Source: Cryobacterium sinapicolor
Lineage (GTDB): Bacteria; Actinomycetota; Actinomycetes; Actinomycetales; Microbacteriaceae
Direction of reading: 5' to 3'
DNA: 64,000 nucleotides
NCBI RefSeq assembly: GCF_004403465.1
Contig: NZ_SOGQ01000011.1
Span: 1 to 64,000 of the forward strand
This document shows, piece by piece, positions 1 to 64,000 of the stretch. The notes beneath the pieces were generated by a model. The model was not told where the DNA came from. It saw only the letters and a program-made list of their open reading frames with translations, and made no database searches. Position 1 is the stretch's first letter, and every line of letters begins with the position of its first letter. A program made the translations under genes and the position numbers.

Positions 1-405
1 CAGGCCGCGGCCCAGGCGAAGGCGGCCGCGCCGCAGCCCGCCGCTCCGGCACCGAAGCCGGCCGCTCCGGCCCCGGCCCGCCCCGCCGCCCCCACCAATC
101 CCAGCGGAGCCCAGGCCATCGCCCGCGACATAATGGCGTCCAAGTACGGCTGGGGTGCCGACCAGCTCGGCTGCCTGGTCAGCCTCTGGGACAAGGAGTC
201 CGGCTGGAACGTCAACGCCTACAACGCCTCGAGCGGTGCCACCGGCATCCCGCAGGCCCTGCCCGGCAGCAAGATGGCATCGGCCGGCGCAGACTGGGCG
301 ACCAACCCGGCCACTCAGATTTCCTGGGGTCTGGGCTACATCGCGGAGCGCTACGGCAATCCCTGTGCAGCCTGGAACAAGTCGGTGTCCTCGGGCTGGT
401 ACTGA
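1..405 (+). CDS. Lytic transglycosylase-like secreted protein, C-terminal part (5' end outside window)
   Basis: The reading frame is open from the first base, so the gene begins upstream. The visible part starts with an Ala/Pro/Lys-rich linker (about 35 residues), typical of a cell-wall-spanning spacer, followed by a compact SLT-like domain. That domain has a WDKESGW segment carrying the likely catalytic Glu, then a GATGIPQALPGSKM segment and a C-terminal GYIAERYGNPCAAW segment. These resemble the small lysozyme-like domains of actinobacterial resuscitation or aggregation-promoting factors, which cleave peptidoglycan outside the membrane. The fold is recognised from motifs only, and signal peptide and any LysM or G5 domains would lie outside the window. 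A weak AT-rich hairpin follows the stop. Confidence 0.8.
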   Translation, partial: QAAAQAKAAAPQPAAPAPKPAAPAPARPAAPTNPSGAQAIARDIMASKYGWGADQLGCLVSLWDKESGWNVNAYNASSGATGIPQALPGSKMASAGADWATNPATQISWGLGYIAERYGNPCAAWNKSVSSGWY

Positions 406-437
406 TAGTGCAAGTATTCGAAATACTTTGATTTTTT
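406..437 (+). terminator. Possible AT-rich terminator hairpin
   Basis: AAGTATT (412-418) pairs with AATACTT (422-428) around a CGA loop and is followed by a T-rich run at 432-437. The stem is short and AT-rich. A second nested dyad, TAGTGCA (406-412) with TGCACTA (444-450), encloses it. It could end the upstream gene or act as an operator for the HNH gene starting at 484. Confidence 0.4.
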
Positions 438-483
438 GTCGCCTGCACTAGAACTGAGATTTGATCACTGCTAAAATTCGAGT

Positions 484-1938
484 ATGGAAAACCGGGCGGG
501 TTTCAGCGACGTTGAGGACTTCGATATCACAGAGCTCGATGACGGCGGCGCGCTCGGAGTCGTGACGGCCGAGACGTCCGGTGACGCGGCTTCCCAGGAT
601 CGTAGAATGCGAGTTCTGGCCGAGCTGGTCTCGGCGGCAGCGGCCGCCGACCGCCTGCTCGCCGCGGCGTCGGCGGCGCGGGCCGAGGCCGTCGACGAGG
701 TGCGGGCCTGGTGTCTGTCCAACGAGCTCGCCGCCGAACGCGATCGTGCCCGCCGGGCGGCGCGGGCCGACGCCGTTGCGCTGGGTCTCACGCCGGACGT
801 CGACGGCGATACCGACAGCGCTGCCCGCTGCGGCACGGTGTCGGCCGGGGTGCCGGGTTCCCGCTGGGACGCCCTCGAGATCGCCTACCGAACCGCGATC
901 TCCGAACTCGCCTGCGCGCTGCACATCTCTCAGGCTTCGGCCGCCAACCTGATGGCGCAGAGCGAGGCGCTCACCGGAACGTTCACCGCCAGCCGCAATG
1001 CCCTCGCGGCCGGCCAGATCAGCTACGCGCATGCGCGGATTCTGATCGAGCAAGCCAGTTCCCTTCCCGAGGCGGCCCGCACCGCCTTCGAGGCCGAGAT
1101 GCTGCCCCAGGCGAAGCGACTCACTGCCCCGCAATTCGACCGCACGGCCCGCCGCCTGCGGGAGACGTCGCATCCGGAATCGATCACCCTGCGCCGCACC
1201 AAGAGCCAGGCCGACCGCACCCTCGTGTTCGAGCCCGGCGCAGACGGCATGGGCTGGCTGCACACCTACCAGCAGTTGCCGGTTGCTCAGGCGATCTTCC
1301 ACCGGGTCAGCGACATGGCGGCCAGCCTCCAGGGTCCGGATGAACCGCGTACCCTGGCCCAGCTCCGCGCGGATGTCCTCGCGGCCCTCATGGTCGACGG
1401 CGTCACTCCCGCAGGCCTCGGCCGGGGCGTCCGCGCCACCGTGAACGTCACGGTGCCCGTGCTCACCCTCCTCGGCCGCAGCAACGAGCCGGGCCACCTC
1501 GAGGGGTGCGGGCCGATCGACCCCGAGACGGCCCGCGGACTGGCAGCCGGCGCGCCGAGTTTCACCCGCATTCTCGTTCATCCCGAGACCGGCGTGATGC
1601 TGTCGGTGGGCCGAAATCAGTACCGGGTGCCCAAAGACCTCCGGCGGCTGCTCGTGATCCGCGACGAAACTTGCCGATTCGCCGGCTGCAACCGGCCGGC
1701 GGCCCGCGCCGAGATGGACCACACTCACGAATGGCAGGAAGACGGCATCACCCGCTACGACAATCTCGCCAACCTCTGTGCCCCCGACCACCGGTTGAAA
1801 ACCCAGACCACCTGGACGGCGACCCAGCTTCCGGGTGGGGTGCTCGCCTGGACCGCGCCCAGTGGGCTGCACTACCGGTCTGATCCGGCGGTGCCCTTCG
1901 AGCCTCCAGGCGTGATCGACGATCCACCGCCCTTCTAG
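484..1938 (+). CDS. DUF222 and HNH endonuclease domain protein
   Basis: A 484-residue protein with an N-terminal DUF222 region (roughly residues 30-330, helical and Ala-rich) and a C-terminal HNH nuclease motif. Visible metal and catalytic positions are C397, C402, the DH pair D412-H413, C432 and H436, in the order expected for an HNH zinc-supported nuclease. This family occurs in many copies per actinobacterial genome. Its function is not established, and it is sometimes linked to 13E12 repeat elements. The start at 484 fits the family N-terminus. It stands alone, and nothing nearby shows it to be part of the SMC operon downstream. Confidence 0.9.
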   Translation: MENRAGFSDVEDFDITELDDGGALGVVTAETSGDAASQDRRMRVLAELVSAAAAADRLLAAASAARAEAVDEVRAWCLSNELAAERDRARRAARADAVALGLTPDVDGDTDSAARCGTVSAGVPGSRWDALEIAYRTAISELACALHISQASAANLMAQSEALTGTFTASRNALAAGQISYAHARILIEQASSLPEAARTAFEAEMLPQAKRLTAPQFDRTARRLRETSHPESITLRRTKSQADRTLVFEPGADGMGWLHTYQQLPVAQAIFHRVSDMAASLQGPDEPRTLAQLRADVLAALMVDGVTPAGLGRGVRATVNVTVPVLTLLGRSNEPGHLEGCGPIDPETARGLAAGAPSFTRILVHPETGVMLSVGRNQYRVPKDLRRLLVIRDETCRFAGCNRPAARAEMDHTHEWQEDGITRYDNLANLCAPDHRLKTQTTWTATQLPGGVLAWTAPSGLHYRSDPAVPFEPPGVIDDPPPF

Positions 1939-1985
1939 GGTCGGCGGTGAGAAACCGCAGGCAGTCCGGGGCGTAGCCTCGATCC

Positions 1986-2249
1986 ATGAACCGTGCGCTC
2001 GCGATTGCCCTGGTGTCGGCCCAGGTTCTGCTTCTTCTGGCGCTGGCCCTCCTGCCCCACGGCGGACTGTGGCCGGTGAACCTCGGCGGTTCGGTCTGGC
2101 ATCTCGTGGCCTGGCTCGCCCTCCTGCTGCTGCTGGCGGGCAAGGCGCGCTGGGAAGAACGGATGCTCGTGGCCGAGCACCCGGACTACGCCCCCTACGG
2201 CACCCGCGTCGGCCGCTTCCTCCCAGGGGTGGGTCGGCTGAAGCCGTGA
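1986..2249 (+). CDS. Small membrane protein resembling the C-terminal part of ICMT-type methyltransferases
   Basis: An 87-residue protein with two hydrophobic segments (about residues 5-25 and 35-56) and a polar tail containing EERMLVAEHPDYAPY followed by RVGRFLPG. That tail resembles the end of isoprenylcysteine carboxyl methyltransferase or PEMT-like membrane methyltransferases, where a Glu-Glu pair precedes a Tyr-rich motif. Those enzymes are normally about twice as long, so this is either a short family variant or a remnant. No strong ribosome binding site is visible before the ATG. It converges on the 2428-2733 gene with a palindromic repeat between them. Confidence 0.6.
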   Translation: MNRALAIALVSAQVLLLLALALLPHGGLWPVNLGGSVWHLVAWLALLLLLAGKARWEERMLVAEHPDYAPYGTRVGRFLPGVGRLKP

Positions 2250-2260
2250 GGGTTGCCGAA

Positions 2261-2342
2261 CCAATTCGACGGAGATTTTGGCTTGAAACTGCCCTTTCGC
2301 CGATTTCAAGGCCGATCCGGGCAGAATCACCGTCGAATTCGT
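2261..2342. repeat. Dispersed inverted-end element, copy 1
   Basis: An approximately 82 bp element with inverted ends: the left arm (2263-2279) begins AATTCGACGGAGATTTT, and the right arm (2323-2340) is its reverse complement with two mismatches. Similarity to the other copies (17725-17806 and 33426-33507) includes the interior and a short flank ending TTCGGG. It lies between convergent genes (1986-2249 and 2428-2733), like the other two. Bidirectional terminator, REP-like or MITE-like origins are all possible. Confidence 0.85.
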
Positions 2343-2427
2343 TCGGGCCGTGGGGCGGAGCACCACGCGGGCGGGACCCGCGACTCGCTGAGCGGCCGGG
2401 TCGAGCCTGCGCTGACCTGGCCGACCG

Positions 2428-2733
2428 TTAGACGAAGACCAGCACCAGGCGCACCACGACAGCCAGAATCGCCGCGCCCGACAGCGCCAGCGAGACGAGC
2501 ACCAGACCGCGCCCCGTCGCGCCGGCCGGGATCACGCTGAAGGCCCGCAGCGAGAGCGAGAGCCCGATCAGGGCGACGAACAGCGCGGGAAACGGCAGCA
2601 CCACCGCGAGCACGACGCTGACGACCGACACCCAGAAACCCGGCACCCGGCCGGGCGACTTCGACCAGTCCAGGTTGGGCGCCCCGAGACCCAGCAGGTT
2701 GTTGCCCTCCATGTTCGCGCGCGGGTCGGTCAT
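2428..2733 (-). CDS. Small integral membrane protein of unknown function
   Basis: A 101-residue protein on the minus strand. AAGGAG lies about six bases before the ATG and supports the start. The N-terminal 35 residues are polar (MTDPRANMEGNNLLGLG), followed by two hydrophobic helices (about 35-62 and 72-100) separated by a short RAFSVIPAGATGRG turn. This layout resembles DUF4190-like small membrane proteins, but no family motif is diagnostic. It is divergent from jetA, with a 117 bp gap that would hold both promoters. Confidence 0.7.
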   Translation of the reverse strand: MTDPRANMEGNNLLGLGAPNLDWSKSPGRVPGFWVSVVSVVLAVVLPFPALFVALIGLSLSLRAFSVIPAGATGRGLVLVSLALSGAAILAVVVRLVLVFV

Positions 2734-2850
2734 GTGGTGCTCCTTCGGCTTGTCCTGACAGTCTCACATGTGCCGTTCGCGCCTGCCCGCGTGTCTGCTT
2801 GCGCGCGGGGGGCGGTTACCCTTGAGAAGGCCCGGAAAGGAACTTCTACA

Positions 2851-4353
2851 ATGAGCGAACTTGCGGGCGAACTGGCGCGGGTGCGCGAAGCCTTCGACAA
2901 ACCGACCCTGCGCCTGCTGGATCGCAAGTGGGCGCCGTTCGTGCTCTTCGTGTTCAAGTCGTCCTTCAGCCGCGACCGCCGCAGCGTGCAGGCCGGTCTG
3001 CTGCACACCCAGGTTGACGCCTACCTCGCCGACCTGCGCTCGGTCGGCAGCGATGTGCCGGGCAAGACCGGCCGGGCCCTGTGCGTGCAGTGGATGAACG
3101 ACCAGTGGCTCTACCGCGAAACGGGGGAGGGAGCCGAGGAACACTACTCGCTCACCTCACACGCGCTCGAGGCGCTGCTCCTGGTTGAGAGCCTGTCCCG
3201 CGATCGGGCTCTGATCAGCGAGTCCCGTCTCACCACGATCGTCGACACGGTGCGCCACCGCGCCACGCAGGCCAACCCGGACCGGGAGGAGCGAATCCGT
3301 CGCCTCGACCAGGAGATCGCCGAGAAGACGGCTGAGCGTGAGCGTCTCGCGGCGGGCGGCGAGATCGCACCCGTCTCCAACGCGCAGATGCATGAGGGCT
3401 ACGCCAACCTGATCGATCTGATCAGCCAGCTGCCCAGCGACTTCAAACGCGTCGAGGAATCCGTCGCCGCCATGCACCGGCAGATCGTCAACGATTTCCG
3501 CGGCGAGGAGCGCCCGATCAGCGAGGTCCTCGACGAATACCTCTCCAAAACGGATGCCCTGATGACCTCGACCCCGGAAGGGCGCGCCTTCGAGGGGGCT
3601 TTCACGCTGTTGCGGAACGACGACCTGCTCCAGGAGCTCAAGGACGATCTGGAGACGATCCTGCTGCATCCGTTCGCCCTCGAACTCAGCGCCATCGACC
3701 GCCGCAGCTTCATGGGCACCGTGCGCCTGATCCGCAAGGGCATCGACGACGTGCTCACCCAGCGCAACGGTCTCACCACCACGCTGCGCGAGCACATCGT
3801 CAACCACGACGTGGTCAAGGACCGCGAACTCGAACGCCTGCTGCGCGAGATCAACAAGGAACTCGCCACCTGGATGCAGACCGCCGGGCCCCGCTCCATG
3901 GTCACCGCCGAACTCATGCCGGGAACCCTCGACGCCCCGCATCTCCGGGAACGCTTCTACGACCCGGGCGCGCACCGCCCGCCACCCGAGCTGCAGGATG
4001 TCTCCGACGACGCCCCGGCGCCGCCGAGCCTCGACGAGATGCGCCAGCAGGGCGGCCCGCTGCTGGGGGAGTTGCGCGACGCGATCGTGACGGCCTTCAG
4101 CCAGGGCGAGGCCGCATCCGTCGGCGACGCGTTCAACGACCTCGACGCCACCCTGCGCCGCCCGGTCGAGATCCTGGGGATGCTGCAGATCGCCACCCAG
4201 ATCGACGCGGTCAGCCGGGCGCAAACGCTCGAGCGGTTCGAAACCGTTCGTCCGGACGGCTCCACCCGCAGCTTCGAGGTGCCCCGAATCATGCTCAACG
4301 ACGACGAAACCGCGGCGCTGTCCGCCCTGAACTACGGAACCGACAATGACTGA
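2851..4353 (+). CDS. jetA: DUF3375 protein, JetA/MksF-type kleisin subunit of an SMC complex
   Basis: A 500-residue protein of the DUF3375 family. This is the kleisin-like JetA of Wadjet (MksF/EptA elsewhere), which bridges the two SMC heads. The ATG at 2851 follows GGAAAGG at 2834-2840 and gives the conserved beginning [15 protein letters not shown]; an upstream in-frame start at 2734 has no such support. The middle is rich in charged helices, consistent with a kleisin coiled-coil linker. It overlaps jetB by 8 bases, so translation is probably coupled. Wadjet complexes recognise and cut circular plasmid DNA, whereas MksBEF without a nuclease acts as a condensin. Which applies here depends on the missing JetD. 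Confidence 0.88.
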
Positions 4354-5050
4354 CGAGCCCACCGCTGACGACCTCACGGATACCGACTCACCCAGCTTTT
4401 CCCTGTTCGAGGGCGACGAGGGCGGGCTCACCGTGGAGCAGCGCCGCACCCTGGTGCTGCTGCTGAAGCACCGCTACATCTCCGCCGCGCTGCAGCCGTC
4501 CGAGTGGCAGACGCTGCTGCGCTCACAGGGTCTGCTCAAGTCGCGCCTCAACGACATGTTCCTCGACCTGCACGTCGACCTGCACTACGAGGTGGCGTTC
4601 AAACGGCAGGCGGTCGCCGAGGGCGGCGACCGGTTCCCCACCCTGCCGCACGACGTGTCCTACACCCGGGAGGAGACCATCCTGCTTGTGCTGCTGCGGC
4701 AGCGATTCCGCAGCGAGCGCGCGAATGGCCACGACATCGTCATCGTGGACCGCGACAACCTGGTCGAGAACGTCGGCCATTTCCGGCCCGAACACGCCAC
4801 CGATCGCTGGGGCGACGCCCGCAAGGCCACGGCCGCGGTCGACAGCCTCGCCAAGGCGCGCGTGCTGCTGAAGACCAGCGACCCGGACCGGTTCCGCATC
4901 TCCGCCGTGATCGAGGTGCTGCTGCCGGTCGAACGGCTGAGCGAACTCCTGGAGTGGCTGGTCACCCAGAACGCCGATCCCGATCCGGAACCCACCGATC
5001 TTGACGATCTGCCTCTCCTGTCCGAGGCCATGCCGGAGGCCCTCTCATGA
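4346..5050 (+). CDS. jetB: DUF4194 protein, JetB/MksE-type subunit
   Basis: A 234-residue DUF4194 protein, the KITE-like subunit that binds the kleisin in Wadjet and MksBEF complexes. Family features visible are the [16 protein letters not shown] segment near the N-terminus, winged-helix-like central parts and a C-terminal acidic tail. It overlaps jetA by 8 bases and jetC by 4 (ATGA), indicating a translationally coupled three-gene operon. Length is normal for the family. No catalytic residues are expected. Confidence 0.88.
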
Positions 5051-8000
5051 CCGATTCCCCGCTGTTCTTCGTCGACGGCCTCACCGAGGGCACCACCCAG
5101 TGGCGCGCCGAGTCCTTCCAGATGGTGAACTGGGGCGGCTTCCAGGGCCACCACGAGGTTGCCTTCGCGCCGAGCGCCACCCTGGTGTCCGGGGCATCCG
5201 GAACCGGCAAGAGCAGCCTGCTGGACGCGTACCTCGCCCTGATGATGCCCTCGGACACCCCGTTCAACGGCGCCTCCAACGACGCGGGCTCCGGGCGGGC
5301 GCGCAGTGCCGACCAGCGCAGCCTGATGACCTACCTCAAGGGCAAGACCGACGCCAACCGGGAGGCCGGCACGGGGGAGCTGCAGGACCAGGTGCTCCGC
5401 GGAGCCCACGAGTCCACCTGGGGTGCCGTGTCGATGACGTTCATCGACGACAACCAGCGCCGTTTCACCGTGCTGCGGGCCTACTTCGTGCCGCGTGGCG
5501 GCACCCGGTTCGCCGACATCACCATGAAGATGGCCACGATCGACGGTTATCTCGATCTGCGCGACCTGGCCGAGGTGACCGAGTCCCGGTTCGACAAGCG
5601 CGCCCTCAAATCCCGGTTCCCCGAACTGGATGTCTTCGACACCTATGCGGCGTTCGCCCAGACGTTGTACACCCGCCTGGGCATCGGCGCCAACGGCGAG
5701 GGCGGCAAGGCTCTCCGGCTGCTGGCCCGCATCCAGGCCGGCCAGCAGGTCAAGACGGTCGACGGGCTCTACAAGTCGATGGTGCTCGAGGAACCGGCCA
5801 CCTACGCGGCCGCCGACAAGGCCGTCGCCCACTTCGAAGACCTCGAGCGGTCCTACGGCGCCATGGTCGCCGAGGCGCAGAAGGTCAAGGTGCTGGAACG
5901 CCTGCCTGACCTGCATCGCGACTACGAGGCGGCCACCGACAAGGCCGACCTGATCGACACCTTCGGCGTGCACCGCTCCGGCGACACCCCGTTCGTGCTC
6001 TGGCAGCTCCGCACGGAGCAGGGCCTGCTCGAGGGGGCTGCCGACGCCAACCGGGTGGCGCGCCGCGATACCCGGCTTCTCTCCACGACGGCCCGGGATG
6101 CCGCGACCGAAGTGAAAGCGCGGGTCGCCGACCTGCAGCGCCAGCAGCGCGACAACGGCGGCGACGTGCTCGTCAGCCTGCAGAACGAGCTCGGCCAGCT
6201 CACCGACAAACGCGACGACATCGCCGCCGAGCGGGCGAAGTTCGACGAGCGCATCCGGCCACTCGGTCTGTCCATCGACTCCGCCGACGACTTCGACCTG
6301 GCCCGCGTCGCCGCCGACGGGTTCCTGGCTGGTTTCCCTGCCGCCGAGGCCGACCTCGAGAACACGCGCACCGCGCTGCAGCGCACCGCCTACCCGGTCG
6401 AGGAGAGCCTCCGCACCCTGAAGCAGGAGCGCCAGTTCCTGTCCGGGCGGGCGAGCCTGGTTCCGCAGCATCTGCATAGCGCGCGCCTGATGATCGCCGA
6501 GGCGACGGGCATCCCCGCCGAGGAGCTGCCCTTCCTCGCCGAACTGATCGACCTCGCCCCCGGCGAAGAGGCGTGGCGGCAGGCGGCCGAGGTCACCCTG
6601 GCCTCCGTTGTGCGCGTCATGCTCGTCGACGAGACCCGACTGCGCGCGCTGAGCCTGGCCATCGACCCGCTCCGCATCCCCGTGCGCATCCACTTCGAGG
6701 GAGTGCCGCTGCGGGCCCACCGGCAGAGCGCCGGCGACCCGCGCTTCGTGTCCGGAAAACTCGTCTTCAAGGAGTCACCCTTCAGTGGCTGGGTGCAGGA
6801 CCGGGTGCAGGCCGCCAACCTCGACGCGGAGTGCGTCGCCACGGCGGCCGACCTCGTCGGGCACGGTCCCAGGGTCACTCCGAGCGGGCAGACCCGCAAC
6901 GGCTCCCGCGGCGCGCACGGCTGGAACAGCGACCAGAAGTCGATCATCGGCTTCTCCAGCCGCACCCGACTGCACGACATCGACGAGGAACTCGCCCGAC
7001 TGCGGGTGGAGGCCGACAACCTGGCCCGCGAAGCCTCCGGGCACGGTTCGAGCCTCGCCGGCCTCCGGGCCCGCCGGGCCGCGCACCAGTTCGTCGTCGA
7101 CGTGGCCTGGCCGGCCATCGACGTGCAGGCCGCGGATGCCCGCATCACCGACAAGCAGGCCGAGCGTGAGCGTGTGCTCGCCGACAGTGACGTGCTGCGC
7201 GCGCTGAAGGACGAGGAGGAGAGGCTGGCCGCCGAGCTGGAGACCGCCCAGAAGCAGAAGCACGCCACCGAGGTGGCACTGCAGGACCTGGTGTCCGAAC
7301 AGGCCCGCATCGTGGACCGGCAGGATGCCGTGAGCAGCCGCCTCGACCGCATCGATGGTGACCCGGAGGCAGCGCCGTCGCTGTCGGAGGAGCACGCCAC
7401 CCACCTCGACGCCCAGTTCGCGGCCGTTGCCGACCGGCACGATCTCGACGCGTTCGACGGGGCCGTCAGGCGCCTGCGTGAGCGCCTCACCGAGCAGTCC
7501 AGCCAGGACCGCGACAGCGCCGCCGGTGCCCGCAACACCCTGGTCGGCATCTTCGAGACCTTCCAGAGCCGCTGGCCCGACCCGAATATCGGCGTCTCGC
7601 TGGATTCCTACCCGAGCTACCGGGACATCCTCGACGCCGTGTACACGCTCGGCCTGCACGAGCGGCGCCAGGAGTGGAAGCGCCGGCTGGCGCTCTGGAG
7701 CGGCCAGGATCTGGTTCCCTTGGTCGGGGCCTTCACCAGCTCCATCGAGGAGATCGAAGACCGGCTGCGCCCCATCAACGAGATCCTCACCACGCTGCCG
7801 TTCGGGGCCGGGCGCGACCGCCTCAAGATCGCGTTGCGCCGCCTCCACCGCGACGACGCCACCGCGTTCCGCAAAGAACTCAAGGTGCTCTCTTCCGGTT
7901 CCACGGATGCCTTCACCGACGAGGAGACCGAGGCCAGGTTCACCCGGTTGCAGGCGTTCATGAACCTGATCCGCCGGTCCGCCGATGGACCTCGCCAGGA

Positions 8001-8427
8001 ATCCCAGCGCGACCTGCTGCTCGATGTGCGCCGGCATGTTGAGATCACCGCCGTGCGCACCACCCCGGAAGGCCTGGAGGTCAGCACCTACTCGTCGCTC
8101 GGCGGCAAGAGCGGTGGCGAGTCCCAGGAGCTGGTGGCGTTCGTCGTGGGAGCCGCCCTGCGGTTCCAGCTCGGCGACGAGAGCCGCACCCGCCCACGCT
8201 TCGCGCCGGTCTTCCTCGACGAGGGTTTCGTGAAATCGGACTCCGAGTTCGCAGGACGGGCTGTGGCCGCCTGGAAGGGGCTGGGCTTCCAGCTCATCAT
8301 CGGTTCCCCGCTCGACAAGGTCACCGCCCTCGAACCGCACATGGAGCTGGTGCTCTCGATGACCAAGAACAACGCCACCGGGTTCTCCTACATCACGCCG
8401 CTCTCGTCGCCGGTGTTCTCGTCGTAA
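5047..8427 (+). CDS. jetC: SMC-like ATPase, JetC/MksB-type
   Basis: A 1126-residue SMC/MukB-like ATPase. The Walker A motif GASGTGKSS is at residues 49-57, the ABC signature GGKSGGES begins near residue 1019, and Walker B VFLDEGF carries D1058 and E1059. Between the heads lie long charged, Ala/Arg/Glu-rich coiled coils with a central hinge-like region around residues 500-600. Length matches JetC of Wadjet. It is the last gene of the operon: no DUF3322/DUF2220 (JetD) gene follows within the next kilobases on either strand. About 140 bases after its stop the next gene has its own strong Shine-Dalgarno. Confidence 0.9.
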
Positions 8428-8570
8428 AATCGGCAGCACCTTGGCTGAATCCCCGCAGTGCCTTGGCTTAAGTTCCGCGGGGCCTTGCGCGACGGGAAGA
8501 CCGGGCGAAAACTGGGAATGTTCCACCAACACCTTGTGTACCAACCAATGTGGTCCTAAGGAGGTCCGCA

Positions 8571-9020
8571 ATGACTAGTTCCCTCAACCGGATGTTCGGC
8601 ATTGTCCTCGGAGCTCTGTTCCTCCTCCTCGGCCTGCTCGGCTTCACTGCGACAGGCAACGTCGGCTTCGTGGCGACGGAGGGTGGTTTGCTCCTGGGCA
8701 CCTTCGAGGTCAATCCGCTTCTCAACGTGGTCTACATGCTCCTCGGAGCGGCCCTGTTGATCGGCGGCGTGGCCAGTGTCGCAGCGGCGAAAATGGTCAA
8801 TGGCACCGTCGGCGGCATCCTGCTGCTGATGGGAATCATCGGCTTCTTCGTCGTCGGCACCGAGTTCAACTACCTCGCTCTGAACACGGCCGACCATGTC
8901 CTCAACCTGGTGACCGGCGCCGCACTGCTCGGTGTCGCGCTGGCGGCTGAGCGGCACGTGACCCCGGCAGTGACGACCGCGGGGCAGAAGTCGAGCTTCT
9001 ACACCAGCGACACCGAGTAA
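8571..9020 (+). CDS. DUF4383-type four-helix membrane protein
   Basis: A 149-residue protein with four predicted membrane helices (about residues 7-27, 48-68, 76-96 and 104-125), matching the DUF4383 layout common in actinobacteria. The start at 8571 is fixed by TAAGGAGGT at 8558-8565; a further upstream in-frame start gives a charged extension without support. The family has no established role. A hairpin terminator follows directly, so it is probably monocistronic or the end of a transcript starting in the 143 bp gap after jetC. Confidence 0.85.
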   Translation: MTSSLNRMFGIVLGALFLLLGLLGFTATGNVGFVATEGGLLLGTFEVNPLLNVVYMLLGAALLIGGVASVAAAKMVNGTVGGILLLMGIIGFFVVGTEFNYLALNTADHVLNLVTGAALLGVALAAERHVTPAVTTAGQKSSFYTSDTE

Positions 9021-9029
9021 CAACCCGGC

Positions 9030-9066
9030 ATCAGGGCTCTCCCTCGACGGCGGGAGCCCTGATTTC
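9030..9066 (+). terminator. Rho-independent terminator
   Basis: ATCAGGGCTC (9030-9039) pairs perfectly with GAGCCCTGAT (9054-9063), followed by TTT. It lies ten bases after the DUF4383 stop. Confidence 0.8.
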
Positions 9067-9094
9067 GGCGTGCTCGCAGAGTAAGATTTTTCGC

Positions 9095-9652
9095 GTGGCC
9101 GCAATCAAGGTGATCGTCGACGAGGGGCTCAGAATCGCGCTTTCCGCCGTTCGGATGGCGGTCAAGAACGACATCATCGTGGGTGCTCTCGGCGATCACG
9201 CTGACTACGATCCGGAACGCTACGCGGCCGCCGCCCGGCATGAATTGCACCTCCTCACCCGGCAGAACGAGCAGTACGCCCTCCGGGTCAAGGACCTGCG
9301 CAAGGAACTCACCCGATCGCGGTGGACCTCCGACCTCACGGAAGACCAACACCACGACATCGCGCAGCTCAAATTGCGCCGACGCGTGCACGAGAAGCTC
9401 GCCGACGCCCTCGAGGCCGTGGCCGCCGACGACGAGAAGGTCGCGCGTCTGGTGCGGCGGGCCCAGCGAGCCGCCAGCGACGAGGTCAGTGACGCGGTGT
9501 CGTCACGCCTGATCAGGCTGAATATCGACTGGCATGATCCCGACTACGAGGCTCGGCGCGCCGCCCGCACCGAGGTGTTCCTGCACATCGACTTCGCGCT
9601 GCTGAAGCTCAAGCACGACGCCGCGACCGACCCGTCCGCCAGCGACTACTGA
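9095..9652 (+). CDS. Uncharacterised charged, helical protein
   Basis: A 185-residue protein starting with GTG. It has an N-terminal segment that could be amphipathic, then long stretches rich in Arg, Glu, Lys and Ala (for example the NEQYALRVKDLRKEL region) compatible with coiled coil. There are no transmembrane helices, cysteines or recognisable catalytic motifs. I do not recognise a family. Its third-position GC is high throughout, so it is a real gene. It converges on the small minus-strand gene ending at 9673. Confidence 0.7.
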   Translation: MAAIKVIVDEGLRIALSAVRMAVKNDIIVGALGDHADYDPERYAAAARHELHLLTRQNEQYALRVKDLRKELTRSRWTSDLTEDQHHDIAQLKLRRRVHEKLADALEAVAADDEKVARLVRRAQRAASDEVSDAVSSRLIRLNIDWHDPDYEARRAARTEVFLHIDFALLKLKHDAATDPSASDY

Positions 9653-9672
9653 GAGCGACGATCGATCCTGAC

Positions 9673-9840
9673 TCAGCTGCGGGAGAAAAGCCGCGCGAAA
9701 AAGCCGGGGGTGGGGGCGTCGTTCTCGTGTCCGCGGCACCGATCGGAACTCCGAACGCCGCGCATCACCTGGTCGACGTGCTGACCGCACCCGGCCCAGG
9801 TCGTTTTTCCACACTTCTTGCAGGTGACTTGACGGCACAT
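9673..9840 (-). CDS. Small cysteine-rich, probably zinc-binding protein
   Basis: A 55-residue protein. The start at 9840 (MCRQVTCKKC) is chosen because GAAAGGG lies about nine bases upstream; the longer frame to 9915 lacks support. Candidate metal ligands are C7 and C10 of the CKKC knuckle, C18 and H21 of AGCGQH, plus C35 and H38 later. The VTCKKCGKTTWAGCGQHVD block is found in a widespread group of tiny uncharacterised proteins. The tail is basic and hydrophobic (GFFARLFSRS). Function unknown. Confidence 0.7.
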   Translation of the reverse strand: MCRQVTCKKCGKTTWAGCGQHVDQVMRGVRSSDRCRGHENDAPTPGFFARLFSRS

Positions 9841-9926
9841 CCGCTGATCCCTTTCGTTGAACTCGTCTGCCCAACATACCCCATGGGGTATCGGTTTTGC
9901 TGTATCGCCTCGCAACCGGCCCGGCG

Positions 9927-10137
9927 TCAGAAGCTACTCCGGCGCGCCCGCCAGGCCCGCCACGCACCGGTCGACCAGAGCGCCCACGCCGCCAGCAGCG
10001 GCTGGAAGAGCAGCCGGATGCCGCGGGACAGGTCCGAATCCAGGCCGAACGAATCCGTCGCCGTCACGAACTGGGAGATGTTGCCGGGGAATCGAGGTGC
10101 GGTTCGTGCGGGTGCCGGTGGCAGCGACTGCGGTCAT
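9927..10137 (-). pseudogene. Small gene with an apparent frameshift
   Basis: An ATG at 10137 overlaps the stop of the upstream gene as ATGA, the usual coupling in this genome. The first 15 codons have GC-rich third positions, but the frame then loses that bias. From about 10092 onward the bias moves to the neighbouring frame, which reads NISQFVTATDSFGLDSDLSR and then a hydrophobic stretch to a TGA at 9929-9927. One extra base near 10092 would explain both. The restored protein would be about 69 residues, with one hydrophobic helix. This is either a recent frameshift or a sequencing error. No family recognised. Confidence 0.6.
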
Positions 10138-10442
10138 TCCCCGACTTTAGCCGCGATCTCGGCGTCGGTCCGGGCGTTGAAGATGCCCCACATGATGTGC
10201 GTCGGGCCACTGCCGTCGCTGCCGGGCGCCGAAGCCCGGCTGATCCAGCGCGCGGCGGCGGCGGTGGCGCCGAGCGCCGTCAGTGACGGGGCGATCCGGG
10301 TCTTGCGAATCTTGCCGGCCATCACGCCGCCATCCGGCGCGAGCCTCCAGCCGCGGCTCGAGGCGAGCACCTGCCCGACTTCCTCGTCGGTGAGCCACCG
10401 GGAGAAGCTCCGGCTGGGTGGGTCGATCGCGGTGAGCTTCAT
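10134..10442 (-). CDS. Conserved hypothetical small protein
   Basis: A 102-residue basic protein whose ATG (10442-10440) overlaps the stop of the PfkB gene as ATGA. It has no signal peptide. A central small-residue helix (SLTALGATAAAARWIS) may be membrane-associated or packed, and the C-terminus reads TDAEIAAKVGE. I do not recognise a family. Its position between the sugar kinase and the frameshifted small gene suggests a three-gene transcript. Confidence 0.65.
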   Translation of the reverse strand: MKLTAIDPPSRSFSRWLTDEEVGQVLASSRGWRLAPDGGVMAGKIRKTRIAPSLTALGATAAAARWISRASAPGSDGSGPTHIMWGIFNARTDAEIAAKVGE

Positions 10443-11398
10443 GCGAGCGCCACCAGCTCGGCCTCGAGCCGTTCGACATCCGCCCGGTGACAGAGTTCCG
10501 TGGCCGGTGTCATCGCGGTGGCGCTGCCGGCGGCGACGGCGGCCCGGAAGGCCCGGTCTACCGGGTGTCCCTGCGCGATCCGCAGAACGAAGGCACCGAG
10601 GAAGCTGTCTCCGGCCCCGACGGTGCTTTGCACCGTGACCGGCGGCACGCCCAGACGAATGATCCCGCTCTTCGTGGCGAGCACGGCTCCCGCTCCGCCG
10701 AGCGTCAGTGCGACGACCTCCGCCGACCCTCGGGCGACGAGTTCGACGGCCGCGTCGATCTTGCTCTGTTCGGTGTCCAGGCTCGCGCCGACGAGTTCGC
10801 CCAACTCGCGCCCACTCGGTTTGACCAGGTAGACGCCCTCGTCGAGCGCTGCGGCCAGTGCCGGACCGGACGTGTCCACGATGCAGCGGGCGTCGCGCTC
10901 GTGCGCCAGACGCGTGACCCGGGCGTAGAAGTCGTCCGGCACTCCCGGCGGCAGGCTGCCGCTGGCGACCACATAGCCGCCCACCGGAATGGACTCTCCC
11001 ACGACAGCGAGGCAGGCCCGCCACTCGGTCTCGCTCAGCTCGGGTCCCTCCAGCACGAAGCGGAATTGTTTGCCGGTGCCCGTCTCGTCGACGGTGAAGC
11101 TCTCGCGGGTGCTGCCCTGGATCGGCACAGCCAGGGTCGGGATGCGTTCGGCTTCGATCAACCGGCGGAAGGACTCGCCGGTCGGGCCGCCCGCGGTGTA
11201 CACGGCCAGGGCCTGCCCGCCGAGCCGTTGCACCACCCGGGCCACGTTCACACCGCCGCCGCCCGGGTCGAGGCGTGACCGGCCGCAGCGCATCTTGTGC
11301 TCGCTGATCACCTGCTCGGTCGACGTGCTGATGTCGAGAGCGGGGTTCACGGTCAGGGTGAGAATCGGCCGCAGCACGGCGGCTCGGGGGGAATCCAT
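10439..11398 (-). CDS. PfkB-family sugar kinase (1-phosphofructokinase-like)
   Basis: A 319-residue ribokinase-fold kinase. Signature one (substrate side) is the DPGGGGVNVARV segment near residues 45-55. Signature two is GAGDSFLGAF at 261-270, with D264 as the likely catalytic base. The GGGGVNVAR form and the TLTVNPALD beginning match the 1-phosphofructokinase/tagatose-6-phosphate/6-phosphofructokinase-2 subgroup, so the substrate is probably a phosphorylated hexose. I chose the ATG at 11398; an in-frame extension to 11650 does not look like protein of this family. The two downstream genes overlap it by four bases each. Confidence 0.85.
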   Translation of the reverse strand: MDSPRAAVLRPILTLTVNPALDISTSTEQVISEHKMRCGRSRLDPGGGGVNVARVVQRLGGQALAVYTAGGPTGESFRRLIEAERIPTLAVPIQGSTRESFTVDETGTGKQFRFVLEGPELSETEWRACLAVVGESIPVGGYVVASGSLPPGVPDDFYARVTRLAHERDARCIVDTSGPALAAALDEGVYLVKPSGRELGELVGASLDTEQSKIDAAVELVARGSAEVVALTLGGAGAVLATKSGIIRLGVPPVTVQSTVGAGDSFLGAFVLRIAQGHPVDRAFRAAVAAGSATAMTPATELCHRADVERLEAELVALA

Positions 11399-11494
11399 GG
11401 TCTCAGCGTAGAAGAATTCCCCGCACGCCTCGTGCTGGTGCGGCCTTCGGCCGATAATCGAAGCATTCGCCATTCGATCGAGAGAGGTTTCACC

Positions 11495-11911
11495 ATGACA
11501 ACCCAACTCAATCCCTACCTGGGGTTCAGGGACAACACCCGGGAAGCGATGGAGTTCTACCGTTCGGTGTTCGGCGGTGAGCTGACGATGAGCACCTTCG
11601 CCGAATTCGAGGCCAGCGACGATCCGGCCGAGCAGGACAAGATCATGCACGCCATGCTGACCACCGAGGACGGGCTGGTGCTGATGGGCGCCGATACTCC
11701 GAACCGGATGGAGTACCGACCGGGCACGAACTATTCCGTGTCGCTGAGCGGTGACGACGAACCGGCGCTGCGCGGCTACTGGGACGGGCTCGCGGCCGGG
11801 GGAACCGTCATCATGCCGCTCGCGCCGTCACCGTGGATGGACAGCTTCGGCATGTGCGTCGACAAATTCGGCGTGAGCTGGATGGTGAACATCGCTGCCC
11901 CCTCCGCTTAG
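11495..11911 (+). CDS. VOC-family protein (PhnB/glyoxalase-like)
   Basis: A 138-residue protein of the vicinal oxygen chelate fold, PhnB-like branch. It begins with LNPYLGFRDNTREAMEFYR and ends with the typical WMDSFGMCVDKFGVSWMVN block. The ATG at 11495 follows AGAGAGG at 11481-11487. Such proteins bind metals or small ligands, but the precise reaction cannot be read from sequence; many lack the full metal triad. Divergent from the PfkB gene. Confidence 0.85.
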   Translation: MTTQLNPYLGFRDNTREAMEFYRSVFGGELTMSTFAEFEASDDPAEQDKIMHAMLTTEDGLVLMGADTPNRMEYRPGTNYSVSLSGDDEPALRGYWDGLAAGGTVIMPLAPSPWMDSFGMCVDKFGVSWMVNIAAPSA

Positions 11912-11922
11912 GCCCGCGTCAG

Positions 11923-12918
11923 ATGGCCATCCGGCTGACCCGTCTCGCGGTGAACGACGTCGCCTATATGCGGGAGACCGTGTTCTTCGACGGCGAGCGT
12001 CTTCGCGAGCGGGTCAGCCGGTTCTGGATTCTGCTCGTGCTCGCGTCGGTCATCGCCGCGGCCGGTGTCGCCTCCGATTCCACGGCCACCGTGATCGGCG
12101 CGATGATCATCGCGCCACTGATGGTCCCGATCCAAGGCACCATGCTGGCCACCGTACTCGGCGACCCGAAGAATCTCAGCCGGTCGATGGGCCTGATGCT
12201 GGCCGGTGCGGCCGCGGCCGTCGGCATCGCCGTGCTGGTCGGGCTGCTCCTGCCGGTCGACGTCGTGGCCCAGAACAACTCCCAGGTCGCCGCGCGGGTG
12301 CACCCCCGGCTGATCGACCTGCTCGCGGCCCTCGGCACCGGGGTGGTCGGCTCGATCGCACTCGTCCGCCGGGACATCGCCGACGCCCTGCCCGGGGTGG
12401 CGATCGCGATCTCCCTGGTGCCGCCCCTGTCGGTGGTGGGGTTCACGCTCGAGGCCGGGGCGCTCCTGCAGTCGCTGGGCGCGCTGCTCCTGTTCCTGAC
12501 GAATGTCGCCGCCATCCTCGGCACCGGCATCGTGGTGATGGCGCTCTACGGCGTCAACCGGCTGGGTGAGACAGCACCAACGCCCCGGGCCCGCCGTGCG
12601 CACCGGCGCAACGGCATTCTCGTCACCGCAGCCATGGCCGTCACCATCCTCGTGCCTCTGACGCTGTCGAGCGTGAACGTGAGCCGGTCGAGCGCGTTCG
12701 AGGCATCCGTGCAGGCCGTGGCGGAGCGGTGGGCGACGGATGCCGGCTGGATGCTGACGGGCATCACGACCGCCGCCGACAACACGGTCATCGTGAGCCT
12801 TCAGGGTGCCCTCCCACTACCGGACACGACTCTGCTGGAGGAGAGGCTCCGCGCCGCCGAGCTCGACCCGAATCCCGTGCGGATCGTGCTGACCCCGACC
12901 TACACCGTCGACTACTGA
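11923..12918 (+). CDS. DUF389 integral membrane protein
   Basis: A 331-residue membrane protein. The hallmark DUF389 region follows an N-terminal amphipathic stretch and reads SDSTATVIGAMIIAPLMVP. Five to six membrane helices extend to about residue 245, then comes a soluble C-terminal domain of about 85 residues. The ATG at 11923 is 11 bases after the VOC stop, so the two genes may be cotranscribed. No transport substrate is established for this family. Confidence 0.85.
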   Translation: MAIRLTRLAVNDVAYMRETVFFDGERLRERVSRFWILLVLASVIAAAGVASDSTATVIGAMIIAPLMVPIQGTMLATVLGDPKNLSRSMGLMLAGAAAAVGIAVLVGLLLPVDVVAQNNSQVAARVHPRLIDLLAALGTGVVGSIALVRRDIADALPGVAIAISLVPPLSVVGFTLEAGALLQSLGALLLFLTNVAAILGTGIVVMALYGVNRLGETAPTPRARRAHRRNGILVTAAMAVTILVPLTLSSVNVSRSSAFEASVQAVAERWATDAGWMLTGITTAADNTVIVSLQGALPLPDTTLLEERLRAAELDPNPVRIVLTPTYTVDY

Positions 12919-12950
12919 ACGCTGCCCCGGCCCGCCGCTACGATGATGTT

Positions 12951-13682
12951 GTGAAGCCCTTTCTGCTGCTGGCCACCCGTTCCGAGGACGAGGCCGCCGA
13001 CGATGAGTACGCCGGTTTCCTCACGGCCGGCGATCTGACCCCCGACCAGCTCCACCGGGTGCGGCTCGAAGCCGCGCCGATGCCGTCGATCGACCTGGAC
13101 GAGTACTCGGGCATCATCGTGGGCGGCAGCCCGTATAACGCGAGCGACCCTGCCGCGGTCAAGTCGCCCGTGCAGCTCCGCGTCGAGGCCGAGCTGGCTG
13201 CCCTCCTCGACCAGGTGCTGGCCCGGGACTTCCCCTTCCTGGGTGCCTGTTACGGCGTCGGACTGCTCACCGGCCATCTGAGCGGCGTGCTCGACGGCAC
13301 TTGGTCAGAGGAGGCCGGACCCACCTGGATCTCCCTGACCGAGGAGGGCACAGTCGACCAGCTGTTCGCCGCACTCGCGCCGACCTTCCAGGCTTTCGTC
13401 GGACACAAGGAGGCGTGTTCGCAGCTGCCGCCCGGCGCCGTTCTGCTGGCGACCGGGCAGAACTGTCCCGTGCAGGCGTTCCGGGTCGGCCGGAACGTCT
13501 ACGCGACGCAATTCCATCCGGAACTGACCAACGCCGGCATCCTGACCCGCATCCGCATCTACCGCGAATACGGCTACTTCAATCCCAACGGTATGGACGA
13601 GGTCATCGCGGCGATCGACGCTTCCGTCGTCACCGAGCCGGCCAACCTGATGAAAGCCTTCGTTCTGCGCTTCGGCCGGTAG
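12951..13682 (+). CDS. Class I glutamine amidotransferase-like protein
   Basis: A 243-residue stand-alone class I GATase. The nucleophile is C100 in PFLGACYGVGLL and the partner residues are H189 and E191 in ATQFHPEL; the oxyanion region is IIVGGSPYN. Such enzymes release ammonia from glutamine; stand-alone members of the GuaA-like group often act on unidentified amines. The GTG start at 12951 removes a non-homologous upstream extension. The C-terminus carries an extra helical region after the catalytic Glu. Confidence 0.85.
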   Translation: MKPFLLLATRSEDEAADDEYAGFLTAGDLTPDQLHRVRLEAAPMPSIDLDEYSGIIVGGSPYNASDPAAVKSPVQLRVEAELAALLDQVLARDFPFLGACYGVGLLTGHLSGVLDGTWSEEAGPTWISLTEEGTVDQLFAALAPTFQAFVGHKEACSQLPPGAVLLATGQNCPVQAFRVGRNVYATQFHPELTNAGILTRIRIYREYGYFNPNGMDEVIAAIDASVVTEPANLMKAFVLRFGR

Positions 13683-13737
13683 CGCGGGGGCAAGGCAGGC
13701 GCGGGTCCGGAACCGGTCCCGGACCTAGAGTGGTTCC

Positions 13738-15885
13738 ATGGAACTTGAACCAACCGACCGTTCTGCGGCGGCGCTGCTGGAACTGGCACGATCACTCGGG
13801 GTCGACACCTCTTTCACCGGCTGGGACGGGACCTCCCGGGCGGTCGACGCCGGGACACTGCGTGAGGTGCTGGGTGCCCTCGGCGTTCCCGCCGGCACGC
13901 CCGCCGAGGTCGAAGCGGCACTGACCGAACAGGGCCTGGCGCCCTGGCGTCGGCTGCTGCCTCCCGTCGTGGTGCTCCGCGAGGGCGGCGAGGTCGGGGT
14001 TCCCGTGCACGCCGGCACCGGTGCGTCGGTCCTCATCTGGATCATCGCCGAGGACGGCACCCGGCACGAGGTGTCCCGCCAGAGCCCCTGGGAGAACCCC
14101 CGCACCGTTGACGGCCGGCCGACCAGCCGGGCGACGTTCCAGATTCCGGCCGGTCTGCCTCTGGGCTGGCACCGGCTGCACGCCGCGAGCGGGGACCGGA
14201 CGGCGGACTGCGCCCTCGTCGTGACCCCGCGCGTGCTCGAGACCACCCGCAACCTGGCCGGGCGCCGCGACTGGGGCCTGATGGCCCAGCTCTATTCGGT
14301 GCGCTCCTCCCGCAGCTGGGGCATCGGCGACTTCGCCGACCTGGCCGACCTGGCCGCCATCTCCGGCGATCAGTACGGCGCCGGCTTCGTGCTGGTCAAT
14401 CCGCTGCACGCGTCCGAGCCGGCCCCGCCGGTCGAGCCGTCCCCCTACCTGCCGTCGAGCCGGCGCTTCTTCCACCCGCTGTACATCCGGGTCGAGGATG
14501 TCCCCGAGTACGCCTACCTCGCCCCGGCGGCACGCGCCGTCGTCGAGTCCCTCGCGTTCCGGCAGCATCCGGCCAACCTGGAGCCGGACCATCTCGACCG
14601 CGACTCCGCCTACTCCGCCAAACTGACCGCGCTGGAGGCGGTGCACCAGGTGCCGCGCAGCCCCGCCCGCGCCCACCGCTTCGACGAATTCCGTGCCGAG
14701 CAGGGTCAGGGTCTGGCCGACTTCGCGCTCTGGTGCGCCCTGTCCGAACTGTTCCCGACGGATGCGCCGGAATGGTCGGTCGAGCCCCGTGGCCCTCGCG
14801 GTCCCTTCGCCGCCGAGCACCGGGAGCAGCTTGCCGACCGCATCGAATTCCACAGCTGGTTGCAGTGGCTCTGTGACCAGCAGCTGGAGACCGCGCAGCG
14901 CGCGGCGAGGGACGCCGGGATGGCCATCGGTATCGTGCACGACCTCGCGGTCGGGGTGCAGTTCACCGGCTCCGACGCCTGGACGCTGCGGGACGTGCTC
15001 GCCCCGGGCATGACAGTGGGCGCGCCGCCGGACATGTTCAACCAGCAGGGCCAGAACTGGTCGCAGCCGCCCTGGCACCCCGGCCGGCTGGCTGAGTCGG
15101 GCTACGCCGCCTACCGGGACATGCTCCGCAGCATCCTGCACCACGCCGGCGGCATCCGGGTAGACCATATCCTGGGACTGTTCCGGCTCTGGTGGATCCC
15201 GGTCGGCGCCGGGCCGGGGGAGGGCACCTATGTGCACTACGACCACGAGGCGCTGATCGGCATCCTGGCCCTCGAAGCCCAGCGGGCCGGTGCGGTCGTG
15301 ATCGGCGAGGACCTCGGCGTCTTCGAGCCGTGGGTGCGCGACTACCTGGCCGAACGCGGCATCTTCGGCACCTCGATCCTGTGGTTCGAGCGGGAGAATG
15401 ACGTGCCGCTGGCCCCCGACCGGTACCGTCAGGCCTGCCTGACCAGCGTGAACACCCACGACCTGCCGCCGACGGCGGGCTACCTCGCCGGCGACCATGT
15501 GGCCCTGCGCGAGTCGCTCGGCCTGCTCGGGCGCCCGGTGGAGGTGGAGCGCGCCGCCGACCTCGCCGAGCAGTCCGCCATGCTCGCCGCGCTGCGCGAA
15601 CGGGGCCTGCTGCCGCCGGTCGGCACCGAGCCGGCCCCGACCGTGCAGGAGACGGTCGAGGCGCTCTATGCGTACACCGCGTTGACGCCCTCGTCGCTCC
15701 TCGGCGTGGCCCTGGTCGACGCGGTCGGCGAGCGCCGCACGCAGAACCAGCCCGGGACCTCGGACGAGTACCCGAATTGGCGCATCCCGCTGGCCGGCCC
15801 GGACGGTGCGTCCGTGCTGATCGACGACCTGCCCGCCAACGCCCGCTTCGCCGCCCTGGTGGAGGCGATCCGCACCCGGCCCTGA
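13738..15885 (+). CDS. malQ: 4-alpha-glucanotransferase (amylomaltase)
   Basis: A 715-residue GH77 enzyme that transfers alpha-1,4-glucan segments in maltodextrin and glycogen turnover. An N-terminal region of about 150 residues, common in actinobacterial MalQ, precedes the barrel. Visible GH77 blocks are SSRSWGIGDFADL, the catalytic-region GGIRVDHILGLFRLWWIP with its nucleophile Asp, the GEDLG block with the acid/base Glu, and SVNTHDLPPTAGY. Length and order are normal. It pairs functionally with the maltokinase gene 2 kb downstream, although that gene is on the other strand. Confidence 0.95.
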   Translation: MELEPTDRSAAALLELARSLGVDTSFTGWDGTSRAVDAGTLREVLGALGVPAGTPAEVEAALTEQGLAPWRRLLPPVVVLREGGEVGVPVHAGTGASVLIWIIAEDGTRHEVSRQSPWENPRTVDGRPTSRATFQIPAGLPLGWHRLHAASGDRTADCALVVTPRVLETTRNLAGRRDWGLMAQLYSVRSSRSWGIGDFADLADLAAISGDQYGAGFVLVNPLHASEPAPPVEPSPYLPSSRRFFHPLYIRVEDVPEYAYLAPAARAVVESLAFRQHPANLEPDHLDRDSAYSAKLTALEAVHQVPRSPARAHRFDEFRAEQGQGLADFALWCALSELFPTDAPEWSVEPRGPRGPFAAEHREQLADRIEFHSWLQWLCDQQLETAQRAARDAGMAIGIVHDLAVGVQFTGSDAWTLRDVLAPGMTVGAPPDMFNQQGQNWSQPPWHPGRLAESGYAAYRDMLRSILHHAGGIRVDHILGLFRLWWIPVGAGPGEGTYVHYDHEALIGILALEAQRAGAVVIGEDLGVFEPWVRDYLAERGIFGTSILWFERENDVPLAPDRYRQACLTSVNTHDLPPTAGYLAGDHVALRESLGLLGRPVEVERAADLAEQSAMLAALRERGLLPPVGTEPAPTVQETVEALYAYTALTPSSLLGVALVDAVGERRTQNQPGTSDEYPNWRIPLAGPDGASVLIDDLPANARFAALVEAIRTRP

Positions 15886-15977
15886 CCTGTGGCCTGCACG
15901 AAATGCAACCTGTTCCCGCCACACCTGCAACGGGTCGTATTCCGTTCCGGGCATTCGAACCGAGGAAGATGGATCGG

Positions 15978-17681
15978 ATGACCACCTCCCCGAGCACCAC
16001 CACCTTCCGAGGCGCGCGCGACCACCTCCTCCAGCTGCGCGACGATCACCCGCGCGCCGCGGCCGAGTTCGTGTGGCCGGATGTGGGCGCGAACTTCAAC
16101 TGGGCCGTCGACTGGTTCGACGTCGTGGCCGCTGGCAACGACAAGACCGCCCTGTGGATCGTGGAGGAGGACGGCCGCGAACTGAAGGTGACCTTCAGTG
16201 AGATGTCGGCGCGCTCCGATCAGGTGGCCACCTGGCTGAGCCGGTGCGGCGTCGGGCATGGCGACCACGTGATGCTGATGCTGGGCAACCAGGTCGAACT
16301 CTGGGAACTGATGCTCGCCATCATGAAGGTGGGCGCGGTCATCCTGCCCACGTCCACGGTGCTCGCGTCCGGCGACCTGGCCGACCGGGTCCATCGCGGC
16401 GGCGTGCAGCACGTGATCGCCAACGCCGGCGACGCGGCCAAGTTCGACGGGGTGCCCGGCGACTTCTCCCGCATCTGCGTTGGTGCGGCCACCCCCGGCT
16501 GGGCCGATTACGCGGATGCCGCGCTCGTCACGGCCGAGAAGCCCGCCGTTGTCGTGTCCTCCGACGACGCGTCCCTGATCTACTTCACCTCGGGCACCAC
16601 CAGCAAACCCAAGATGGTGGTGCACACCCAGACGTCCTACCCGGTGGGGCACCTCACCACGATGTACTGGATCGGGCTCCGCCCGGGCGACGTGCACCTG
16701 GCAATCAGCTCGCCCGGCTGGGGCAAGCACGCCTGGAGCAGCTTCTTCGCCCCGTGGATCGCCGAGGCCACCGTCTTCGTCTACAACTACGCCCGATTCG
16801 ACCCGATCGCCCTCGCCCAGCAGCTGCACCGTGCGAAGGTGACCACCTTCTGCGCCCCACCGACCGTGTGGCGCATGCTGATCCAGTCCGACGTCGGCGC
16901 CAGGCCCGTGGGCCTGCGCGAGATCCTCTCGGCCGGCGAGCCGCTCAACCCGGAGGTCATCCACCAGATCCAGCGGTCCTGGGGACTCACCATCCGGGAC
17001 GGCTACGGCCAGACCGAGACCACGGCGATCGTGGGCAACGCCCCCGGTTCCACCCTCCTGGCCGGGTCGATGGGGCTACCCCTGCCGGGCGTCGCGATCA
17101 CCCTGCTCGACCCGATCACGGGGGAGGAGAGCGACGAGGGTGAGATCTGCCTCGACCTGTCCCGCACCGCGGTGAACCTGATGGCCGGATACCACGGCGA
17201 TCCCGAACGCACCAGGGAGGCCGTGCGCGACGGCTACTTCCACACCGGCGACGTCGCCCATCGCGACTTCGGGGGCTACATCACCTTCATCGGCCGGACC
17301 GACGACATCTTCAAGTCCTCCGACTACAAGGTCTCCCCATTCGAGGTCGAGAGCGTGCTGCTGGAGCACCCGGCCGTCGCCGAGGCGGCCGTCGTGCCCG
17401 CGCCCGACGACACTCGGCTGAACATCGCCAAGGCCTACATCGCGCTCGCCGCGGGCTGGGAATCCAACGGTGAGACGGCGCTCTCCGTGCTGCGCCACGC
17501 CCGCACCGGCCTGCCACCGTACATGCGGGTGCGGCGGGTCGAGTTTTACGAGCTGCCCAAGACCAGTTCCGGCAAGATCCGCCGGGTCGAACTGCGCATG
17601 CGAGAGGATGCCGCGGCCGCCCGGCGCGAGACCCTGCCCGATGAGTGGCGCGACGACCAGTTCCCCGAGCTCAAGCGCTGA
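15978..17681 (+). CDS. AMP-binding acyl-CoA synthetase
   Basis: A 567-residue acyl-adenylate-forming enzyme of the medium-chain acyl-CoA synthetase type. The P-loop-like motif YFTSGTTSKPKM, the DGYGQTETT block, the TGD hinge region and the C-terminal KTSSGKIRR lysine motif are all present. It converts a carboxylic acid, ATP and CoA to acyl-CoA. I chose the second ATG (15978) because GAGGAAG at 15962-15968 is correctly spaced for it, while the first ATG at 15969 is directly against the SD. It converges on the maltokinase gene with repeat copy 2 between. Confidence 0.9.
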   Translation: MTTSPSTTTFRGARDHLLQLRDDHPRAAAEFVWPDVGANFNWAVDWFDVVAAGNDKTALWIVEEDGRELKVTFSEMSARSDQVATWLSRCGVGHGDHVMLMLGNQVELWELMLAIMKVGAVILPTSTVLASGDLADRVHRGGVQHVIANAGDAAKFDGVPGDFSRICVGAATPGWADYADAALVTAEKPAVVVSSDDASLIYFTSGTTSKPKMVVHTQTSYPVGHLTTMYWIGLRPGDVHLAISSPGWGKHAWSSFFAPWIAEATVFVYNYARFDPIALAQQLHRAKVTTFCAPPTVWRMLIQSDVGARPVGLREILSAGEPLNPEVIHQIQRSWGLTIRDGYGQTETTAIVGNAPGSTLLAGSMGLPLPGVAITLLDPITGEESDEGEICLDLSRTAVNLMAGYHGDPERTREAVRDGYFHTGDVAHRDFGGYITFIGRTDDIFKSSDYKVSPFEVESVLLEHPAVAEAAVVPAPDDTRLNIAKAYIALAAGWESNGETALSVLRHARTGLPPYMRVRRVEFYELPKTSSGKIRRVELRMREDAAAARRETLPDEWRDDQFPELKR

Positions 17682-17724
17682 CCGGCCGTCGAAACGGCTC
17701 CGATGAGCAGTGGACCCGTCCCGA

Positions 17725-17806
17725 ACGAATTCGACGGAGATTTTGCCCAAAACGCCTCTGAAACCCTGAAAAAGGCTGTTTGACACGAGAATCTCCGTCG
17801 AATTAG
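17725..17806. repeat. Dispersed inverted-end element, copy 2 (opposite orientation)
   Basis: An approximately 82 bp element with GAATTCGACGGAGATTTT at 17727-17744 and the matching arm GAGAATCTCCGTCGAATT at 17787-17804. When reversed, its interior aligns without gaps to copies 1 and 3 and the flank ends TTCGGG as theirs do, so this copy is inverted. It lies between convergent genes, 44 bases after the acyl-CoA synthetase stop. Confidence 0.85.
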
Positions 17807-17827
17807 GACGACCCCGGCCGATCGGAA

Positions 17828-19255
17828 TCAGGGTAGGCCGGCGGAGACCTCCAGAGCCAAACCGCGGATGGCGGCGAGCGGGATCGGCAGCCAGGACGGC
17901 CGGTTGCGGGTCTCGTAGACGGCCTCGTACAGGGCCTTGTCCAGCTCGAACGCGTCGAGAAGGGGCTCCTGACCGGCCAGGCTCTGGCCGGAGCGCGCGG
18001 CGTAGCCGTCGAGGAACGCCTGCCGGCACGCCGCGGCCCATGCCTCCACGGGCGCGGTCCGGTGGTCGGGCGAGGACTGCTCCACCGTGCCGGCCACGTA
18101 GGAGAAGGAGCGCAGCATGCCGGCGATGTCTTTCAGCGGCACATCCGGCTGGGTTCTGTCGAGAAGAGGGCGCAGCGGTTCGCCCTCGAAATCCACCAGG
18201 ACCCAGCCGCGGCCGGGAACCTCGAGCGCCTGGCCGAGGTGGAAATCACCGTGGATGCGCTGCAACCGGGGCCAGTGCGCCGTCTCCGCGCGCGCGAAGA
18301 CCGCCTCGACGGCGCTATGGTAGCCGGTCAGGGCCGGCACCTCGGCGGCGACGCTGCGGTAACGCTCGCGCATCCGCTGCAGCTCGGCGCCGATGACCGC
18401 GGGGGTGGCGTCGTGGGTGGGCATCACGGCGGCCAGGTCCGCGTGCACGGCGGCCGTCGCCTGGCCCAGCGCCCGCGCCTGCTCGCTGAAGTCCGTCCCG
18501 GCCGCGGCCGACGCCAGGGCGGCCCGCCAGGCGTCCGGGGCATCCGGCAGGAACTCCTGAGCGAAGACGAGGTGGCCGGTCAGGATGGTGCCGGGCCGCT
18601 CCGGGGCGGTCCACTCGCCGACCACGCAGCCGACGGGTTCCGGCACGTAGTGCGAGCCGGCCCGGGCCAGGGCCGACTGCACGGACACGTCCGGATTCTC
18701 GCCGGGGTGCAGCATCCGGAACACCTTGCAAATAACGGGGCGGGCCGGGTGCCCGGCGGCGTCCACGCAGTCCAGGATGATCGAGGTGTTCGACTGCTCA
18801 CCGCGGAGCACGCGGCTGGTGAGGACCCGGGCCGGCCGCTCCGCGGGATCGGCGCCCGGCCGGAGCTCGCCGCGGGCCCGCGCGCCGATGTCGCCGGGCG
18901 TGGGCGAGAAGGCCTGGCCCAGGATGAAACCGAGCAGTGCGCGGGCATAGGCCGGATCGTCGGTACCGTCGTAGACCGCGCTGCCGTCGGCGAGGGTGAC
19001 GATGAGGGCCTGCTCGCCTCCGGGCAGGGGAGTGGCCCGGTGGGTCAGGGGCACCTGGTAGAGGGTGCGGCCCGGGGCTGCGTCATCGAGGGCGAGCTCG
19101 GTGCGGATGTCCACCCCGACCTCCTCGCTCGGCAGCACCCAGCTTCCGATGCTGACGAGTCGCGGCACACGACCCTTGTCGGCGAACCAGCGTTGCGTCG
19201 CCACCCAGCGGTTGAGGTAGTCCGGGAGTGGGATTGCACGACCGTTATCAGTCAT
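17828..19255 (-). CDS. Maltokinase-like aminoglycoside-phosphotransferase-fold kinase
   Basis: A 475-residue protein resembling actinobacterial maltokinase (Mak/Pep2), which makes maltose-1-phosphate for the GlgE glycogen pathway. It begins with the N-terminal cap motif WVATQRWFADKGR. The kinase core follows, with the catalytic loop IHGDFHLGQAL and the metal-binding VLVDFEGEP block. The C-terminal part contains the LDGYAARSGQ segment typical of the family. Its ATG overlaps the end of the GNAT gene by 8 bases. malQ nearby supports a role in alpha-glucan metabolism. Confidence 0.85.
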   Translation of the reverse strand: MTDNGRAIPLPDYLNRWVATQRWFADKGRVPRLVSIGSWVLPSEEVGVDIRTELALDDAAPGRTLYQVPLTHRATPLPGGEQALIVTLADGSAVYDGTDDPAYARALLGFILGQAFSPTPGDIGARARGELRPGADPAERPARVLTSRVLRGEQSNTSIILDCVDAAGHPARPVICKVFRMLHPGENPDVSVQSALARAGSHYVPEPVGCVVGEWTAPERPGTILTGHLVFAQEFLPDAPDAWRAALASAAAGTDFSEQARALGQATAAVHADLAAVMPTHDATPAVIGAELQRMRERYRSVAAEVPALTGYHSAVEAVFARAETAHWPRLQRIHGDFHLGQALEVPGRGWVLVDFEGEPLRPLLDRTQPDVPLKDIAGMLRSFSYVAGTVEQSSPDHRTAPVEAWAAACRQAFLDGYAARSGQSLAGQEPLLDAFELDKALYEAVYETRNRPSWLPIPLAAIRGLALEVSAGLP

Positions 19256-19784
19256 GGGCTACGCCCGGGCCGACGGCAGCAGGCACGACGGGAGCCGACA
19301 GCAGGGACACCACGACGGTGCCGCCCTTCGTCGACTGCTCGCCGATCGGCTCGAAGCCGAGCCGCGAGTGGAATGCCAGCGACCGGGGGTTCGGCGGTAC
19401 GACGTTCACCTCGCAGAAGACCTCGCGGACCTCGGCCGCTCCGGCCGCCGCGAAGATCGCGGTATAGAGCAGGGCGCCGAGACCCTGGTTTCGAGCCGTG
19501 TCCGACACCACGATGCGGTCCACGTAGAGGAAGGAGTCCGACCGGGCGGAGAACCACCGGTAGTTCTCGCTCGCATAGTCGGCGTCGACCCCGAACAGCA
19601 CCGCGAAGCCGAGCACGTCACCCGGTGCCTCGTCGTGAACGATCGCGATGGCGTGGCTGGAGGCCGTGAGCAGGGCGGAGAGGCTGGTCTCGTCGTGGGC
19701 GTTGACGGCAGGAACGGCGGCGTTGTTGAGCCCGAGCACCGGTGCGGCGTCGGAGGGGAGGAGAGGGCGAAGCGAATAGGACAT
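19248..19784 (-). CDS. GNAT-family N-acetyltransferase
   Basis: A 178-residue acyl-CoA-dependent acetyltransferase. The acetyl-CoA binding motif A is VVSDTARNQGLGALLY (R/Q-x-x-G-x-G/A variant), preceded by the strand SFLYVDRIVV, and a later FHSRLGFEPIGEQ block corresponds to motif B. The substrate cannot be predicted. It lies between the MFS gene (25-base gap) and maltokinase (8-base overlap) in a likely four-gene minus-strand transcript headed by the GntR gene. Confidence 0.85.
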   Translation of the reverse strand: MSYSLRPLLPSDAAPVLGLNNAAVPAVNAHDETSLSALLTASSHAIAIVHDEAPGDVLGFAVLFGVDADYASENYRWFSARSDSFLYVDRIVVSDTARNQGLGALLYTAIFAAAGAAEVREVFCEVNVVPPNPRSLAFHSRLGFEPIGEQSTKGGTVVVSLLSAPVVPAAVGPGVAHD

Positions 19785-19809
19785 GGGATGACGATAATCC
19801 AGGTGCCGC

Positions 19810-21012
19810 CTACTCCGTGACGCTCCGGCGCATCCCGTTCGTCACCAGAGCCAGGCAGAGCGCGCACACCACGAACAGAATGCCCAGAAGCACCGTGTAT
19901 CCGGCCACGGCGTTGAGCCAGGCGAAGGCGACCGGCAGCAGAAAACCGATGTAGGTGAGGCTGTAGTAGACCCCGGTGAGGCCCGCCAGGTCGGCCGGAG
20001 TGGAGATCTTCTGGATCTCCACGAGCCCGGCCACGATGCAGACCCCGTAGGCGGCGCCGAGCACGACGCCCGTGAGCAACGCGAGCACCGGGGACAGCAC
20101 GATCGCCGTCGCCACGCTGAGGCCCACCCCCAGCAGCATCATGGACATCCCGACCGTGAGCGCCCGCCCATCGGTGACCCGGTTGATCCGCGCGACCTGT
20201 GGTTGCACGAGCGCGCCGGTGCCGAGGGTCACGACCGTGAGCAGGGTCGCGAAGGCGAGGTTGAGGGTGCCCAGCTGGTCCTCGACCAGGGTAGGCATGA
20301 TCGCGTAGGCGATTCCGGCGGCGCCGAAGACCCAGGGAGCGGACGGAATGACCACGCGAACGAAGCGGCGGTGCCCGGCCAGCGGAACGGCCAGGTCCTG
20401 CCAGAACGGCCGGTGGGACCGGTAACGCGGCACGGTCTCCGGGGCCCTGAGCAGCCGGGGGAGCACCAGCAGGCTGAGCACGATGTGCACGACGTAGGGG
20501 GAGAGGGTCGGCATCGGCCCCCACTGCGCGAGCACGCCGGCCACGCCGGCTCCGAGGCCGAACCCGACGGTGAGGGTCAGGGCCGGCCGCCGGGCTCCTG
20601 CCGTCTTGCCGGCCTGGTTGTCGAACGGCGGGCCGGACAGCTCCTTGAGCCACGCCGTTCCCACCGCCATCGCCACGCCGACGCTCAGACCGGCCAGCAG
20701 ACGCCCGGCGGAGAGCATGATCCCACTCGTGAATCCGAGGCCCAGCAGGACGCTGGCAAGAATTCCCAGAATGACGCCCGCCAGGGTCAGGGGCTTGCGC
20801 CCGTAGCGGTCCGAGAGGGCGCCGGCCAGTAGCAGACCGGGCACCAGGCCGACCACGTAGAAGCCCAGGAAGAGGTCGGCCATGAACACGGAATAGTTGC
20901 CGAGCGATTCATACATGTGCAGGAGCGGCGTGAAGTGGTTGCCACCCCAGGCCATGACGAACAGGGCGGGAGCGGCAAGCTGCCAGGCGGGAACGGTACG
21001 GCGGAAAGTCAT
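19810..21012 (-). CDS. MFS transporter
   Basis: A 400-residue protein with about 12 membrane helices. The MFS motif A is GALSDRYGRKPLTL between helices 2 and 3, and the central loop lies around residues 190-210. Sequence features do not reveal the substrate. It is 42 bases downstream of the GntR gene and in the same direction, so the regulator probably controls it. Confidence 0.85.
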   Translation of the reverse strand: MTFRRTVPAWQLAAPALFVMAWGGNHFTPLLHMYESLGNYSVFMADLFLGFYVVGLVPGLLLAGALSDRYGRKPLTLAGVILGILASVLLGLGFTSGIMLSAGRLLAGLSVGVAMAVGTAWLKELSGPPFDNQAGKTAGARRPALTLTVGFGLGAGVAGVLAQWGPMPTLSPYVVHIVLSLLVLPRLLRAPETVPRYRSHRPFWQDLAVPLAGHRRFVRVVIPSAPWVFGAAGIAYAIMPTLVEDQLGTLNLAFATLLTVVTLGTGALVQPQVARINRVTDGRALTVGMSMMLLGVGLSVATAIVLSPVLALLTGVVLGAAYGVCIVAGLVEIQKISTPADLAGLTGVYYSLTYIGFLLPVAFAWLNAVAGYTVLLGILFVVCALCLALVTNGMRRSVTE

Positions 21013-21054
21013 GGTTCTTTTCTGAGAATGCGGGGAGGTGCGGGTGGGGGAGCG

Positions 21055-21738
21055 TCAGGGCGCCAGCTGCGCGTGATGACCGTCTTCGACGTGCTCGCGC
21101 AGGGCAACCTCGTAGGCGAGGGTGTCACCGCCACGCAGATGGTGTGCGAGGAGGCGGTGCTCGGCCAGGAGACGGTCGAGGTTGCGCGGGTCGCGCAGGG
21201 CGGCCCGGTGCACGAGGCGCTCGAGCCGGGGGCCGAGCCGGGTGTAGATCCCGTCGATGACCCGGTTGTGGGTCTCGTCGACAATCCGGGCGTGGAACCG
21301 GTGGTCGGCGCGGGCGAACGTGAGCAGGTCACCGGCCTGGGCTGCATCGGACTGGACCCGGATCAGGTGCTGTAGTTCGGCGTCGACGCCCGGGATGTCG
21401 GCCGGCCGTTCGCTGAGCAGGGTCACCGCCGTGTTCTCCAGCATGACGCGCACCTGCAGCAGCTCGGCCGTCTCCCGGTCACCCAGGGCCGTGACGACCG
21501 CGCCCTTCTTGGGGAAAAGTGTCAGGAGTCCGTGGGCCTCGAGTGCGAGAAAGGCCTCGCGCACGGGGGTGCGGCTGATGGACAGGGCCTCGGCGACCTC
21601 ACCCTCGGTGATCAGCGAGCTCGCGGCCAGGGTTCCGGTGATGATGGCGTCGGCGACGGTCGTATAGACCCGTTCGACGGCGGAGGGTGCCGCCGCGGGT
21701 GGCCTGACGGCCCCGCCGGACGCCTGTAAGAAACTCAT
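21055..21738 (-). CDS. GntR/FadR-family transcriptional regulator (FCD domain)
   Basis: A 227-residue regulator. An N-terminal winged helix-turn-helix (about residues 20-85, including the [18 protein letters not shown] recognition region) is followed by an all-helical FCD ligand domain with conserved Asp/His positions such as [19 protein letters not shown] members bind small carboxylates, often with a metal. It is divergent from pflB, and a palindrome 28 bases upstream of its start is a likely operator for autoregulation. Whether it also controls pflBA is open. Confidence 0.88.
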
Positions 21739-21765
21739 CCTTCAACCCTAGTCACGAATGCACCT

Positions 21766-21783
21766 ATTGATAAATGCATCAAT
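21766..21783. promoter_or_regulatory. Palindromic operator candidate, gntR-pflB intergenic region
   Basis: ATTGAT-N6-ATCAAT is a perfect 6+6 dyad 28 bases upstream of the GntR start. The neighbourhood repeats ATGCAT several times. The dyad is the kind of site GntR/FadR regulators bind. It resembles an FNR box (TTGAT-N4-ATCAA) but has a spacer two bases too long. Confidence 0.5.
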
Positions 21784-21832
21784 GCATGCAATTTCCAAAA
21801 TATCGCGTCTGGGGAGGTCCGACGGAGTAGTG

Positions 21833-21861
21833 TTGACAGCGAGGGCAAGTCACGGTGCATC
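21833..21861 (+). promoter_or_regulatory. Probable pflB promoter (-35 clear, -10 weak)
   Basis: TTGACA at 21833-21838 is a perfect -35 hexamer. At the standard 17-base spacing the -10 position (21856-21861) reads TGCATC, a poor match, as expected for an activator-dependent promoter. The leader would be about 90-100 nt. Confidence 0.45.
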
Positions 21862-21905
21862 GTCGCATTAGCCGCAGCCTCGTGGTCTGCTCTCGCGGCC
21901 CGACT

Positions 21906-21951
21906 GTGGGAGAGACACTTTCGCAGAGGGTGTCTCGATCCCACGAGGAGA
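21906..21951 (+). promoter_or_regulatory. pflB leader stem-loop next to the ribosome binding site
   Basis: GTGGGAGAGACAC (21906-21918) pairs with GTGTCTC (21930-21936) and, after a GA bulge, TCCCAC (21939-21944), giving a 13 bp stem with an 11-nt loop. GAGGAGA at 21945-21951, the Shine-Dalgarno of pflB, starts immediately after the stem. It could stabilise the mRNA or control ribosome access. Confidence 0.55.
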
Positions 21952-21960
21952 GCAAACTAC

Positions 21961-24219
21961 ATGACAATCACTGAAGGTGTTCGTAGCGGAACGGATGACA
22001 CGGGTCGCGCTGACTTCGTCGCCGGCCCCTGGCAGGATTCGATCAATCTGCGCGATTTCATCCAGCGCAATTACACGCCCTACCTGGGCGACTCGAGCTT
22101 CCTCGCCGGAGCCACCGCACGCACCACGGGGATCTGGGCCAAGCTGTCCGAGATGTTCCCCGAGGAACGCCGTAAAGGTGTCTACGACGTCGACGCCACC
22201 ACGCCGTCGTCCATTACGGCCCACGCTCCGGGCTACATCGACCAGGCCAACGAGGTAATCGTCGGGCTGCAGACGGATGCCCCGCTCAAGCGCGCCATCA
22301 TGCCGTTCGGTGGATGGCGCATGGTCGCCACCTCCCTCGAGACCTATGGCTACCCCGTGTCGCCTGAGCTCGAAAAGATCTTCACCGATTACCGCAAGAC
22401 CCACAACACCGCCGTCTTCGACGCGTACACCCCCGCGGTTCGTCGTGCGCGCAACAGCCACCTGATCACGGGTCTGCCCGATGCCTACGGCCGTGGCCGC
22501 ATCATCGGCGACTACCGCCGCGTCGCCCTTTACGGCGTCGACGCCCTCATCGCCGTCAAGAAGAACGACCGCGCCGAGCTCGACATGGAGCCCTCGACCG
22601 AGGACATCATCCGCGCCCGCGAAGAGAACTCGGAGCAGATTCGGGCTCTCAAGGAACTCGTTCAGATGGCGGCCTCCTACGGCTCCGACATCTCCAAGCC
22701 GGCCACCACCGCGCGCGAAGCCGTACAGTGGCTCTACTTCGCCTACCTTGGCGCCGTCAAGGAGCAGAACGGTGCGGCAATGTCGTTCGGCCGCAACGCG
22801 GCCTTCCTCGACACGTTCATCGAGCGCGAACTCGTCGCCGGCACCCTGACCGAAGAGGGCGCCCAGGAGCTGATCGACGATCTCGTCATCAAGCTCCGCA
22901 TCGTGCGCTTCCTGCGCACCCCGGAATACGACGAGATCTTCGCCGGAGACCCGACCTGGGTCACCGAGTCGCTCGCCGGCATCGGCGAAGACGGCCGCCC
23001 GCTCGTCACCAAGACCACGTTCCGATTCCTGCAGACGTTGTACAACATCGGCGCAGCACCCGAGCCGAACCTCACCGTTCTCTGGAGTGACGCTCTGCCG
23101 GAGGGCTTCAAGCGTTTCTGCGCCCAGGTGTCGATCGACACCTCCGCCATCCAGTTCGAGTCCGACGAGATCATCCGCGCCGAGATGGGTGACGACGCCG
23201 CGATCGCCTGCTGCGTCTCGCCCATGCGGGTCGGCAAGCAGATGCAGTTCTTCGGTGCACGGGTCAACGCCGTCAAGGCGCTGCTGTACTCGATCAACGG
23301 CGGCAAGGACGAGGTATCCGGCAAGCAGGTTGCCCCGTCAACCCTTCCGAATGCCGAAGAGGTGCTCACCTACGAGACCGTCTTCCCGGCCTACCTGGAA
23401 ACGCTCGAATGGCTCGCCGAGACCTACGTCACGGCCCTGAACTGCATCCACTACATGCACGACAAGTACGCCTACGAGCGCCTCGAAATGGCGCTGCACG
23501 ACAAGGACATCATCCGCACGCTGGCCTGCGGCATTGCCGGCCTCAGTGTGGTTGCCGACTCCCTGTCGGCCATCAAGTACGCCACGGTCCGTCCGGTGCG
23601 CGACGAGACCGGTCTGGTCATCGACTACACGATCGAGGGCGAGTTCCCCCAGTTCGGTAACGACGACGACCGCGTCGACACCATCGCCGTCGACGTGATG
23701 GAACGGTTCATGACAATGATCCGCAAGCACCCGACCTACCGCGGCGCCATCCACACCCAGTCGATCCTGACGATCACGTCCAACGTGGTCTACGGCAAGG
23801 CCACCGGCAACACGCCGGACGGCCGCCGCAAGGGCGAGTCGTTCGCTCCGGGTGCCAACCCGATGAACGGCCGCGACACCCACGGCATGCTCGCGTCGGC
23901 ACTCAGCGTCGCCAAGCTTCCTTACAGTGAAGCGCAGGACGGCATCTCGCTGACCAACACGGTCGTCCCCAGCGGTCTCGGCCACACCAAGGACGAGCAG
24001 ATCACGAGCCTGGTTGGCCTCATCGACGCGTTCACGTCGGCGACCGGCTACCACATCAACGTGAACGTGCTCAACCGCGACACCCTCGAGGACGCCATGG
24101 CGCACCCGGAGAACTACCCACAGCTGACGATTCGCGTCTCCGGCTACGCGGTGAACTTCGTTCGCCTGACCCGCGAGCAGCAGATGGATGTCATCAGCCG
24201 CACGTTCCACTCGCACTGA
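21961..24219 (+). CDS. pflB: Formate C-acetyltransferase (pyruvate formate-lyase)
   Basis: A 752-residue glycyl radical enzyme converting pyruvate and CoA to acetyl-CoA and formate without oxygen. The active-site cysteine pair is C417-C418 in ACCVSPM, and the radical glycine is G728 in RVSGYAVNF. Both positions and the total length match the E. coli enzyme closely (C418-C419, G734). The ATG at 21961 follows GAGGAGA. pflA follows 40 bases later and encodes its activase. Presence in an otherwise respiratory actinobacterium indicates anaerobic or micro-oxic growth. Regulation is probably through the 222 bp intergenic region shared with gntR. Confidence 0.97.
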
Positions 24220-24259
24220 CCACTGATATCGACGCGGCGACGCTGAGTAGGACGAGACA

Positions 24260-25117
24260 ATGCCAGCAGTAAACCTCGGTCTGCCCAGCGCCGGCGCGGC
24301 CATCGCCTTGGTGGACGGTTCATCCGTCAGCAGTGAACAAGCCGAACTGGCTGAACTCCACCACCTTGAAATGGAAGCGATCCACAACGGGTCGGTGGCC
24401 AGCGTCCACTCGTGGGAACTGGTCACCGCCGTTGACGGTCCGGGCACGCGAATGACACTCTTTCTTTCCGGGTGTCTGCTGCGCTGCCAGTACTGCCACA
24501 ATCCGGACACCTGGAAGATGAAGGACGGGCTCCTCACCACGCTGGACGACCTCGTCGCCCGGGTCAAGCGCTATAAGGGCGTCTTCGACTCGACCGGCGG
24601 GGGTTTGACCATCTCCGGTGGGGAACCACTCATGCAGCCGGCCTTCGTGACGCGGCTCTTCGAGGAGTGCCACAAGCTCGGCGTGCACACCACCCTGGAC
24701 ACCTCCGGGTTCCTGGGTAAGAGCGCGTCGGACACCTTGCTGGACAATCTCGACCTCGTGCTGCTCGACGTCAAGTCGGGCATCCCCGAGACTTACAAGG
24801 AGGTGACCGGCCGAGACCTCGCACCGACGATCGCGTTCGGTGATCGCCTGAGCGAACGGAACATTCCCGTCTGGGCGCGTTTCGTTCTCGTACCGGGGCT
24901 CACCGATGCCGTCGACAACGTCGACGCCGTCGCCGAGATCGTGTCGCGCTGGCCGAACGTGCAGCGCGTCGAGGTCCTGCCCTTCCACCAGATGGGTGAA
25001 GACAAATGGGACCGGCTGAACATCCCGTATCCGCTGCACGGCTCTCACCCCCCGGATGAGGCACTGCTGGTGCGGGTCCGGGCCCAGTTCGAGGCACGGG
25101 GCCTGACAGTCTTCTAA
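24260..25117 (+). CDS. pflA: Pyruvate formate-lyase activating enzyme (radical SAM)
   Basis: A 285-residue radical SAM enzyme that installs the glycyl radical on PFL. The [4Fe-4S] ligands are C72, C76 and C79 in GCLLRCQYCHNP, the CxxxCxxC form with the aromatic before the last Cys. The GGG-like SAM motif is TISGGEPLMQP. About 45 extra N-terminal residues precede the conserved SVHSWELVTAVDGPGTR block; a later start is possible but no better SD was seen. A strong terminator lies 36 bases after the stop, closing the pflBA operon. Confidence 0.95.
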   Translation: MPAVNLGLPSAGAAIALVDGSSVSSEQAELAELHHLEMEAIHNGSVASVHSWELVTAVDGPGTRMTLFLSGCLLRCQYCHNPDTWKMKDGLLTTLDDLVARVKRYKGVFDSTGGGLTISGGEPLMQPAFVTRLFEECHKLGVHTTLDTSGFLGKSASDTLLDNLDLVLLDVKSGIPETYKEVTGRDLAPTIAFGDRLSERNIPVWARFVLVPGLTDAVDNVDAVAEIVSRWPNVQRVEVLPFHQMGEDKWDRLNIPYPLHGSHPPDEALLVRVRAQFEARGLTVF

Positions 25118-25152
25118 ACAGTAATCACCGCTCGACCCACCCGGATCAGACG

Positions 25153-25186
25153 AGGCGTGGCATCTCTACAGATGCCACGCCTTTTC
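25153..25186 (+). terminator. Rho-independent terminator of pflBA
   Basis: AGGCGTGGCATCT (25153-25165) and AGATGCCACGCCT (25170-25182) form a perfect 13 bp stem with a CTAC loop, followed by a T run. Confidence 0.92.
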
Positions 25187-25296
25187 TGCGCAGTAAAGCA
25201 GAGGATGCCTCCTGCCAACCTGTGAAAGCGCTTACAAGACAACTAAACTCGGGTACATACAAAGGCATGCATCATGTCACAATGAGAGGCAACACA

Positions 25297-25764
25297 ATGA
25301 CAGCCGCAATGGCAACCCCGTCCGTCATCCTCAGCAGCAGAAAAGCCGGAGTGGTCCGACTTATCGGCATTCTCGGGCTCGTCGGCGGACTCGCCTTCCT
25401 GCTCGTCGGCGGACTCGGCTGGACCACGGTCAGCAGCCAGCTGAGCGATGAGGACATCACGGTTGCCGAAGACGCGTCGTTCCTCGGCGGCGCGCCGGTC
25501 GTCGGCCCGTTCTCCGCCTACGCGCAGGCGGACATCATCAACCACCACGCCATGGAGGCCAGTGGCGGCAAGACCTACGCGCAGCTCGAGCAGGATGACC
25601 CGACTCGCCCCACCGTCATGACCGCCTCGCTCCTGCGCGCGTCACTCTTCACCTCGATCCTCGCCTTCGGCGTCTCCGCCTTCGCGATGGGCGTCGGCGT
25701 CCTGGTCGCCCTGTTCGGCTGGGCCATTCTGACCCTCGTCCCGGGCAAGAACGCCACGGTCTAG
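25297..25764 (+). CDS. Actinobacterial two-helix membrane protein (often auto-named LigA)
   Basis: A 155-residue protein with membrane helices at about 20-45 and 118-148. Between them lies an extracellular region containing ITVAEDASFLGG, VVGPFSAYAQADIINHHA and the YAQLEQDDPTRPTVM block. This arrangement matches small membrane proteins in actinobacteria that databases sometimes misname aromatic ring-opening dioxygenase LigA; there is no dioxygenase domain. The ATG at 25297 follows GAGAGG at 25284-25289, in preference to 25222. The strong terminator downstream makes it monocistronic. Confidence 0.75.
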   Translation: MTAAMATPSVILSSRKAGVVRLIGILGLVGGLAFLLVGGLGWTTVSSQLSDEDITVAEDASFLGGAPVVGPFSAYAQADIINHHAMEASGGKTYAQLEQDDPTRPTVMTASLLRASLFTSILAFGVSAFAMGVGVLVALFGWAILTLVPGKNATV

Positions 25765-25792
25765 CATCTGATCCCCGGAGCGTTGCGCTCCG

Positions 25793-25825
25793 AGAGCCCG
25801 GCAGCATTCGCTGCCGGGCTCTTCT
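25793..25825 (+). terminator. Rho-independent terminator
   Basis: AGAGCCCGGCAGC (25793-25805) and GCTGCCGGGCTCT (25810-25822) form a perfect 13 bp stem with an ATTC loop and a pyrimidine-rich tail. A smaller GGAGCG/CGCTCC hairpin precedes it. Confidence 0.9.
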
Positions 25826-25913
25826 ACTTTGCGCAACCCCCTATCCCCTGAGTCCTCCTCAGGTTTGCATGCCATGGGACCCGATCGGGTTCGTGGACGC
25901 GTGGGGTGGTGCA

Positions 25914-28142
25914 ATGGGTACGTCGGGATTCACCGAGCACAGAACCGCGGTGGGAGTCGTGGGCGGCCTGCTGGGCCTCGTGGCCGTGAGCGTCGTGGCC
26001 GGCCTTCTCGTCACCGCCGCGGTCACCCCGGTCGTCGCGCTCTCCGGTCTCGGAGCCGCCAATACGATCACCGTGTTCGAGAACCTGCCGGGCTACCTGG
26101 ACATCGAACCGCTTTCCCAGAAGAGCGACATCTACGCGACGCAGAACGACGGCACACCCGTGCTGCTGGCGTCGTTCTACGATCAGAACCGCATCGAGGT
26201 CGGCTGGGACGAGATCAGCCCCTACGCCCGGGATGCCGTCGTCGCCAGCGAGGACCCGCGCTTCTACGAGCACGGCGGGGTCGACGCCCAGGGCACCCTT
26301 CGCGCGGCGGTGACGACCGCGGTCGGGGGTGTCACGCAAGGAGGGTCGTCGATCACCCAGCAATACGTCAAGAACGTGCGCGTGCAGAAGTGCGAGCTCG
26401 AGTCGGACGAACGGCTGCGCAGGCAGTGCTACAACGCCGTCACCGCAACCACCCCTGACCGCAAGATCAAGGAAATGCGCCTCGCGATCGGGGTGGAGAA
26501 GAAGTTCCCCAAGAACGCCATCCTGCGCCAGTACCTGAACATCACCGGTTTCGGCGGCACCGTCTACGGCATCGAGGCCGCGGCGAACTACTATTACGGA
26601 ACGACGGCCGCAGCGCTCACCCTGCCGCAGGCCGCAAGTCTGGTCGCGATCCTGAACAACCCGGCCAAGTTCCGCCTCGACAACCCCGGCAGCGCGACCA
26701 ATGGGGAGGCCGGCGGCTACGCCGTGAACAAGGCGCGCCGGGACTATATCCTGCGCGAGATGGTGAGGTACGAGAAGATCACCGCGGCGGAATACCGGGC
26801 CGCCGTGGACAGCCCGATCCAGCCGGCCATCCAGGAGCCGAGCACCGGCTGCCAGACCGCCGGCGGCAGCGCCTATTTCTGCGACTACGTGACATACCTG
26901 CTCCGGAACGACCCGGTCTTCGGAGAGGACGACCAAACCCGTCTGCAGAACTTCCGGCGCGGCGGCTACGACGTGTACACCAGCCTGGACCTCGACCTGC
27001 AGCTGGCGGCGGAGGCGACCATGGCGGTCAATGTGCCCATGGAGTATCCCGGTTGGGACGTGGGCAGCGTCATCACGAGCGTGCAGGTCGGCACCGGGCG
27101 GGTGCTGGCGATGACTCAGAACAAGCGGTACAGCCAGGACCCGACGGTTCAGGCCACCAGCGCCAGCTACACGGGGGTCAACTACAACACCGACTATGCC
27201 GAGGGTGGCTCGAGCGGATTCCAGCCCGGGTCGACCTACAAGGTCTTCACCCTGGCGGAATGGCTGAAGACGGGCCACCGGCTGGATGAGCGCGTCGACT
27301 CGGCACGGAAGGCCAACTGGGGCACGTTCAACGACAGTTGCCGAGGGCCGCAGAACTACGATTCCCAGAACTGGAACCCGCGGAACGACGCCGGGGAGAG
27401 CGGCGGCAACTATAGCGCGCTCGAGTCCACGCTCGGCTCGATCAATACGGGCTTCATCGGGATGGCGAAGAAACTGGACCTGTGCGGCATCCGTCAGACC
27501 GCGGAGGCTTTCGGCGTGCATCGCGCCGACGGTGACCCGCTCATGCAGACCGCGGCGGCCGTGATCGGCACGAATGAGGTGGCGCCGCTGACCATGGCCG
27601 TCGCCTTCGCGGGCATCGCTAACCGCGGGGTGACCTGCTCACCGATCGCGATCGACCGCATCGTGGCCGCGGACGGGGACGAGGTGCCCGTGCCGACGTC
27701 GAACTGCGTCGCCTCGGTGAACCCGACGGTGGCCGCCGGCGTGGTCTTCGCGATGCGCCGGGTGATGACCGATGGCACGGCGCAGCAGTCCTGGGGCGCC
27801 ACCGCTCCCCGGGTGCCACTGATCGGCAAGACCGGCACCACGGACGGCGGCAAGGACACCTGGATGGTGGGGGCCAGCTCGAAGGTGGCGACCGTCGCCG
27901 CCGTCGTCAGCGTCACCGGGGAGGCCCGTCAGCGTTCCATCAGCTTTGCCAGCGGTCCGGCCGCCACGGCCAGGCACCGGATGTGGCCGGCCGTCATGTC
28001 CGTTGCGAACGCCAAGTACGGGGGAGACGAGCTGCCCGAACTCGGGCCGGCCCCGGTGATCGTTCCCGCCACGGACTCCGGGAATCCGGACGACTCGACA
28101 GACAACTCGACAAACAACTCGACGGACGACTCCGATGATTGA
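25914..28142 (+). CDS. Class A penicillin-binding protein
   Basis: A 742-residue bifunctional cell-wall synthase. An N-terminal membrane anchor (about residues 10-40) is followed by a GT51 glycosyltransferase domain with catalytic E113 in SEDPRFYEHGG and the GGSSITQQYVKN block. The transpeptidase domain has S440-x-x-K443 in GSTYK and K639-T-G in GKTGTTDGG. The tail is low-complexity Asp/Ser/Thr/Asn (residues 722-742), an extracellular acidic extension. I chose the ATG at 25914 because GGGGTGG precedes it and the family starts just before the anchor; a start at 25869 is also possible. Confidence 0.92.
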   Translation: MGTSGFTEHRTAVGVVGGLLGLVAVSVVAGLLVTAAVTPVVALSGLGAANTITVFENLPGYLDIEPLSQKSDIYATQNDGTPVLLASFYDQNRIEVGWDEISPYARDAVVASEDPRFYEHGGVDAQGTLRAAVTTAVGGVTQGGSSITQQYVKNVRVQKCELESDERLRRQCYNAVTATTPDRKIKEMRLAIGVEKKFPKNAILRQYLNITGFGGTVYGIEAAANYYYGTTAAALTLPQAASLVAILNNPAKFRLDNPGSATNGEAGGYAVNKARRDYILREMVRYEKITAAEYRAAVDSPIQPAIQEPSTGCQTAGGSAYFCDYVTYLLRNDPVFGEDDQTRLQNFRRGGYDVYTSLDLDLQLAAEATMAVNVPMEYPGWDVGSVITSVQVGTGRVLAMTQNKRYSQDPTVQATSASYTGVNYNTDYAEGGSSGFQPGSTYKVFTLAEWLKTGHRLDERVDSARKANWGTFNDSCRGPQNYDSQNWNPRNDAGESGGNYSALESTLGSINTGFIGMAKKLDLCGIRQTAEAFGVHRADGDPLMQTAAAVIGTNEVAPLTMAVAFAGIANRGVTCSPIAIDRIVAADGDEVPVPTSNCVASVNPTVAAGVVFAMRRVMTDGTAQQSWGATAPRVPLIGKTGTTDGGKDTWMVGASSKVATVAAVVSVTGEARQRSISFASGPAATARHRMWPAVMSVANAKYGGDELPELGPAPVIVPATDSGNPDDSTDNSTNNSTDDSDD

Positions 28143-28154
28143 CTATTCCGATGA

Positions 28155-28679
28155 TCAGGGATTGGGGGAACCGGAGACGGTGACGAGCGCCTCGTTGTGC
28201 TTGAGGAACCCCGGCTTCCAGGGTGGGTCGAAACGGGCGAAGTAGGGCCGGCCGTCGGGCCGGAGTCCCTCGCGGTGCACGGCGTCGACGAGCAGGGCGC
28301 CGTTCTGCGCAAACCTGTCTTCGCTCCAGCTGCCGCTGAACCGGCGGGCGGCGACCGTGCGCTCGGGAACCTCGCGCCTGCGCACCTGCGCGTTGCGGGG
28401 CACGGGTACGTCCGCGGGCGGCATGCCGTCGGGGAGCACGAAGCTGACGGTGTGGCTCTGCGGGGCCGTGGTCTCCTGGATCACCGGCGCGGTCATCGCG
28501 ATGCGCGTCGAGGTCTGGTTATTACCGCTGATGTACTGGAAGAGCGGTCCGAAACCGCGGTTTCCGGCCGCGGCGAAATCCCCGGCCACCTCCACCTGCA
28601 CCAGCACGGCGCGGGGATAGTGACGCAGTTCGAAGTCGGTGTACTGACGGAGCACGTCGTAGCGCTGTTTCTCGGTCAT
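28155..28679 (-). CDS. SOUL-family heme-binding-like protein
   Basis: A 174-residue protein of the SOUL/HBP family. It begins MTEKQRYDVLRQYTDFELRH and has the RIAMTAPVIQE motif, the HTVSFVLPDGMPPADVP block and the C-terminal Pro-rich YFARFDPPWKPGFLKHNEA segment, all in family order. SOUL proteins bind tetrapyrroles or hydrophobic ligands. No signal peptide, so cytoplasmic. It converges on the PBP gene with 12 bases between stops. Confidence 0.88.
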   Translation of the reverse strand: MTEKQRYDVLRQYTDFELRHYPRAVLVQVEVAGDFAAAGNRGFGPLFQYISGNNQTSTRIAMTAPVIQETTAPQSHTVSFVLPDGMPPADVPVPRNAQVRRREVPERTVAARRFSGSWSEDRFAQNGALLVDAVHREGLRPDGRPYFARFDPPWKPGFLKHNEALVTVSGSPNP

Positions 28680-28716
28680 GACAGGTATTTTAGGCGCGAG
28701 GCAGGCCAGGCGCGCA

Positions 28717-31700
28717 TCAGGCGGTGCGTCGGGGCCACAGATGGCGCACCTTCGTGGTCGCCAGGGCGGCGAATTCGGCGGCGAGTTCCTCGTCCAGGTC
28801 AGGGGTGCGGTCGGCGCGCCGGGCGGAAGCCTCGTCGGCGTGGCGCAGAGTGACCCGGCGGGCGACATCCGTGAGGTCCCACAGGTTCTCGCCCGTGACG
28901 GACACGCCCTTGGCGCCGGACCGACGGGTGCGGCCGCGCACCAGCATCCGGTTGGTGTGGAACACGGGACCGCCGATGCGCTCCTGGGCGTCGTGGAAGA
29001 ACACGACGTTCGAGACCGGGCCGGTGCCGTCGTCGAGGCTGACGAAGACCACTCGGCGCCCACTCCGCATCGGCGGCGTGTGCGTGGCCCGGCGCACTCC
29101 GGCCAGAAGCACCTCGGTGCCGCCGGGCAGGTTGATCAGCTCGGAGGCCGGCGTGACGCCCAGCTCGGTGAACAGCGGGTAGTACCGGGCCATCTGGTGC
29201 CCGGACACCGCCAGCCCCAGGTCCCTGAGCTCGAGGTCGGTCTGGCTGCGGCCGCGCAGCTCGAGCGAGGTCACCGCGTTGAACCGGGACCCCTCGTATT
29301 CGAGCACCGGCAGCGGCACGTCGAAGGCGAGCTGGTCGTCGTGGATGGTGACCGCGGTGCCGCGCAGCGACTGGATGTGGGCGAGCAGCTCGTGTCGGCG
29401 GGCGCGGTCATAGCCGATGAAACTGTCGAGCGCCCCGACCCGGGCGAGCGCCTCGAAGGTGCTGCGCCGCGGGCGCACCCGGTCGCGGAAATCCTGCAGC
29501 GAGGTGAACGGCTGGTGGCGCACGATGCGGGCGCGTTCGGCGGCCGTGCAGCCGGAGAGTTCCGGCAGGGCCAGACGGATCCCGCGCCGGCCGCTGTCGA
29601 TCTGCTCCACCCGGTAGTCGAGGGCGCTGTATTGCACGTCCAGGCCCAGTACCGGCACGCCGAGCAGCCGCGCCTCGGCCACGATCAGGTCCTTCGGCCA
29701 CATGCCAGGGGCGTGGGTGAGGAGTCCGGCCAGGAACACGGCGGGGTGGTGGGTCTTCAGCCAGGCGGACTGGTAGGTGGGTAGGGCGAACGCGGCCCCG
29801 TGCGCCTTGGCGAAACCGAAACTGCCGAACCCGGCGAGCACCGTCCAGGTGCGGTCGATCACGGCGGGCGTGAACCCGCGCTCGCGGGCGTGCTCCCGCA
29901 CGTACGCCTCGATCCGGGGGAGGTGCTCCGGTTTGCCGAGGTGGCGGCGGAAGACATCCGCTCGGCCGAGCCCGCAGCCGGTGAGTTCGTCGAATAGGCG
30001 CATGACCTGCTCGTGGAAGATGACCACGCCCTCGGTCTCCCGCAGGAACGCCTCGAACCGGGGATGGATGTAGTCGGGCAGCACCTCCCCGTGCCGGGCC
30101 TGCAGGTATTTCAGGGGCATGTTGTTCTGCATGGGCCCGGGCCGGAACAGGGAGATCTCCACGGTGAGGTCGTTGAAGACCTTGGGCTGCAGCTTGCCGA
30201 CCAGTTCCATCTGGCCCGGCGATTCGATCTGGAAGATGCCGAGGGTGCGGGTGGAGCGGATCAGTTCGAAGGTGGCCGGGTCGTCAAGCGGGATGCGGTC
30301 CAGGTCGATGGTCTCGCCCGACAGGCGGTGGTGTTCCTCGACGGCGTGGGCCATGGCCGACTGCATGCGCACCCCGAGGATATCGAGCTTGATCAGGCCC
30401 ATCGGGTCCATGTCGTGTTTGTCGAACTGGGACATCGGCAGCCCCATGCCGGACGCCTGCACCGGGGTGCGGTCGAGCAGGGAGGCGTCGGAGAGGATCA
30501 CGCCGCAGGGGTGCACCGAGATGTGCCGGGGGAGCCGGTCGAGCTTGATGGTCAGGTCGACCAGCAGGTCGAGCTGCGAGGAGGCGCGTACCTCGGCGGC
30601 CAGTGGCTCGAGCTCGGGCTTCTCGGCCAGGGCGCGGCGGAAGTCGCGCGCGTTGAAGCGCCAGATCTGCTTGGCCACGGCCGCGACCTGCTCATGGTTC
30701 ATGCCGAGGGCCAGCCCGGCGTCGCGCACGGCCCCGCGGCCCCGGTAGGCGTTCGTCATCGACATCAGCGACACCCGATTGCTGCCGAAGGTGTCGAAGA
30801 GCTTGCGGTAGATGTCGTGCCTTCTGGCCGACTCGACGTCGAGGTCGATGTCGGGCAGGGTCTGCCGCTCGGGGGAGAGGAACCGCTCCCAGAGCAGCCC
30901 GTTGGAGATGGGTTCGACGGAGGAGGTGTGCAGGGCGTAGTTGAGTACCGAGCCCACCCCGGATCCGCGTGCCTGGATTCGGATGCCCATCTCCCGGATG
31001 ATGTCCGCCACCCGGGCGACGGTGAGGAAATAGCCGGCGAAGCCGAGGTGCTCCACCGTCTTCAGCTCGTGCACGAGACGGGCGTGGGCCGCCTCCGCCA
31101 GCTTTCTGCCGGCCGGCGACGTGACGGGATACCGGGAGTCGATGCCGGCCCTGGCCCGGGCGTGCAGCTCGGTGAGCGGGTCGCCGCTGACACCGATGAT
31201 GCGCGCCTCCGGCATTCGTGGACGGCCCAGGCCGATGTCGGTGTCCGGGTCGAGGCTGCACCGCTCGGCGAGCTGCTCGGTGTCGCGGAAGAGCCGGTCG
31301 ACGGCGCCGTCGTCGTGCAGCCCGGCGTCGACGACCATGCGCGCCACCTGCCTCATGGCGCCCTCGGGTTTCAGCCAGGCCTGCCCGTTGGTCTGCAGCT
31401 GTTCCAGGTTCGCCAGCGCCGTCAGGGTGCGGGCCGCGTCGGCCAGGTCGGCGGTGACGGCCTCGTCGGGGGTGCCGTAGCGCACGGCGTTGGTGAGCAC
31501 CGCGGGCAGTGCGGCGTGCTCGAAGAGGGCGAGCATGCGGGTGGCCGGCGTCACGCTGCCGGGACTGCCCGGCGCCGCCAGGTGGCACACGATCTCACCC
31601 ACCACCGACTGCGGCGGCAGGGCGCGCAGCCACGCGGTGAGGCAGGCGCCGGCCGCGTCGGTGTCGCGGCGCTCGACCGATTGGCCCACATCGGAGGCGG

Positions 31701-32106
31701 GGCCGAGCAGCACGGTGAGGCAGCGGAGCCCGGCCAGCTCGGCGAGGTGCGAGCGCGCGATGCTGGGGGTCCGGCCGGCGTCGTGGGCGGCGCCGCTGTG
31801 CGCGGAACTGACCGCGCGGCAGAGGGCCGCGTAGCCGCGCCCGTTCAGATCGCCGTGGGCGAGCACCACGACCCGGCCCAGCGGATGCCCGTCGTCGTCG
31901 TGCACCGCGAGGTCTGCGCCCAGCCCCGGCCGGATGCCCGCGGCCGCGCAGGCGCGCACGTGCTTGACCGCGCCGTAGAGACCGTCTCGGTCGGTGAGCG
32001 CCAGGAAGGAACCACCCTGAGCCTGCGTCTGCTCGACCAGTGATTCGGGGAGGGTGACCCCGAAGTGCGTGGAGTAGGCGCTTGCGACGTGGAGGTGTGC
32101 GAACAT
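28717..32106 (-). CDS. dnaE2: Error-prone DNA polymerase III alpha subunit (DnaE2/ImuC)
   Basis: A 1129-residue C-family polymerase used for translesion synthesis. The PHP domain begins FAHLHVASAYS. The catalytic aspartates lie in PDIDLD (D419, D421), and a helix-hairpin-helix/OB-fold C-terminus follows. GAGGAG stands about seven bases before the ATG. A perfect LexA box lies 40 bases upstream, so it is SOS-induced. The usual partners imuA' and imuB are not adjacent; the next upstream gene is divergent and unrelated. Length is slightly above the typical 1050-1100 for the family. Confidence 0.93.
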   Translation of the reverse strand: MFAHLHVASAYSTHFGVTLPESLVEQTQAQGGSFLALTDRDGLYGAVKHVRACAAAGIRPGLGADLAVHDDDGHPLGRVVVLAHGDLNGRGYAALCRAVSSAHSGAAHDAGRTPSIARSHLAELAGLRCLTVLLGPASDVGQSVERRDTDAAGACLTAWLRALPPQSVVGEIVCHLAAPGSPGSVTPATRMLALFEHAALPAVLTNAVRYGTPDEAVTADLADAARTLTALANLEQLQTNGQAWLKPEGAMRQVARMVVDAGLHDDGAVDRLFRDTEQLAERCSLDPDTDIGLGRPRMPEARIIGVSGDPLTELHARARAGIDSRYPVTSPAGRKLAEAAHARLVHELKTVEHLGFAGYFLTVARVADIIREMGIRIQARGSGVGSVLNYALHTSSVEPISNGLLWERFLSPERQTLPDIDLDVESARRHDIYRKLFDTFGSNRVSLMSMTNAYRGRGAVRDAGLALGMNHEQVAAVAKQIWRFNARDFRRALAEKPELEPLAAEVRASSQLDLLVDLTIKLDRLPRHISVHPCGVILSDASLLDRTPVQASGMGLPMSQFDKHDMDPMGLIKLDILGVRMQSAMAHAVEEHHRLSGETIDLDRIPLDDPATFELIRSTRTLGIFQIESPGQMELVGKLQPKVFNDLTVEISLFRPGPMQNNMPLKYLQARHGEVLPDYIHPRFEAFLRETEGVVIFHEQVMRLFDELTGCGLGRADVFRRHLGKPEHLPRIEAYVREHARERGFTPAVIDRTWTVLAGFGSFGFAKAHGAAFALPTYQSAWLKTHHPAVFLAGLLTHAPGMWPKDLIVAEARLLGVPVLGLDVQYSALDYRVEQIDSGRRGIRLALPELSGCTAAERARIVRHQPFTSLQDFRDRVRPRRSTFEALARVGALDSFIGYDRARRHELLAHIQSLRGTAVTIHDDQLAFDVPLPVLEYEGSRFNAVTSLELRGRSQTDLELRDLGLAVSGHQMARYYPLFTELGVTPASELINLPGGTEVLLAGVRRATHTPPMRSGRRVVFVSLDDGTGPVSNVVFFHDAQERIGGPVFHTNRMLVRGRTRRSGAKGVSVTGENLWDLTDVARRVTLRHADEASARRADRTPDLDEELAAEFAALATTKVRHLWPRRTA

Positions 32107-32145
32107 GTGTGTACTCCTCTGGCAGGCAGGTTGACGGGTGATGGA

Positions 32146-32161
32146 TCGAACAAATGTTCGA
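32146..32161. promoter_or_regulatory. LexA (SOS) box
   Basis: TCGAACAAATGTTCGA is a perfect match to the actinobacterial and Bacillus-type SOS box (GAAC-N4-GTTC core). It is 40 bases upstream of the dnaE2 start and about 120 upstream of the divergent transporter gene. Confidence 0.92.
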
Positions 32162-32281
32162 TGTAGGGAGTGTACGTCAGTCGGCCGACACGCGCCAGTG
32201 GCAGTCCGGTCAGACGGTCCGGCCGGGCAGCCTGACTAGGCTAGGTGGCTCAGTCGCCGTTAGCCTCGTTTGGAGATCCCC

Positions 32282-33421
32282 ATGACCACGCCCACTTCGT
32301 CCTGGACGGACTACCTCGGCCGGGCCGCCGTCCGCTCCGGCCAGGCCCTGCTGGTCCTCGCCCTGCTGGTGGTGGCCGTCTACGGGATCACGCAGCTCAA
32401 GCTGGTCTTCATCCCGCTCCTGCTCGCCCTGATCGTGGCGTCGGCGCTGCGCCCCGTGATGAGATTCCTGCTGGCCCGCGGTGCGAACGAGTCCCTCGCC
32501 GCGGCGATCACCCTGATCTCGAGCGTCGCGGTCTTCGGCGGCATCGTCACCCTCGTGGTGTTCGGCATCCGTGGTGAGTGGGACACCCTGTTCACCTCGG
32601 CCAACGACGGCCTGGACACCCTGCAGGAGCTTCTCACCAGCGGTACGCTGCCGATCGATTCCGCCCAGATCGATTCGGTGCGCGAGTCGGTCATCGACTT
32701 CGCGACCAGCAGCCAGTTCGGGTCTGGAGCTTTGGCTGGGGTCTCCGTCGCGGCCGAGATCGTGGCCGGCGTGGTGCTCGGCCTCGTCGTGCTCTTCTAC
32801 TTCCTCAAGGACGGCCCCCACATCTGGAGCTTCCTCATCCAGCCTCTCGCCGGCAAGCGCCACGCACGGGCCGTGCGCATCGGCCTGAGCAGCGTCGACG
32901 TGTTCGGCAACTACGTGCGGGGCACGGCAATCGTCGCGTTCGTCGACGCCCTGTTCATCGGAATCGGGCTGTGGATCCTGCAGGTGCCGCTGGCACTGCC
33001 GCTCGCCGTCATCGTCTTCGTGGGCGCGTTCATCCCCATCGTCGGGGCGACGGCGGCCGGCATCCTGGCCGCATTGGTGGCCCTGGTCACGAACGACCTG
33101 ACCACCGCCATCATCGTGGTGGCGATCGTGGTCGCGGTCAACCAGCTCGAGGGCAACTTCCTGTCCCCGGTGGTGCTCGGCAAGTCGCTGCGCCTGCACG
33201 GTCTCGTGATCCTGCTGGCCCTGACGGCCGGCACGATCCTGGGCGGCATCGTCGGCGCGATCATCTCGGTGCCGATCGCCGCCGTCGGCTGGGCCGTCAT
33301 CAAAGCCTGGAACGCGCCCACCCTGCCGTCCACCCCGCCGCCCGTTCCGGAGCAGCCGGCCGTGCCGGTGGAATCCGTGCCACCCGGCCGGTCGATCGGG
33401 GCGTCCGGTGCCGCGGCCTAG
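32282..33421 (+). CDS. AI-2E/PerM-family permease
   Basis: A 379-residue membrane protein. Two N-terminal helices are followed by a soluble segment (about residues 90-140), then further helices including the family blocks VVLGLVVLFYFLKDGPHIW and LALPLAVIVFVGAFIPIVGA. The C-terminal tail is Pro-rich and cytoplasmic. The ATG at 32282 is preferred over 32270 because GGAG at 32272-32275 fits it. The family includes proposed autoinducer exporters and Na+/H+ antiporters, so the substrate is unknown. Confidence 0.88.
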   Translation: MTTPTSSWTDYLGRAAVRSGQALLVLALLVVAVYGITQLKLVFIPLLLALIVASALRPVMRFLLARGANESLAAAITLISSVAVFGGIVTLVVFGIRGEWDTLFTSANDGLDTLQELLTSGTLPIDSAQIDSVRESVIDFATSSQFGSGALAGVSVAAEIVAGVVLGLVVLFYFLKDGPHIWSFLIQPLAGKRHARAVRIGLSSVDVFGNYVRGTAIVAFVDALFIGIGLWILQVPLALPLAVIVFVGAFIPIVGATAAGILAALVALVTNDLTTAIIVVAIVVAVNQLEGNFLSPVVLGKSLRLHGLVILLALTAGTILGGIVGAIISVPIAAVGWAVIKAWNAPTLPSTPPPVPEQPAVPVESVPPGRSIGASGAAA

Positions 33422-33425
33422 CTAA

Positions 33426-33507
33426 CCAATTCGACGGAGATTTTCGTTCACAACCGCTTTTTCGGCGTTTTCTAGGCTGTTTCGGGCAAAATCTCCGTCG
33501 AATTCGT
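33426..33507. repeat. Dispersed inverted-end element, copy 3
   Basis: An approximately 82 bp element with perfect 17 bp inverted ends, AATTCGACGGAGATTTT (33428-33444) and AAAATCTCCGTCGAATT (33488-33504). It matches copy 1 over its whole length (same size, about 70 percent interior identity by eye). It starts five bases after the permease stop and overlaps the end of the minus-strand hydrolase gene, supplying its stop codon and last residues. Confidence 0.88.
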
Positions 33508-34581
33508 TTGGGCCAACCCGAGCTCCTGCCCGCCGAGCGGTGCGAAAAACGCGGCGACGGATGCCTCCGTCACCGCGCCGAGACCGGCCGGCGACCACCG
33601 GGGGTCGCGGTCCTTGTCGATCACCTGGGCCCGGATACCCTCCTGCAACTCGCTCCGCTGCAGGAAGCGCAGCGTCACCCGGTACTCCTGGTCGAGCGCC
33701 GCGTCGAGATTCGGAAGCCGCCGGGCCCGGCGCAGCGAGGCGAGCGTGACCGCGAGGGCGGTCGGTGACCTCGTGAGGATCAGGGCGGCGGCGTCGCGTG
33801 CGCCCTCCACCGGTGAGCGGTGCAGGGCGGCGACGATCTCGCCCACGTCGTCGAACGCGTAGCACTCGTCTATCCAGCGCCGCTGGGCGAGGAGCGGGGA
33901 CGGCGGGGGAGTCTCGGCCAGGGTGCGCACCGCCTCGGCCGCGTCGCTCCAGGCGAGGGCCCGGGTCAGGGCCGGGAGCCGGTCGCTTGGCACGAAGTGG
34001 TCCGCCAGACCCAGCGCGATGGCGTCCGCCCCGGAGGCCAGGCCGGCGGTCAAGGCGAGGTGGGTGCCGAGCTCGCCGGGGGCGCGGGACAACAGCCAGG
34101 TTCCACCGACGTCGGGCACGAAGCCGATCGCGGTCTCCGGCATGCCCAGCCGTGTGCGCTCGGTCACGATCCGGGTGTTCGCATGGCCGGAGACGCCGAC
34201 CCCGCCGCCGAGCACGACGCCGTCCATCACGGCTACGTACGGTTTGGGATACCGGTGGATCTGCGCGTTCAGCTGGTACTCGTCGGCGAAGAACGAGGCG
34301 GCCTCTGCGTCGAAGTCCGCCCGGTCGTGGGCGTCCGCTTCCGCACCGCGGTAGATCGCCACGATGTCGCCCCCGGCGCAGAGGCCCCGTTCGCCGCCCC
34401 CGGTCAGCAGGACTGTCTCGACCTGCCCGTCGGTGGCCCAGTCGGTCAGCACCGCGGACATCCGTCGGATCATCGCGTGGGTCAGGGCGTTCAGGGCGGC
34501 CGGGCGGTTCAGGATGATCCGGGCGAGCCGCCCGTCGCGGCGCAGTAATAGGTCCGGCCGGTCATCCGTGAACTCGAGCAT
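33472..34581 (-). CDS. Enoyl-CoA hydratase-fold protein, probable 3-hydroxyisobutyryl-CoA hydrolase
   Basis: A 369-residue crotonase-fold protein. The oxyanion-hole motif GLCAGGDIVAIY and the VMDGVVLGGGVGVS block are present. The MPETAIGFVPDVGGTWLLSR block, with its Glu and Asp, is characteristic of the HIBYL-CoA hydrolase branch, which acts in valine degradation. The C-terminal YRVTLRFL...DKDRDPRW segment also fits that branch. I used the ATG at 34581; a GTG nine bases earlier is possible. The last 11 residues (from TNSTEILPETA) and the stop are encoded inside repeat copy 3, so the native C-terminus was replaced or extended by the element. Confidence 0.85.
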   Translation of the reverse strand: MLEFTDDRPDLLLRRDGRLARIILNRPAALNALTHAMIRRMSAVLTDWATDGQVETVLLTGGGERGLCAGGDIVAIYRGAEADAHDRADFDAEAASFFADEYQLNAQIHRYPKPYVAVMDGVVLGGGVGVSGHANTRIVTERTRLGMPETAIGFVPDVGGTWLLSRAPGELGTHLALTAGLASGADAIALGLADHFVPSDRLPALTRALAWSDAAEAVRTLAETPPPSPLLAQRRWIDECYAFDDVGEIVAALHRSPVEGARDAAALILTRSPTALAVTLASLRRARRLPNLDAALDQEYRVTLRFLQRSELQEGIRAQVIDKDRDPRWSPAGLGAVTEASVAAFFAPLGGQELGLAQTNSTEILPETA

Positions 34582-34653
34582 GGACCACACGCTACCGCCA
34601 CGAACTCAGATCCCGGGGAACAAACGAGGTATCCAGTAGCGTGGTGCTCGTGA

Positions 34654-34730
34654 GCGGGAAGCCAGCGCGAAGCCAGCGGGAAGCCAGCGCGAAGCCAGCG
34701 GGAAGCCAGCGCGAAGCCAGCGCGAAGCCA
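34654..34730. repeat. Seven tandem 11-bp units (GCGSGAAGCCA)
   Basis: Seven adjacent 11 bp units with only the fourth base varying between G and C (order G,C,G,C,G,C,C), followed by a GGGGGC-rich stretch to about 34758. Because 11 is not a multiple of three, the array is not an in-frame coding repeat. It immediately precedes the surviving part of an IclR-like gene. Confidence 0.9.
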
Positions 34731-34770
34731 GCGGGGGCGGGGGCGGGGGCGAGGGCGAGGGTGACCGAGG

Positions 34771-35091
34771 GTGCACCGGCTGGTCGGCGAGTGCGTCGTC
34801 CTGGGTGGCCTGGCCCGGCAGGACGACGGTCGTTACTCCCTCGGTATGCGGCTCTGGGAGCTGGGCGTGCAGACGCCCACGGCCCGGACTCTGCGCGCCA
34901 TCGCTCTGCCCCGCCTCGAGGACCTCACGGGGCCACCCGCGCACGTGCGCCTGGAGACCATCGCAGGAGCGGCCCACCTGGCCGCGCGGGAGCGGCCCGC
35001 GGAGGCGGCCGCGCTGTTGCTGGCCCAGCCGGGCAGGCAGGCCGGCAGGCAGGCAAGCAGGCGGGGGAGCCGGCCGCGAATTCCGCGCTGA
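34771..35091 (+). pseudogene. Remnant of an IclR-family regulator
   Basis: The frame from 34771 reads VHRLVGECVVLGGLARQDDG and then RYSLGMRLWELGVQTPTARTL. These are the recognition helix, wing and linker of the IclR DNA-binding domain. An in-frame stop at 34762-34764 and the 11-bp repeats replace the first half of the helix-turn-helix. The effector domain is cut to about 40 residues and ends in a second low-complexity GGCAGGCAG stretch (35031-35060). A functional IclR protein is about 250 residues. Its position just upstream of the CoA-transferase genes is where an IclR activator of such operons usually sits. Confidence 0.7.
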
Positions 35092-35152
35092 CGGTGGTCC
35101 GGGGTACCTTCAAGACCATCGACACCACGAACTGAAGCCGAAGGACCCTCCC

Positions 35153-35953
35153 ATGGACAAGACGTTCTCCTCCGCTGCGGCCGCCGTCGCGGACATCCCG
35201 AACGGCGCCTTCCTCGCCGTCGGCGGCTTCGGCCTGGTCGGCGTGCCGATCGTGCTGATCCGGGCGCTCCTCGCCCAGGGCACCGCTGACCTCCGCGTCG
35301 TCTCCAACAACTGCGGCGTCGACGGCTGGGGGCTCGGCGAGCTGCTCCGGGAAGGGCGGATCAGCCGGGTGATCGCGTCCTACATCGGTGAGAACAAGGA
35401 CTTCGCCCGCCGCTACCTCGACGGCGAACTCGAGGTGGAACTGACCCCGCAGGGCACCCTCGCCGAACGGCTCCGGGCCGGCGGCAGCGGCATCCCCGGC
35501 TTCTTCACCGCCAGCGGCGTCGGCACCATGGTCGCCGAGGGTGGGTTGCCCTGGCGCTACGGGCCGGACGGTTCGGTGACGGTGTCGTCACCGCCCAAGG
35601 AGACCCGCATGTTCGCCTCGCTGCGTGGCGGGGAGAAGGAGTACGTGCTCGAGGAGGCCATCGTCACCGACTACGCCCTCGTGCGCGCCGCGAAGGGTGA
35701 CCGGCACGGCAACCTCGTGTTCGAGAAGTCCGCCCGCAACTTCAACCCGGTCGCCGGGATGGCCGGCCGCATCACCATCGCCGAGGTCGACGAGCTGGTC
35801 GAACCCGGCGAACTCGACCCGGATGCCATCCACCTCGCCGGCATCTACGTGCACCGCATCGTCGAGCTTTCCCGTGACGAGGCAGCCGACCTGCCGATCG
35901 AGAAGACCACCACCCGGCCGCGGCCGGCCGCATCCGTTGCAGAGGAGCGCTGA
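35153..35953 (+). CDS. 3-oxoacid CoA-transferase subunit A
   Basis: A 266-residue family I CoA-transferase alpha subunit (PcaI/ScoA/AtoD group). The glycine-rich N-terminal block is [15 protein letters not shown], and further family blocks are [39 protein letters not shown] and the [10 protein letters not shown]-like [15 protein letters not shown]. It works with the B subunit to move CoA between succinyl-CoA and a 3-oxoacid such as 3-oxoadipate or acetoacetate. The sequence does not distinguish the two. Three bases separate it from the B gene. Confidence 0.9.
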
Positions 35954-35955
35954 TC

Positions 35956-36669
35956 ATGCCGTTGACCCGCAATGAAATGGCCGCGCGCGCGGCTCAGGAG
36001 CTCACCCCCGACAGCTACGTCAACCTGGGGATCGGGCTGCCCACGCTGATCCCGAACTTCCTGCCGGAGGGGGTGCACGTCATCCTGCACTCTGAGAACG
36101 GGGTGCTCGGCGTGGGCCCGTACCCGTGGGAGGGGGAGGAGGACCCGAAGCTGATCAACGCCGGCAAGGAGACCATCACGGTCAACCCCGGGGCCAGCTA
36201 TTTCGACTCTGCGCAGAGTTTCGGAATGATCCGCGGCGGCCGGATCGACGTGGCCGTGCTCGGCGCCATGCAGGTGTCCCGGGCCGGCGACATCGCCAAC
36301 TGGGCCGTGCCCGGCAAGATGATCAAGGGCATGGGCGGCGCGATGGACCTTGTGCACGGCGCCGAGACCGTGATCGTCGTGATGGAGCACACCGCGAAGA
36401 ACGGCGACTTCAAGATCGTGGACGAGTGTTCTCTGCCGCTGACCGGCAAGCGCGTCGTCACCCGCATCATCACCGACCTGGCCGTGATCGACGTGACGCC
36501 GGAGGGTCTCCTGCTGCGCGAGATCGCGCCGGGGCTCACGGTGGCCGAGGTGCAGGCCGCCACCGCGGTGTCGCTGCTCGTGCCGGAAGCGCCGACACTC
36601 ATCCGCACGCTGCGCTCCGCCGTGGACGACGCGGCTGATCGCGCCGAATCCGAAGCTGCCGCGCCATGA
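35956..36669 (+). CDS. 3-oxoacid CoA-transferase subunit B
   Basis: A 237-residue beta subunit. The active-site glutamate is in the [12 protein letters not shown] block (SENG motif, Glu forms the CoA thioester). The [16 protein letters not shown] and [19 protein letters not shown] blocks are conserved. AGAGGAG at 35941-35947 is well placed before the ATG. The following thiolase expected in a beta-ketoadipate or ketone-body operon is present only as a C-terminal scrap at 36732-36812. Confidence 0.92.
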
Positions 36670-36680
36670 GAGACGTCGTC

Positions 36681-36722
36681 ACCTGCACTTGCACCTGCAC
36701 CTGCACCTGCACCGGCACCTGC
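36681..36722. repeat. Seven tandem hexamers (ACCTGC)
   Basis: Seven consecutive 6-bp units, five exactly ACCTGC, one ACTTGC and one ACCGGC, beginning 11 bases after the CoA-transferase B stop. It directly abuts the thiolase fragment and may mark a slippage or deletion point. Confidence 0.9.
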
Positions 36723-36731
36723 CACCCGCAC

Positions 36732-36812
36732 CGCACCGGCGGGCGCGATCTGCTCGAGACCATGTCTATCGGCGGCGGCCAGGGACTCGCCGCCATCTTC
36801 GAGCGGGTATAG
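36732..36812 (+). pseudogene. C-terminal fragment of a thiolase
   Basis: In one frame this stretch encodes RTGGRDLLETMSIGGGQGLA then AIFERV and a stop. This corresponds to the last 25 or so residues of thiolases (acetyl-CoA or 3-oxoadipyl-CoA acyltransferase), where a Cys-Ile-Gly-x-Gly-Gln-Gly motif carries the second catalytic cysteine. Here that Cys position is a Ser (MSIGGGQG). No further upstream thiolase sequence is present. A full thiolase would be about 400 residues, so more than 1 kb has been lost. Confidence 0.75.
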
Positions 36813-36874
36813 CGAGCGGGTGCAGCGAGCCGTTTTGGTGCCCGTGCTGCAATGAGGCAAGATGGCGGGGAGCA

Positions 36875-38152
36875 TTGGGGGATGCCATTACCAAGCCCAA
36901 CACCCGTCGTCGTCTGCTTGTCGCACTCGGTGTCGCCGCAGCCATGGTTCTGAGTGGCTGCACCGCGGGCCCGGAGCGTGCCGACCCGAACGATGCTCCG
37001 ATCGCGGCGGACATCGCCGGTCGGCTGGACTCGGCCGTGGGCGAGGCGATGGTGCTGTCGGGGTCCTCCGGAGCCCTGGTCGGCGTCTGGTCTGCCGCCG
37101 GCAACTGGACCGTCGCGCCCGGCACGACGGAAATCGGCGGTTCGGCCCCGATGAGCAGCGGGATGCATTTCCGCATCGGCACCAACACCACGGCCATGAC
37201 CTGCACGGTGCTGCTCCGCCTCGTCGACAAGGGAAAGGTCTCGCTCGACGACCTGGTCTCCACCTACCTGCCCCGCATGGTCGGGGTGACCGGCATCACG
37301 CTCGGCCAGCTCTGCCAGGGCACCTCGGGCCTCGAGACCTACAGTTCCGTTCTGGCCGGGGAATTCGTGCACAACCCCCTGCGCACCTGGCCCGCGATGG
37401 AGCTCATCGCCCAGGGGCTGGCCGCACCTCGAAACGGTGCGCCGGGCACCGTGTGGGGTCCCTCGAACACCGGGATGGTGCTGCTCGGGACGGCCCTCGA
37501 GCGGGCCACCGGTCAGGAGTGGTCGGCGCTCTACGACGAGTACATCTTCCATCCGCTCGGTTTGCATGACACCTCCTATCCGCATGCCGGCGACGAGGAC
37601 CTCCCCGCACCACACGCGCATGGCTACGCGGCACAGGTGGGTGCGGACGGCCCGGTGTGCACGGACATCGCCGACATCACCCTGCTCTCCAACTCCATGA
37701 GCGGCGTGGCCGGCGGCGTCGTCTCCACGCTGGCCGACATGAGGATCTGGGCGGGAGCTCTCGCGGCGGGGGGTCTGCTGTCCGAGACGTCGGCGAGCGC
37801 CCAGTGGAACACCGTGACCGAAGACCTGGAGGCGCCCGCGTGGCAGAGCTACGGCCTCGGCGCGGAGCAGGTCGGGCCGCTGCGCGGTCGCACCGGATCG
37901 ATCCCTGGCTTCATCTCGGCGACCCTGGCCGATCCGGACCAGACCCTGACCGTGGTGGTCATGCTGAACAATTCGAGCGCGGGCGACCAGTTCGCCCTGA
38001 CACTCGCCCGGCAGTTGGCGGCCATCGTCGCCGAGGCTCCGGCCGAGGGTGACACCGAACCGTCGGTCGTGCTGCCCTGGACGGTGGAGCAGACCCGGGC
38101 CGAGCTCGCCGCCGATGCGGCGTGCCCGACCCCGGCGGAGATCGTCGGCTAG
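36875..38152 (+). CDS. Beta-lactamase-fold lipoprotein with degenerate catalytic motifs
   Basis: A 425-residue serine-hydrolase-like (class C/DD-peptidase fold) protein. The TTG at 36875 is chosen because GGCGGGG precedes it and it leads into a lipoprotein signal peptide ending LSGC, with C29 the lipid site. The usual SxxK is T103-N-T-T106, the Tyr of YxN is P196 in GPSN, and the third motif is R339-T-G rather than H/K-T-G. All surrounding family blocks (VDKGKVSLDDLVSTYLP, GSIPGF) are intact. It is therefore probably a non-catalytic binding protein at the outer face of the membrane. It is unrelated to its neighbours. Confidence 0.8.
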   Translation: MGDAITKPNTRRRLLVALGVAAAMVLSGCTAGPERADPNDAPIAADIAGRLDSAVGEAMVLSGSSGALVGVWSAAGNWTVAPGTTEIGGSAPMSSGMHFRIGTNTTAMTCTVLLRLVDKGKVSLDDLVSTYLPRMVGVTGITLGQLCQGTSGLETYSSVLAGEFVHNPLRTWPAMELIAQGLAAPRNGAPGTVWGPSNTGMVLLGTALERATGQEWSALYDEYIFHPLGLHDTSYPHAGDEDLPAPHAHGYAAQVGADGPVCTDIADITLLSNSMSGVAGGVVSTLADMRIWAGALAAGGLLSETSASAQWNTVTEDLEAPAWQSYGLGAEQVGPLRGRTGSIPGFISATLADPDQTLTVVVMLNNSSAGDQFALTLARQLAAIVAEAPAEGDTEPSVVLPWTVEQTRAELAADAACPTPAEIVG

Positions 38153-38201
38153 AGGAGCGAGCCCGGTCAGCAGGCCCGGAGCCCGGGCGTACTCTGAACG
38201 T

Positions 38202-38654
38202 GTGGATTCAGCAGGAACGACCAACGACCGCGACACCGTCATCAACCAGGTGACGACGGCGCCGCTCGACCTGGCCGCGCACGTCGTCGCCGTCTCCACC
38301 GGCTCCTGCGGGGCCGTGGTGACCTTCATCGGCCAGGTGCGCGACCACGATCCTGACGCCGCCGGGCCGGTGACCGGCCTCGATTACAGTGCGCATCCGG
38401 ATGCCGGCCGTATCCTCTCCGAGATCGTCGCCCGAGTCTCCCGGGAGTTCCCGGAGGTGAACCTCGCGGTCAGTCATCGGATCGGCCACCTCGACGTGGG
38501 TGACCTGGCCCTGGTCGCGGCCGCGGCCAGCGCACACCGCGCGGTGGCCTTCGAGGCGTGCGAACGCCTGGTGGAGACCGTCAAGCTCGAGGTGCCGATC
38601 TGGAAGAAGCAGTACGAGGTCGACGGATCCACCGCCTGGGTCGGCCTGACCTGA
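38202..38654 (+). CDS. moaE: Molybdopterin synthase catalytic subunit
   Basis: A 150-residue MoaE protein, which transfers sulfur from MoaD to precursor Z to make molybdopterin. The GAVVTFIGQVRDHD block, the SHRIGHLDVGD block and the C-terminal catalytic-lysine region VKLEVPIWKKQYEVDG are all present. A GTG start at 38202 fits the family N-terminus. MoaD is not adjacent. Placement next to nirK/norZ and 15 kb from narG suggests that it supports Moco supply for nitrate reductase. Confidence 0.93.
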   Translation: MDSAGTTNDRDTVINQVTTAPLDLAAHVVAVSTGSCGAVVTFIGQVRDHDPDAAGPVTGLDYSAHPDAGRILSEIVARVSREFPEVNLAVSHRIGHLDVGDLALVAAAASAHRAVAFEACERLVETVKLEVPIWKKQYEVDGSTAWVGLT

Positions 38655-38679
38655 TCCCAGCGCCGGTCCCGCGCCGGTA

Positions 38680-38715
38680 CCGGTTTAATAAACCGGACGT
38701 GTATCCTGTTTATTA
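38680..38715. promoter_or_regulatory. Overlapping dyads upstream of the DUF2249 gene
   Basis: CCGGTTTA-A-TAAACCGG (38680-38696) is a perfect 8+1+8 palindrome. TAATAAAC (38686-38693) also pairs with GTTTATTA (38708-38715) across 14 bases. The shared half-site word is GTTTA/TAAAC. A TATCCT hexamer at 38702-38707 lies inside the second dyad and could be the -10, so a bound regulator would block or control it. Confidence 0.55.
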
Positions 38716-38754
38716 GCGGCCGACTCGGTCGTGTCACCGAGGAGGATCCATCCC

Positions 38755-39045
38755 ATGACCGCCGAACCCATCACCCTGAGCAGCGCGCACACCTGCAACT
38801 GCAACCATGACGACGCCGAGACCATCGTGCTCGACGGCCGCACCATCCCGCACGCGGTCCGCCACGCGGCCATCTTCGGCGCCCTGGAGTCCATTGCGCT
38901 CGGTTTCTCGCTCGACCTGATCGCCCCGCACGACCCGCTGCCCCTGCTGGCGCAGTTGGAGAAGGCGCGCCCCGGCGCGTTCACCGTGTCGTACGTCGAG
39001 CGTGGCCCGGACGCCTGGCGCATCCGCTTCACCCGCGCCGCCTAG
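38755..39045 (+). CDS. DUF2249 protein
   Basis: A 96-residue DUF2249 (TusA-like fold) protein. It carries the conserved LDLIAPHDPLPLLAQLEKARPG block followed by VSYVERGPDAWRIRF. A CNCNHDD segment near the N-terminus adds two cysteines. The ATG at 38755 follows GAGGAGG at about 38739-38745, so the longer frame from 38731 is rejected. DUF2249 proteins often neighbour denitrification genes, as here (24 bases before the NnrS-like gene), but their reaction is unknown. Confidence 0.88.
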   Translation: MTAEPITLSSAHTCNCNHDDAETIVLDGRTIPHAVRHAAIFGALESIALGFSLDLIAPHDPLPLLAQLEKARPGAFTVSYVERGPDAWRIRFTRAA

Positions 39046-39068
39046 TCTCCCGGGAATCGACCACCACC

Positions 39069-40190
39069 GTGCACGGCAACGGGCGACTCGCGTTTCTGCT
39101 GCTCGGTGGACTCGCCCTGCTGGCCGGGCTCGACGGAGCACTGCTCCTGCTGGGCTTCTCGGCGCCGGTGGTGACCGCGCGGCTGGCGGATGTGCACGGA
39201 CCTTTGATGGTCTTCGGGTTCGTGGGCACCGTCGTCGTGCTGGAGCGGGCCGTCGCCGTGCGCAAGACTTGGGCCTTCCTGTCGCCGGGGCTGCTCGGCC
39301 TCGGCGGCCTGGCGCTCATGTCGCCGCTTCCCGTGGTGGTCGGCCAGCTCGCCTTCGTGGCCGGATCCGCCGTGCTGCTGGCCATCTACCGGGCGATCTG
39401 GCTTCGGCAGCCATCGACGTCCGCCGCGGTGCAGGCGCTCGGCGCCCTGCTCGGCCTCACGGCCACCGTGCTCTGGCTCGGCGGCGTGCCCGTGCCCGTG
39501 CTGGTGCCGGCGATGACGCTCTACCTGGTGCTCACGATCGCCGGTGAGCGGCTCGAGCTCGCGCGCATCTCGCCATCCGTCGATCACCGGGCCGAGATGT
39601 GGATGCTGGCCGCCGGCCTGTTCCTGACCCTCGGCACCGTTCTCGCCCTCGTCTGGCCTTCTGCGGGCTACCCCGTTCTCGGGCTCGGGCTGCTCACGCT
39701 GGTCGCCTGGCTGTTCCGGCACGACGTGGCGACCCGGCTTATCCGCAGCGCCGGTCTGCCCCGGTATATGGCCGCGTGCCTGCTGGCCGGCTACGGCTGG
39801 CTGCTCTCGGTCGCCGCCAGCTGGGTCATCGTCGGCCCGAGCTTCTCCGGCCCCGGCTACGACGCCGTGCTGCACGCCGTCTTTCTCGGGTTTGTGATGT
39901 CGATGATCATGGCGCACGCCCCGACCATCCTGCCGGCCGTGCTGCGCCGGCCGCTGCCGTACCGACCGGTGCTCTACCTGCCGGTGTTGCTGTTGCACGG
40001 CTCCCTGCTGGTACGCATCCTGCTCGGTGACGCGCGCGGCCTGCCCGCACTCGTGCAGTGGGGCGGCGTGGCCAACATCGTCGCCGTGCTCCTGTTCGTG
40101 CTGCTGGCCGTGTTCTCGGTGGTGCGCGGCGTGTCGCAGCGCCCATCCCGGCCTAGCCGGCAAATCCCCCAACTGAAAGTCACACCATGA
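39069..40190 (+). CDS. Polytopic membrane protein, NnrS-like
   Basis: A 373-residue protein with about 11-12 membrane helices. Conserved-looking histidines are in DVHGPLMVFGFVGTVVVLER, LHAVFLGFVMSMIMAHAPTI and LLLHGSLLVRI. These resemble NnrS-type heme/copper membrane proteins linked to nitric oxide metabolism, though the match is by pattern only. The start is a GTG; the 3' end overlaps nirK by four bases (ATGA), so the two are translated together. Its similarity in layout to the N-terminal domain of the nirK product suggests a related fold. Confidence 0.7.
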   Translation: MHGNGRLAFLLLGGLALLAGLDGALLLLGFSAPVVTARLADVHGPLMVFGFVGTVVVLERAVAVRKTWAFLSPGLLGLGGLALMSPLPVVVGQLAFVAGSAVLLAIYRAIWLRQPSTSAAVQALGALLGLTATVLWLGGVPVPVLVPAMTLYLVLTIAGERLELARISPSVDHRAEMWMLAAGLFLTLGTVLALVWPSAGYPVLGLGLLTLVAWLFRHDVATRLIRSAGLPRYMAACLLAGYGWLLSVAASWVIVGPSFSGPGYDAVLHAVFLGFVMSMIMAHAPTILPAVLRRPLPYRPVLYLPVLLLHGSLLVRILLGDARGLPALVQWGGVANIVAVLLFVLLAVFSVVRGVSQRPSRPSRQIPQLKVTP

Positions 40191-42847
40191 ACCGCCGACT
40201 GTGGCATCGCATCACCGGGCTCCTGACTCCGGTGTGGCTCCTCCTCACCCTTATCGCCGTGCTCATCCACCGCTTCATCCCGGTCGCGCCGTGGCTCATG
40301 GTGCACCTCCTGTTCCTGGGCGCCGTGAGCACCGCGATCCTGGTCTGGAGCCAGCACTTCGCCGACACCCTGCTGCGGCATCCTGCCCCCGGCGGCCGCG
40401 TGTCGCTCGGGGCGAGGCTCGGCGTGCACACCCTCGGAGCGGTGCTCGTGATCACCGGTATCGTCGGCGGCTGGTGGCCTCTCGTGCTGGCCGGCGGCAT
40501 CCTGGTCGGCGCGAACGGCCTCGCCCACGCCGTGCTGCTGTTCCGGCAGTCGCGCGGAGCGCTGCCCGGTCGGTTCGCGCCGCTCGTGCGCTACTACATG
40601 GCCGCCGGCATCGCGCTGGCCATCGGCGTGACCCTGGGCGTGCTGATGGCGCGGACCGACATCGACGGTGGGCCCGCGGAGCGGATGTACATCGCCCATG
40701 TCGGATTCAACCTCCTCGGCTGGGTCGGCCTGACCGTGATCAGCACGGTGGCCCTGCTCTGGCCGACGGTGCTGCACGCCCGGGTGCAGACGACGCGCGC
40801 CTCCAATCGTGGAACCCTGCCGCTGTTCCTGGCCGGCCTCACCGTGCTCGGGACCGGCCTGCTGATCGATGCGCGTCTGGTCGCCGCCGCGGGTGTTCTG
40901 CTCTACCTGGTGGGTCTCGGAATGGTGCTGGTGGAGGCCGTGCGCCTGGCCCGGCGGTCCCCGGCCCTCACCTTCGCCGGTTGGAGCCTCGGTGCCGCCC
41001 TCGCCTGGTTCTTCGCCTGCGTGCTCGGGTTCGGCCTGATCGTGACGTTCGCACCGAGCTGGGTAGCCGCGACCGACCGGCTCGGGCAACTCGTGCCTGT
41101 GTTCGCGGTCGGTTTCGCCGCGCAGATCCTGCTCGGAGCCCTCAGCTACCTGCTGCCGGTCGTGCTCGGCGGTGGACCCTCGGTCTCGAAGGCCACGGCC
41201 GCCATGCTCGATCGTGGCGCCCTGTTCCGGGTCATCGTCGTCAACGTCGGCCTGGTGCTCTACCTGCTGCCGGTGCCCAGCCTGGTCAAGGTCACCGTCT
41301 CGTTGCTCGTCGTCGGCACGCTCGCCTCCTTCCTGGTGCTGATGCCCCGGGCGCTGCGGCTGAACCGCCGGCTGCGCGGGGCGACGGATGCGACCACTCC
41401 GCCGGTTCCGCCGGCCCGGCCCGCTCCGTCGGTCGCCTCGGCTCCGTCGGTCGCCTCGTCACCGTCGGTCGCCTCGTCACCGCCACGCCGCACCGGGCCG
41501 ATCGTCACGGCCGTCGGCGCCCTGCTCCTGGCCGTGACCCTGGGGATCGCCATGGACCCGGCCGCCGCCGGCATCGCCCGCGGCGCGGCATCGGTCGAGA
41601 CGGCCTCGACCGGCCATACGACCACGGTCGACGTCGTCATGAAAGACACCCGCTTCAGCCCGGACACCATCGAGGTGCCCGTCGGCGACACCTTGGTGAT
41701 CAACCTGACCAACGACGACGATATGGTGCACAACCTCGTGCTCGCCACCGGGGTGGTCTCCGGTTCCGTCGCCCCCGGCACCAGCCGGCAGGTCGACGCC
41801 GGAATCGTGGGGGCCGACGTCGAGGGCTGGTGCTCCATTGCCGGCCACAAGGTCCTGGGCATGGTGCTCACGGTCGTGGCCGTCGGTGCGGAGCCGGTGG
41901 CCGGCGACGGGGCCACGGCGATGGACCACGGCTCCGGGTCCGCCGGTGGCGCACCCAGCGCGGCCGACGACCTCGACCTGATGCGGGAGCCCGACGCCGA
42001 CTTCGTCGCCCGGGACCCGGCGCTGGGGGCGGCGGACGCGGCGACCGTGCATACTCTGACCATGCGGGTCGAGAACGTGGAGACCGAGGTGTCGCCCGGC
42101 GTCACCCAGACCCTGTGGACGTTCAACGGCACCGCCCCCGGTCCGACCCTGCACGGCACGGTCGGCGACGTCTTCGACATCACGTTCGTCAACGACGGCT
42201 CGATCCAGCACTCCATCGACTTCCACGCGGGCGCCCTGGCACCCGACCGACCCATGCGCAGCATCAATCCCGGGGAGAGTCTGACCTATCGCTTCACCGC
42301 GACCCGCTCCGGGATCTGGCTCTACCACTGCAGCACCATGCCCATGTCGGTGCATATCGCGAACGGCATGTTCGGCGCCGTGATCATCGATCCGGCCGGA
42401 TTGACCCAGGTCGACCGAGAATACGTCCTGGTGCAGTCCGAGCTCTACCTCGGTCCACAGGGCGGGGAGGCCGACGCCGACAAGGTGACGGCGCAGTTCC
42501 CCGACCTGGTGGTCTTCAACGGCATCGCCAACCAGTACGGCGCCCGCCCGCTGACGGCGAAGGTGGGCGAGAAGGTGCGCATCTGGGTGCTGGACGCCGG
42601 CCCGAACGTGGGCAGCTCCTTCCACGTCGTGGGCGGCCAGTTCGACACCGTCTTCAAGGAGGGCGACTACCTGCTGCGGGACGGCGGCAGCACCGGCACG
42701 GGCGGCTCCCAGGTGCTCGACCTGGCCGTGGCCCAGGGTGGCTTCGTCGAGATGACTTTCCCCGAGGCCGGCAGCTACCCCTTCGTCAGCCACGTCATGT
42801 CCGACGCCGAGAAGGGCGCCCGCGGCGTCGTCCTGGTCAGTCCGTGA
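40187..42847 (+). CDS. nirK: Copper nitrite reductase fused to an N-terminal membrane domain and a cupredoxin
   Basis: An 886-residue, three-part protein. Residues 1-400 are about 10-12 membrane helices resembling NnrS-like domains. A Pro/Ala/Ser linker with three PSVASx repeats (residues about 413-431) and another anchor helix (about 437-460) follow. Residues 480-565 are a cupredoxin with type-1 copper ligands H515, C549, H554 and M559. Residues 610-886 are the NirK two-cupredoxin core: type-1 ligands H675, C715, H723, M728 and type-2 ligands H680, H714, H813, with catalytic Asp D678. It reduces nitrite to NO, with the fused cupredoxin probably passing electrons from the membrane. Large NirK variants with extra domains are known in actinobacteria. 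Confidence 0.9.
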   Translation: MNRRLWHRITGLLTPVWLLLTLIAVLIHRFIPVAPWLMVHLLFLGAVSTAILVWSQHFADTLLRHPAPGGRVSLGARLGVHTLGAVLVITGIVGGWWPLVLAGGILVGANGLAHAVLLFRQSRGALPGRFAPLVRYYMAAGIALAIGVTLGVLMARTDIDGGPAERMYIAHVGFNLLGWVGLTVISTVALLWPTVLHARVQTTRASNRGTLPLFLAGLTVLGTGLLIDARLVAAAGVLLYLVGLGMVLVEAVRLARRSPALTFAGWSLGAALAWFFACVLGFGLIVTFAPSWVAATDRLGQLVPVFAVGFAAQILLGALSYLLPVVLGGGPSVSKATAAMLDRGALFRVIVVNVGLVLYLLPVPSLVKVTVSLLVVGTLASFLVLMPRALRLNRRLRGATDATTPPVPPARPAPSVASAPSVASSPSVASSPPRRTGPIVTAVGALLLAVTLGIAMDPAAAGIARGAASVETASTGHTTTVDVVMKDTRFSPDTIEVPVGDTLVINLTNDDDMVHNLVLATGVVSGSVAPGTSRQVDAGIVGADVEGWCSIAGHKVLGMVLTVVAVGAEPVAGDGATAMDHGSGSAGGAPSAADDLDLMREPDADFVARDPALGAADAATVHTLTMRVENVETEVSPGVTQTLWTFNGTAPGPTLHGTVGDVFDITFVNDGSIQHSIDFHAGALAPDRPMRSINPGESLTYRFTATRSGIWLYHCSTMPMSVHIANGMFGAVIIDPAGLTQVDREYVLVQSELYLGPQGGEADADKVTAQFPDLVVFNGIANQYGARPLTAKVGEKVRIWVLDAGPNVGSSFHVVGGQFDTVFKEGDYLLRDGGSTGTGGSQVLDLAVAQGGFVEMTFPEAGSYPFVSHVMSDAEKGARGVVLVSP
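41426..41479 (+). repeat. Three 18-bp in-frame repeats in the nirK linker
   Basis: Three tandem 18 bp units encode PSVASA, PSVASS and PSVASS. They lie in the cytoplasmic/periplasmic linker between the membrane domain and the cupredoxin, where copy number could vary without loss of frame. Confidence 0.9.
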
Positions 42848-42896
42848 TCTTCGTCTGAGTTTCCCGAAAAATAGATGTGTGCGGCGTGTCGCGTTT

Positions 42897-42920
42897 CAGG
42901 TCAAATCGATAGGTGACCTG
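42897..42920. promoter_or_regulatory. Dyad in the norZ upstream region
   Basis: CAGGTCA-N10-TGACCTG is a perfect 7+7 inverted repeat 50 bases after the nirK stop. No T run follows, so it is more likely an operator than a terminator. It lies about 88 bases upstream of the predicted norZ -35 hexamer. Confidence 0.5.
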
Positions 42921-43007
42921 TCGTGCTGGCATCACACTCCTGTAGATAAAACGACTGGCCAGGGGTTCCATTTGGATTTGCAGCGTGCGCGGATCCGCAA
43001 ATATGTA

Positions 43008-43035
43008 TTGAAATGTCACTCATACTTTTTATCCT
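43008..43035 (+). promoter_or_regulatory. Predicted norZ promoter
   Basis: TTGAAA (43008-43013), a 16-base spacer and TATCCT (43030-43035) form a good sigma-70-type promoter. The 296 bp gap 42848-43143 is markedly richer in A+T than its surroundings and codes for nothing I can support. The leader would be about 100 nt, ending in GAGGAAAGGGG (43128-43137). TATCCTGT is shared with the DUF2249 promoter (38702-38709). Confidence 0.55.
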
Positions 43036-43143
43036 GTGGTAGCTTTCAACCACCCCGCGTGACCTATCCGGGGGAGGAAACGCGACAGGCGGCAGTACCT
43101 GCTTCCGCGCCCTTGAACCACGCAACGAGGAAAGGGGCCCACC

Positions 43144-45570
43144 GTGGTCCGAATAAGAGCCGGCGCAGGAAAACTGCGATCGGAGTTGATGGTTTCCAAA
43201 GGATGGCTGCAGGGCGTAGCCATGGTGATGGTCTTCGGGTTCGCCGTGATGGGCTTCCTGGCCCTCCGGACCTATACGGACTCGATGCCCCAGCCCAAGC
43301 AGGTCGTCGACTCGCAGGGTGAGGTCGTCTTCACAACGGAGGACATCACCGCGGGCCAGCAGACCTTCGTGCGGCGCGGTCTGCAGCAGTACGGCTCGAT
43401 CCTGGGCCACGGCGGCTACCTCGGACCGGACTACACGGCCGACTACCTGCGGCGATCCTCGACCGAGGTGCTCGAGGCCCTGACCGCGTCCGGAATTCAG
43501 GACCCGCAGGGTGCCCTCGTTGAGATGATGCGGACCAACCGCTACGACAAGGCCACCGGCGACCTCGAATTCACCGATCTGCAGATCCAGGCCTTCGGCA
43601 CCCTCAAGCAGCACTACGCCGAATTCTTCGGGTCCCCGACCACGCAGTACGGCCTGATCCCGAATGCCATCACGGACTCGGCGGACATTCACGACCTGAC
43701 CGCCTTCTTCGCCTGGACGTCCTGGGCGGCGTCCGCCGAGCGGCCCGGACACAACTACTCCTACACGAACAACTGGCCGGCCGAGCCGCTCGTGGACAAC
43801 GTGCCGACCGCCGACATCATCGTGTGGAGCGGTCTGTCGCTGATCGCCCTGATGGTCGCCCTCGGCGCCCTCTTCGGCCTCTATGGCCGCTGGAGCAAGA
43901 GGATGGGGTGGCAGCACGGGGAAGAAACGCCCGCCCTGTCCTTCCGCCAGCCGGGGGAGGTGGCCGTGACACCGGCCCAGTCCGCCACGGCCTGGTTCTT
44001 CTTCGTGGTGGCTTTGATGTTTCTGGGCCAGGCCTTCCTGGGTGCCGCCATCGAGCACTACCGGGTGGACCTGTCCAGCTTCTTCGGCATCGACCTGGCC
44101 CAGCTGCTCCCGTTCAACCTCGCCCGAACCTGGCACGTGCAGCTCTCGTTGCTGTGGACGGCCACCTCGTTCCTGGCCGCCGGAATCTTCCTCGCCCCGT
44201 ATATCTCCGGGCGTGAACCCAAGCGTCAGCACTGGCTGGCCTACGGCCTGCTCGGGGCCCTCGCCCTGGTCATCGTCGGATCGTTCGTGGGAGAGGCCCT
44301 GAGCATCTTCGGCGTCGAGGCCGCCAAGGGCTCGCCGTTCTGGGACATGCAGTGGGAGTACATCGACCTGCCCAAGGTGTGGCAGGGCATGCTCGTCGTC
44401 GGACTCTTCCTCTGGATCGCGATCATCTACCGTGGCATCCGTGCGCGTCTGAAGTCGGAGCACCGCTTCAACCTGCCGTGGCTCTTCTTCTACGCCGGCC
44501 TCGCGATCCCCGCCTTCTACGCGGTCGGCATGCTGGCCGGCACCGAGGTGCACCTGAGCGTCGCCGAGTTCTGGCGCTTCTGGGTGGTTCACCTCTGGGT
44601 TGAGGACTTCCTGGAACTGTTCACGACCGTGATGGTGGCCTACATCTTCGTCATGCTCGGAGTCGTGAACCGCAAGATCGCGATGCAGATCATTCTGCTC
44701 GACGTCATCCTGTATTCCGCCGGTGGCATCCTGGGCACCATGCACCACCTGTACTTCTCGGGGACCCCGGTCGAGCACATGGCTCTGGGTGCCTTCTTCT
44801 CCGCCCTGGAAGTCATCCCGTTGACCTTCCTGACGATCGAGGCCTGGAGCTTCCTCCAACTCGGTGCCCGGCAGGAGTCGCGCAGTTCGGCTCCGTTCCC
44901 GCACCGCTGGGCCGTGATGTTCCTCGTCGCGGTCGGATTCTGGAACTTCCTCGGTGCCGGCGTCTTCGGGTTCCTGATCAACCTGCCGATCGTCTCCTAC
45001 TACGAGATCGGCACCGCGCTGACGGCCAACCACGCCCATGCGGCGATGATGGGCGTGTACGGAATGATGGGCGTCGGTCTGTCGCTCTTCGCCCTGCGCT
45101 ACCTGATCCCGGCCCAGCGCTGGCCGGACAAGCTCGCGAAGATCTCGTTCTGGTGCCTGAACATCGGCCTGGCCTGGATGACGTTCGCCACGCTGCTGCC
45201 GCTCGGCGTCATCCAGCTGTGGCACTCCATCAACGACGGGTACTTCGAAGCCCGCAGCCTGAACTTCATCAACGAGCCCGGCAACGCCGTTCTCGAATGG
45301 CTGAGGATGCCCGGTGACATCGTCTTCATCGTCGGAGGCGTGATGCCGTTCGTCTGGATCACCTGGCTCGGGGTGCGCTACCGCATCAAGGCCACCACGC
45401 ACGACGTGCCGATGGAGGCCCTGTTCGTCGAGGCTGTCCCCACCGGCGCGACGTTCACCGGCGGCGCGGAGCCCACATCCGGATACTCCTCCGACCACCG
45501 TTCCACCGGCACCGGCACCGGTACCGGCATCGGAGAGGACGGTGGGGACCGCCCGGGCGGCGGCGCGTGA
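43144..45570 (+). CDS. norZ: Quinol-dependent nitric oxide reductase
   Basis: An 808-residue single-subunit NO reductase (NorZ/qNOR) reducing two NO to N2O in the membrane. There is no CxxCH heme-c motif, so electrons come from quinol. The N-terminal part has one membrane helix and an extracytoplasmic domain (QQTFVRRGLQQYGSILGHGGYLGPDYTADY). The C-terminal heme-copper core has about 12-13 helices with ligand histidines in TWHVQLSLLWTATSFL, FWVVHLWVEDFLELF, GTMHHLYFSG and ANHAHAAMMGVYG. Its GTG start is preceded by a strong SD. It overlaps the next gene by one base. Confidence 0.95.
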   Translation: MVRIRAGAGKLRSELMVSKGWLQGVAMVMVFGFAVMGFLALRTYTDSMPQPKQVVDSQGEVVFTTEDITAGQQTFVRRGLQQYGSILGHGGYLGPDYTADYLRRSSTEVLEALTASGIQDPQGALVEMMRTNRYDKATGDLEFTDLQIQAFGTLKQHYAEFFGSPTTQYGLIPNAITDSADIHDLTAFFAWTSWAASAERPGHNYSYTNNWPAEPLVDNVPTADIIVWSGLSLIALMVALGALFGLYGRWSKRMGWQHGEETPALSFRQPGEVAVTPAQSATAWFFFVVALMFLGQAFLGAAIEHYRVDLSSFFGIDLAQLLPFNLARTWHVQLSLLWTATSFLAAGIFLAPYISGREPKRQHWLAYGLLGALALVIVGSFVGEALSIFGVEAAKGSPFWDMQWEYIDLPKVWQGMLVVGLFLWIAIIYRGIRARLKSEHRFNLPWLFFYAGLAIPAFYAVGMLAGTEVHLSVAEFWRFWVVHLWVEDFLELFTTVMVAYIFVMLGVVNRKIAMQIILLDVILYSAGGILGTMHHLYFSGTPVEHMALGAFFSALEVIPLTFLTIEAWSFLQLGARQESRSSAPFPHRWAVMFLVAVGFWNFLGAGVFGFLINLPIVSYYEIGTALTANHAHAAMMGVYGMMGVGLSLFALRYLIPAQRWPDKLAKISFWCLNIGLAWMTFATLLPLGVIQLWHSINDGYFEARSLNFINEPGNAVLEWLRMPGDIVFIVGGVMPFVWITWLGVRYRIKATTHDVPMEALFVEAVPTGATFTGGAEPTSGYSSDHRSTGTGTGTGIGEDGGDRPGGGA

Positions 45571-46400
45571 TGGCAGCCATCAACCCGGAGGTCTGGTTCG
45601 CGCTTGTCTACGGCGGCTTCCTGCTGGCCGTGGCACACGTGCTGGACCTCCTGGCGCGGCGCACCGGGGCGAAAACCACCGCCATGAGTTCCAGCGGGTT
45701 CGAGTACCAGGCAAACCACGACGCCTGGAAGTGCCAGGAGGATCAGTGGCTCTGGCCGATCTCCTTCGATCCGGACAACCGGGTGACGCGGTATCAGGCC
45801 AGCCCCACGGTCTGCAACCCCTGCCCGGTCAAGCACACCTGCACCACCTCGGACGCCGGTCGGCAGCTGGCACGCAACATCGACCCCTGGCCCAGTTCGG
45901 AGGCGGAGCGGTTCCATCGCGGGATCGCCTGCTCCGTCGTGGTGCTCGGGCTCATCTGGCCGCTCGCGTCCATGTTCCAGAACCGCACGGGTGTGGAACT
46001 GGTGATCCTCGGTGCGGCCTCGGCGCTCATCGCGGCCGGCAGCTGGCCGTTGTGGTCACACCTGCGCCGCACCCCCGCTCGCTTCCCCGAGCATCTCAAG
46101 ATCGTGGGCCTCGACGAGAACGTCGAGGCCCGTGCGGCCACGGCGGCCCTCGAGGCAGCACGGCGCAGCGGCTACGGCAGCATCAGAAAGACGGGCCCGC
46201 GGCCGGTTCGGATCGAACCGTACGCGAGCGTCAGGGCGTCGGAGCAGACCGGCGCCGATTCGGAAACGATGGAAGGAAACACAGTGAACGCCTCATTCGC
46301 GGCCCGTTGGGCTGAACTGGAGACGGAGGCCGACCCGGGCCGGGCCGACCCGGGCCGGGCCGGCCCCGCCGCGGGCTGGAGCCGGAGGGGCAACTCGTGA
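45570..46400 (+). CDS. Membrane protein with a four-cysteine domain, norZ operon
   Basis: A 276-residue protein starting at the ATG that shares its first base with the norZ stop (TGATG). An N-terminal helix (about 7-28) is followed by a soluble cysteine domain with C52, then CNPC-P-VKHTC. Two more helices (about 118-160) lead into a charged C-terminal tail ending in an ADPGRADPGRAGP repeat. The Cys pattern is like a zinc ribbon or small iron-sulfur site. Proteins of this type accompany qNOR genes in some actinobacteria; function unknown. Translational coupling to norZ suggests a role in NorZ assembly or electron entry. Confidence 0.75.
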   Translation: MAAINPEVWFALVYGGFLLAVAHVLDLLARRTGAKTTAMSSSGFEYQANHDAWKCQEDQWLWPISFDPDNRVTRYQASPTVCNPCPVKHTCTTSDAGRQLARNIDPWPSSEAERFHRGIACSVVVLGLIWPLASMFQNRTGVELVILGAASALIAAGSWPLWSHLRRTPARFPEHLKIVGLDENVEARAATAALEAARRSGYGSIRKTGPRPVRIEPYASVRASEQTGADSETMEGNTVNASFAARWAELETEADPGRADPGRAGPAAGWSRRGNS

Positions 46401-47245
46401 TGGCCTGGCAGATCGCGGCCCTGATCGTGGTGGCGCTCCTGCTCGTCTGGCTGGCGGCATCCTTCAAGGTTCTCCAGGAGTACGAGCGGGGCGTGGCGTT
46501 TCGTTTCGGCCGGCTGCGCGCGGTGCGGGCGCCGGGTGTTCAGATGGTCTTCCCCGGGCTGGACAAGATGGTGCGGGTCGACCTCCGGATCGTGACCCTG
46601 ACGATCCCGCCGCAGGAAGTCATCACCAAGGACAACGTTCCGGCCCGGGTCAACGCCGTCGTCCTGTTCCAAGTCACCGACCCGGTCCGGTCGGTGATGG
46701 CGGTCGAGAACCACGCCATCGCCACCTCGCAGATGGCCCAGACGACCCTGCGCTCGGTCGTCGGCCGGTCCGATCTGGACACGCTGCTGGCGCATCGCGC
46801 GGACCTGAACGAGGACCTCGCCCGCAACATCAACGCGCAGACCGAACCCTGGGGTGTGCAGGTGAAGGTCGTCGAGATCAAGGATGTCGAGATTCCGCAG
46901 GCGATGCAGCGCGCCATGGCCCGTGAGGCCGAAGCCGAGCGGGATCGCCGGGCGAAGATCATCAACGCCCACGGTGAACTGCAGGCGTCGGAGGAGCTGG
47001 GGCAGGCGGCGGAAATCCTGAGCCGCAATCCCGCGTCGCTTCAGCTGCGCTACCTGCAGACCCTGCTCGAGCTGGGCGCCGACCAGAAGTCGACCGTGGT
47101 CTTCCCGCTGCCGATGGACATCCTCGGCCCGTTCCTCAACAACAAGGCCCTGCCGGACCCGGCGGAGACCGCCGCGGCATTCGCCGCCGCCGTCGCAACC
47201 GCGGTCGCGGCCGTCGCATCACCGACAACGGAGGTTCCCGCCTGA
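46400..47245 (+). CDS. Slipin/stomatin-type SPFH protein
   Basis: A 281-residue SPFH-domain protein with one N-terminal membrane helix. Family blocks are EYERGVAFRFGRL, the PGVQMVFPGLDK stretch, DNVPARVNAVVLFQV and the coiled REAEAERDRRAKIINAHGE region. Slipins form oligomeric rings on membranes and scaffold other proteins. It starts at an ATG overlapping the previous stop (TGATG). The tail is Ala/Val-rich (about 240-281). Association with NorZ is by operon position only. Confidence 0.88.
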   Translation: MAWQIAALIVVALLLVWLAASFKVLQEYERGVAFRFGRLRAVRAPGVQMVFPGLDKMVRVDLRIVTLTIPPQEVITKDNVPARVNAVVLFQVTDPVRSVMAVENHAIATSQMAQTTLRSVVGRSDLDTLLAHRADLNEDLARNINAQTEPWGVQVKVVEIKDVEIPQAMQRAMAREAEAERDRRAKIINAHGELQASEELGQAAEILSRNPASLQLRYLQTLLELGADQKSTVVFPLPMDILGPFLNNKALPDPAETAAAFAAAVATAVAAVASPTTEVPA

Positions 47246-47493
47246 TGGCCGACACCGACTCGACCGACCGCACCCTCAGCATCCGTCTGATGCTGATCGG
47301 AGGCTTCGTCGGCATCTTCGCACCCATCTTCGGGTTCCTCGGCGGCACGATGGTCGGGGTCGACCAGACGGTCGGCGGCCTGGAGCCGCTCTTCGTTTGG
47401 CTCTTTGTGGGCATGATCGTCGGGATGCTCGGAGTGGCCGTCGGGATCCTCGGCGCCCTGCGCTGGGTCAAGGGCAAGCACCACCTGGACTGA
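47245..47493 (+). CDS. Small two-helix membrane protein, end of norZ operon
   Basis: An 82-residue protein with helices at about 14-34 and 48-72 and a short polar tail. The ATG overlaps the slipin stop (TGATG), like the two genes before it. No family recognised. A strong terminator 22 bases after the stop closes the norZ operon. Confidence 0.75.
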   Translation: MADTDSTDRTLSIRLMLIGGFVGIFAPIFGFLGGTMVGVDQTVGGLEPLFVWLFVGMIVGMLGVAVGILGALRWVKGKHHLD

Positions 47494-47514
47494 GCGACCC
47501 ACGTCCCTCCCGCA

Positions 47515-47556
47515 CGCAGAAGCGCCCGGCCGAATTCTCGGCCGGGCGCTTCTGCG
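47515..47556. terminator. Bidirectional rho-independent terminator
   Basis: CGCAGAAGCGCCCGGCCGA (47515-47533) and its exact complement (47538-47556) form a 19 bp stem with an ATTC loop. It separates the plus-strand norZ operon from the convergent radical SAM gene. Confidence 0.92.
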
Positions 47557-47565
47557 TCTGATGCG

Positions 47566-48744
47566 CTACTGGACCGCGAGCACACTGTCGCTGCTGGGCT
47601 GGTAGGCGCAGCTGGGATCCTCGGCCAGAGGGTCTCCGGTCACCGCGTAGGCGTGCGAGCGGGAGCCGCCGCAGACCGCGCGGAATTCGCAGTGACCACA
47701 CCGGCCGCCGAAGAGGTCCGGGGTGCGCAGCTCCTGGAGTAGCTGCGCCTCCCGGTAGATCTCGGAGAAGGGCTGCTCGTGCACCGACCCCACGGACACG
47801 GGCAGGAAACCGCTCGGGTACACGAGACCGACATGGTCGACGAAGGCGAACCCGCGCCCGGAATTGACGTCGAGGGGTGCCCGCGGCCGCCGCCGTCTCG
47901 GCTCCTCGCCCGTGAGCACCTCATCCGTGGCCTCCCGCAGTGAGGCCCGCAGGGGTCCGACCGGGAACGCGGTGTCGAGGTCCGTGCTGTCGTCCACGTC
48001 GGCCCGCTGAATGGCGATGCGCCGGTAGTGGGCGGCCTCGGTCGCCTTGATGGCGACCAGGTCGGAGACGTCGTGCAGCCAGTGCAGCACCTCCTCCTCC
48101 TCGTCTGCGGTCAGGGCATTGAGAAGCTTGCCGCGGCCCGTGGGCACGAGGAAGAAGACGCTCCAGAGGGTGGTGCCGAGCTCGAGGACGGTCTTCAGGA
48201 TGCCGGGCAGCTCGTGCACGGTGTCGCGGGTGACGGTCGTGTTGATCTGCAGCCGGTAACCGACCTCGCGCACCATCTTGGCGGCGATCATGGTGTCGTC
48301 GAAGACGCCGTCGACTCCGCGGAAGGCGTCATGGGTGGCCGCCGAGGCGCCGTCCAACGAGAGCGAGATGGCCTTGGCTCCGGCGTCGTGGAGCTCGACC
48401 AGGACTTCGCGGGTGAGGCGCGGGGTGACCGAGGGGGAGAGGGCCATGCTCAGGCCGAGGCCGGTGCCGTGGGCGACGAGCTCCGGCAGGTCGGGGCGCT
48501 CGAACGGGTCGCCGCCGGTGAGAACGACCAGGGGACGCGGCGTGCCGAAGGCGGCGAGGTCGTCCAGCAGCTTGCGACCCTGGTCCGTGCTCAACTCGAA
48601 CGGATTGCGGGTGCGGATGGCGTCCGCCCGGCAGTGGGTGCACACCAGCTGACAGGCACGCGTCACCTCCCAGATGACGATGAAGGGCCGTTCGGCGGTG
48701 TCGTGGTGCAGCAGCCGGATGGGGCGCACGTGGGTATCAGTCAT
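47566..48744 (-). CDS. Radical SAM/SPASM protein
   Basis: A 392-residue radical SAM enzyme. Cluster ligands are in EVTRACQLVCTHCRAD (CxxxCxxC). The GGDPFERPDL motif and the LSLDGASAATHDAFRG block follow. The C-terminal SPASM region has CGHCEFRAVCGGSRSHAYA and a last Cys in DPSCAYQP, for one or two auxiliary Fe-S clusters. It resembles the TIGR04053-type family and AhbD-like heme-pathway enzymes; the substrate is not predictable. Its location inside the denitrification region and divergent from a SufR-like regulator suggests oxygen-dependent control. Confidence 0.82.
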   Translation of the reverse strand: MTDTHVRPIRLLHHDTAERPFIVIWEVTRACQLVCTHCRADAIRTRNPFELSTDQGRKLLDDLAAFGTPRPLVVLTGGDPFERPDLPELVAHGTGLGLSMALSPSVTPRLTREVLVELHDAGAKAISLSLDGASAATHDAFRGVDGVFDDTMIAAKMVREVGYRLQINTTVTRDTVHELPGILKTVLELGTTLWSVFFLVPTGRGKLLNALTADEEEEVLHWLHDVSDLVAIKATEAAHYRRIAIQRADVDDSTDLDTAFPVGPLRASLREATDEVLTGEEPRRRRPRAPLDVNSGRGFAFVDHVGLVYPSGFLPVSVGSVHEQPFSEIYREAQLLQELRTPDLFGGRCGHCEFRAVCGGSRSHAYAVTGDPLAEDPSCAYQPSSDSVLAVQ

Positions 48745-48786
48745 GAGGGAAGTCCTAGCTCAGCGCCGAATTTCGGCCCTCATTTG

Positions 48787-48811
48787 TTTTTACCATACAT
48801 ATAGGGAAAAC
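48787..48811. promoter_or_regulatory. Imperfect dyad between divergent radical SAM and regulator genes
   Basis: TTTTACC and GGGAAAA flank an AT-rich centre (ATACATATA) in the 74 bp divergent gap. The plus-strand GTG at 48819 is only a few bases downstream, so that mRNA may be leaderless with CATATA-like sequences serving as -10. A good candidate operator for the regulator's own Fe-S sensor. Confidence 0.45.
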
Positions 48812-48818
48812 TCATTCT

Positions 48819-49544
48819 GTGCCTATCCCACCGCTTGACGCCCGCACCCACCGCGTGCTCTCCGGCATCAGCCGGGTGGCCATCCTCGAGATCCTGCGCG
48901 CGGCCGATGCGCCGCTGGACGTGCCCGCCATCGCCGAGGCGGTGGGGCTGCACACCAACACGGTCCGGTCCCACCTCGATCGCCTGGTCGAGGTCGGCCT
49001 GGCAACCGGGACCGTCGAGGCTCGCGTGCGCCCCGGGCGTCCCCGGCTGCTCTTTCTGGCCACGGCCCCCGTTGCCCAAGTGCCCGACGACTCCTACCGC
49101 CTTCTCGCCGGCCTCCTGGCCGGCGGGTTGGGCAGGGACGCTCCCTCGGACGCGGCCGCGGAGGCCGGTCGGCGCTGGGGCCGGCAGCTGACCGCGTCGG
49201 AGTCCGGGCCCGGCGAATCGGTCGGGCGCATCGTGCAGATCCTCGACGAGGTCGGCTTCGAGCCGCGCCTCGGTTCTGCCGGAGCTGCCGGAGCTGCCGG
49301 TGTCGACGCTGCCGCCGCCGGCCCGGACGACGCCGGCCCGGACGACGTCGTGATCGAACTGCACCGCTGCCCGTTCCTCGATGTGGCCAAGGACCACAGC
49401 GACGTCGTCTGCGCGGTGCACCGCGGCCTGATGGAGGGCGCCCTCGAACGCCTGCAGGCACCGGGAGTCACCGTCACCCTCGAACCGTTCGCCCGCCCGG
49501 GCGTCTGCCTCGCCCACCTCGCCCTCCCGGCGATGAAGCCGTGA
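48819..49544 (+). CDS. SufR-like HTH regulator, copy 1
   Basis: A 241-residue regulator. The N-terminal winged helix (about residues 10-75) includes VPAIAEAVGLHTNTVRSHLDRL. The C-terminal half carries cysteines in ELHRCPFLDVAKDHSDVVCAVHRG and a later PGVCLAHL. This matches the layout of SufR-type iron-sulfur transcription factors, in which three Cys hold the cluster. A low-complexity Gly/Ala/Asp linker lies near residues 150-175. The GTG start is eight bases after the dyad. Its 3' end overlaps the FNR-like gene (GTGA). Confidence 0.8.
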   Translation: MPIPPLDARTHRVLSGISRVAILEILRAADAPLDVPAIAEAVGLHTNTVRSHLDRLVEVGLATGTVEARVRPGRPRLLFLATAPVAQVPDDSYRLLAGLLAGGLGRDAPSDAAAEAGRRWGRQLTASESGPGESVGRIVQILDEVGFEPRLGSAGAAGAAGVDAAAAGPDDAGPDDVVIELHRCPFLDVAKDHSDVVCAVHRGLMEGALERLQAPGVTVTLEPFARPGVCLAHLALPAMKP

Positions 49545-50287
49545 GCGAGGCCCGGCGCACGCCGCTCCGCAGCACCTGTGCGCAGCCGCATCCGTGCTCC
49601 TCCGGCATACGGAACACGATTCTCGGCCAGATCCCGATCTTCCAGGACCTGTCGGCCGGCGAGCTGGCCGACCTGGCCGACCGGATGCTGTCGCTCTCCT
49701 GGGGTCCCGGAGACACGCTGTTCACCGCGGGCGAGCCGTCCGAGCACGTGTACCTGCTCGCGGCCGGCCAGGCGAAGGCGTTCCGCTCGACCGCGTCCGG
49801 GCAGTCCACGAGCCTCGACTTCCTCGGCCCGGGCGACCTGCTGGGCAGCCTGACCGCGCTGGACGCGGGCCGGTACCCCGAAACGGCCGTGGCGCTGGTC
49901 ACCACCTGCGCCCTGCGCCTCGAATCCGGCGCCTTCCGGCAGCTGCTGCTGACACACCCATCGGTGGCGCTGCGCGTGCTCGACGTCATCGTCGACCGCC
50001 TGCACCGAGCCAGGTCGATGGAGGCCGAGCAGGCCTCCGCCACCGTCACCGCACGGGTGGCAGCGACCCTGCTGCGACTCGCCGACACCTTCGGCGTGCC
50101 GGGGGAGGGCGCCGGAACGACCCTGATCCAGTTGCCGCTGACCCGTGCCGACCTGGCCGCCATGACCGGCACGAGCGCCGAGTCGGTGTCCCGGGCCATG
50201 AGCGGCCTGCGCCGGCACGGTCTCATCGATTCCGGGCGGCGGTGGACCGCCGTGATCGACCGTGCCGGACTGGTTGCGTCAAAGTGA
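49541..50287 (+). CDS. Crp/Fnr-family regulator with an N-terminal cysteine pair
   Basis: A 248-residue regulator with a cyclic-nucleotide-like sensor domain (about 35-150), a dimer helix and a C-terminal helix-turn-helix (LTRADLAAMTGTSAESVSRAM). Cysteines are C13, C19 and C123. C13-x5-C19 and C123 match FNR C23, C29 and C122 in spacing, but the position of FNR C20 is Arg10, so one of four classical ligands is missing. It probably activates nitrate/nitric-oxide genes under low oxygen, by family and neighbourhood. GTG start, coupled to the gene before it. Confidence 0.88.
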   Translation: MSEARRTPLRSTCAQPHPCSSGIRNTILGQIPIFQDLSAGELADLADRMLSLSWGPGDTLFTAGEPSEHVYLLAAGQAKAFRSTASGQSTSLDFLGPGDLLGSLTALDAGRYPETAVALVTTCALRLESGAFRQLLLTHPSVALRVLDVIVDRLHRARSMEAEQASATVTARVAATLLRLADTFGVPGEGAGTTLIQLPLTRADLAAMTGTSAESVSRAMSGLRRHGLIDSGRRWTAVIDRAGLVASK

Positions 50288-50332
50288 CGACCGTCATGGT
50301 TGCCGCCGCCCCGGGTTCGTAACGTCGTAGTC

Positions 50333-50590
50333 ATGACAACACACACTGCAACCCCGACCTCCACCCCGTCCACCGTGCACACCATCCTGCGGGCCGACGG
50401 CTTCTCCTGCCCATCCTGCGTCGCCAAGATCGAGAAGCAGATCGGCCGCCTCGCCGGAGTCAGCGCCGTGACCGTGTTCTTCGCCACCGCGCGGATCGAG
50501 ATCGACCACGACCCGGCCGTCGTCAGCACGGATGCCCTCATCGCCACCGTCGGCAAGGCCGGCTACACCGCCCGCCTGGCTGCGTTCTGA
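50333..50590 (+). CDS. HMA-domain metallochaperone (CopZ-like)
   Basis: An 85-residue heavy-metal-associated domain. The metal site is FSCPSCVAKIE (CxxC), with the expected ferredoxin-like strand/helix order. An extra N-terminal Thr/Pro-rich stretch of about 15 residues is unusual for CopZ. The ATG at 50333 is used because the frame upstream is not family-like. It is 22 bases before the P1B-type ATPase gene, a standard chaperone-pump pair. The ATPase itself has no N-terminal HMA domain. Confidence 0.9.
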   Translation: MTTHTATPTSTPSTVHTILRADGFSCPSCVAKIEKQIGRLAGVSAVTVFFATARIEIDHDPAVVSTDALIATVGKAGYTARLAAF

Positions 50591-50612
50591 CCGATGGATT
50601 GGGGGGAGTGAC

Positions 50613-52532
50613 ATGACCATCGTGCGCCGCTACCTGATCCCCATCGTCTCCGGCGGCTTGATCGCCCTATCCTGGCTGCTCGGCCTCCTGCCGTACCCGC
50701 CCCTCGTCGCCAGCGCGGCGATGGTGGCGGCCGCGGCGGTCGCCGGCTTCCCGATCGCGAGAACCGCCGGGCGGGCGCTGCGTGGCCGGGTCGTCGGCAT
50801 CGACCTGCTCGTCACCGTCGCCGCCGTCGGAGCCCTCGTGCTCGGCGAATACTGGGAGGCCGCCGCCGTGACCTTCCTGTTCGCGATCGGGCACGCTCTC
50901 GAAACGGCCACCCTCAACCGCACCCGCTCCGCCCTGACCGCGCTCGTGGCCCTCGCCCCGGACGTCGCCCTCGTACTGCGGAACAATGAGCAGCTCGAGG
51001 TCCCGGCCGGGTCCGTGCAGACCGGGGAGACCGTTCTGGTCAAGAACGGCGCGCGGGTGCCCGTCGACGGCACTGTGCAGCAGGGCACCGGCACGCTCGA
51101 CGAGGCCTCCATCACGGGGGAGTCCCGCCCGGCCGAGAAGGGCGCCGGCGACCGCGTCTTCGCCGGCACGATCTCGACCGGCGGCTTCCTGCAGGTGCTG
51201 GCCACCGAGGTCGGCGCGGCCACCACCCTGGCCCACATCGTGCACCGGGTCGAGGAGGCCCAGGAGGCCACCGCCCCGACCCAGGTCTTCATGGACCGGT
51301 TCTCGGCCTGGTACACCCCCGGCATCCTGGTGCTCTTCATCGTGGTCGGGCTGGTGACTGGCGACGTGTTCCTGGCGCTGACCCTGCTCGTGATCGGCTG
51401 CCCCGGCGCCCTGGTCATCTCCATCCCGGTCGCGATCGTCGCCGGGATCGGCCGCGCCGCGCAGCTGGGAATCCTGATCAAGGGCGGCGAGTTCCTCGAG
51501 ACATCCGCGAGGATCACGGTCGTCGCCGTCGACAAGACCGGCACCCTCACCCGAGGCCGGCCGGCTGTGACGGATGTCGTGGTGTTGAACCCCGACCTGA
51601 CCCGTTCCGAGGTGCTCGACTGGGCAGCGAGGGCGGAGGCCGGCTCCGAGCATCCGCTGGCAGGAGCGATCGTGCAGGCGGCCGCGAGGGAGGGATCCTC
51701 GGGGCCGGTCACCCTGCCCGAGCACATCACCTCGGTGCCCGGACACGGCATCGTCGCCAGTGTGGCCGGCCGCAGCGTGCTGATCGGCAACCCGGCCCTG
51801 CTCCGAACCCACACGATCGCGGGCACGGATGCCGCCACGACGGTGGCCGACGAACTCGCTGCGCGCGGGCGCACCCCGCTGATCGTCGTGCTCGACGGCG
51901 TCATCGCCGGGGTCCTGGCCGTTGCCGACGAGGTGCGTGCCGACGCCCCCGACATGGTGGCCGCACTGCACGCGGCCGGCGTCGCCCGGGTCGTCATGCT
52001 CACCGGCGACGGCCCGGTCGTGGCGCAGGCCGTGGGCGCCGAGGTCGGGATCGACGAGGTGTGGTCGTCCGTGCTGCCCGAAGACAAGCTCGACGTCGTC
52101 GCCGGGCTCCGGCGGGACGGCCACGTGGTGGCGATGGTGGGAGACGGCGTCAACGACGCTCCGGCCCTGGCCACGGCGGATATCGGCATCGCGATGGGCG
52201 CTGCCGGTTCCGCCGTCGCGGTCGAGACCGCCGACATCGCCCTGATGGGCGACAACCTGCTGATGCTCCCCGCCGCCATCGACCTCGCTCGCCGCACCGT
52301 GCGCGTCATGCACCAGAACGTGGCCCTCGCCCTGGTCACGGTGGCCCTGCTGCTGGCCGGGGTGCTGTTCGGCGGCGTGACGATGGCCGTCGGCATGCTC
52401 GTGCACGAGGCATCCGTGCTGATCGTGATCGTGAATGCGATGCGCCTGCTGCGCCGTGCTTCGTCCGAATCGCATGTGAAGTCTGTCGAAGAATCTGAGA
52501 AATCGGAGAATACAGAGATGATGAACAGGTGA
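50613..52532 (+). CDS. P1B-type heavy-metal-translocating ATPase
   Basis: A 639-residue metal pump. Motifs present are TGES, the phosphorylated aspartate D307 in DKTGTLT, the HP motif in SEHPLAG, GDGVNDAP and the C-terminal MLVHEASVLIVIVNAMRLL. The transmembrane metal motif is C263-P-G265 rather than CPC. No N-terminal metal-binding domain, which may be provided by the preceding HMA protein. The C-terminal tail is unusually charged (Glu/Ser/Lys). Copper for NirK is the attractive cargo, but zinc, cadmium or another metal cannot be excluded. Its stop overlaps the second regulator. Confidence 0.88.
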   Translation: MTIVRRYLIPIVSGGLIALSWLLGLLPYPPLVASAAMVAAAAVAGFPIARTAGRALRGRVVGIDLLVTVAAVGALVLGEYWEAAAVTFLFAIGHALETATLNRTRSALTALVALAPDVALVLRNNEQLEVPAGSVQTGETVLVKNGARVPVDGTVQQGTGTLDEASITGESRPAEKGAGDRVFAGTISTGGFLQVLATEVGAATTLAHIVHRVEEAQEATAPTQVFMDRFSAWYTPGILVLFIVVGLVTGDVFLALTLLVIGCPGALVISIPVAIVAGIGRAAQLGILIKGGEFLETSARITVVAVDKTGTLTRGRPAVTDVVVLNPDLTRSEVLDWAARAEAGSEHPLAGAIVQAAAREGSSGPVTLPEHITSVPGHGIVASVAGRSVLIGNPALLRTHTIAGTDAATTVADELAARGRTPLIVVLDGVIAGVLAVADEVRADAPDMVAALHAAGVARVVMLTGDGPVVAQAVGAEVGIDEVWSSVLPEDKLDVVAGLRRDGHVVAMVGDGVNDAPALATADIGIAMGAAGSAVAVETADIALMGDNLLMLPAAIDLARRTVRVMHQNVALALVTVALLLAGVLFGGVTMAVGMLVHEASVLIVIVNAMRLLRRASSESHVKSVEESEKSENTEMMNR

Positions 52533-53260
52533 CGCCGTCCACCCCCTCCTCGAGCTACCGCACCCTCGCGTCCTTCAGCAGGATCCAGCTGCTTTTCTTC
52601 CTGCAGCAGCGCGGAACGATGACGGTGGGCGACCTGGCCGAGGCCACCGGCCTGCACCACAACACGGCCCGCGAGCACCTGCAGCGCCTGATCGGTGACG
52701 GTTTCGTCACCTGCCAGCCGGAGAGCAAGGACTCCAAGGGTCGGCCCCGGATGCTGTACAGCGCCACCGCCGCCGGTCCGGACCGCGCCGACGGTTCCAT
52801 CCGGGCGGCGAAGGTGGAGGCCGCGGAGCGCAACGGTGATCAGGTGCGGCGGATGCTGCGGGTCGAGGCCGTGATCCACTCGCCGCTGCAACGGCAACTG
52901 GACGCCCTCGACGACCACCTCGACCAGTCCGGCTTCGACGCGCGGCTCGAGATCGACGGCACCGACGGCAACCGGGTGCACCTGCACGAGTGCCCGTACA
53001 GCGAGATGGTCAAGGCGCACCCCGAGGTCTGCCGGGTGCACTTCGGACTGCTGAAAACCCTGCTCGAGGTGACAGAGGGTCCCCTGAGCGCCGACGCGCT
53101 GCATCCGCTGGTCGCACCCGACACCTGCACCCTCGACCTGCACCGGTCCGACGCAAAATCTGGCACCGACGCCGAACCCACGCTCGGGCCGACCGCCGAA
53201 CCCGCCGTCGAAGAACAGTCCAAGCCGGCAATCATTTGTCACGGTGTTTCCGGCTTGTAG
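52529..53260 (+). CDS. SufR-like HTH regulator, copy 2
   Basis: A 243-residue regulator similar in layout to the 48819-49544 product. Winged helix at about 15-75 (GDLAEATGLHHNTAREHLQRL). Cysteine block HLHECPYSEMVKAHPEVCRV with a third cysteine in APDTCTLDL, consistent with an Fe-S sensor. The C-terminal 45 residues are low-complexity. The GTG start overlaps the ATPase stop (GTGA) and narG begins 79 bases downstream, so it probably controls narGHJI and is co-transcribed with the metal genes. Confidence 0.8.
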   Translation: MTPSTPSSSYRTLASFSRIQLLFFLQQRGTMTVGDLAEATGLHHNTAREHLQRLIGDGFVTCQPESKDSKGRPRMLYSATAAGPDRADGSIRAAKVEAAERNGDQVRRMLRVEAVIHSPLQRQLDALDDHLDQSGFDARLEIDGTDGNRVHLHECPYSEMVKAHPEVCRVHFGLLKTLLEVTEGPLSADALHPLVAPDTCTLDLHRSDAKSGTDAEPTLGPTAEPAVEEQSKPAIICHGVSGL

Positions 53261-53268
53261 CGAATTTC

Positions 53269-53299
53269 ACCACCCCTGAGACTGGACTCCGAGGGTGGT
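53269..53299 (+). promoter_or_regulatory. Hairpin-forming dyads in the narG leader
   Basis: ACCACCC (53269-53275) pairs with GGGTGGT (53293-53299). An upstream pair, CAAGCCGG (53221-53228) and CCGGCTTG (53250-53257), spans the end of the regulator gene. Neither has a T tract. They could be operator or attenuator structures; the promoter itself is not clear. Confidence 0.4.
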
Positions 53300-53339
53300 T
53301 GCCGTCCATGGCGACCCCGGGCAGTGCAAGGGGTACGTT

Positions 53340-56300
53340 GTGAAATCACTCAAGAATTCGGCCTTCGTCAAGCCGGCCAAGACCCAGCCGGGCAAGCCCG
53401 GCCTCGACGGCCCGATCGACGACACGATCCTGAAGCTCGGGCGCTTCCTGCGCCGAGGCAAGGCGTCCCCCGACCTGCGGTCAGTGTTCCTCGAGGGCGG
53501 CCGCGACGCCGACTCGTTCTACCGCGACCGCTGGACCCATGACAAGGAGGTCCGGTCCACCCACGGCGTGAATTGCACCGGCTCCTGCTCCTGGAAGGTG
53601 TACGTCAAGGACGGCATCATCACCTGGGAGACCCAGCAGACCGACTACCCCTCCGTCGGCCCGGACTCACCCGAATACGAGCCCCGCGGCTGCCCCCGCG
53701 GCGCCGCCTTCAGCTGGTACACCTACTCGCCGACCCGGGTCAAGTACCCCTATGTGCGCGGTGTGCTGCTCGACCTCTTCCGCGCGGCGAAGGCCCGCAC
53801 CGGCGACCCGGTGCTCGCCTGGGCCGAGGTCACCGGTGACCCCGAGAGCGCCCGCGCCTACAAGAGCGCCCGCGGCAAGGGCGGCCTGGTCCGCACCAGC
53901 TGGGACGAGGCGTCCGAGATCGTCGCCGCCGCCCACGTTCACACCATCAAGAAGTACGGCCCCGACCGCATCGCCGGCTTCTCGCCGATCCCCGCCATGT
54001 CGATCGTCTCGCAGGGGGTGGGAAACCGGTTCATCTCCATGCTCGGCGGCACCATGCTCTCGTTCTACGACTGGTACGCCGACCTTCCGGTCGCGTCCCC
54101 GCAGGTGTTCGGCGACCAGACCGACGTGCCGGAATCGGCCGACTGGTGGAACTCGTCCTACCTGATCATGTGGGGCTCCAACGTGCCGGTCACCCGCACG
54201 CCCGACGCGCACTTCATGGTCGAGGCCCGCTACAAGGGCCAGAAGGTCATCACCGTCTCGCCCGACTACGCCGACAATTCCAAGTTCGCCGACGAGTGGC
54301 TGGCCGTGCACCCCGGCACCGACGGCGCGCTGGCGCTGGCCATGGGCCACGTCGTGCTCAAGGAATTCCTGGTCGACCGTCGCACGCCCCGCTTCGTCGA
54401 CTACATGAAGCGTTACAGCGACTCCGCCTACCTGATCAGCCTCACCAAGCGCGGCGACGCGTACGTGCCCGGCAAGTTCGTGACCGCGGATGCCCTGCCC
54501 GGCCTCGACCCGACGGTCGCCAGCGCCGCGTTCAAGCCGGTGCTCCTCGACCAGAACGGCCAGGTCGTCGTGCCCAACGGTTCGATCGGGCACCGTTTCT
54601 CCGAGACGGATGTCGGCAAGTGGAACCTCGACCTCGAAGGTGTCGACCCGCTCCTGTCCATCGCGGACGCGCCCGACTACGACCAGGCGTCCGTCGCCAT
54701 CGACATGCCCCGGTTCGACGTCGCCCCGGAGACCGATGAGATCGGCGAGCAGCACGCGGGAGGCGCGGGCGTCATCCGTCGCGGCGTGCCTGTGCGGATG
54801 GTCGCCGGCCAACTGGTCACCACCGTGTTCGACCTGCTGCTCGCGCAGTACGGCGTCGGCCGCCCCGGACTGCCCGGCGTCTGGCCCACCGGCTACGACG
54901 ACGCCACCTCGCCCGGCACCCCGGCCTGGCAGGAGGGCATCACCTCGGTGCCGATGCAGGCCGCCGAGCGTATCGGCCGCGAGTTCGCGCAGAACGCCGA
55001 AGACTCCAACGGCCGATCGATGATTCTGATGGGCGCCGGAACCAACCACTGGTTCCACTCCGACACCATCTACCGCGCCTTCCTCGCGCTGACCACCATG
55101 ACCGGCTGCCAGGGCGTCAACGGCGGCGGCTGGGCTCACTACGTCGGCCAGGAGAAGGTGCGCCCGCTCACCGGCTACGGCCAGTACGCGTTCGGCCTGG
55201 ACTGGGTGCGCCCGCCCCGCCAGATGATCGGCACCGGCTTCTTCTACCTCGCCACCGACCAGTGGCGCTACGACGGCCTCTCCGCCGACACCCTCTCCAG
55301 CCCGCTCGGCACCGGCACCTTCAAGGACCGCACCACCGCCGACTGCCTGGTCGAGTCGACCAAGCGCGGCTGGATGCCCGGTTACCCCACCTTCAACCGC
55401 AACTCGCTCGACCTCGTCGACGACGCGGTCGCCGCGGGCGTCGACCCGGCCCAGTACGTCGTCGAGTCACTCGGCGACGGCACCCTCGAGTACGCGATCG
55501 AGGACCCGGACGCGCCGGAGAACTTCCCGCGCATCCTCGACGTCTGGCGGGCCAATGTGATCGGCTCCTCCGGCAAGGGAAACGAGTATTTCCTCAAGCA
55601 CCTGCTCGGCACCAAGAACGCCGTGCGCGCCCCCGAATCGCCGCCCGAGAAGCGCCCGAAGACCATGAAGTGGCACGAGACCGCGCCCGAGGGCAAGCTC
55701 GACCTGATGGTCACCAGCGACTTCCGTATGACGAGCACGACCATCTTCAGCGACGTGGTGCTGCCCCCGGCCACCTGGTACGAGAAGAACGACCTGTCGA
55801 CCACCGACATGCACCCGTTCATCCACTCGTTCAACCCGGCGATCGCCCCGCCGTGGCAGGCGAAGACCGACTTCGACATCTTCCACATCCTCGCCGAGAA
55901 GATCTCGGAGATGAGCGTGGAGCACCTCGGGGTGCGCAAGGACCTCGTCGCGGTTCCGCTGCTGCACGACACCCCGGATGCGATGAGCGCCCCGCATGGC
56001 ATCGTCGAGTACGACCAGGTTCTGGTGCCCGGCGTGACCATGCCCAAACTGGTCGTCGTCGAACGCGACTACCCGGCCTTCGCCGCCCGCCTCGGCGCCC
56101 TCGGGCCGCTGACCGAGAAGTTCGGCATGATGACCAAGGGCGTCAAGTTCAACCCCGACGTCGAGGTGGCCTACCTGGCCAAGAAGAACGGTCTCGTCAC
56201 GAGCGGCCCCGCGGCCGGCCGGCCCCAGCTGAAGACCGCCATCCAGGCCTGTGAAATGGTGCTGGCTCTGTCCGGCACCACCAACGGCCGGCTCGGCACG

Positions 56301-57125
56301 CAGGGCTTCCGCCGCATGGAGGAGCGCACCGGTCAGAAGCTGGCGCACCTGGCCAGCGACAACGAGGGCCGACGCTTCTCCTACCCGGATGTGCAGGGTG
56401 CCCCGGTGCCGGTGCTCACCTCCCCGGAGTGGTCCGGCAGCGAGCACGGCGGCCGACGCTACAGCGCGTTCACGATCAACGTGGAGCACCTCAAGCCCTG
56501 GCACACTCTCACCGGGCGGCAGCACTTCTACCTCGACCACGACTGGATGATCGAACTGGGGGAGACCCTGCCGATCTTCCGGCCGCCGCTGGACATGCAC
56601 CGCCTCTTCGACGACTCCATCGTCGGGTCGACGTCGTCCACGGGCGCGGCCGGCTCGAAGGGCCGGGCCGAGGTGGCCGTGCGCTACCTCACCCCGCACT
56701 CGAAGTGGTCGATCCACTCCGAGTACCAGGACAACCTGATGATGCTGTCGCTGTCCCGCGGCGGACCCACCATCTGGATGTCACCGCTCGACGCCGACAA
56801 GATCGGCGTGCGCGACAACGAGTGGATCGAGTCCTACAACCGCAACGGCGTCGTCGTGGCCCGTGCGGTCGTCTCGCACCGGATGCCCGAGGGCACCGTG
56901 TACATGTACCACGCGAAGGACCGCACCATCAACGTGCCGATCGCCGAGACCAGCGGCATGCGCGGCGGTACGAACAACTCGCTCACCCGGATCCTGCTGA
57001 AGCCGAGTCACCTGATCGGTGGCTATGCCCAGCTGTCCTTCGCTTTCAATTACCTCGGCCCGACCGGGAACCAACGCGACGAGGTCACCGTGATCCGTCG
57101 ACGCAGCCAGGAGGTTGAGTACTAA
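53340..57125 (+). CDS. narG: Respiratory nitrate reductase alpha subunit
   Basis: A 1261-residue Mo-bisMGD enzyme reducing nitrate to nitrite at the cytoplasmic face. The FS0 cluster region is VRSTHGVNCTGSCSWKVYVK (His plus Cys ligands). The Asp Mo ligand region is MWGSNVPVTRTPDAHF. The GTG at 53340 is chosen because AAGGGG precedes it and the longer frame is not conserved. Length is normal. No Tat signal, as expected for NarG. narH starts directly after the stop. Confidence 0.96.
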   Translation: MKSLKNSAFVKPAKTQPGKPGLDGPIDDTILKLGRFLRRGKASPDLRSVFLEGGRDADSFYRDRWTHDKEVRSTHGVNCTGSCSWKVYVKDGIITWETQQTDYPSVGPDSPEYEPRGCPRGAAFSWYTYSPTRVKYPYVRGVLLDLFRAAKARTGDPVLAWAEVTGDPESARAYKSARGKGGLVRTSWDEASEIVAAAHVHTIKKYGPDRIAGFSPIPAMSIVSQGVGNRFISMLGGTMLSFYDWYADLPVASPQVFGDQTDVPESADWWNSSYLIMWGSNVPVTRTPDAHFMVEARYKGQKVITVSPDYADNSKFADEWLAVHPGTDGALALAMGHVVLKEFLVDRRTPRFVDYMKRYSDSAYLISLTKRGDAYVPGKFVTADALPGLDPTVASAAFKPVLLDQNGQVVVPNGSIGHRFSETDVGKWNLDLEGVDPLLSIADAPDYDQASVAIDMPRFDVAPETDEIGEQHAGGAGVIRRGVPVRMVAGQLVTTVFDLLLAQYGVGRPGLPGVWPTGYDDATSPGTPAWQEGITSVPMQAAERIGREFAQNAEDSNGRSMILMGAGTNHWFHSDTIYRAFLALTTMTGCQGVNGGGWAHYVGQEKVRPLTGYGQYAFGLDWVRPPRQMIGTGFFYLATDQWRYDGLSADTLSSPLGTGTFKDRTTADCLVESTKRGWMPGYPTFNRNSLDLVDDAVAAGVDPAQYVVESLGDGTLEYAIEDPDAPENFPRILDVWRANVIGSSGKGNEYFLKHLLGTKNAVRAPESPPEKRPKTMKWHETAPEGKLDLMVTSDFRMTSTTIFSDVVLPPATWYEKNDLSTTDMHPFIHSFNPAIAPPWQAKTDFDIFHILAEKISEMSVEHLGVRKDLVAVPLLHDTPDAMSAPHGIVEYDQVLVPGVTMPKLVVVERDYPAFAARLGALGPLTEKFGMMTKGVKFNPDVEVAYLAKKNGLVTSGPAAGRPQLKTAIQACEMVLALSGTTNGRLGTQGFRRMEERTGQKLAHLASDNEGRRFSYPDVQGAPVPVLTSPEWSGSEHGGRRYSAFTINVEHLKPWHTLTGRQHFYLDHDWMIELGETLPIFRPPLDMHRLFDDSIVGSTSSTGAAGSKGRAEVAVRYLTPHSKWSIHSEYQDNLMMLSLSRGGPTIWMSPLDADKIGVRDNEWIESYNRNGVVVARAVVSHRMPEGTVYMYHAKDRTINVPIAETSGMRGGTNNSLTRILLKPSHLIGGYAQLSFAFNYLGPTGNQRDEVTVIRRRSQEVEY

Positions 57126-58805
57126 ATGCGCGTTATGGCTCAGATGTCGATGATCATGAATCTCGACAAGTGCATCGGGTGCCACACCTGTTCGGTCACC
57201 TGCAAGCAGGTGTGGACCAACCGCACCGGCGTCGAATACGTCTGGTTCAACAACGTTGAGACCAAGCCCGGCGTCGGCTACCCGCGCCGCTACGAAGACC
57301 AGGACAAGTGGAAGGGCGGCTGGCAGCGCAACAAGCGCGGACGCCTGAAACTGCGCTCCGGCGGCCGGATCAAGCGCCTCGCCACCATCTTCAACAACCC
57401 CGACCTCCCCGTGATCGACGACTACTACGAGCCGTGGACCTACGACTACGACATGCTGACCAAGGCTCCACTGAGCACGGAAAGCCCCGTGGCGCGGCCC
57501 AAGTCGCTGCTCACCGGCCAGAACATGGACATCAAGTGGTCCGGCAACTGGGACGACGACCTCGGCGGCTCGCAGGAGACCGCGGCCGACGACCCCATTC
57601 TCGCCACCATGAGCGAGCACGTGAAGATGGAATTCGAGAACACCTTCATGTTCTACCTGCCGCGCATCTGCGAGCACTGCCTGAACCCTGCCTGCGTCGC
57701 GGCCTGCCCCTCGGGCGCCATGTACAAGCGCGAGGAGGACGGCATCGTCCTCGTCGACGAAGACGGATGCCGCGGCTGGCGCATGTGCGTCTCCGCCTGC
57801 CCCTACAAGAAGGTCTACTTCAACCACAAGACGGGTAAGGCCGAGAAGTGCACTCTCTGCTACCCGTTGATCGAGCAGGGCAAGCCCACCATCTGCTCGG
57901 AGACCTGCGTCGGCCGGTTGCGCTACCTCGGCCTGATGCTCTACGACGCCGACGCGGTCCTCGCACAGGCCTCGGTCGAGAACGAGCATGACCTCCTGGA
58001 CGCCCAGCGTGCCTGCTTCCTCGACCCGTTCGACCCTGAGGTCATCGCCGCGGCGAAGGCCGAGGGCATGGAGGACGACTGGATCCTCGCGGCCCAGAAC
58101 AGCCCGATCTACAAGCTCATCTCCGAATACAAGGTGGCCCTGCCGCTGCACCCGGAATACCGCACCATGCCCATGGTCTGGTACATCCCCCCGCTGTCCC
58201 CGGTGGTCGACGTCATCTCGACCACCAACAACGACGGTGAGGACGCCCGCACCCTGTTCGCCGCCATCGACAAGCTCCGCATCCCGGTGGAATACCTCGC
58301 CGGACTGTTCTCGGCCGGGGACGTCGTTCCCGTCGAGTCCTCGCTGCGGAAGCTCGCCGCCATGCGGTCGTACATGCGCGACATCAACCTGGGCCGAGAG
58401 CGCGACGAGTCGATCCCGGAGGCGGTCGGCATGACCGGCACCGAGATCGAGGCCATGTACCGCCTGCTGGCCATCGCCAAGTATGAGGACCGTTACGTCA
58501 TCCCCAAGGCCCACGTCGAAACGGCGCGTGAGCTGGAGGAACTCGCCTGCTCGCTCGACACCGACGGCGGCCCCGGCATGGGGGGCCCCACCGCCGCCAC
58601 GGCGGCCGGCCCCTACGGCAAGACGCCCGGGATGCCGCTGAACGCGACCGTCGACAACTACAACCAGCTGGTCGGCAAGGGCGGGGAACGCACGAAGCCC
58701 ACCACGCCGGGGCGGGTCAACCTGCTCAACTGGACCGGCGGAGGTGTGCCGGAGGGCCTGTTCCCGCCCAGAACGGCCGATGGCGCGACCGGTAGCCCCG
58801 CATGA
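57126..58805 (+). CDS. narH: Respiratory nitrate reductase beta subunit
   Basis: A 559-residue iron-sulfur protein passing electrons from NarI to NarG. Cluster groups visible are C16, C19, C22, C26, then CEHCLNPACVAACPSGAMY, CRGWRMCVSACPYKK (Trp in place of one Cys, the [3Fe-4S] site) and CTLCYP. A C-terminal Gly-rich segment of about 50 residues extends past the conserved core. The start directly follows the narG stop, and the stop overlaps narJ by four bases. Confidence 0.96.
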   Translation: MRVMAQMSMIMNLDKCIGCHTCSVTCKQVWTNRTGVEYVWFNNVETKPGVGYPRRYEDQDKWKGGWQRNKRGRLKLRSGGRIKRLATIFNNPDLPVIDDYYEPWTYDYDMLTKAPLSTESPVARPKSLLTGQNMDIKWSGNWDDDLGGSQETAADDPILATMSEHVKMEFENTFMFYLPRICEHCLNPACVAACPSGAMYKREEDGIVLVDEDGCRGWRMCVSACPYKKVYFNHKTGKAEKCTLCYPLIEQGKPTICSETCVGRLRYLGLMLYDADAVLAQASVENEHDLLDAQRACFLDPFDPEVIAAAKAEGMEDDWILAAQNSPIYKLISEYKVALPLHPEYRTMPMVWYIPPLSPVVDVISTTNNDGEDARTLFAAIDKLRIPVEYLAGLFSAGDVVPVESSLRKLAAMRSYMRDINLGRERDESIPEAVGMTGTEIEAMYRLLAIAKYEDRYVIPKAHVETARELEELACSLDTDGGPGMGGPTAATAAGPYGKTPGMPLNATVDNYNQLVGKGGERTKPTTPGRVNLLNWTGGGVPEGLFPPRTADGATGSPA

Positions 58806-59494
58806 AGCTCCCCAAGCTCCCGAACCGCAAGGTGACGGCGGTGCCTCTGTCCGCGGACGACGCGCGGATGGCCCATATGGCGGCATCCATCCTGCTGGAC
58901 TACCCCAACGAGGAGCGACGGGCCCGGTTCGGGGCCGTCGCCGCCTCGGTGGCGTTGCTGCCGGATCCGCTCCGCCGCGCCTTCGAGGCGTTCCTGGGCG
59001 AAGCGGATGCGATGACGCAGCAGGAGCTGGAGATCCACTTCACGGCGACGTTCGACCTCAAGCGCAAGTGCTGCCCGTACCTGAGCTACTACGCGGCGGG
59101 GGACACCCGCCGCCGCGGCATGGCGCTGGTGCGCTTCGTGGAGGCCTACCGGGCCGCCGGCTGGGAGGTCGCGGCCGATGAACTGCCCGACTACCTGCCG
59201 ATGGTGCTCGAATTCTCGGCGCTCAGCGACTCGCCGATCGCGCAGGAGCTGCTGGCCGCGCACCGCGACGGGATCGAGGTGCTCCGCACGGCGCTCGAGG
59301 CCGTGCCGAGCCCCTACTCGCACGTCGTGGAGGCGGTCTCCCTGTCTCTGCCGAAGATCGACGAGGAAACGCGTCAGCGCTACCTCAACCTGGTGAACGA
59401 GGGTCCGCCGACCGAGACGGTCGGCATGACCTTCCTCGGCAATCTCAAACCGTTCTCGCCGTCCGGCGCGAACAGCGAGGAAGTACGGGTATGA
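58802..59494 (+). CDS. narJ: Nitrate reductase assembly chaperone
   Basis: A 230-residue NarJ/TorD-like chaperone needed to insert Moco into NarG. The KRKCCPYLSYYAAGDTRRRG segment is the conserved part of the family. It ends with a polar C-terminal tail. It overlaps narH and narI by four bases each. Confidence 0.92.
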   Translation: MKLPKLPNRKVTAVPLSADDARMAHMAASILLDYPNEERRARFGAVAASVALLPDPLRRAFEAFLGEADAMTQQELEIHFTATFDLKRKCCPYLSYYAAGDTRRRGMALVRFVEAYRAAGWEVAADELPDYLPMVLEFSALSDSPIAQELLAAHRDGIEVLRTALEAVPSPYSHVVEAVSLSLPKIDEETRQRYLNLVNEGPPTETVGMTFLGNLKPFSPSGANSEEVRV

Positions 59495-60264
59495 ATCCGC
59501 TCGACATTCTGCTCTGGGTGGCGTTCCCCTACGCCGCCGCCGTGGTCTTCATCGTCGGCCACCTGCTGCGCTACCGGTTCGACCAGTTCGGCTGGACCTC
59601 GCGGTCGAGCCAGACCTACGAGAACAAGTGGCTGCGCTGGGGTTCGCCGATGTTCCACTACGGCATCCTGATGGTCTTCGGCGGGCACATCGTCGGACTC
59701 TTCATCCCCAAGCCGTGGCTCGAGTTCTTCGGCGTCACCGAGCACATCTACCACCTCGGGGCCACCTGGCTGGGCAGCGTCGCCGCGGTGCTGACCATCG
59801 CCGGTCTGGTCATCCTGCTGGTCCGTCGCCGCCTGGTCGCCCGGGTCAAGCTGGTCACCACCGTGATGGACAAGGTCATGTACCTGTTCCTCGCCGGCAC
59901 GATCGCGTTCGGCACGATCGCGACCGTGCTGTACCAGGTGCTCGGGGCCGGTTACGACTACCGCGGGTCGATCTCGCCGTGGATCCGCAGCCTCTACGGC
60001 TTCCAGCCGGACCCGGCGCTGATGAGCGACGTGCCGTTCTTCTTCCAACTGCACGTGCTCACCGCGACAATGCTGTTCCTGCTGTGGCCCTTCACCCGAC
60101 TGGTGCACGTCTTCTCGGCGCCGCTCGGCTACTTCGTGCGGCCCTATATCGTCTACCGCTCGCGGGACGGGCACCGCGGAGCGGGTGCTGTGAAGGCCCG
60201 GCGCGGCTGGGAGAAAAGCGAACTCCCCCGCGACACCCGCGACAGGGAGGGCAGCCGCCGCTAG
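59491..60264 (+). CDS. narI: Nitrate reductase gamma subunit (cytochrome b)
   Basis: A 257-residue membrane protein with five helices that oxidises quinol and carries two b hemes. Heme histidines are in MFHYGILMVFGGHIVGL and in the later FFFQLHVLTATMLFLLWPFTRLVH region. The C-terminus is charged and cytoplasmic. It is the last gene of narGHJI. A GC-rich hairpin (CCGGAG/CTCCGG, 60274-60292) without a T run follows it. Confidence 0.94.
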   Translation: MNPLDILLWVAFPYAAAVVFIVGHLLRYRFDQFGWTSRSSQTYENKWLRWGSPMFHYGILMVFGGHIVGLFIPKPWLEFFGVTEHIYHLGATWLGSVAAVLTIAGLVILLVRRRLVARVKLVTTVMDKVMYLFLAGTIAFGTIATVLYQVLGAGYDYRGSISPWIRSLYGFQPDPALMSDVPFFFQLHVLTATMLFLLWPFTRLVHVFSAPLGYFVRPYIVYRSRDGHRGAGAVKARRGWEKSELPRDTRDREGSRR

Positions 60265-60360
60265 GCGCCCGGCCCGGAGACGTTGACTCCGGCGGCCGGC
60301 CGGGTCATCGTGGAGACGTTCGCCCTCCTCGAATGACCCGCAGTAGAAAGGTCGCCGATC

Positions 60361-61794
60361 ATGACCGCACCCACGGTGGCGCACCTCAGCGTGGAGGACC
60401 GCAAGGCGCGCGGCACGAGCGCGCGGGAGCGCACACCCCTCACCAGCCACCGCGGGTGGGCTCCCGCCGGCGGCCGCCCCGATCCGGTCGCCCTGCTCGA
60501 GGCGCAGAACGTCACCCGGGAGCGGGATCTGGTGCCGGTCCGGCACGGCCGGATGCTGGCGTCCCCGTTCACCTTCTACCGCGGCGCGGCCAAGATCATG
60601 GCCGAAGACCTGCGCCACACCCCACGGGCCGGTCTGGCCGTCCAGCTCTGCGGTGACGCCCACCTCTCCAATTTCGGCGTGTTCGCGTCGCCGGAGCGGC
60701 GTCTCCTGTTCGACCTGAACGACTTCGACGAGACGCTCCCCGGGCCGTTCGAGTACGACGTGCTGCGGATGTCCGCGAGCTTCACGATCGCGGCTCGGAA
60801 CAACGGTTTCAGCGCGACCGACGTGCGTGATGCGACGCTCGCCGCGCTGCGCTCCTACCGCGAGGCCATGGGCAGGTTCGCCACCATGGGCACCATGGAC
60901 ATCTGGTACGCCCGACTGTCAGAGGAGGAGTTGACCGCCGCCATCCAACTGGCGATCGGCGCCCAGAAGGGCAAGCAGCGGAAGGCGGCGGAGGCGATCG
61001 GGAAGAACGCGCAGCGGAACGTCGCGAAGGCCCGTGGCCGCGACAGCCTGCAGGCCCACTCCAAGCTCGCCGAGTACGTCGACGGGCAATACCGGATCGT
61101 CAGCCAGCCGCCGATCGTCATCCCCGCCCGGGAGCTGCTGGACCATTTCGGCATGTCTCCCGACGAGACCCGGGCCGCATTGCACGCGCAGTTGCGGTCC
61201 TACCGGGCCACGCTGCAGGACGACCGCCGTCATCTGCTCGAGCAGTTCCAGCTTGTCGACGTGGCCCGCAAGGTCGTGGGCGTCGGCAGCGTCGGTACCC
61301 GGTCCTTCATCGCCCTGCTCCAGGGACGCGACGAGCAGGACCCCCTCTTCCTGCAGGTCAAGGAGGCCACGGCGTCCGTGCTGGAAGACCACCTGCCGAA
61401 GAGCCGCTACCGGCAACCGGGTGAGCGCGTGGTGCAGGGGCAACGGATGATGCAGGCCGCCAGCGACATCTACCTGGGTTGGACCACGGGCGTGCAGGAC
61501 GACCGCTACCTGTACTGGCGGCAGCTGCGGGACATGAAGGGGTCGGCCGTGATCGAGACCATGCAGCCACTCGCCATGTCGTTCTACGCCCGCGCGTGCG
61601 GCTGGACGCTCGCCCGGGCGCACGCCCGCTCGGGCGACCCGATCGCGATCGCGGCCTATCTCGGCACGAGTGACAAGTTCGACAAGGCGGTCACCGATTT
61701 CTCCAAGCGCTACGCCGACCAGAACGACCGGGACTACGCCCGGTTCGCCGAGGCCGTGCGTTCCGGCCGGCTGCGGGCGATCGAGGGCGTCTGA
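60361..61794 (+). CDS. DUF2252 protein
   Basis: A 477-residue DUF2252 family protein with a kinase-like (aminoglycoside phosphotransferase) fold. Blocks seen are FYRGAAKIMAEDL, the LCGDAHLSNFGVFASPERRLLF catalytic-loop region and FDLNDFDETLPGPFEYDVLR. Substrate unknown. It is about 100 bases downstream of narI and may be transcribed separately. Confidence 0.9.
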   Translation: MTAPTVAHLSVEDRKARGTSARERTPLTSHRGWAPAGGRPDPVALLEAQNVTRERDLVPVRHGRMLASPFTFYRGAAKIMAEDLRHTPRAGLAVQLCGDAHLSNFGVFASPERRLLFDLNDFDETLPGPFEYDVLRMSASFTIAARNNGFSATDVRDATLAALRSYREAMGRFATMGTMDIWYARLSEEELTAAIQLAIGAQKGKQRKAAEAIGKNAQRNVAKARGRDSLQAHSKLAEYVDGQYRIVSQPPIVIPARELLDHFGMSPDETRAALHAQLRSYRATLQDDRRHLLEQFQLVDVARKVVGVGSVGTRSFIALLQGRDEQDPLFLQVKEATASVLEDHLPKSRYRQPGERVVQGQRMMQAASDIYLGWTTGVQDDRYLYWRQLRDMKGSAVIETMQPLAMSFYARACGWTLARAHARSGDPIAIAAYLGTSDKFDKAVTDFSKRYADQNDRDYARFAEAVRSGRLRAIEGV

Positions 61795-61902
61795 TCAGCG
61801 GGTGAGCGAAGCCTGCGCTTCGTGGCGGGGTGCCGCACCGGTGCCTAGCATTGCCTGTGCAGGCCCTTTTCGTGCTCGCCGCGACGCCCCACGAGGAGAA
61901 CC

Positions 61903-62163
61903 ACGTTCGAAGCGCTGCTCGACACCATCTTCGGTTTGCCGGTGCACCCCCTCGTGCTGCACGCGACCGAGGCCGTCGTCCCCACGGCCGCTCTCGTCCA
62001 GACCCACGTGGGACTGGCCGAAGGGCTGCTGCCCTGGGTTCTCGGACTGGTCGTGGTCGCCGCCGTCCTGCTCTGGTGGAACTACCGGGAGATCTCCGAC
62101 CGGACATCCGTCGCCCGCGCCCCGAAATGGGCGGCCATCGTGCTGGTCGTACTGCCCAAGCTA
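61903..62163 (+). pseudogene. Remnant of a DUF2231 membrane protein
   Basis: The frame at 61903 reads FEALLDTIFGLPVHPLVLHA and on through TEAVVPTAALV, the beginning of DUF2231 proteins. It then jumps to GLAEGLLPWVLGLVVVAAVL, which resembles a later helix, so the middle helices are missing. GAGGAG (61893-61898) is correctly placed, but the start position is ACG instead of ATG. No stop occurs before the frame runs into the antisense of the SRPBCC gene. High third-position GC shows that it was recently coding. Confidence 0.65.
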
Positions 62164-62628
62164 GTCCGCGGTGGAGGCCCGTTCTTCGGCGAGTTCGGCG
62201 AGCCGGGCGAGGGCGCGGGGCCAGTCCGCGGCGAACATGGCCGTGAATTCCTCGTCGGTGTCGACCTCCACCACCAGGGTGGTCACCCCGTCGGATTCGC
62301 TGAACGAGTAGTCCTCGTGCGCGCCCGCGAAGCGTCGTGCATGAGCGCTCGTGGTGTCGTCGATGCCCCGGGACACTTCACCGCGGATCTCCAGAGAGAT
62401 GAACTCGTCCCGCCGGTTCTCGATGACCGTGGCCACCAACCCGCTGTGGGAACCGTTCTGGTCGGGGGCGAGGAAGCGGATCAGGCCTCCCTGGGCCCAG
62501 CTGCCGACGTAGTGGGACCCCTCGTGGAACGTCCGGGTCCAGTCCCGGTAGGTGGACTCGTCGAGCATCGTGGTCCAGACGGTGTGCACGGGTGCGTCGA
62601 CCCGAATCGTGAAGTGCAGCTTGTCCAT
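62161..62628 (-). CDS. SRPBCC-domain protein (START/AHSA1-like)
   Basis: A 155-residue SRPBCC-fold protein. It begins FTIRVDAPVHTVWTTMLDES and contains the YRDWTRTFHEGSHYVG block with a hydrophobic ligand-cavity pattern, ending with a C-terminal amphipathic helix. Members bind or hydrolyse hydrophobic small molecules; no specific ligand is predictable. Its 3' end abuts the DUF2231 remnant, so that junction is a rearrangement point. Confidence 0.88.
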   Translation of the reverse strand: MDKLHFTIRVDAPVHTVWTTMLDESTYRDWTRTFHEGSHYVGSWAQGGLIRFLAPDQNGSHSGLVATVIENRRDEFISLEIRGEVSRGIDDTTSAHARRFAGAHEDYSFSESDGVTTLVVEVDTDEEFTAMFAADWPRALARLAELAEERASTAD

Positions 62629-62659
62629 GCGAAGAGCTTAACGCCGCTTCGGCAAGACG

Positions 62660-62705
62660 AAACCCCCCGCGTCCAGGGCGGTTTCAAGCAGGACGCGGGG
62701 GGTTT
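62660..62705. terminator. Strong terminator between SRPBCC and narK genes
   Basis: AAACCCCCCGCGTCC (62660-62674) pairs exactly with GGACGCGGGGGGTTT (62691-62705). It lies just past the narK stop on the minus strand, so it probably ends the narK transcript; the A run on the plus strand becomes the T tail on the minus strand. Confidence 0.88.
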
Positions 62706-62733
62706 CTCGGTGCGAAGAATTGCCGGAGTCGTT

Positions 62734-64000
62734 CTAGCTGGGGAAGGGGGCACCCTTGCGGGCGTAGTAGAACCAGGCCAGCCAGGTGCAGAACACGCAG
62801 AACACGGCGCAGCCGATGAAGAACGCGGTCGGGCTGATGGCGGTGAGCGAGATTCCAACGATGAACGGTCCAAAGGCCGCGATGGCGGACGTCCAGGCGA
62901 TGGCGCCGCCGGCCTGACGCTTCGGGAAGATCATCGGCATCTGCTTGAACGTGCCGGCGTTGGCCAGCCCGGCGAAGAAGAAGATGATGAGCATGCCGGT
63001 GAGGAAGCCCCAGAACTCGTCCACGCTGGTCGGCGTGAGGAAGAAAGCGGTGACGGTCGTTCCCGCCACCATGCCGAGGCCGCCGATGAAGGTGAAGATC
63101 GCGCCGCCCCACTTGTCGCAGAACGGGCCGCTCGCAGCCCGCACCAGGGCGCCGAGGACGGGGCCGATGAAGGCGAAGGCCAGGGGGTTCGGGGCATCTG
63201 GGAAGTCGCCGTAGACGTTGAGGATGATCAGGCCCATCTGGGCGGCCAGACCGCTGTATGCGCCGAAGCTCATCAGGTAGATGGCCGTCATGATCCAGGT
63301 GTGCTTGACCTCGAAGATGTCCATCTGCTGGCGGAAGTTAGCCGTGATCGGCACCCGCCGCAGGAACATTACCGCGAGGACGACGGCGAGCAGAGCCCAG
63401 GGGATGAGCACGAGTCCGCCGTTGTGCAGCCAGACGAGGTCACCGTCGGCGCTGCTCTGCGGGGTGAGGGCCGCGGTGCCGAGCAGGCCGAAGCCGACGA
63501 CCCAGGGCAAAATCAACTGCATCAGGCCGATGCCGAAGTTACCGAGGCCGGCCTGCAGGCCCAGGGCCGTTCCGGCGAGGCGCTTGGGGAAGAAGTAGCT
63601 GGTCGACGCCATGAAGCCGGAGAAGGTTCCACCGCCGATACCGGCCGCGAAGGCCAAAGAAAGCAGAACCCAGTAGGGCGTGGACGTGTCCCGGGCGGCG
63701 AGGGTCCAGCCGAGCATCGGGATCACGAGCAGGGCCGACGACATGGCGACCAGGTTGCGGGTTCCCATCATCGGCGGCAGGAACATGAAGACCAGGCGCA
63801 GCAGACCGCCGGCCAGCCCGGGGAGGGCGACGAGCCAGTACAGCTGGCTGGGCGCGAGGGAGTATCCGATGTCGTTCAGGCGCGGGGCGATCGCGCTGAC
63901 GAGATACCAGGCCGCGAAGCTCAGGGTCAGGCTGAAAGTGGTGATCCACAGTGTGCGCCAGGCGAGCTTGGGATCCCAGGTCTCGTCATTCTCCGGATCC
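62734..64000 (-). CDS. narK: Nitrate/nitrite MFS transporter (5' end outside window)
   Basis: The frame is open to the right edge, so only the C-terminal 421 residues are visible, including DPENDETWDPKLAWRTLWIT near the start. NarK signatures GGGTFSGFMASTSYFFPKR and GLANAGTFKQMPMIFPKRQA (the two nitrate-binding glycine-rich blocks) are present. It imports nitrate and/or exports nitrite for narGHJI, which ends 2.5 kb away. About 11 membrane helices are visible. Confidence 0.93.
   Translation of the reverse strand, partial: DPENDETWDPKLAWRTLWITTFSLTLSFAAWYLVSAIAPRLNDIGYSLAPSQLYWLVALPGLAGGLLRLVFMFLPPMMGTRNLVAMSSALLVIPMLGWTLAARDTSTPYWVLLSLAFAAGIGGGTFSGFMASTSYFFPKRLAGTALGLQAGLGNFGIGLMQLILPWVVGFGLLGTAALTPQSSADGDLVWLHNGGLVLIPWALLAVVLAVMFLRRVPITANFRQQMDIFEVKHTWIMTAIYLMSFGAYSGLAAQMGLIILNVYGDFPDAPNPLAFAFIGPVLGALVRAASGPFCDKWGGAIFTFIGGLGMVAGTTVTAFFLTPTSVDEFWGFLTGMLIIFFFAGLANAGTFKQMPMIFPKRQAGGAIAWTSAIAAFGPFIVGISLTAISPTAFFIGCAVFCVFCTWLAWFYYARKGAPFPS

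What the first reader, a model, noticed from the sequence alone, without database searches (positions are those of the whole stretch)
2261..33507. Three copies of an 82-bp inverted-end element, each between convergent genes
Copies at 2261-2342, 17725-17806 (inverted) and 33426-33507 share 17 bp inverted ends (AATTCGACGGAGATTTT and its complement), the same length and an alignable interior. The shared sequence continues into one flank (TTCGGG). All three lie between 3' ends of convergent gene pairs, which is not expected of random insertions. This fits a bidirectional terminator family, a REP-like element or a MITE captured at gene ends. No family name is known to me.
Basis: seen in the sequence. 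Interest (0 to 1): 0.7.

Follow-up and report, generated by a model that had tools for sequence, protein, structure and literature searches.

The report
Bent paired-site DNA repeats near genes
Cold-loving Cryobacterium genomes carry up to about 120 copies of a small DNA element, mostly just behind genes, whose two mirror-image ends, exact length and evenly spaced A/T runs persist while the rest of its letters change, which suggests a protein-bound bent-DNA site of a kind not yet described.

Summary
The three copies belong to a family of about 118 copies in this 3.53 Mb genome, up to 120 in relatives. Record titles name Cryobacterium and Glaciibacter superstes. Each copy is a pair of inverted half-sites, usually exactly 77 bp end to end, around an interior whose letters vary but whose A/T runs recur every 10 bp.

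Copies sit mostly downstream of genes (64 convergent, 64 tandem, 9 divergent of 137 placed), so 'always convergent' fails. In 12 syntenic pairs at 9 sites the arms differ at 10 of 360 positions, the interior at about 39%, and both copies are 77 bp: selection on single copies. Variable arm positions do not covary, so an RNA hairpin alone does not explain it. Copies appear to spread and vanish, once with a scar at a syntenic site.

Best reading: a duplex-DNA paired site looped by an unknown protein at gene ends, REPIN-like in anatomy but without the REPIN transposase (0 of 57 genomes). Protein, loop and function are inferred.

The parts
2258..2347 (+). Copy 1: element with outer half-site flanks; 77-bp core at 2263-2339
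2263..2279 (+). Copy 1 left arm
2323..2339 (-). Copy 1 right arm (one mismatch to the family)
17720..17808 (-). Copy 2: element with flanks; core at 17728-17804. Relatives G028, G009, G010, G007 and G030 lack it at the syntenic site
17728..17744 (+). Copy 2 arm next to the CGTTCGGG-type flank
17788..17804 (-). Copy 2 other arm
33423..33512 (+). Copy 3: element with flanks; core at 33428-33504. Syntenic copy in G028 (and one in G030 syntenic to that of G028); scar in G009 at the site of the G028 copy
33428..33444 (+). Copy 3 left arm
33488..33504 (-). Copy 3 right arm
1986..2249 (+). Gene left of copy 1 (no Pfam match)
2428..2733 (-). Gene right of copy 1, convergent (no Pfam match)
15978..17681 (+). 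AMP-binding enzyme gene left of copy 2
17828..19138 (-). Gene with maltokinase N-terminal cap and APH domains right of copy 2, convergent
32282..33421 (+). AI-2E family transporter gene left of copy 3
33472..34581 (-). Enoyl-CoA hydratase/isomerase family gene right of copy 3; its stop lies inside the element

Best explanation
Each copy is a duplex-DNA site with two inverted half-sites (about CCCKAACSAATTCGACGGAGATTYT in this lineage). They are held about 6 helical turns apart by DNA in which A or T runs recur every 10 bp, which should bend it in a fixed direction. An unidentified protein recognises both half-sites and needs the intervening DNA to curve into roughly one tight loop or wrap; this explains fixed length, phased A/T runs and otherwise free letters. 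Shown: anatomy, near-constant length, phasing, purifying selection on single copies, gene-end placement, and lineage-specific change of the arms with geometry kept. Indicated: dispersal and clean loss. Inferred: the protein, the bend and loop, and the role. The likeliest role is a boundary at transcript ends, acting in both directions (a protein roadblock that stops read-through, or a sink for the supercoils that meet there). Copies spread rarely by an unknown MITE-like route and are lost by clean deletion.
For: A/T content follows a 10-bp period in phase across copies (power 1.51 vs 0.24 in shuffles, coherence 0.97). Length is 77 bp in 136 of 149 copies. A second lineage (G012, G022) has other arms (GTACCATTCGACGGWGTT) but the same phased runs (these 47 were picked at fixed length; with spacing free by several bases 36 of 38 copies in six stretches have the 77-bp span, two 6-mismatch hits inside genes left out). 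12 syntenic pairs at 9 sites: arms differ 10/360, interior identity 0.61, both 77 bp; arms vs interior p = 8e-42. In those pairs A/T-run columns keep A/T when they change (18 A<->T vs 34 mixed; flanks 30 vs 452; p = 3e-8). Variable arm positions do not covary: B 11/67 paired 0.53 vs 0.56 expected; A 16/62 0.56 vs 0.52. 64 syntenic comparisons: 23 intact (0-1 mismatch in 24 arm positions), 29 absent, 12 flagged degenerate, of which 10 have 7-8 mismatches in gaps over 500 bp (chance level) and 2 (one site) are an intact-arm 86-bp copy with an insert. Placement.
Against: No binding protein, footprint or transcript data. The family is patchy (26 of 57 genus genomes show none even with 3 mismatches), so the role is dispensable; G009 and G010 have only 19 and 16 copies. 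Per run, only 44-60% of lineage-A copies (67-92 of 154) have A/T at all three central bases. Run columns are A/T-rich to begin with, which alone raises the share of A<->T changes over the flanks; and phasing may partly be shared ancestry. The mean RNA fold of the interior is stronger than in column shuffles (-12.23 vs -11.18, sd 0.21) and slightly stronger than in block shuffles (-11.86, sd 0.21), and local inverted repeats are somewhat in excess (1.68 vs 1.33 per copy, sd 0.11), so a weak hairpin effect is not excluded. Gene-end placement is also what avoidance of promoters and genes would give, and REPs show it too.
Confidence: 0.45

Rival explanations
1. Selfish MITE. The arms are terminal repeats for an unidentified transposase; exact length and phased A/T runs are needed because two ends only 77 bp apart must be brought together. 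The host has no use for the copies.
For: Similar interiors (identity up to 0.88) at places without flank homology, in several pairs with likeness ending near AAC..GTT; patchy presence and empty syntenic sites; a scar at a syntenic site in G009 and two like sequences in G028 (the G028 ones not checked against relatives); two independent in-frame sites inside genes.
Against: Arms and length conserved at syntenic sites while the interior diverged, which neutral dead copies would not show; no decaying class in 64 syntenic comparisons; no variable target-site duplication; no parent found.
Confidence: 0.27
2. RNA hairpin terminator or mRNA stabiliser that works in both directions: the arms pair in the transcript.
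For: Arms are long and complementary; placement behind genes; RNA fold of the core is strong (mean -38 kcal/mol) and local self-pairing slightly in excess.
Against: Variable arm positions do not covary and the 0/78 pair is mismatched in most lineage-A copies; no U-run after the arm; a 10-bp A/T period and a fixed 77-bp length have no place in an RNA hairpin with a 43-nt loop.
Confidence: 0.15
3. Strong topoisomerase (gyrase) or nucleoid-protein wrapping site placed where convergent transcription piles up supercoils.
For: 10-bp phased A/T runs and enrichment between convergent genes.
Against: Gyrase is universal but the element was found only in the window's genus and Glaciibacter superstes, and not in many species of the genus; long invariant inverted arms are not a known gyrase requirement (recalled, not tested).
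Confidence: 0.08
4. DNA uptake sequence: copies are kept intact because competent cells take up DNA that carries them.
For: Dispersed, conserved motif near gene ends with helically spaced A/T segments resembles the Haemophilus signal (recalled; papers seen only as listings).
Against: Only about 33 copies per Mb here, far longer motif than known uptake signals (recalled); competence not tested.
Confidence: 0.04

Closest known systems
REPINs (Pseudomonas fluorescens SBW25; PMC3116915, passages read)
   Same: Two highly conserved inverted ends (16 bp there), a less conserved spacer at a common distance (71 bp between starts in GI), extragenic, many copies, excision seen.
   Different: REPIN ends contain REP palindromes and go with a RAYT tyrosine transposase; none in 57 genus genomes here. 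Here the arms vary without pairing and the spacer has 10-bp phased A/T runs (not tested in REPINs).
REP repeats, GTAG and CGTC superfamilies (PMC3733652, abstract, passages and section 15 read)
   Same: Located behind genes, between convergent and unidirectional ORFs, sometimes supplying the stop codon; some inside ORFs; REPs are targets for IS insertion (PMC1525189, abstract).
   Different: REPs are 20-40 bp palindromes with an unpaired GTAG or CGTC tag. Here CGTC lies within the arm. 'Actinobacteria' has no occurrence in that main text.
MITEs such as ERIC/RUP-type small mobile sequences (recalled; PMC2229807 seen in a listing)
   Same: Short, non-coding, inverted ends, dispersed.
   Different: No variable target-site duplication, no parent transposase found, and copies under purifying selection after divergence.
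DNA uptake signals of Haemophilus (recalled)
   Same: Conserved core with A/T segments a helical turn apart.
   Different: Single short core, far more copies; no paired arms at fixed distance.

Membership tests
REPIN/REP with RAYT | RAYT (Y1_Tnp, PF01797) encoded in the genome | tested here: not met
   0 of 57 genus genomes; search rang in 5 of 14 control genomes
REPIN/REP with RAYT | Two inverted conserved ends with a less conserved spacer at fixed spacing | tested here: met
   77 bp in 136 of 149 copies; interior pairwise identity 0.40
REPIN/REP with RAYT | Each end is itself a hairpin with an unpaired GTAG or CGTC tag | tested here: not met
   By reading the consensus, not by folding: no looped hairpin within an arm, CGTC inside the arm. 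A few copies (L059, L214, L215) have a loop-less 14-16 bp palindrome at each end
MITE | Terminal inverted repeats, short, many dispersed copies | tested here: met
MITE | Target-site duplication | tested here: inconclusive
   No variable one: the best-scoring offsets (2-10 bp) match in one copy each. The constant AATT at both ends could be a fixed-target duplication; the G009 scar would fit
MITE | Autonomous parent with the same ends | tested here: inconclusive
   None seen around 21 arms without a partner in 1.37 Mb of loci: 15 are G012/G022-type copies whose other arm differs, 4 join an IS-like repeat, 1 plain half copy (L177), 1 weak match (L251); whole genomes not scanned
Intrinsic terminator | GC-rich hairpin followed by a U-run | tested here: not met
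   No terminator call at copies 1 and 2 in 1-20000 (copy 3 not scanned); flank is CGTTCGGG
Intrinsic terminator | Transcript 3' ends at the copies | not testable with these tools
   No RNA data
Known RNA family | Match to an Rfam model | tested here: not met
   No gathering-level match in the window
DNA uptake sequence | Biased uptake by competent cells | not testable with these tools
   No assay

The most novel reading that the evidence does not exclude
A new class of bacterial gene-end element: a protein-organised one-turn DNA loop whose selected properties are two half-sites, their exact distance and the helical phase of A/T runs, with the arm code shifting between lineages in step with an unknown cognate protein, spread like a mobile element but kept copy by copy by selection.
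Probability: 0.4. Interest if true: 0.85.

Novelty: new variant of a known kind. Interest (0 to 1): 0.64.

Why it matters
Small palindromic repeats behind genes have been known for decades, yet what keeps them is debated. Here selection can be read directly: at the same site in different species the arms, the length and the A/T phase persist while other letters turn over. That points to DNA shape and a pair of protein contacts, and it gives a clean system (no, few or about 120 copies in related species) to test whether such elements end transcripts, absorb supercoils or are merely mobile. Two arm codes with one geometry suggest a co-evolving binding protein that can be fished out.

Tried and rejected
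RAYT-driven REPIN: rejected, no Y1_Tnp. Variable target-site duplication: none. Hairpin covariation in arms or interior: none. Integron-like cassette array: clusters in G012/G022 raised this, but the genes between copies that were scanned are ordinary chromosomal ones (RecR, ThiC, an amino acid kinase with ACT domains, Mqo) and copies sit, often in pairs, in the gaps. Parent transposon: the sequence joined to broken arms is an IS-like repeat (starts GGCTCTCCTG; ISL3-like by recall, not typed) that also occurs in genomes without the element, so not taken as the parent. Genome-wide empty target palindromes: absent, so AAC..GTT is taken as part of the element; the 1-2 hits in each of 8 genomes other than G028 are taken as chance (about 0.2 expected per genome by my estimate). 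Guessed synteny of own contig C56 with G007:C26 gave no syntenic pair. Relatives in other genera: 9 of the 14 genomes with a match are outside the genus, with 1-2 matches each that lack the phased runs by eye; taken as chance although the backward control found none; not tested further. Paper searches for an earlier description (listings, plus passages of the papers named above) showed none; this does not cover most subscription journals.

Weak points of method: home-made gene caller; loci were chosen for intact arms, so only searches are free of that bias, and one search took only 77-78 bp copies with up to 3 arm mismatches as starting points; the 12 pairs come from 9 sites and are not independent; the likeness of dispersed interiors was not given a formal test; the G010 length comparison is post hoc.
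Full report
Observation. The three copies are real. Their core is 77 bp: AATTCGACGGAGATT, 47 variable bases, AATCTCCGTCGAATT (one mismatch in copy 1). The shared sequence goes on outward as (G/T)AAC(C/G) on one side and (C/G)GTT(C/A)GGG on the other in most copies, so each half-site is about 25 bp. No Rfam family matches in the window.

Family size and range. With exact 15-bp arms this genome holds 85 copies and 16 of 57 genomes of the genus have at least one. With up to 3 mismatches in 20 arm bases the genome holds 118, and 31 of 57 have at least one; 21 of these have 4 or more; the backward-read control gave 3 matches in all 57. The richest are G030 (120), G028 (119), G000 (118), G007 (84). 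In the family, 2 of 299 genomes matched with 12-bp arms, both of this genus. With the 8-bp core, 14 of 398 matched: 5 of this genus, 9 others with 1-2 matches each that look like chance by eye, although the backward control found none.

Anatomy. Of 149 distinct copies in loci fetched by then, 136 are 77 bp, 9 are 78, 2 are 76, one 79, one 84. A/T content peaks near positions 15, 24, 34, 44, 54 and 63, symmetric about the centre; G+C-rich stretches lie between. Fourier power at 10-10.25 bp is 1.5 against 0.24 in shuffles, with phase coherence 0.97. In lineage A, 67 to 92 of 154 copies have A/T at all three central bases of a given run; those triplets are mostly AAA, TTT or ATT and rarely contain TpA. 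Copies of G012 and G022 have other arms, GTACCATTCGACGG(A/T)GTT, sharing the TTCGACGG core, and the same phased runs. The 47 copies profiled were picked at the 77-bp length; with the spacing free by several bases, 36 of 38 copies in six stretches have it (two 6-mismatch hits inside genes left out).

Duplex rather than hairpin. Where arm positions vary, the two sides vary independently: 47 B copies pair at 11/67 in 0.53 (0.56 expected), 154 A copies at 16/62 in 0.56 (0.52 expected), and 0/78 is mismatched in most A copies. Interior dyad pairs show no excess. Against this, folding energy of the interior is lower than in column-shuffled copies (-12.23 vs -11.18, sd 0.21), near that of 10-column block shuffles (-11.86, sd 0.21), and local inverted repeats are somewhat in excess (1.68 vs 1.33, sd 0.11); I read this as weak local self-complementarity.

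Selection on single copies. In syntenic blocks of six genomes I asked what lies at the place where another genome has a copy, without asking for intact arms there. Of 64 comparisons, 23 were intact (0-1 mismatch of 24), 29 absent, 12 flagged degenerate. Ten of those 12 have 7-8 mismatches in gaps over 500 bp, where such matches arise by chance; two are one site with intact arms and an insert (86 bp). The 23 intact comparisons are 12 pairs at 9 sites. Arms differ at 10 of 360 positions, interiors average 0.61 identity (range 0.33-0.84), and both copies are 77 bp in every pair. At the A/T-run columns, changes keep A/T more often than in the flanks (18:34 against 30:452, p = 3e-8), and G/C columns keep G/C (29:37 against 174:452, p = 0.01); part of this follows from the columns' composition. 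In G010, which has few copies, 5 of 15 are not 77 bp, against 2 of 51 listed in the own genome (p = 0.005, post hoc; lengths read, tested), as if the constraint were relaxed there.

Placement. Of 137 placed copies, 64 are convergent, 64 tandem, 9 divergent; in tandem gaps 49 of 64 lie nearer the upstream stop. Four of 149 were flagged inside an ORF. Two of them (L055, methyltransferase; L057, xylulose kinase by its best PDB match) have coding sequence on both sides, and a third case, L212, lies in the same kinase in genome G008. All three are 78 bp and in the same frame. The other two flagged (L035, L060) lie towards ORF ends, where coding scores collapse after the element.

Movement and loss. 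Pairs with up to 0.88 identical interiors occur at places without flank homology; in several the likeness ends near AAC..GTT, in a subfamily it runs on some 27 bases. I read this as copies spreading without their neighbours; no formal test was made. At the window's second copy five relatives have only -2 to 61 bp between the aligned flanks, where this genome has 147 to 192. At the site where G028 and G030 hold a copy (syntenic to the third copy), G009 has GAACGAATTGGTT, as if everything between the two AATT had been removed. Two like sequences are in G028; they were not checked against relatives. Slippage between the AATT repeats would give the same scar as enzymatic excision. There is no variable target-site duplication.

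Interpretation. Selection on arms, distance and A/T phase, with no pairing constraint, is what a protein that grips both arms across bent DNA would impose. A 77-85 bp arc is about one tight turn, which would set the two half-sites side by side (inference). The gene-end placement suggests a boundary role in both directions; I cannot separate a transcription roadblock from a supercoil sink. A selfish element whose synapsis needs the same geometry is the main rival; it explains dispersal better and conservation of single copies worse.

Relation to what is known. The closest in anatomy are REPINs (PMC3116915): two invariant inverted 16-mers, 71 bp apart in GI, less conserved spacer, excision seen (passages). 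They go with RAYTs, absent here. The placement equals that of REPs (PMC3733652, section 15), so placement alone is not novel. IS insertion into the elements also has a REP parallel (PMC1525189, abstract). New here are the helical phasing, the selection read at single copies and the two arm codes. Nine paper searches listed no description of this family.

Noticed in passing
L255, L274, L275, L062, L130, L087, L115, L271: An IS-like repeat starting GGCTC(T/C)CCTG (ISL3-like by recall) joins element arms at these 8 places, in 5 of them right after ATCTC; of the 24 loci examined, 4 show this and the rest lie elsewhere, many in genomes without the element.
   Followed up: partly
G012:C40, C31, C39, C60; G022:C25, C34 (loci L239-L246): In these genomes copies often come in pairs or triples 110-260 bp apart in neighbouring gene gaps, mostly with differing interiors; clustered regionally, reason unknown.
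   Followed up: partly
L055:1316, L057:3235, L212:1001: Element copies inside genes are 78 bp, in frame, encoding about (E/Q)FDGD...KSPSN; L057 and L212 share the same kinase linker in two genomes.
   Followed up: yes
G028 left flanks, e.g. L041, L042, L026, L031: A subfamily shares about 27 further bases upstream of the left arm (CACAGGCGGAGCGCC..GTGTC), so some copies may have moved as a longer unit.
   Followed up: partly
L059:6065, L214, L215: In some copies the outer flank makes each end a perfect palindrome (about CGTCGAATTCGACG), a further arm variant.
   Followed up: no
G009, G010 versus G000, G028: Close relatives differ six- to seven-fold in copy number (19 and 16 versus 118 and 119), which makes them a natural test pair.
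   Followed up: no
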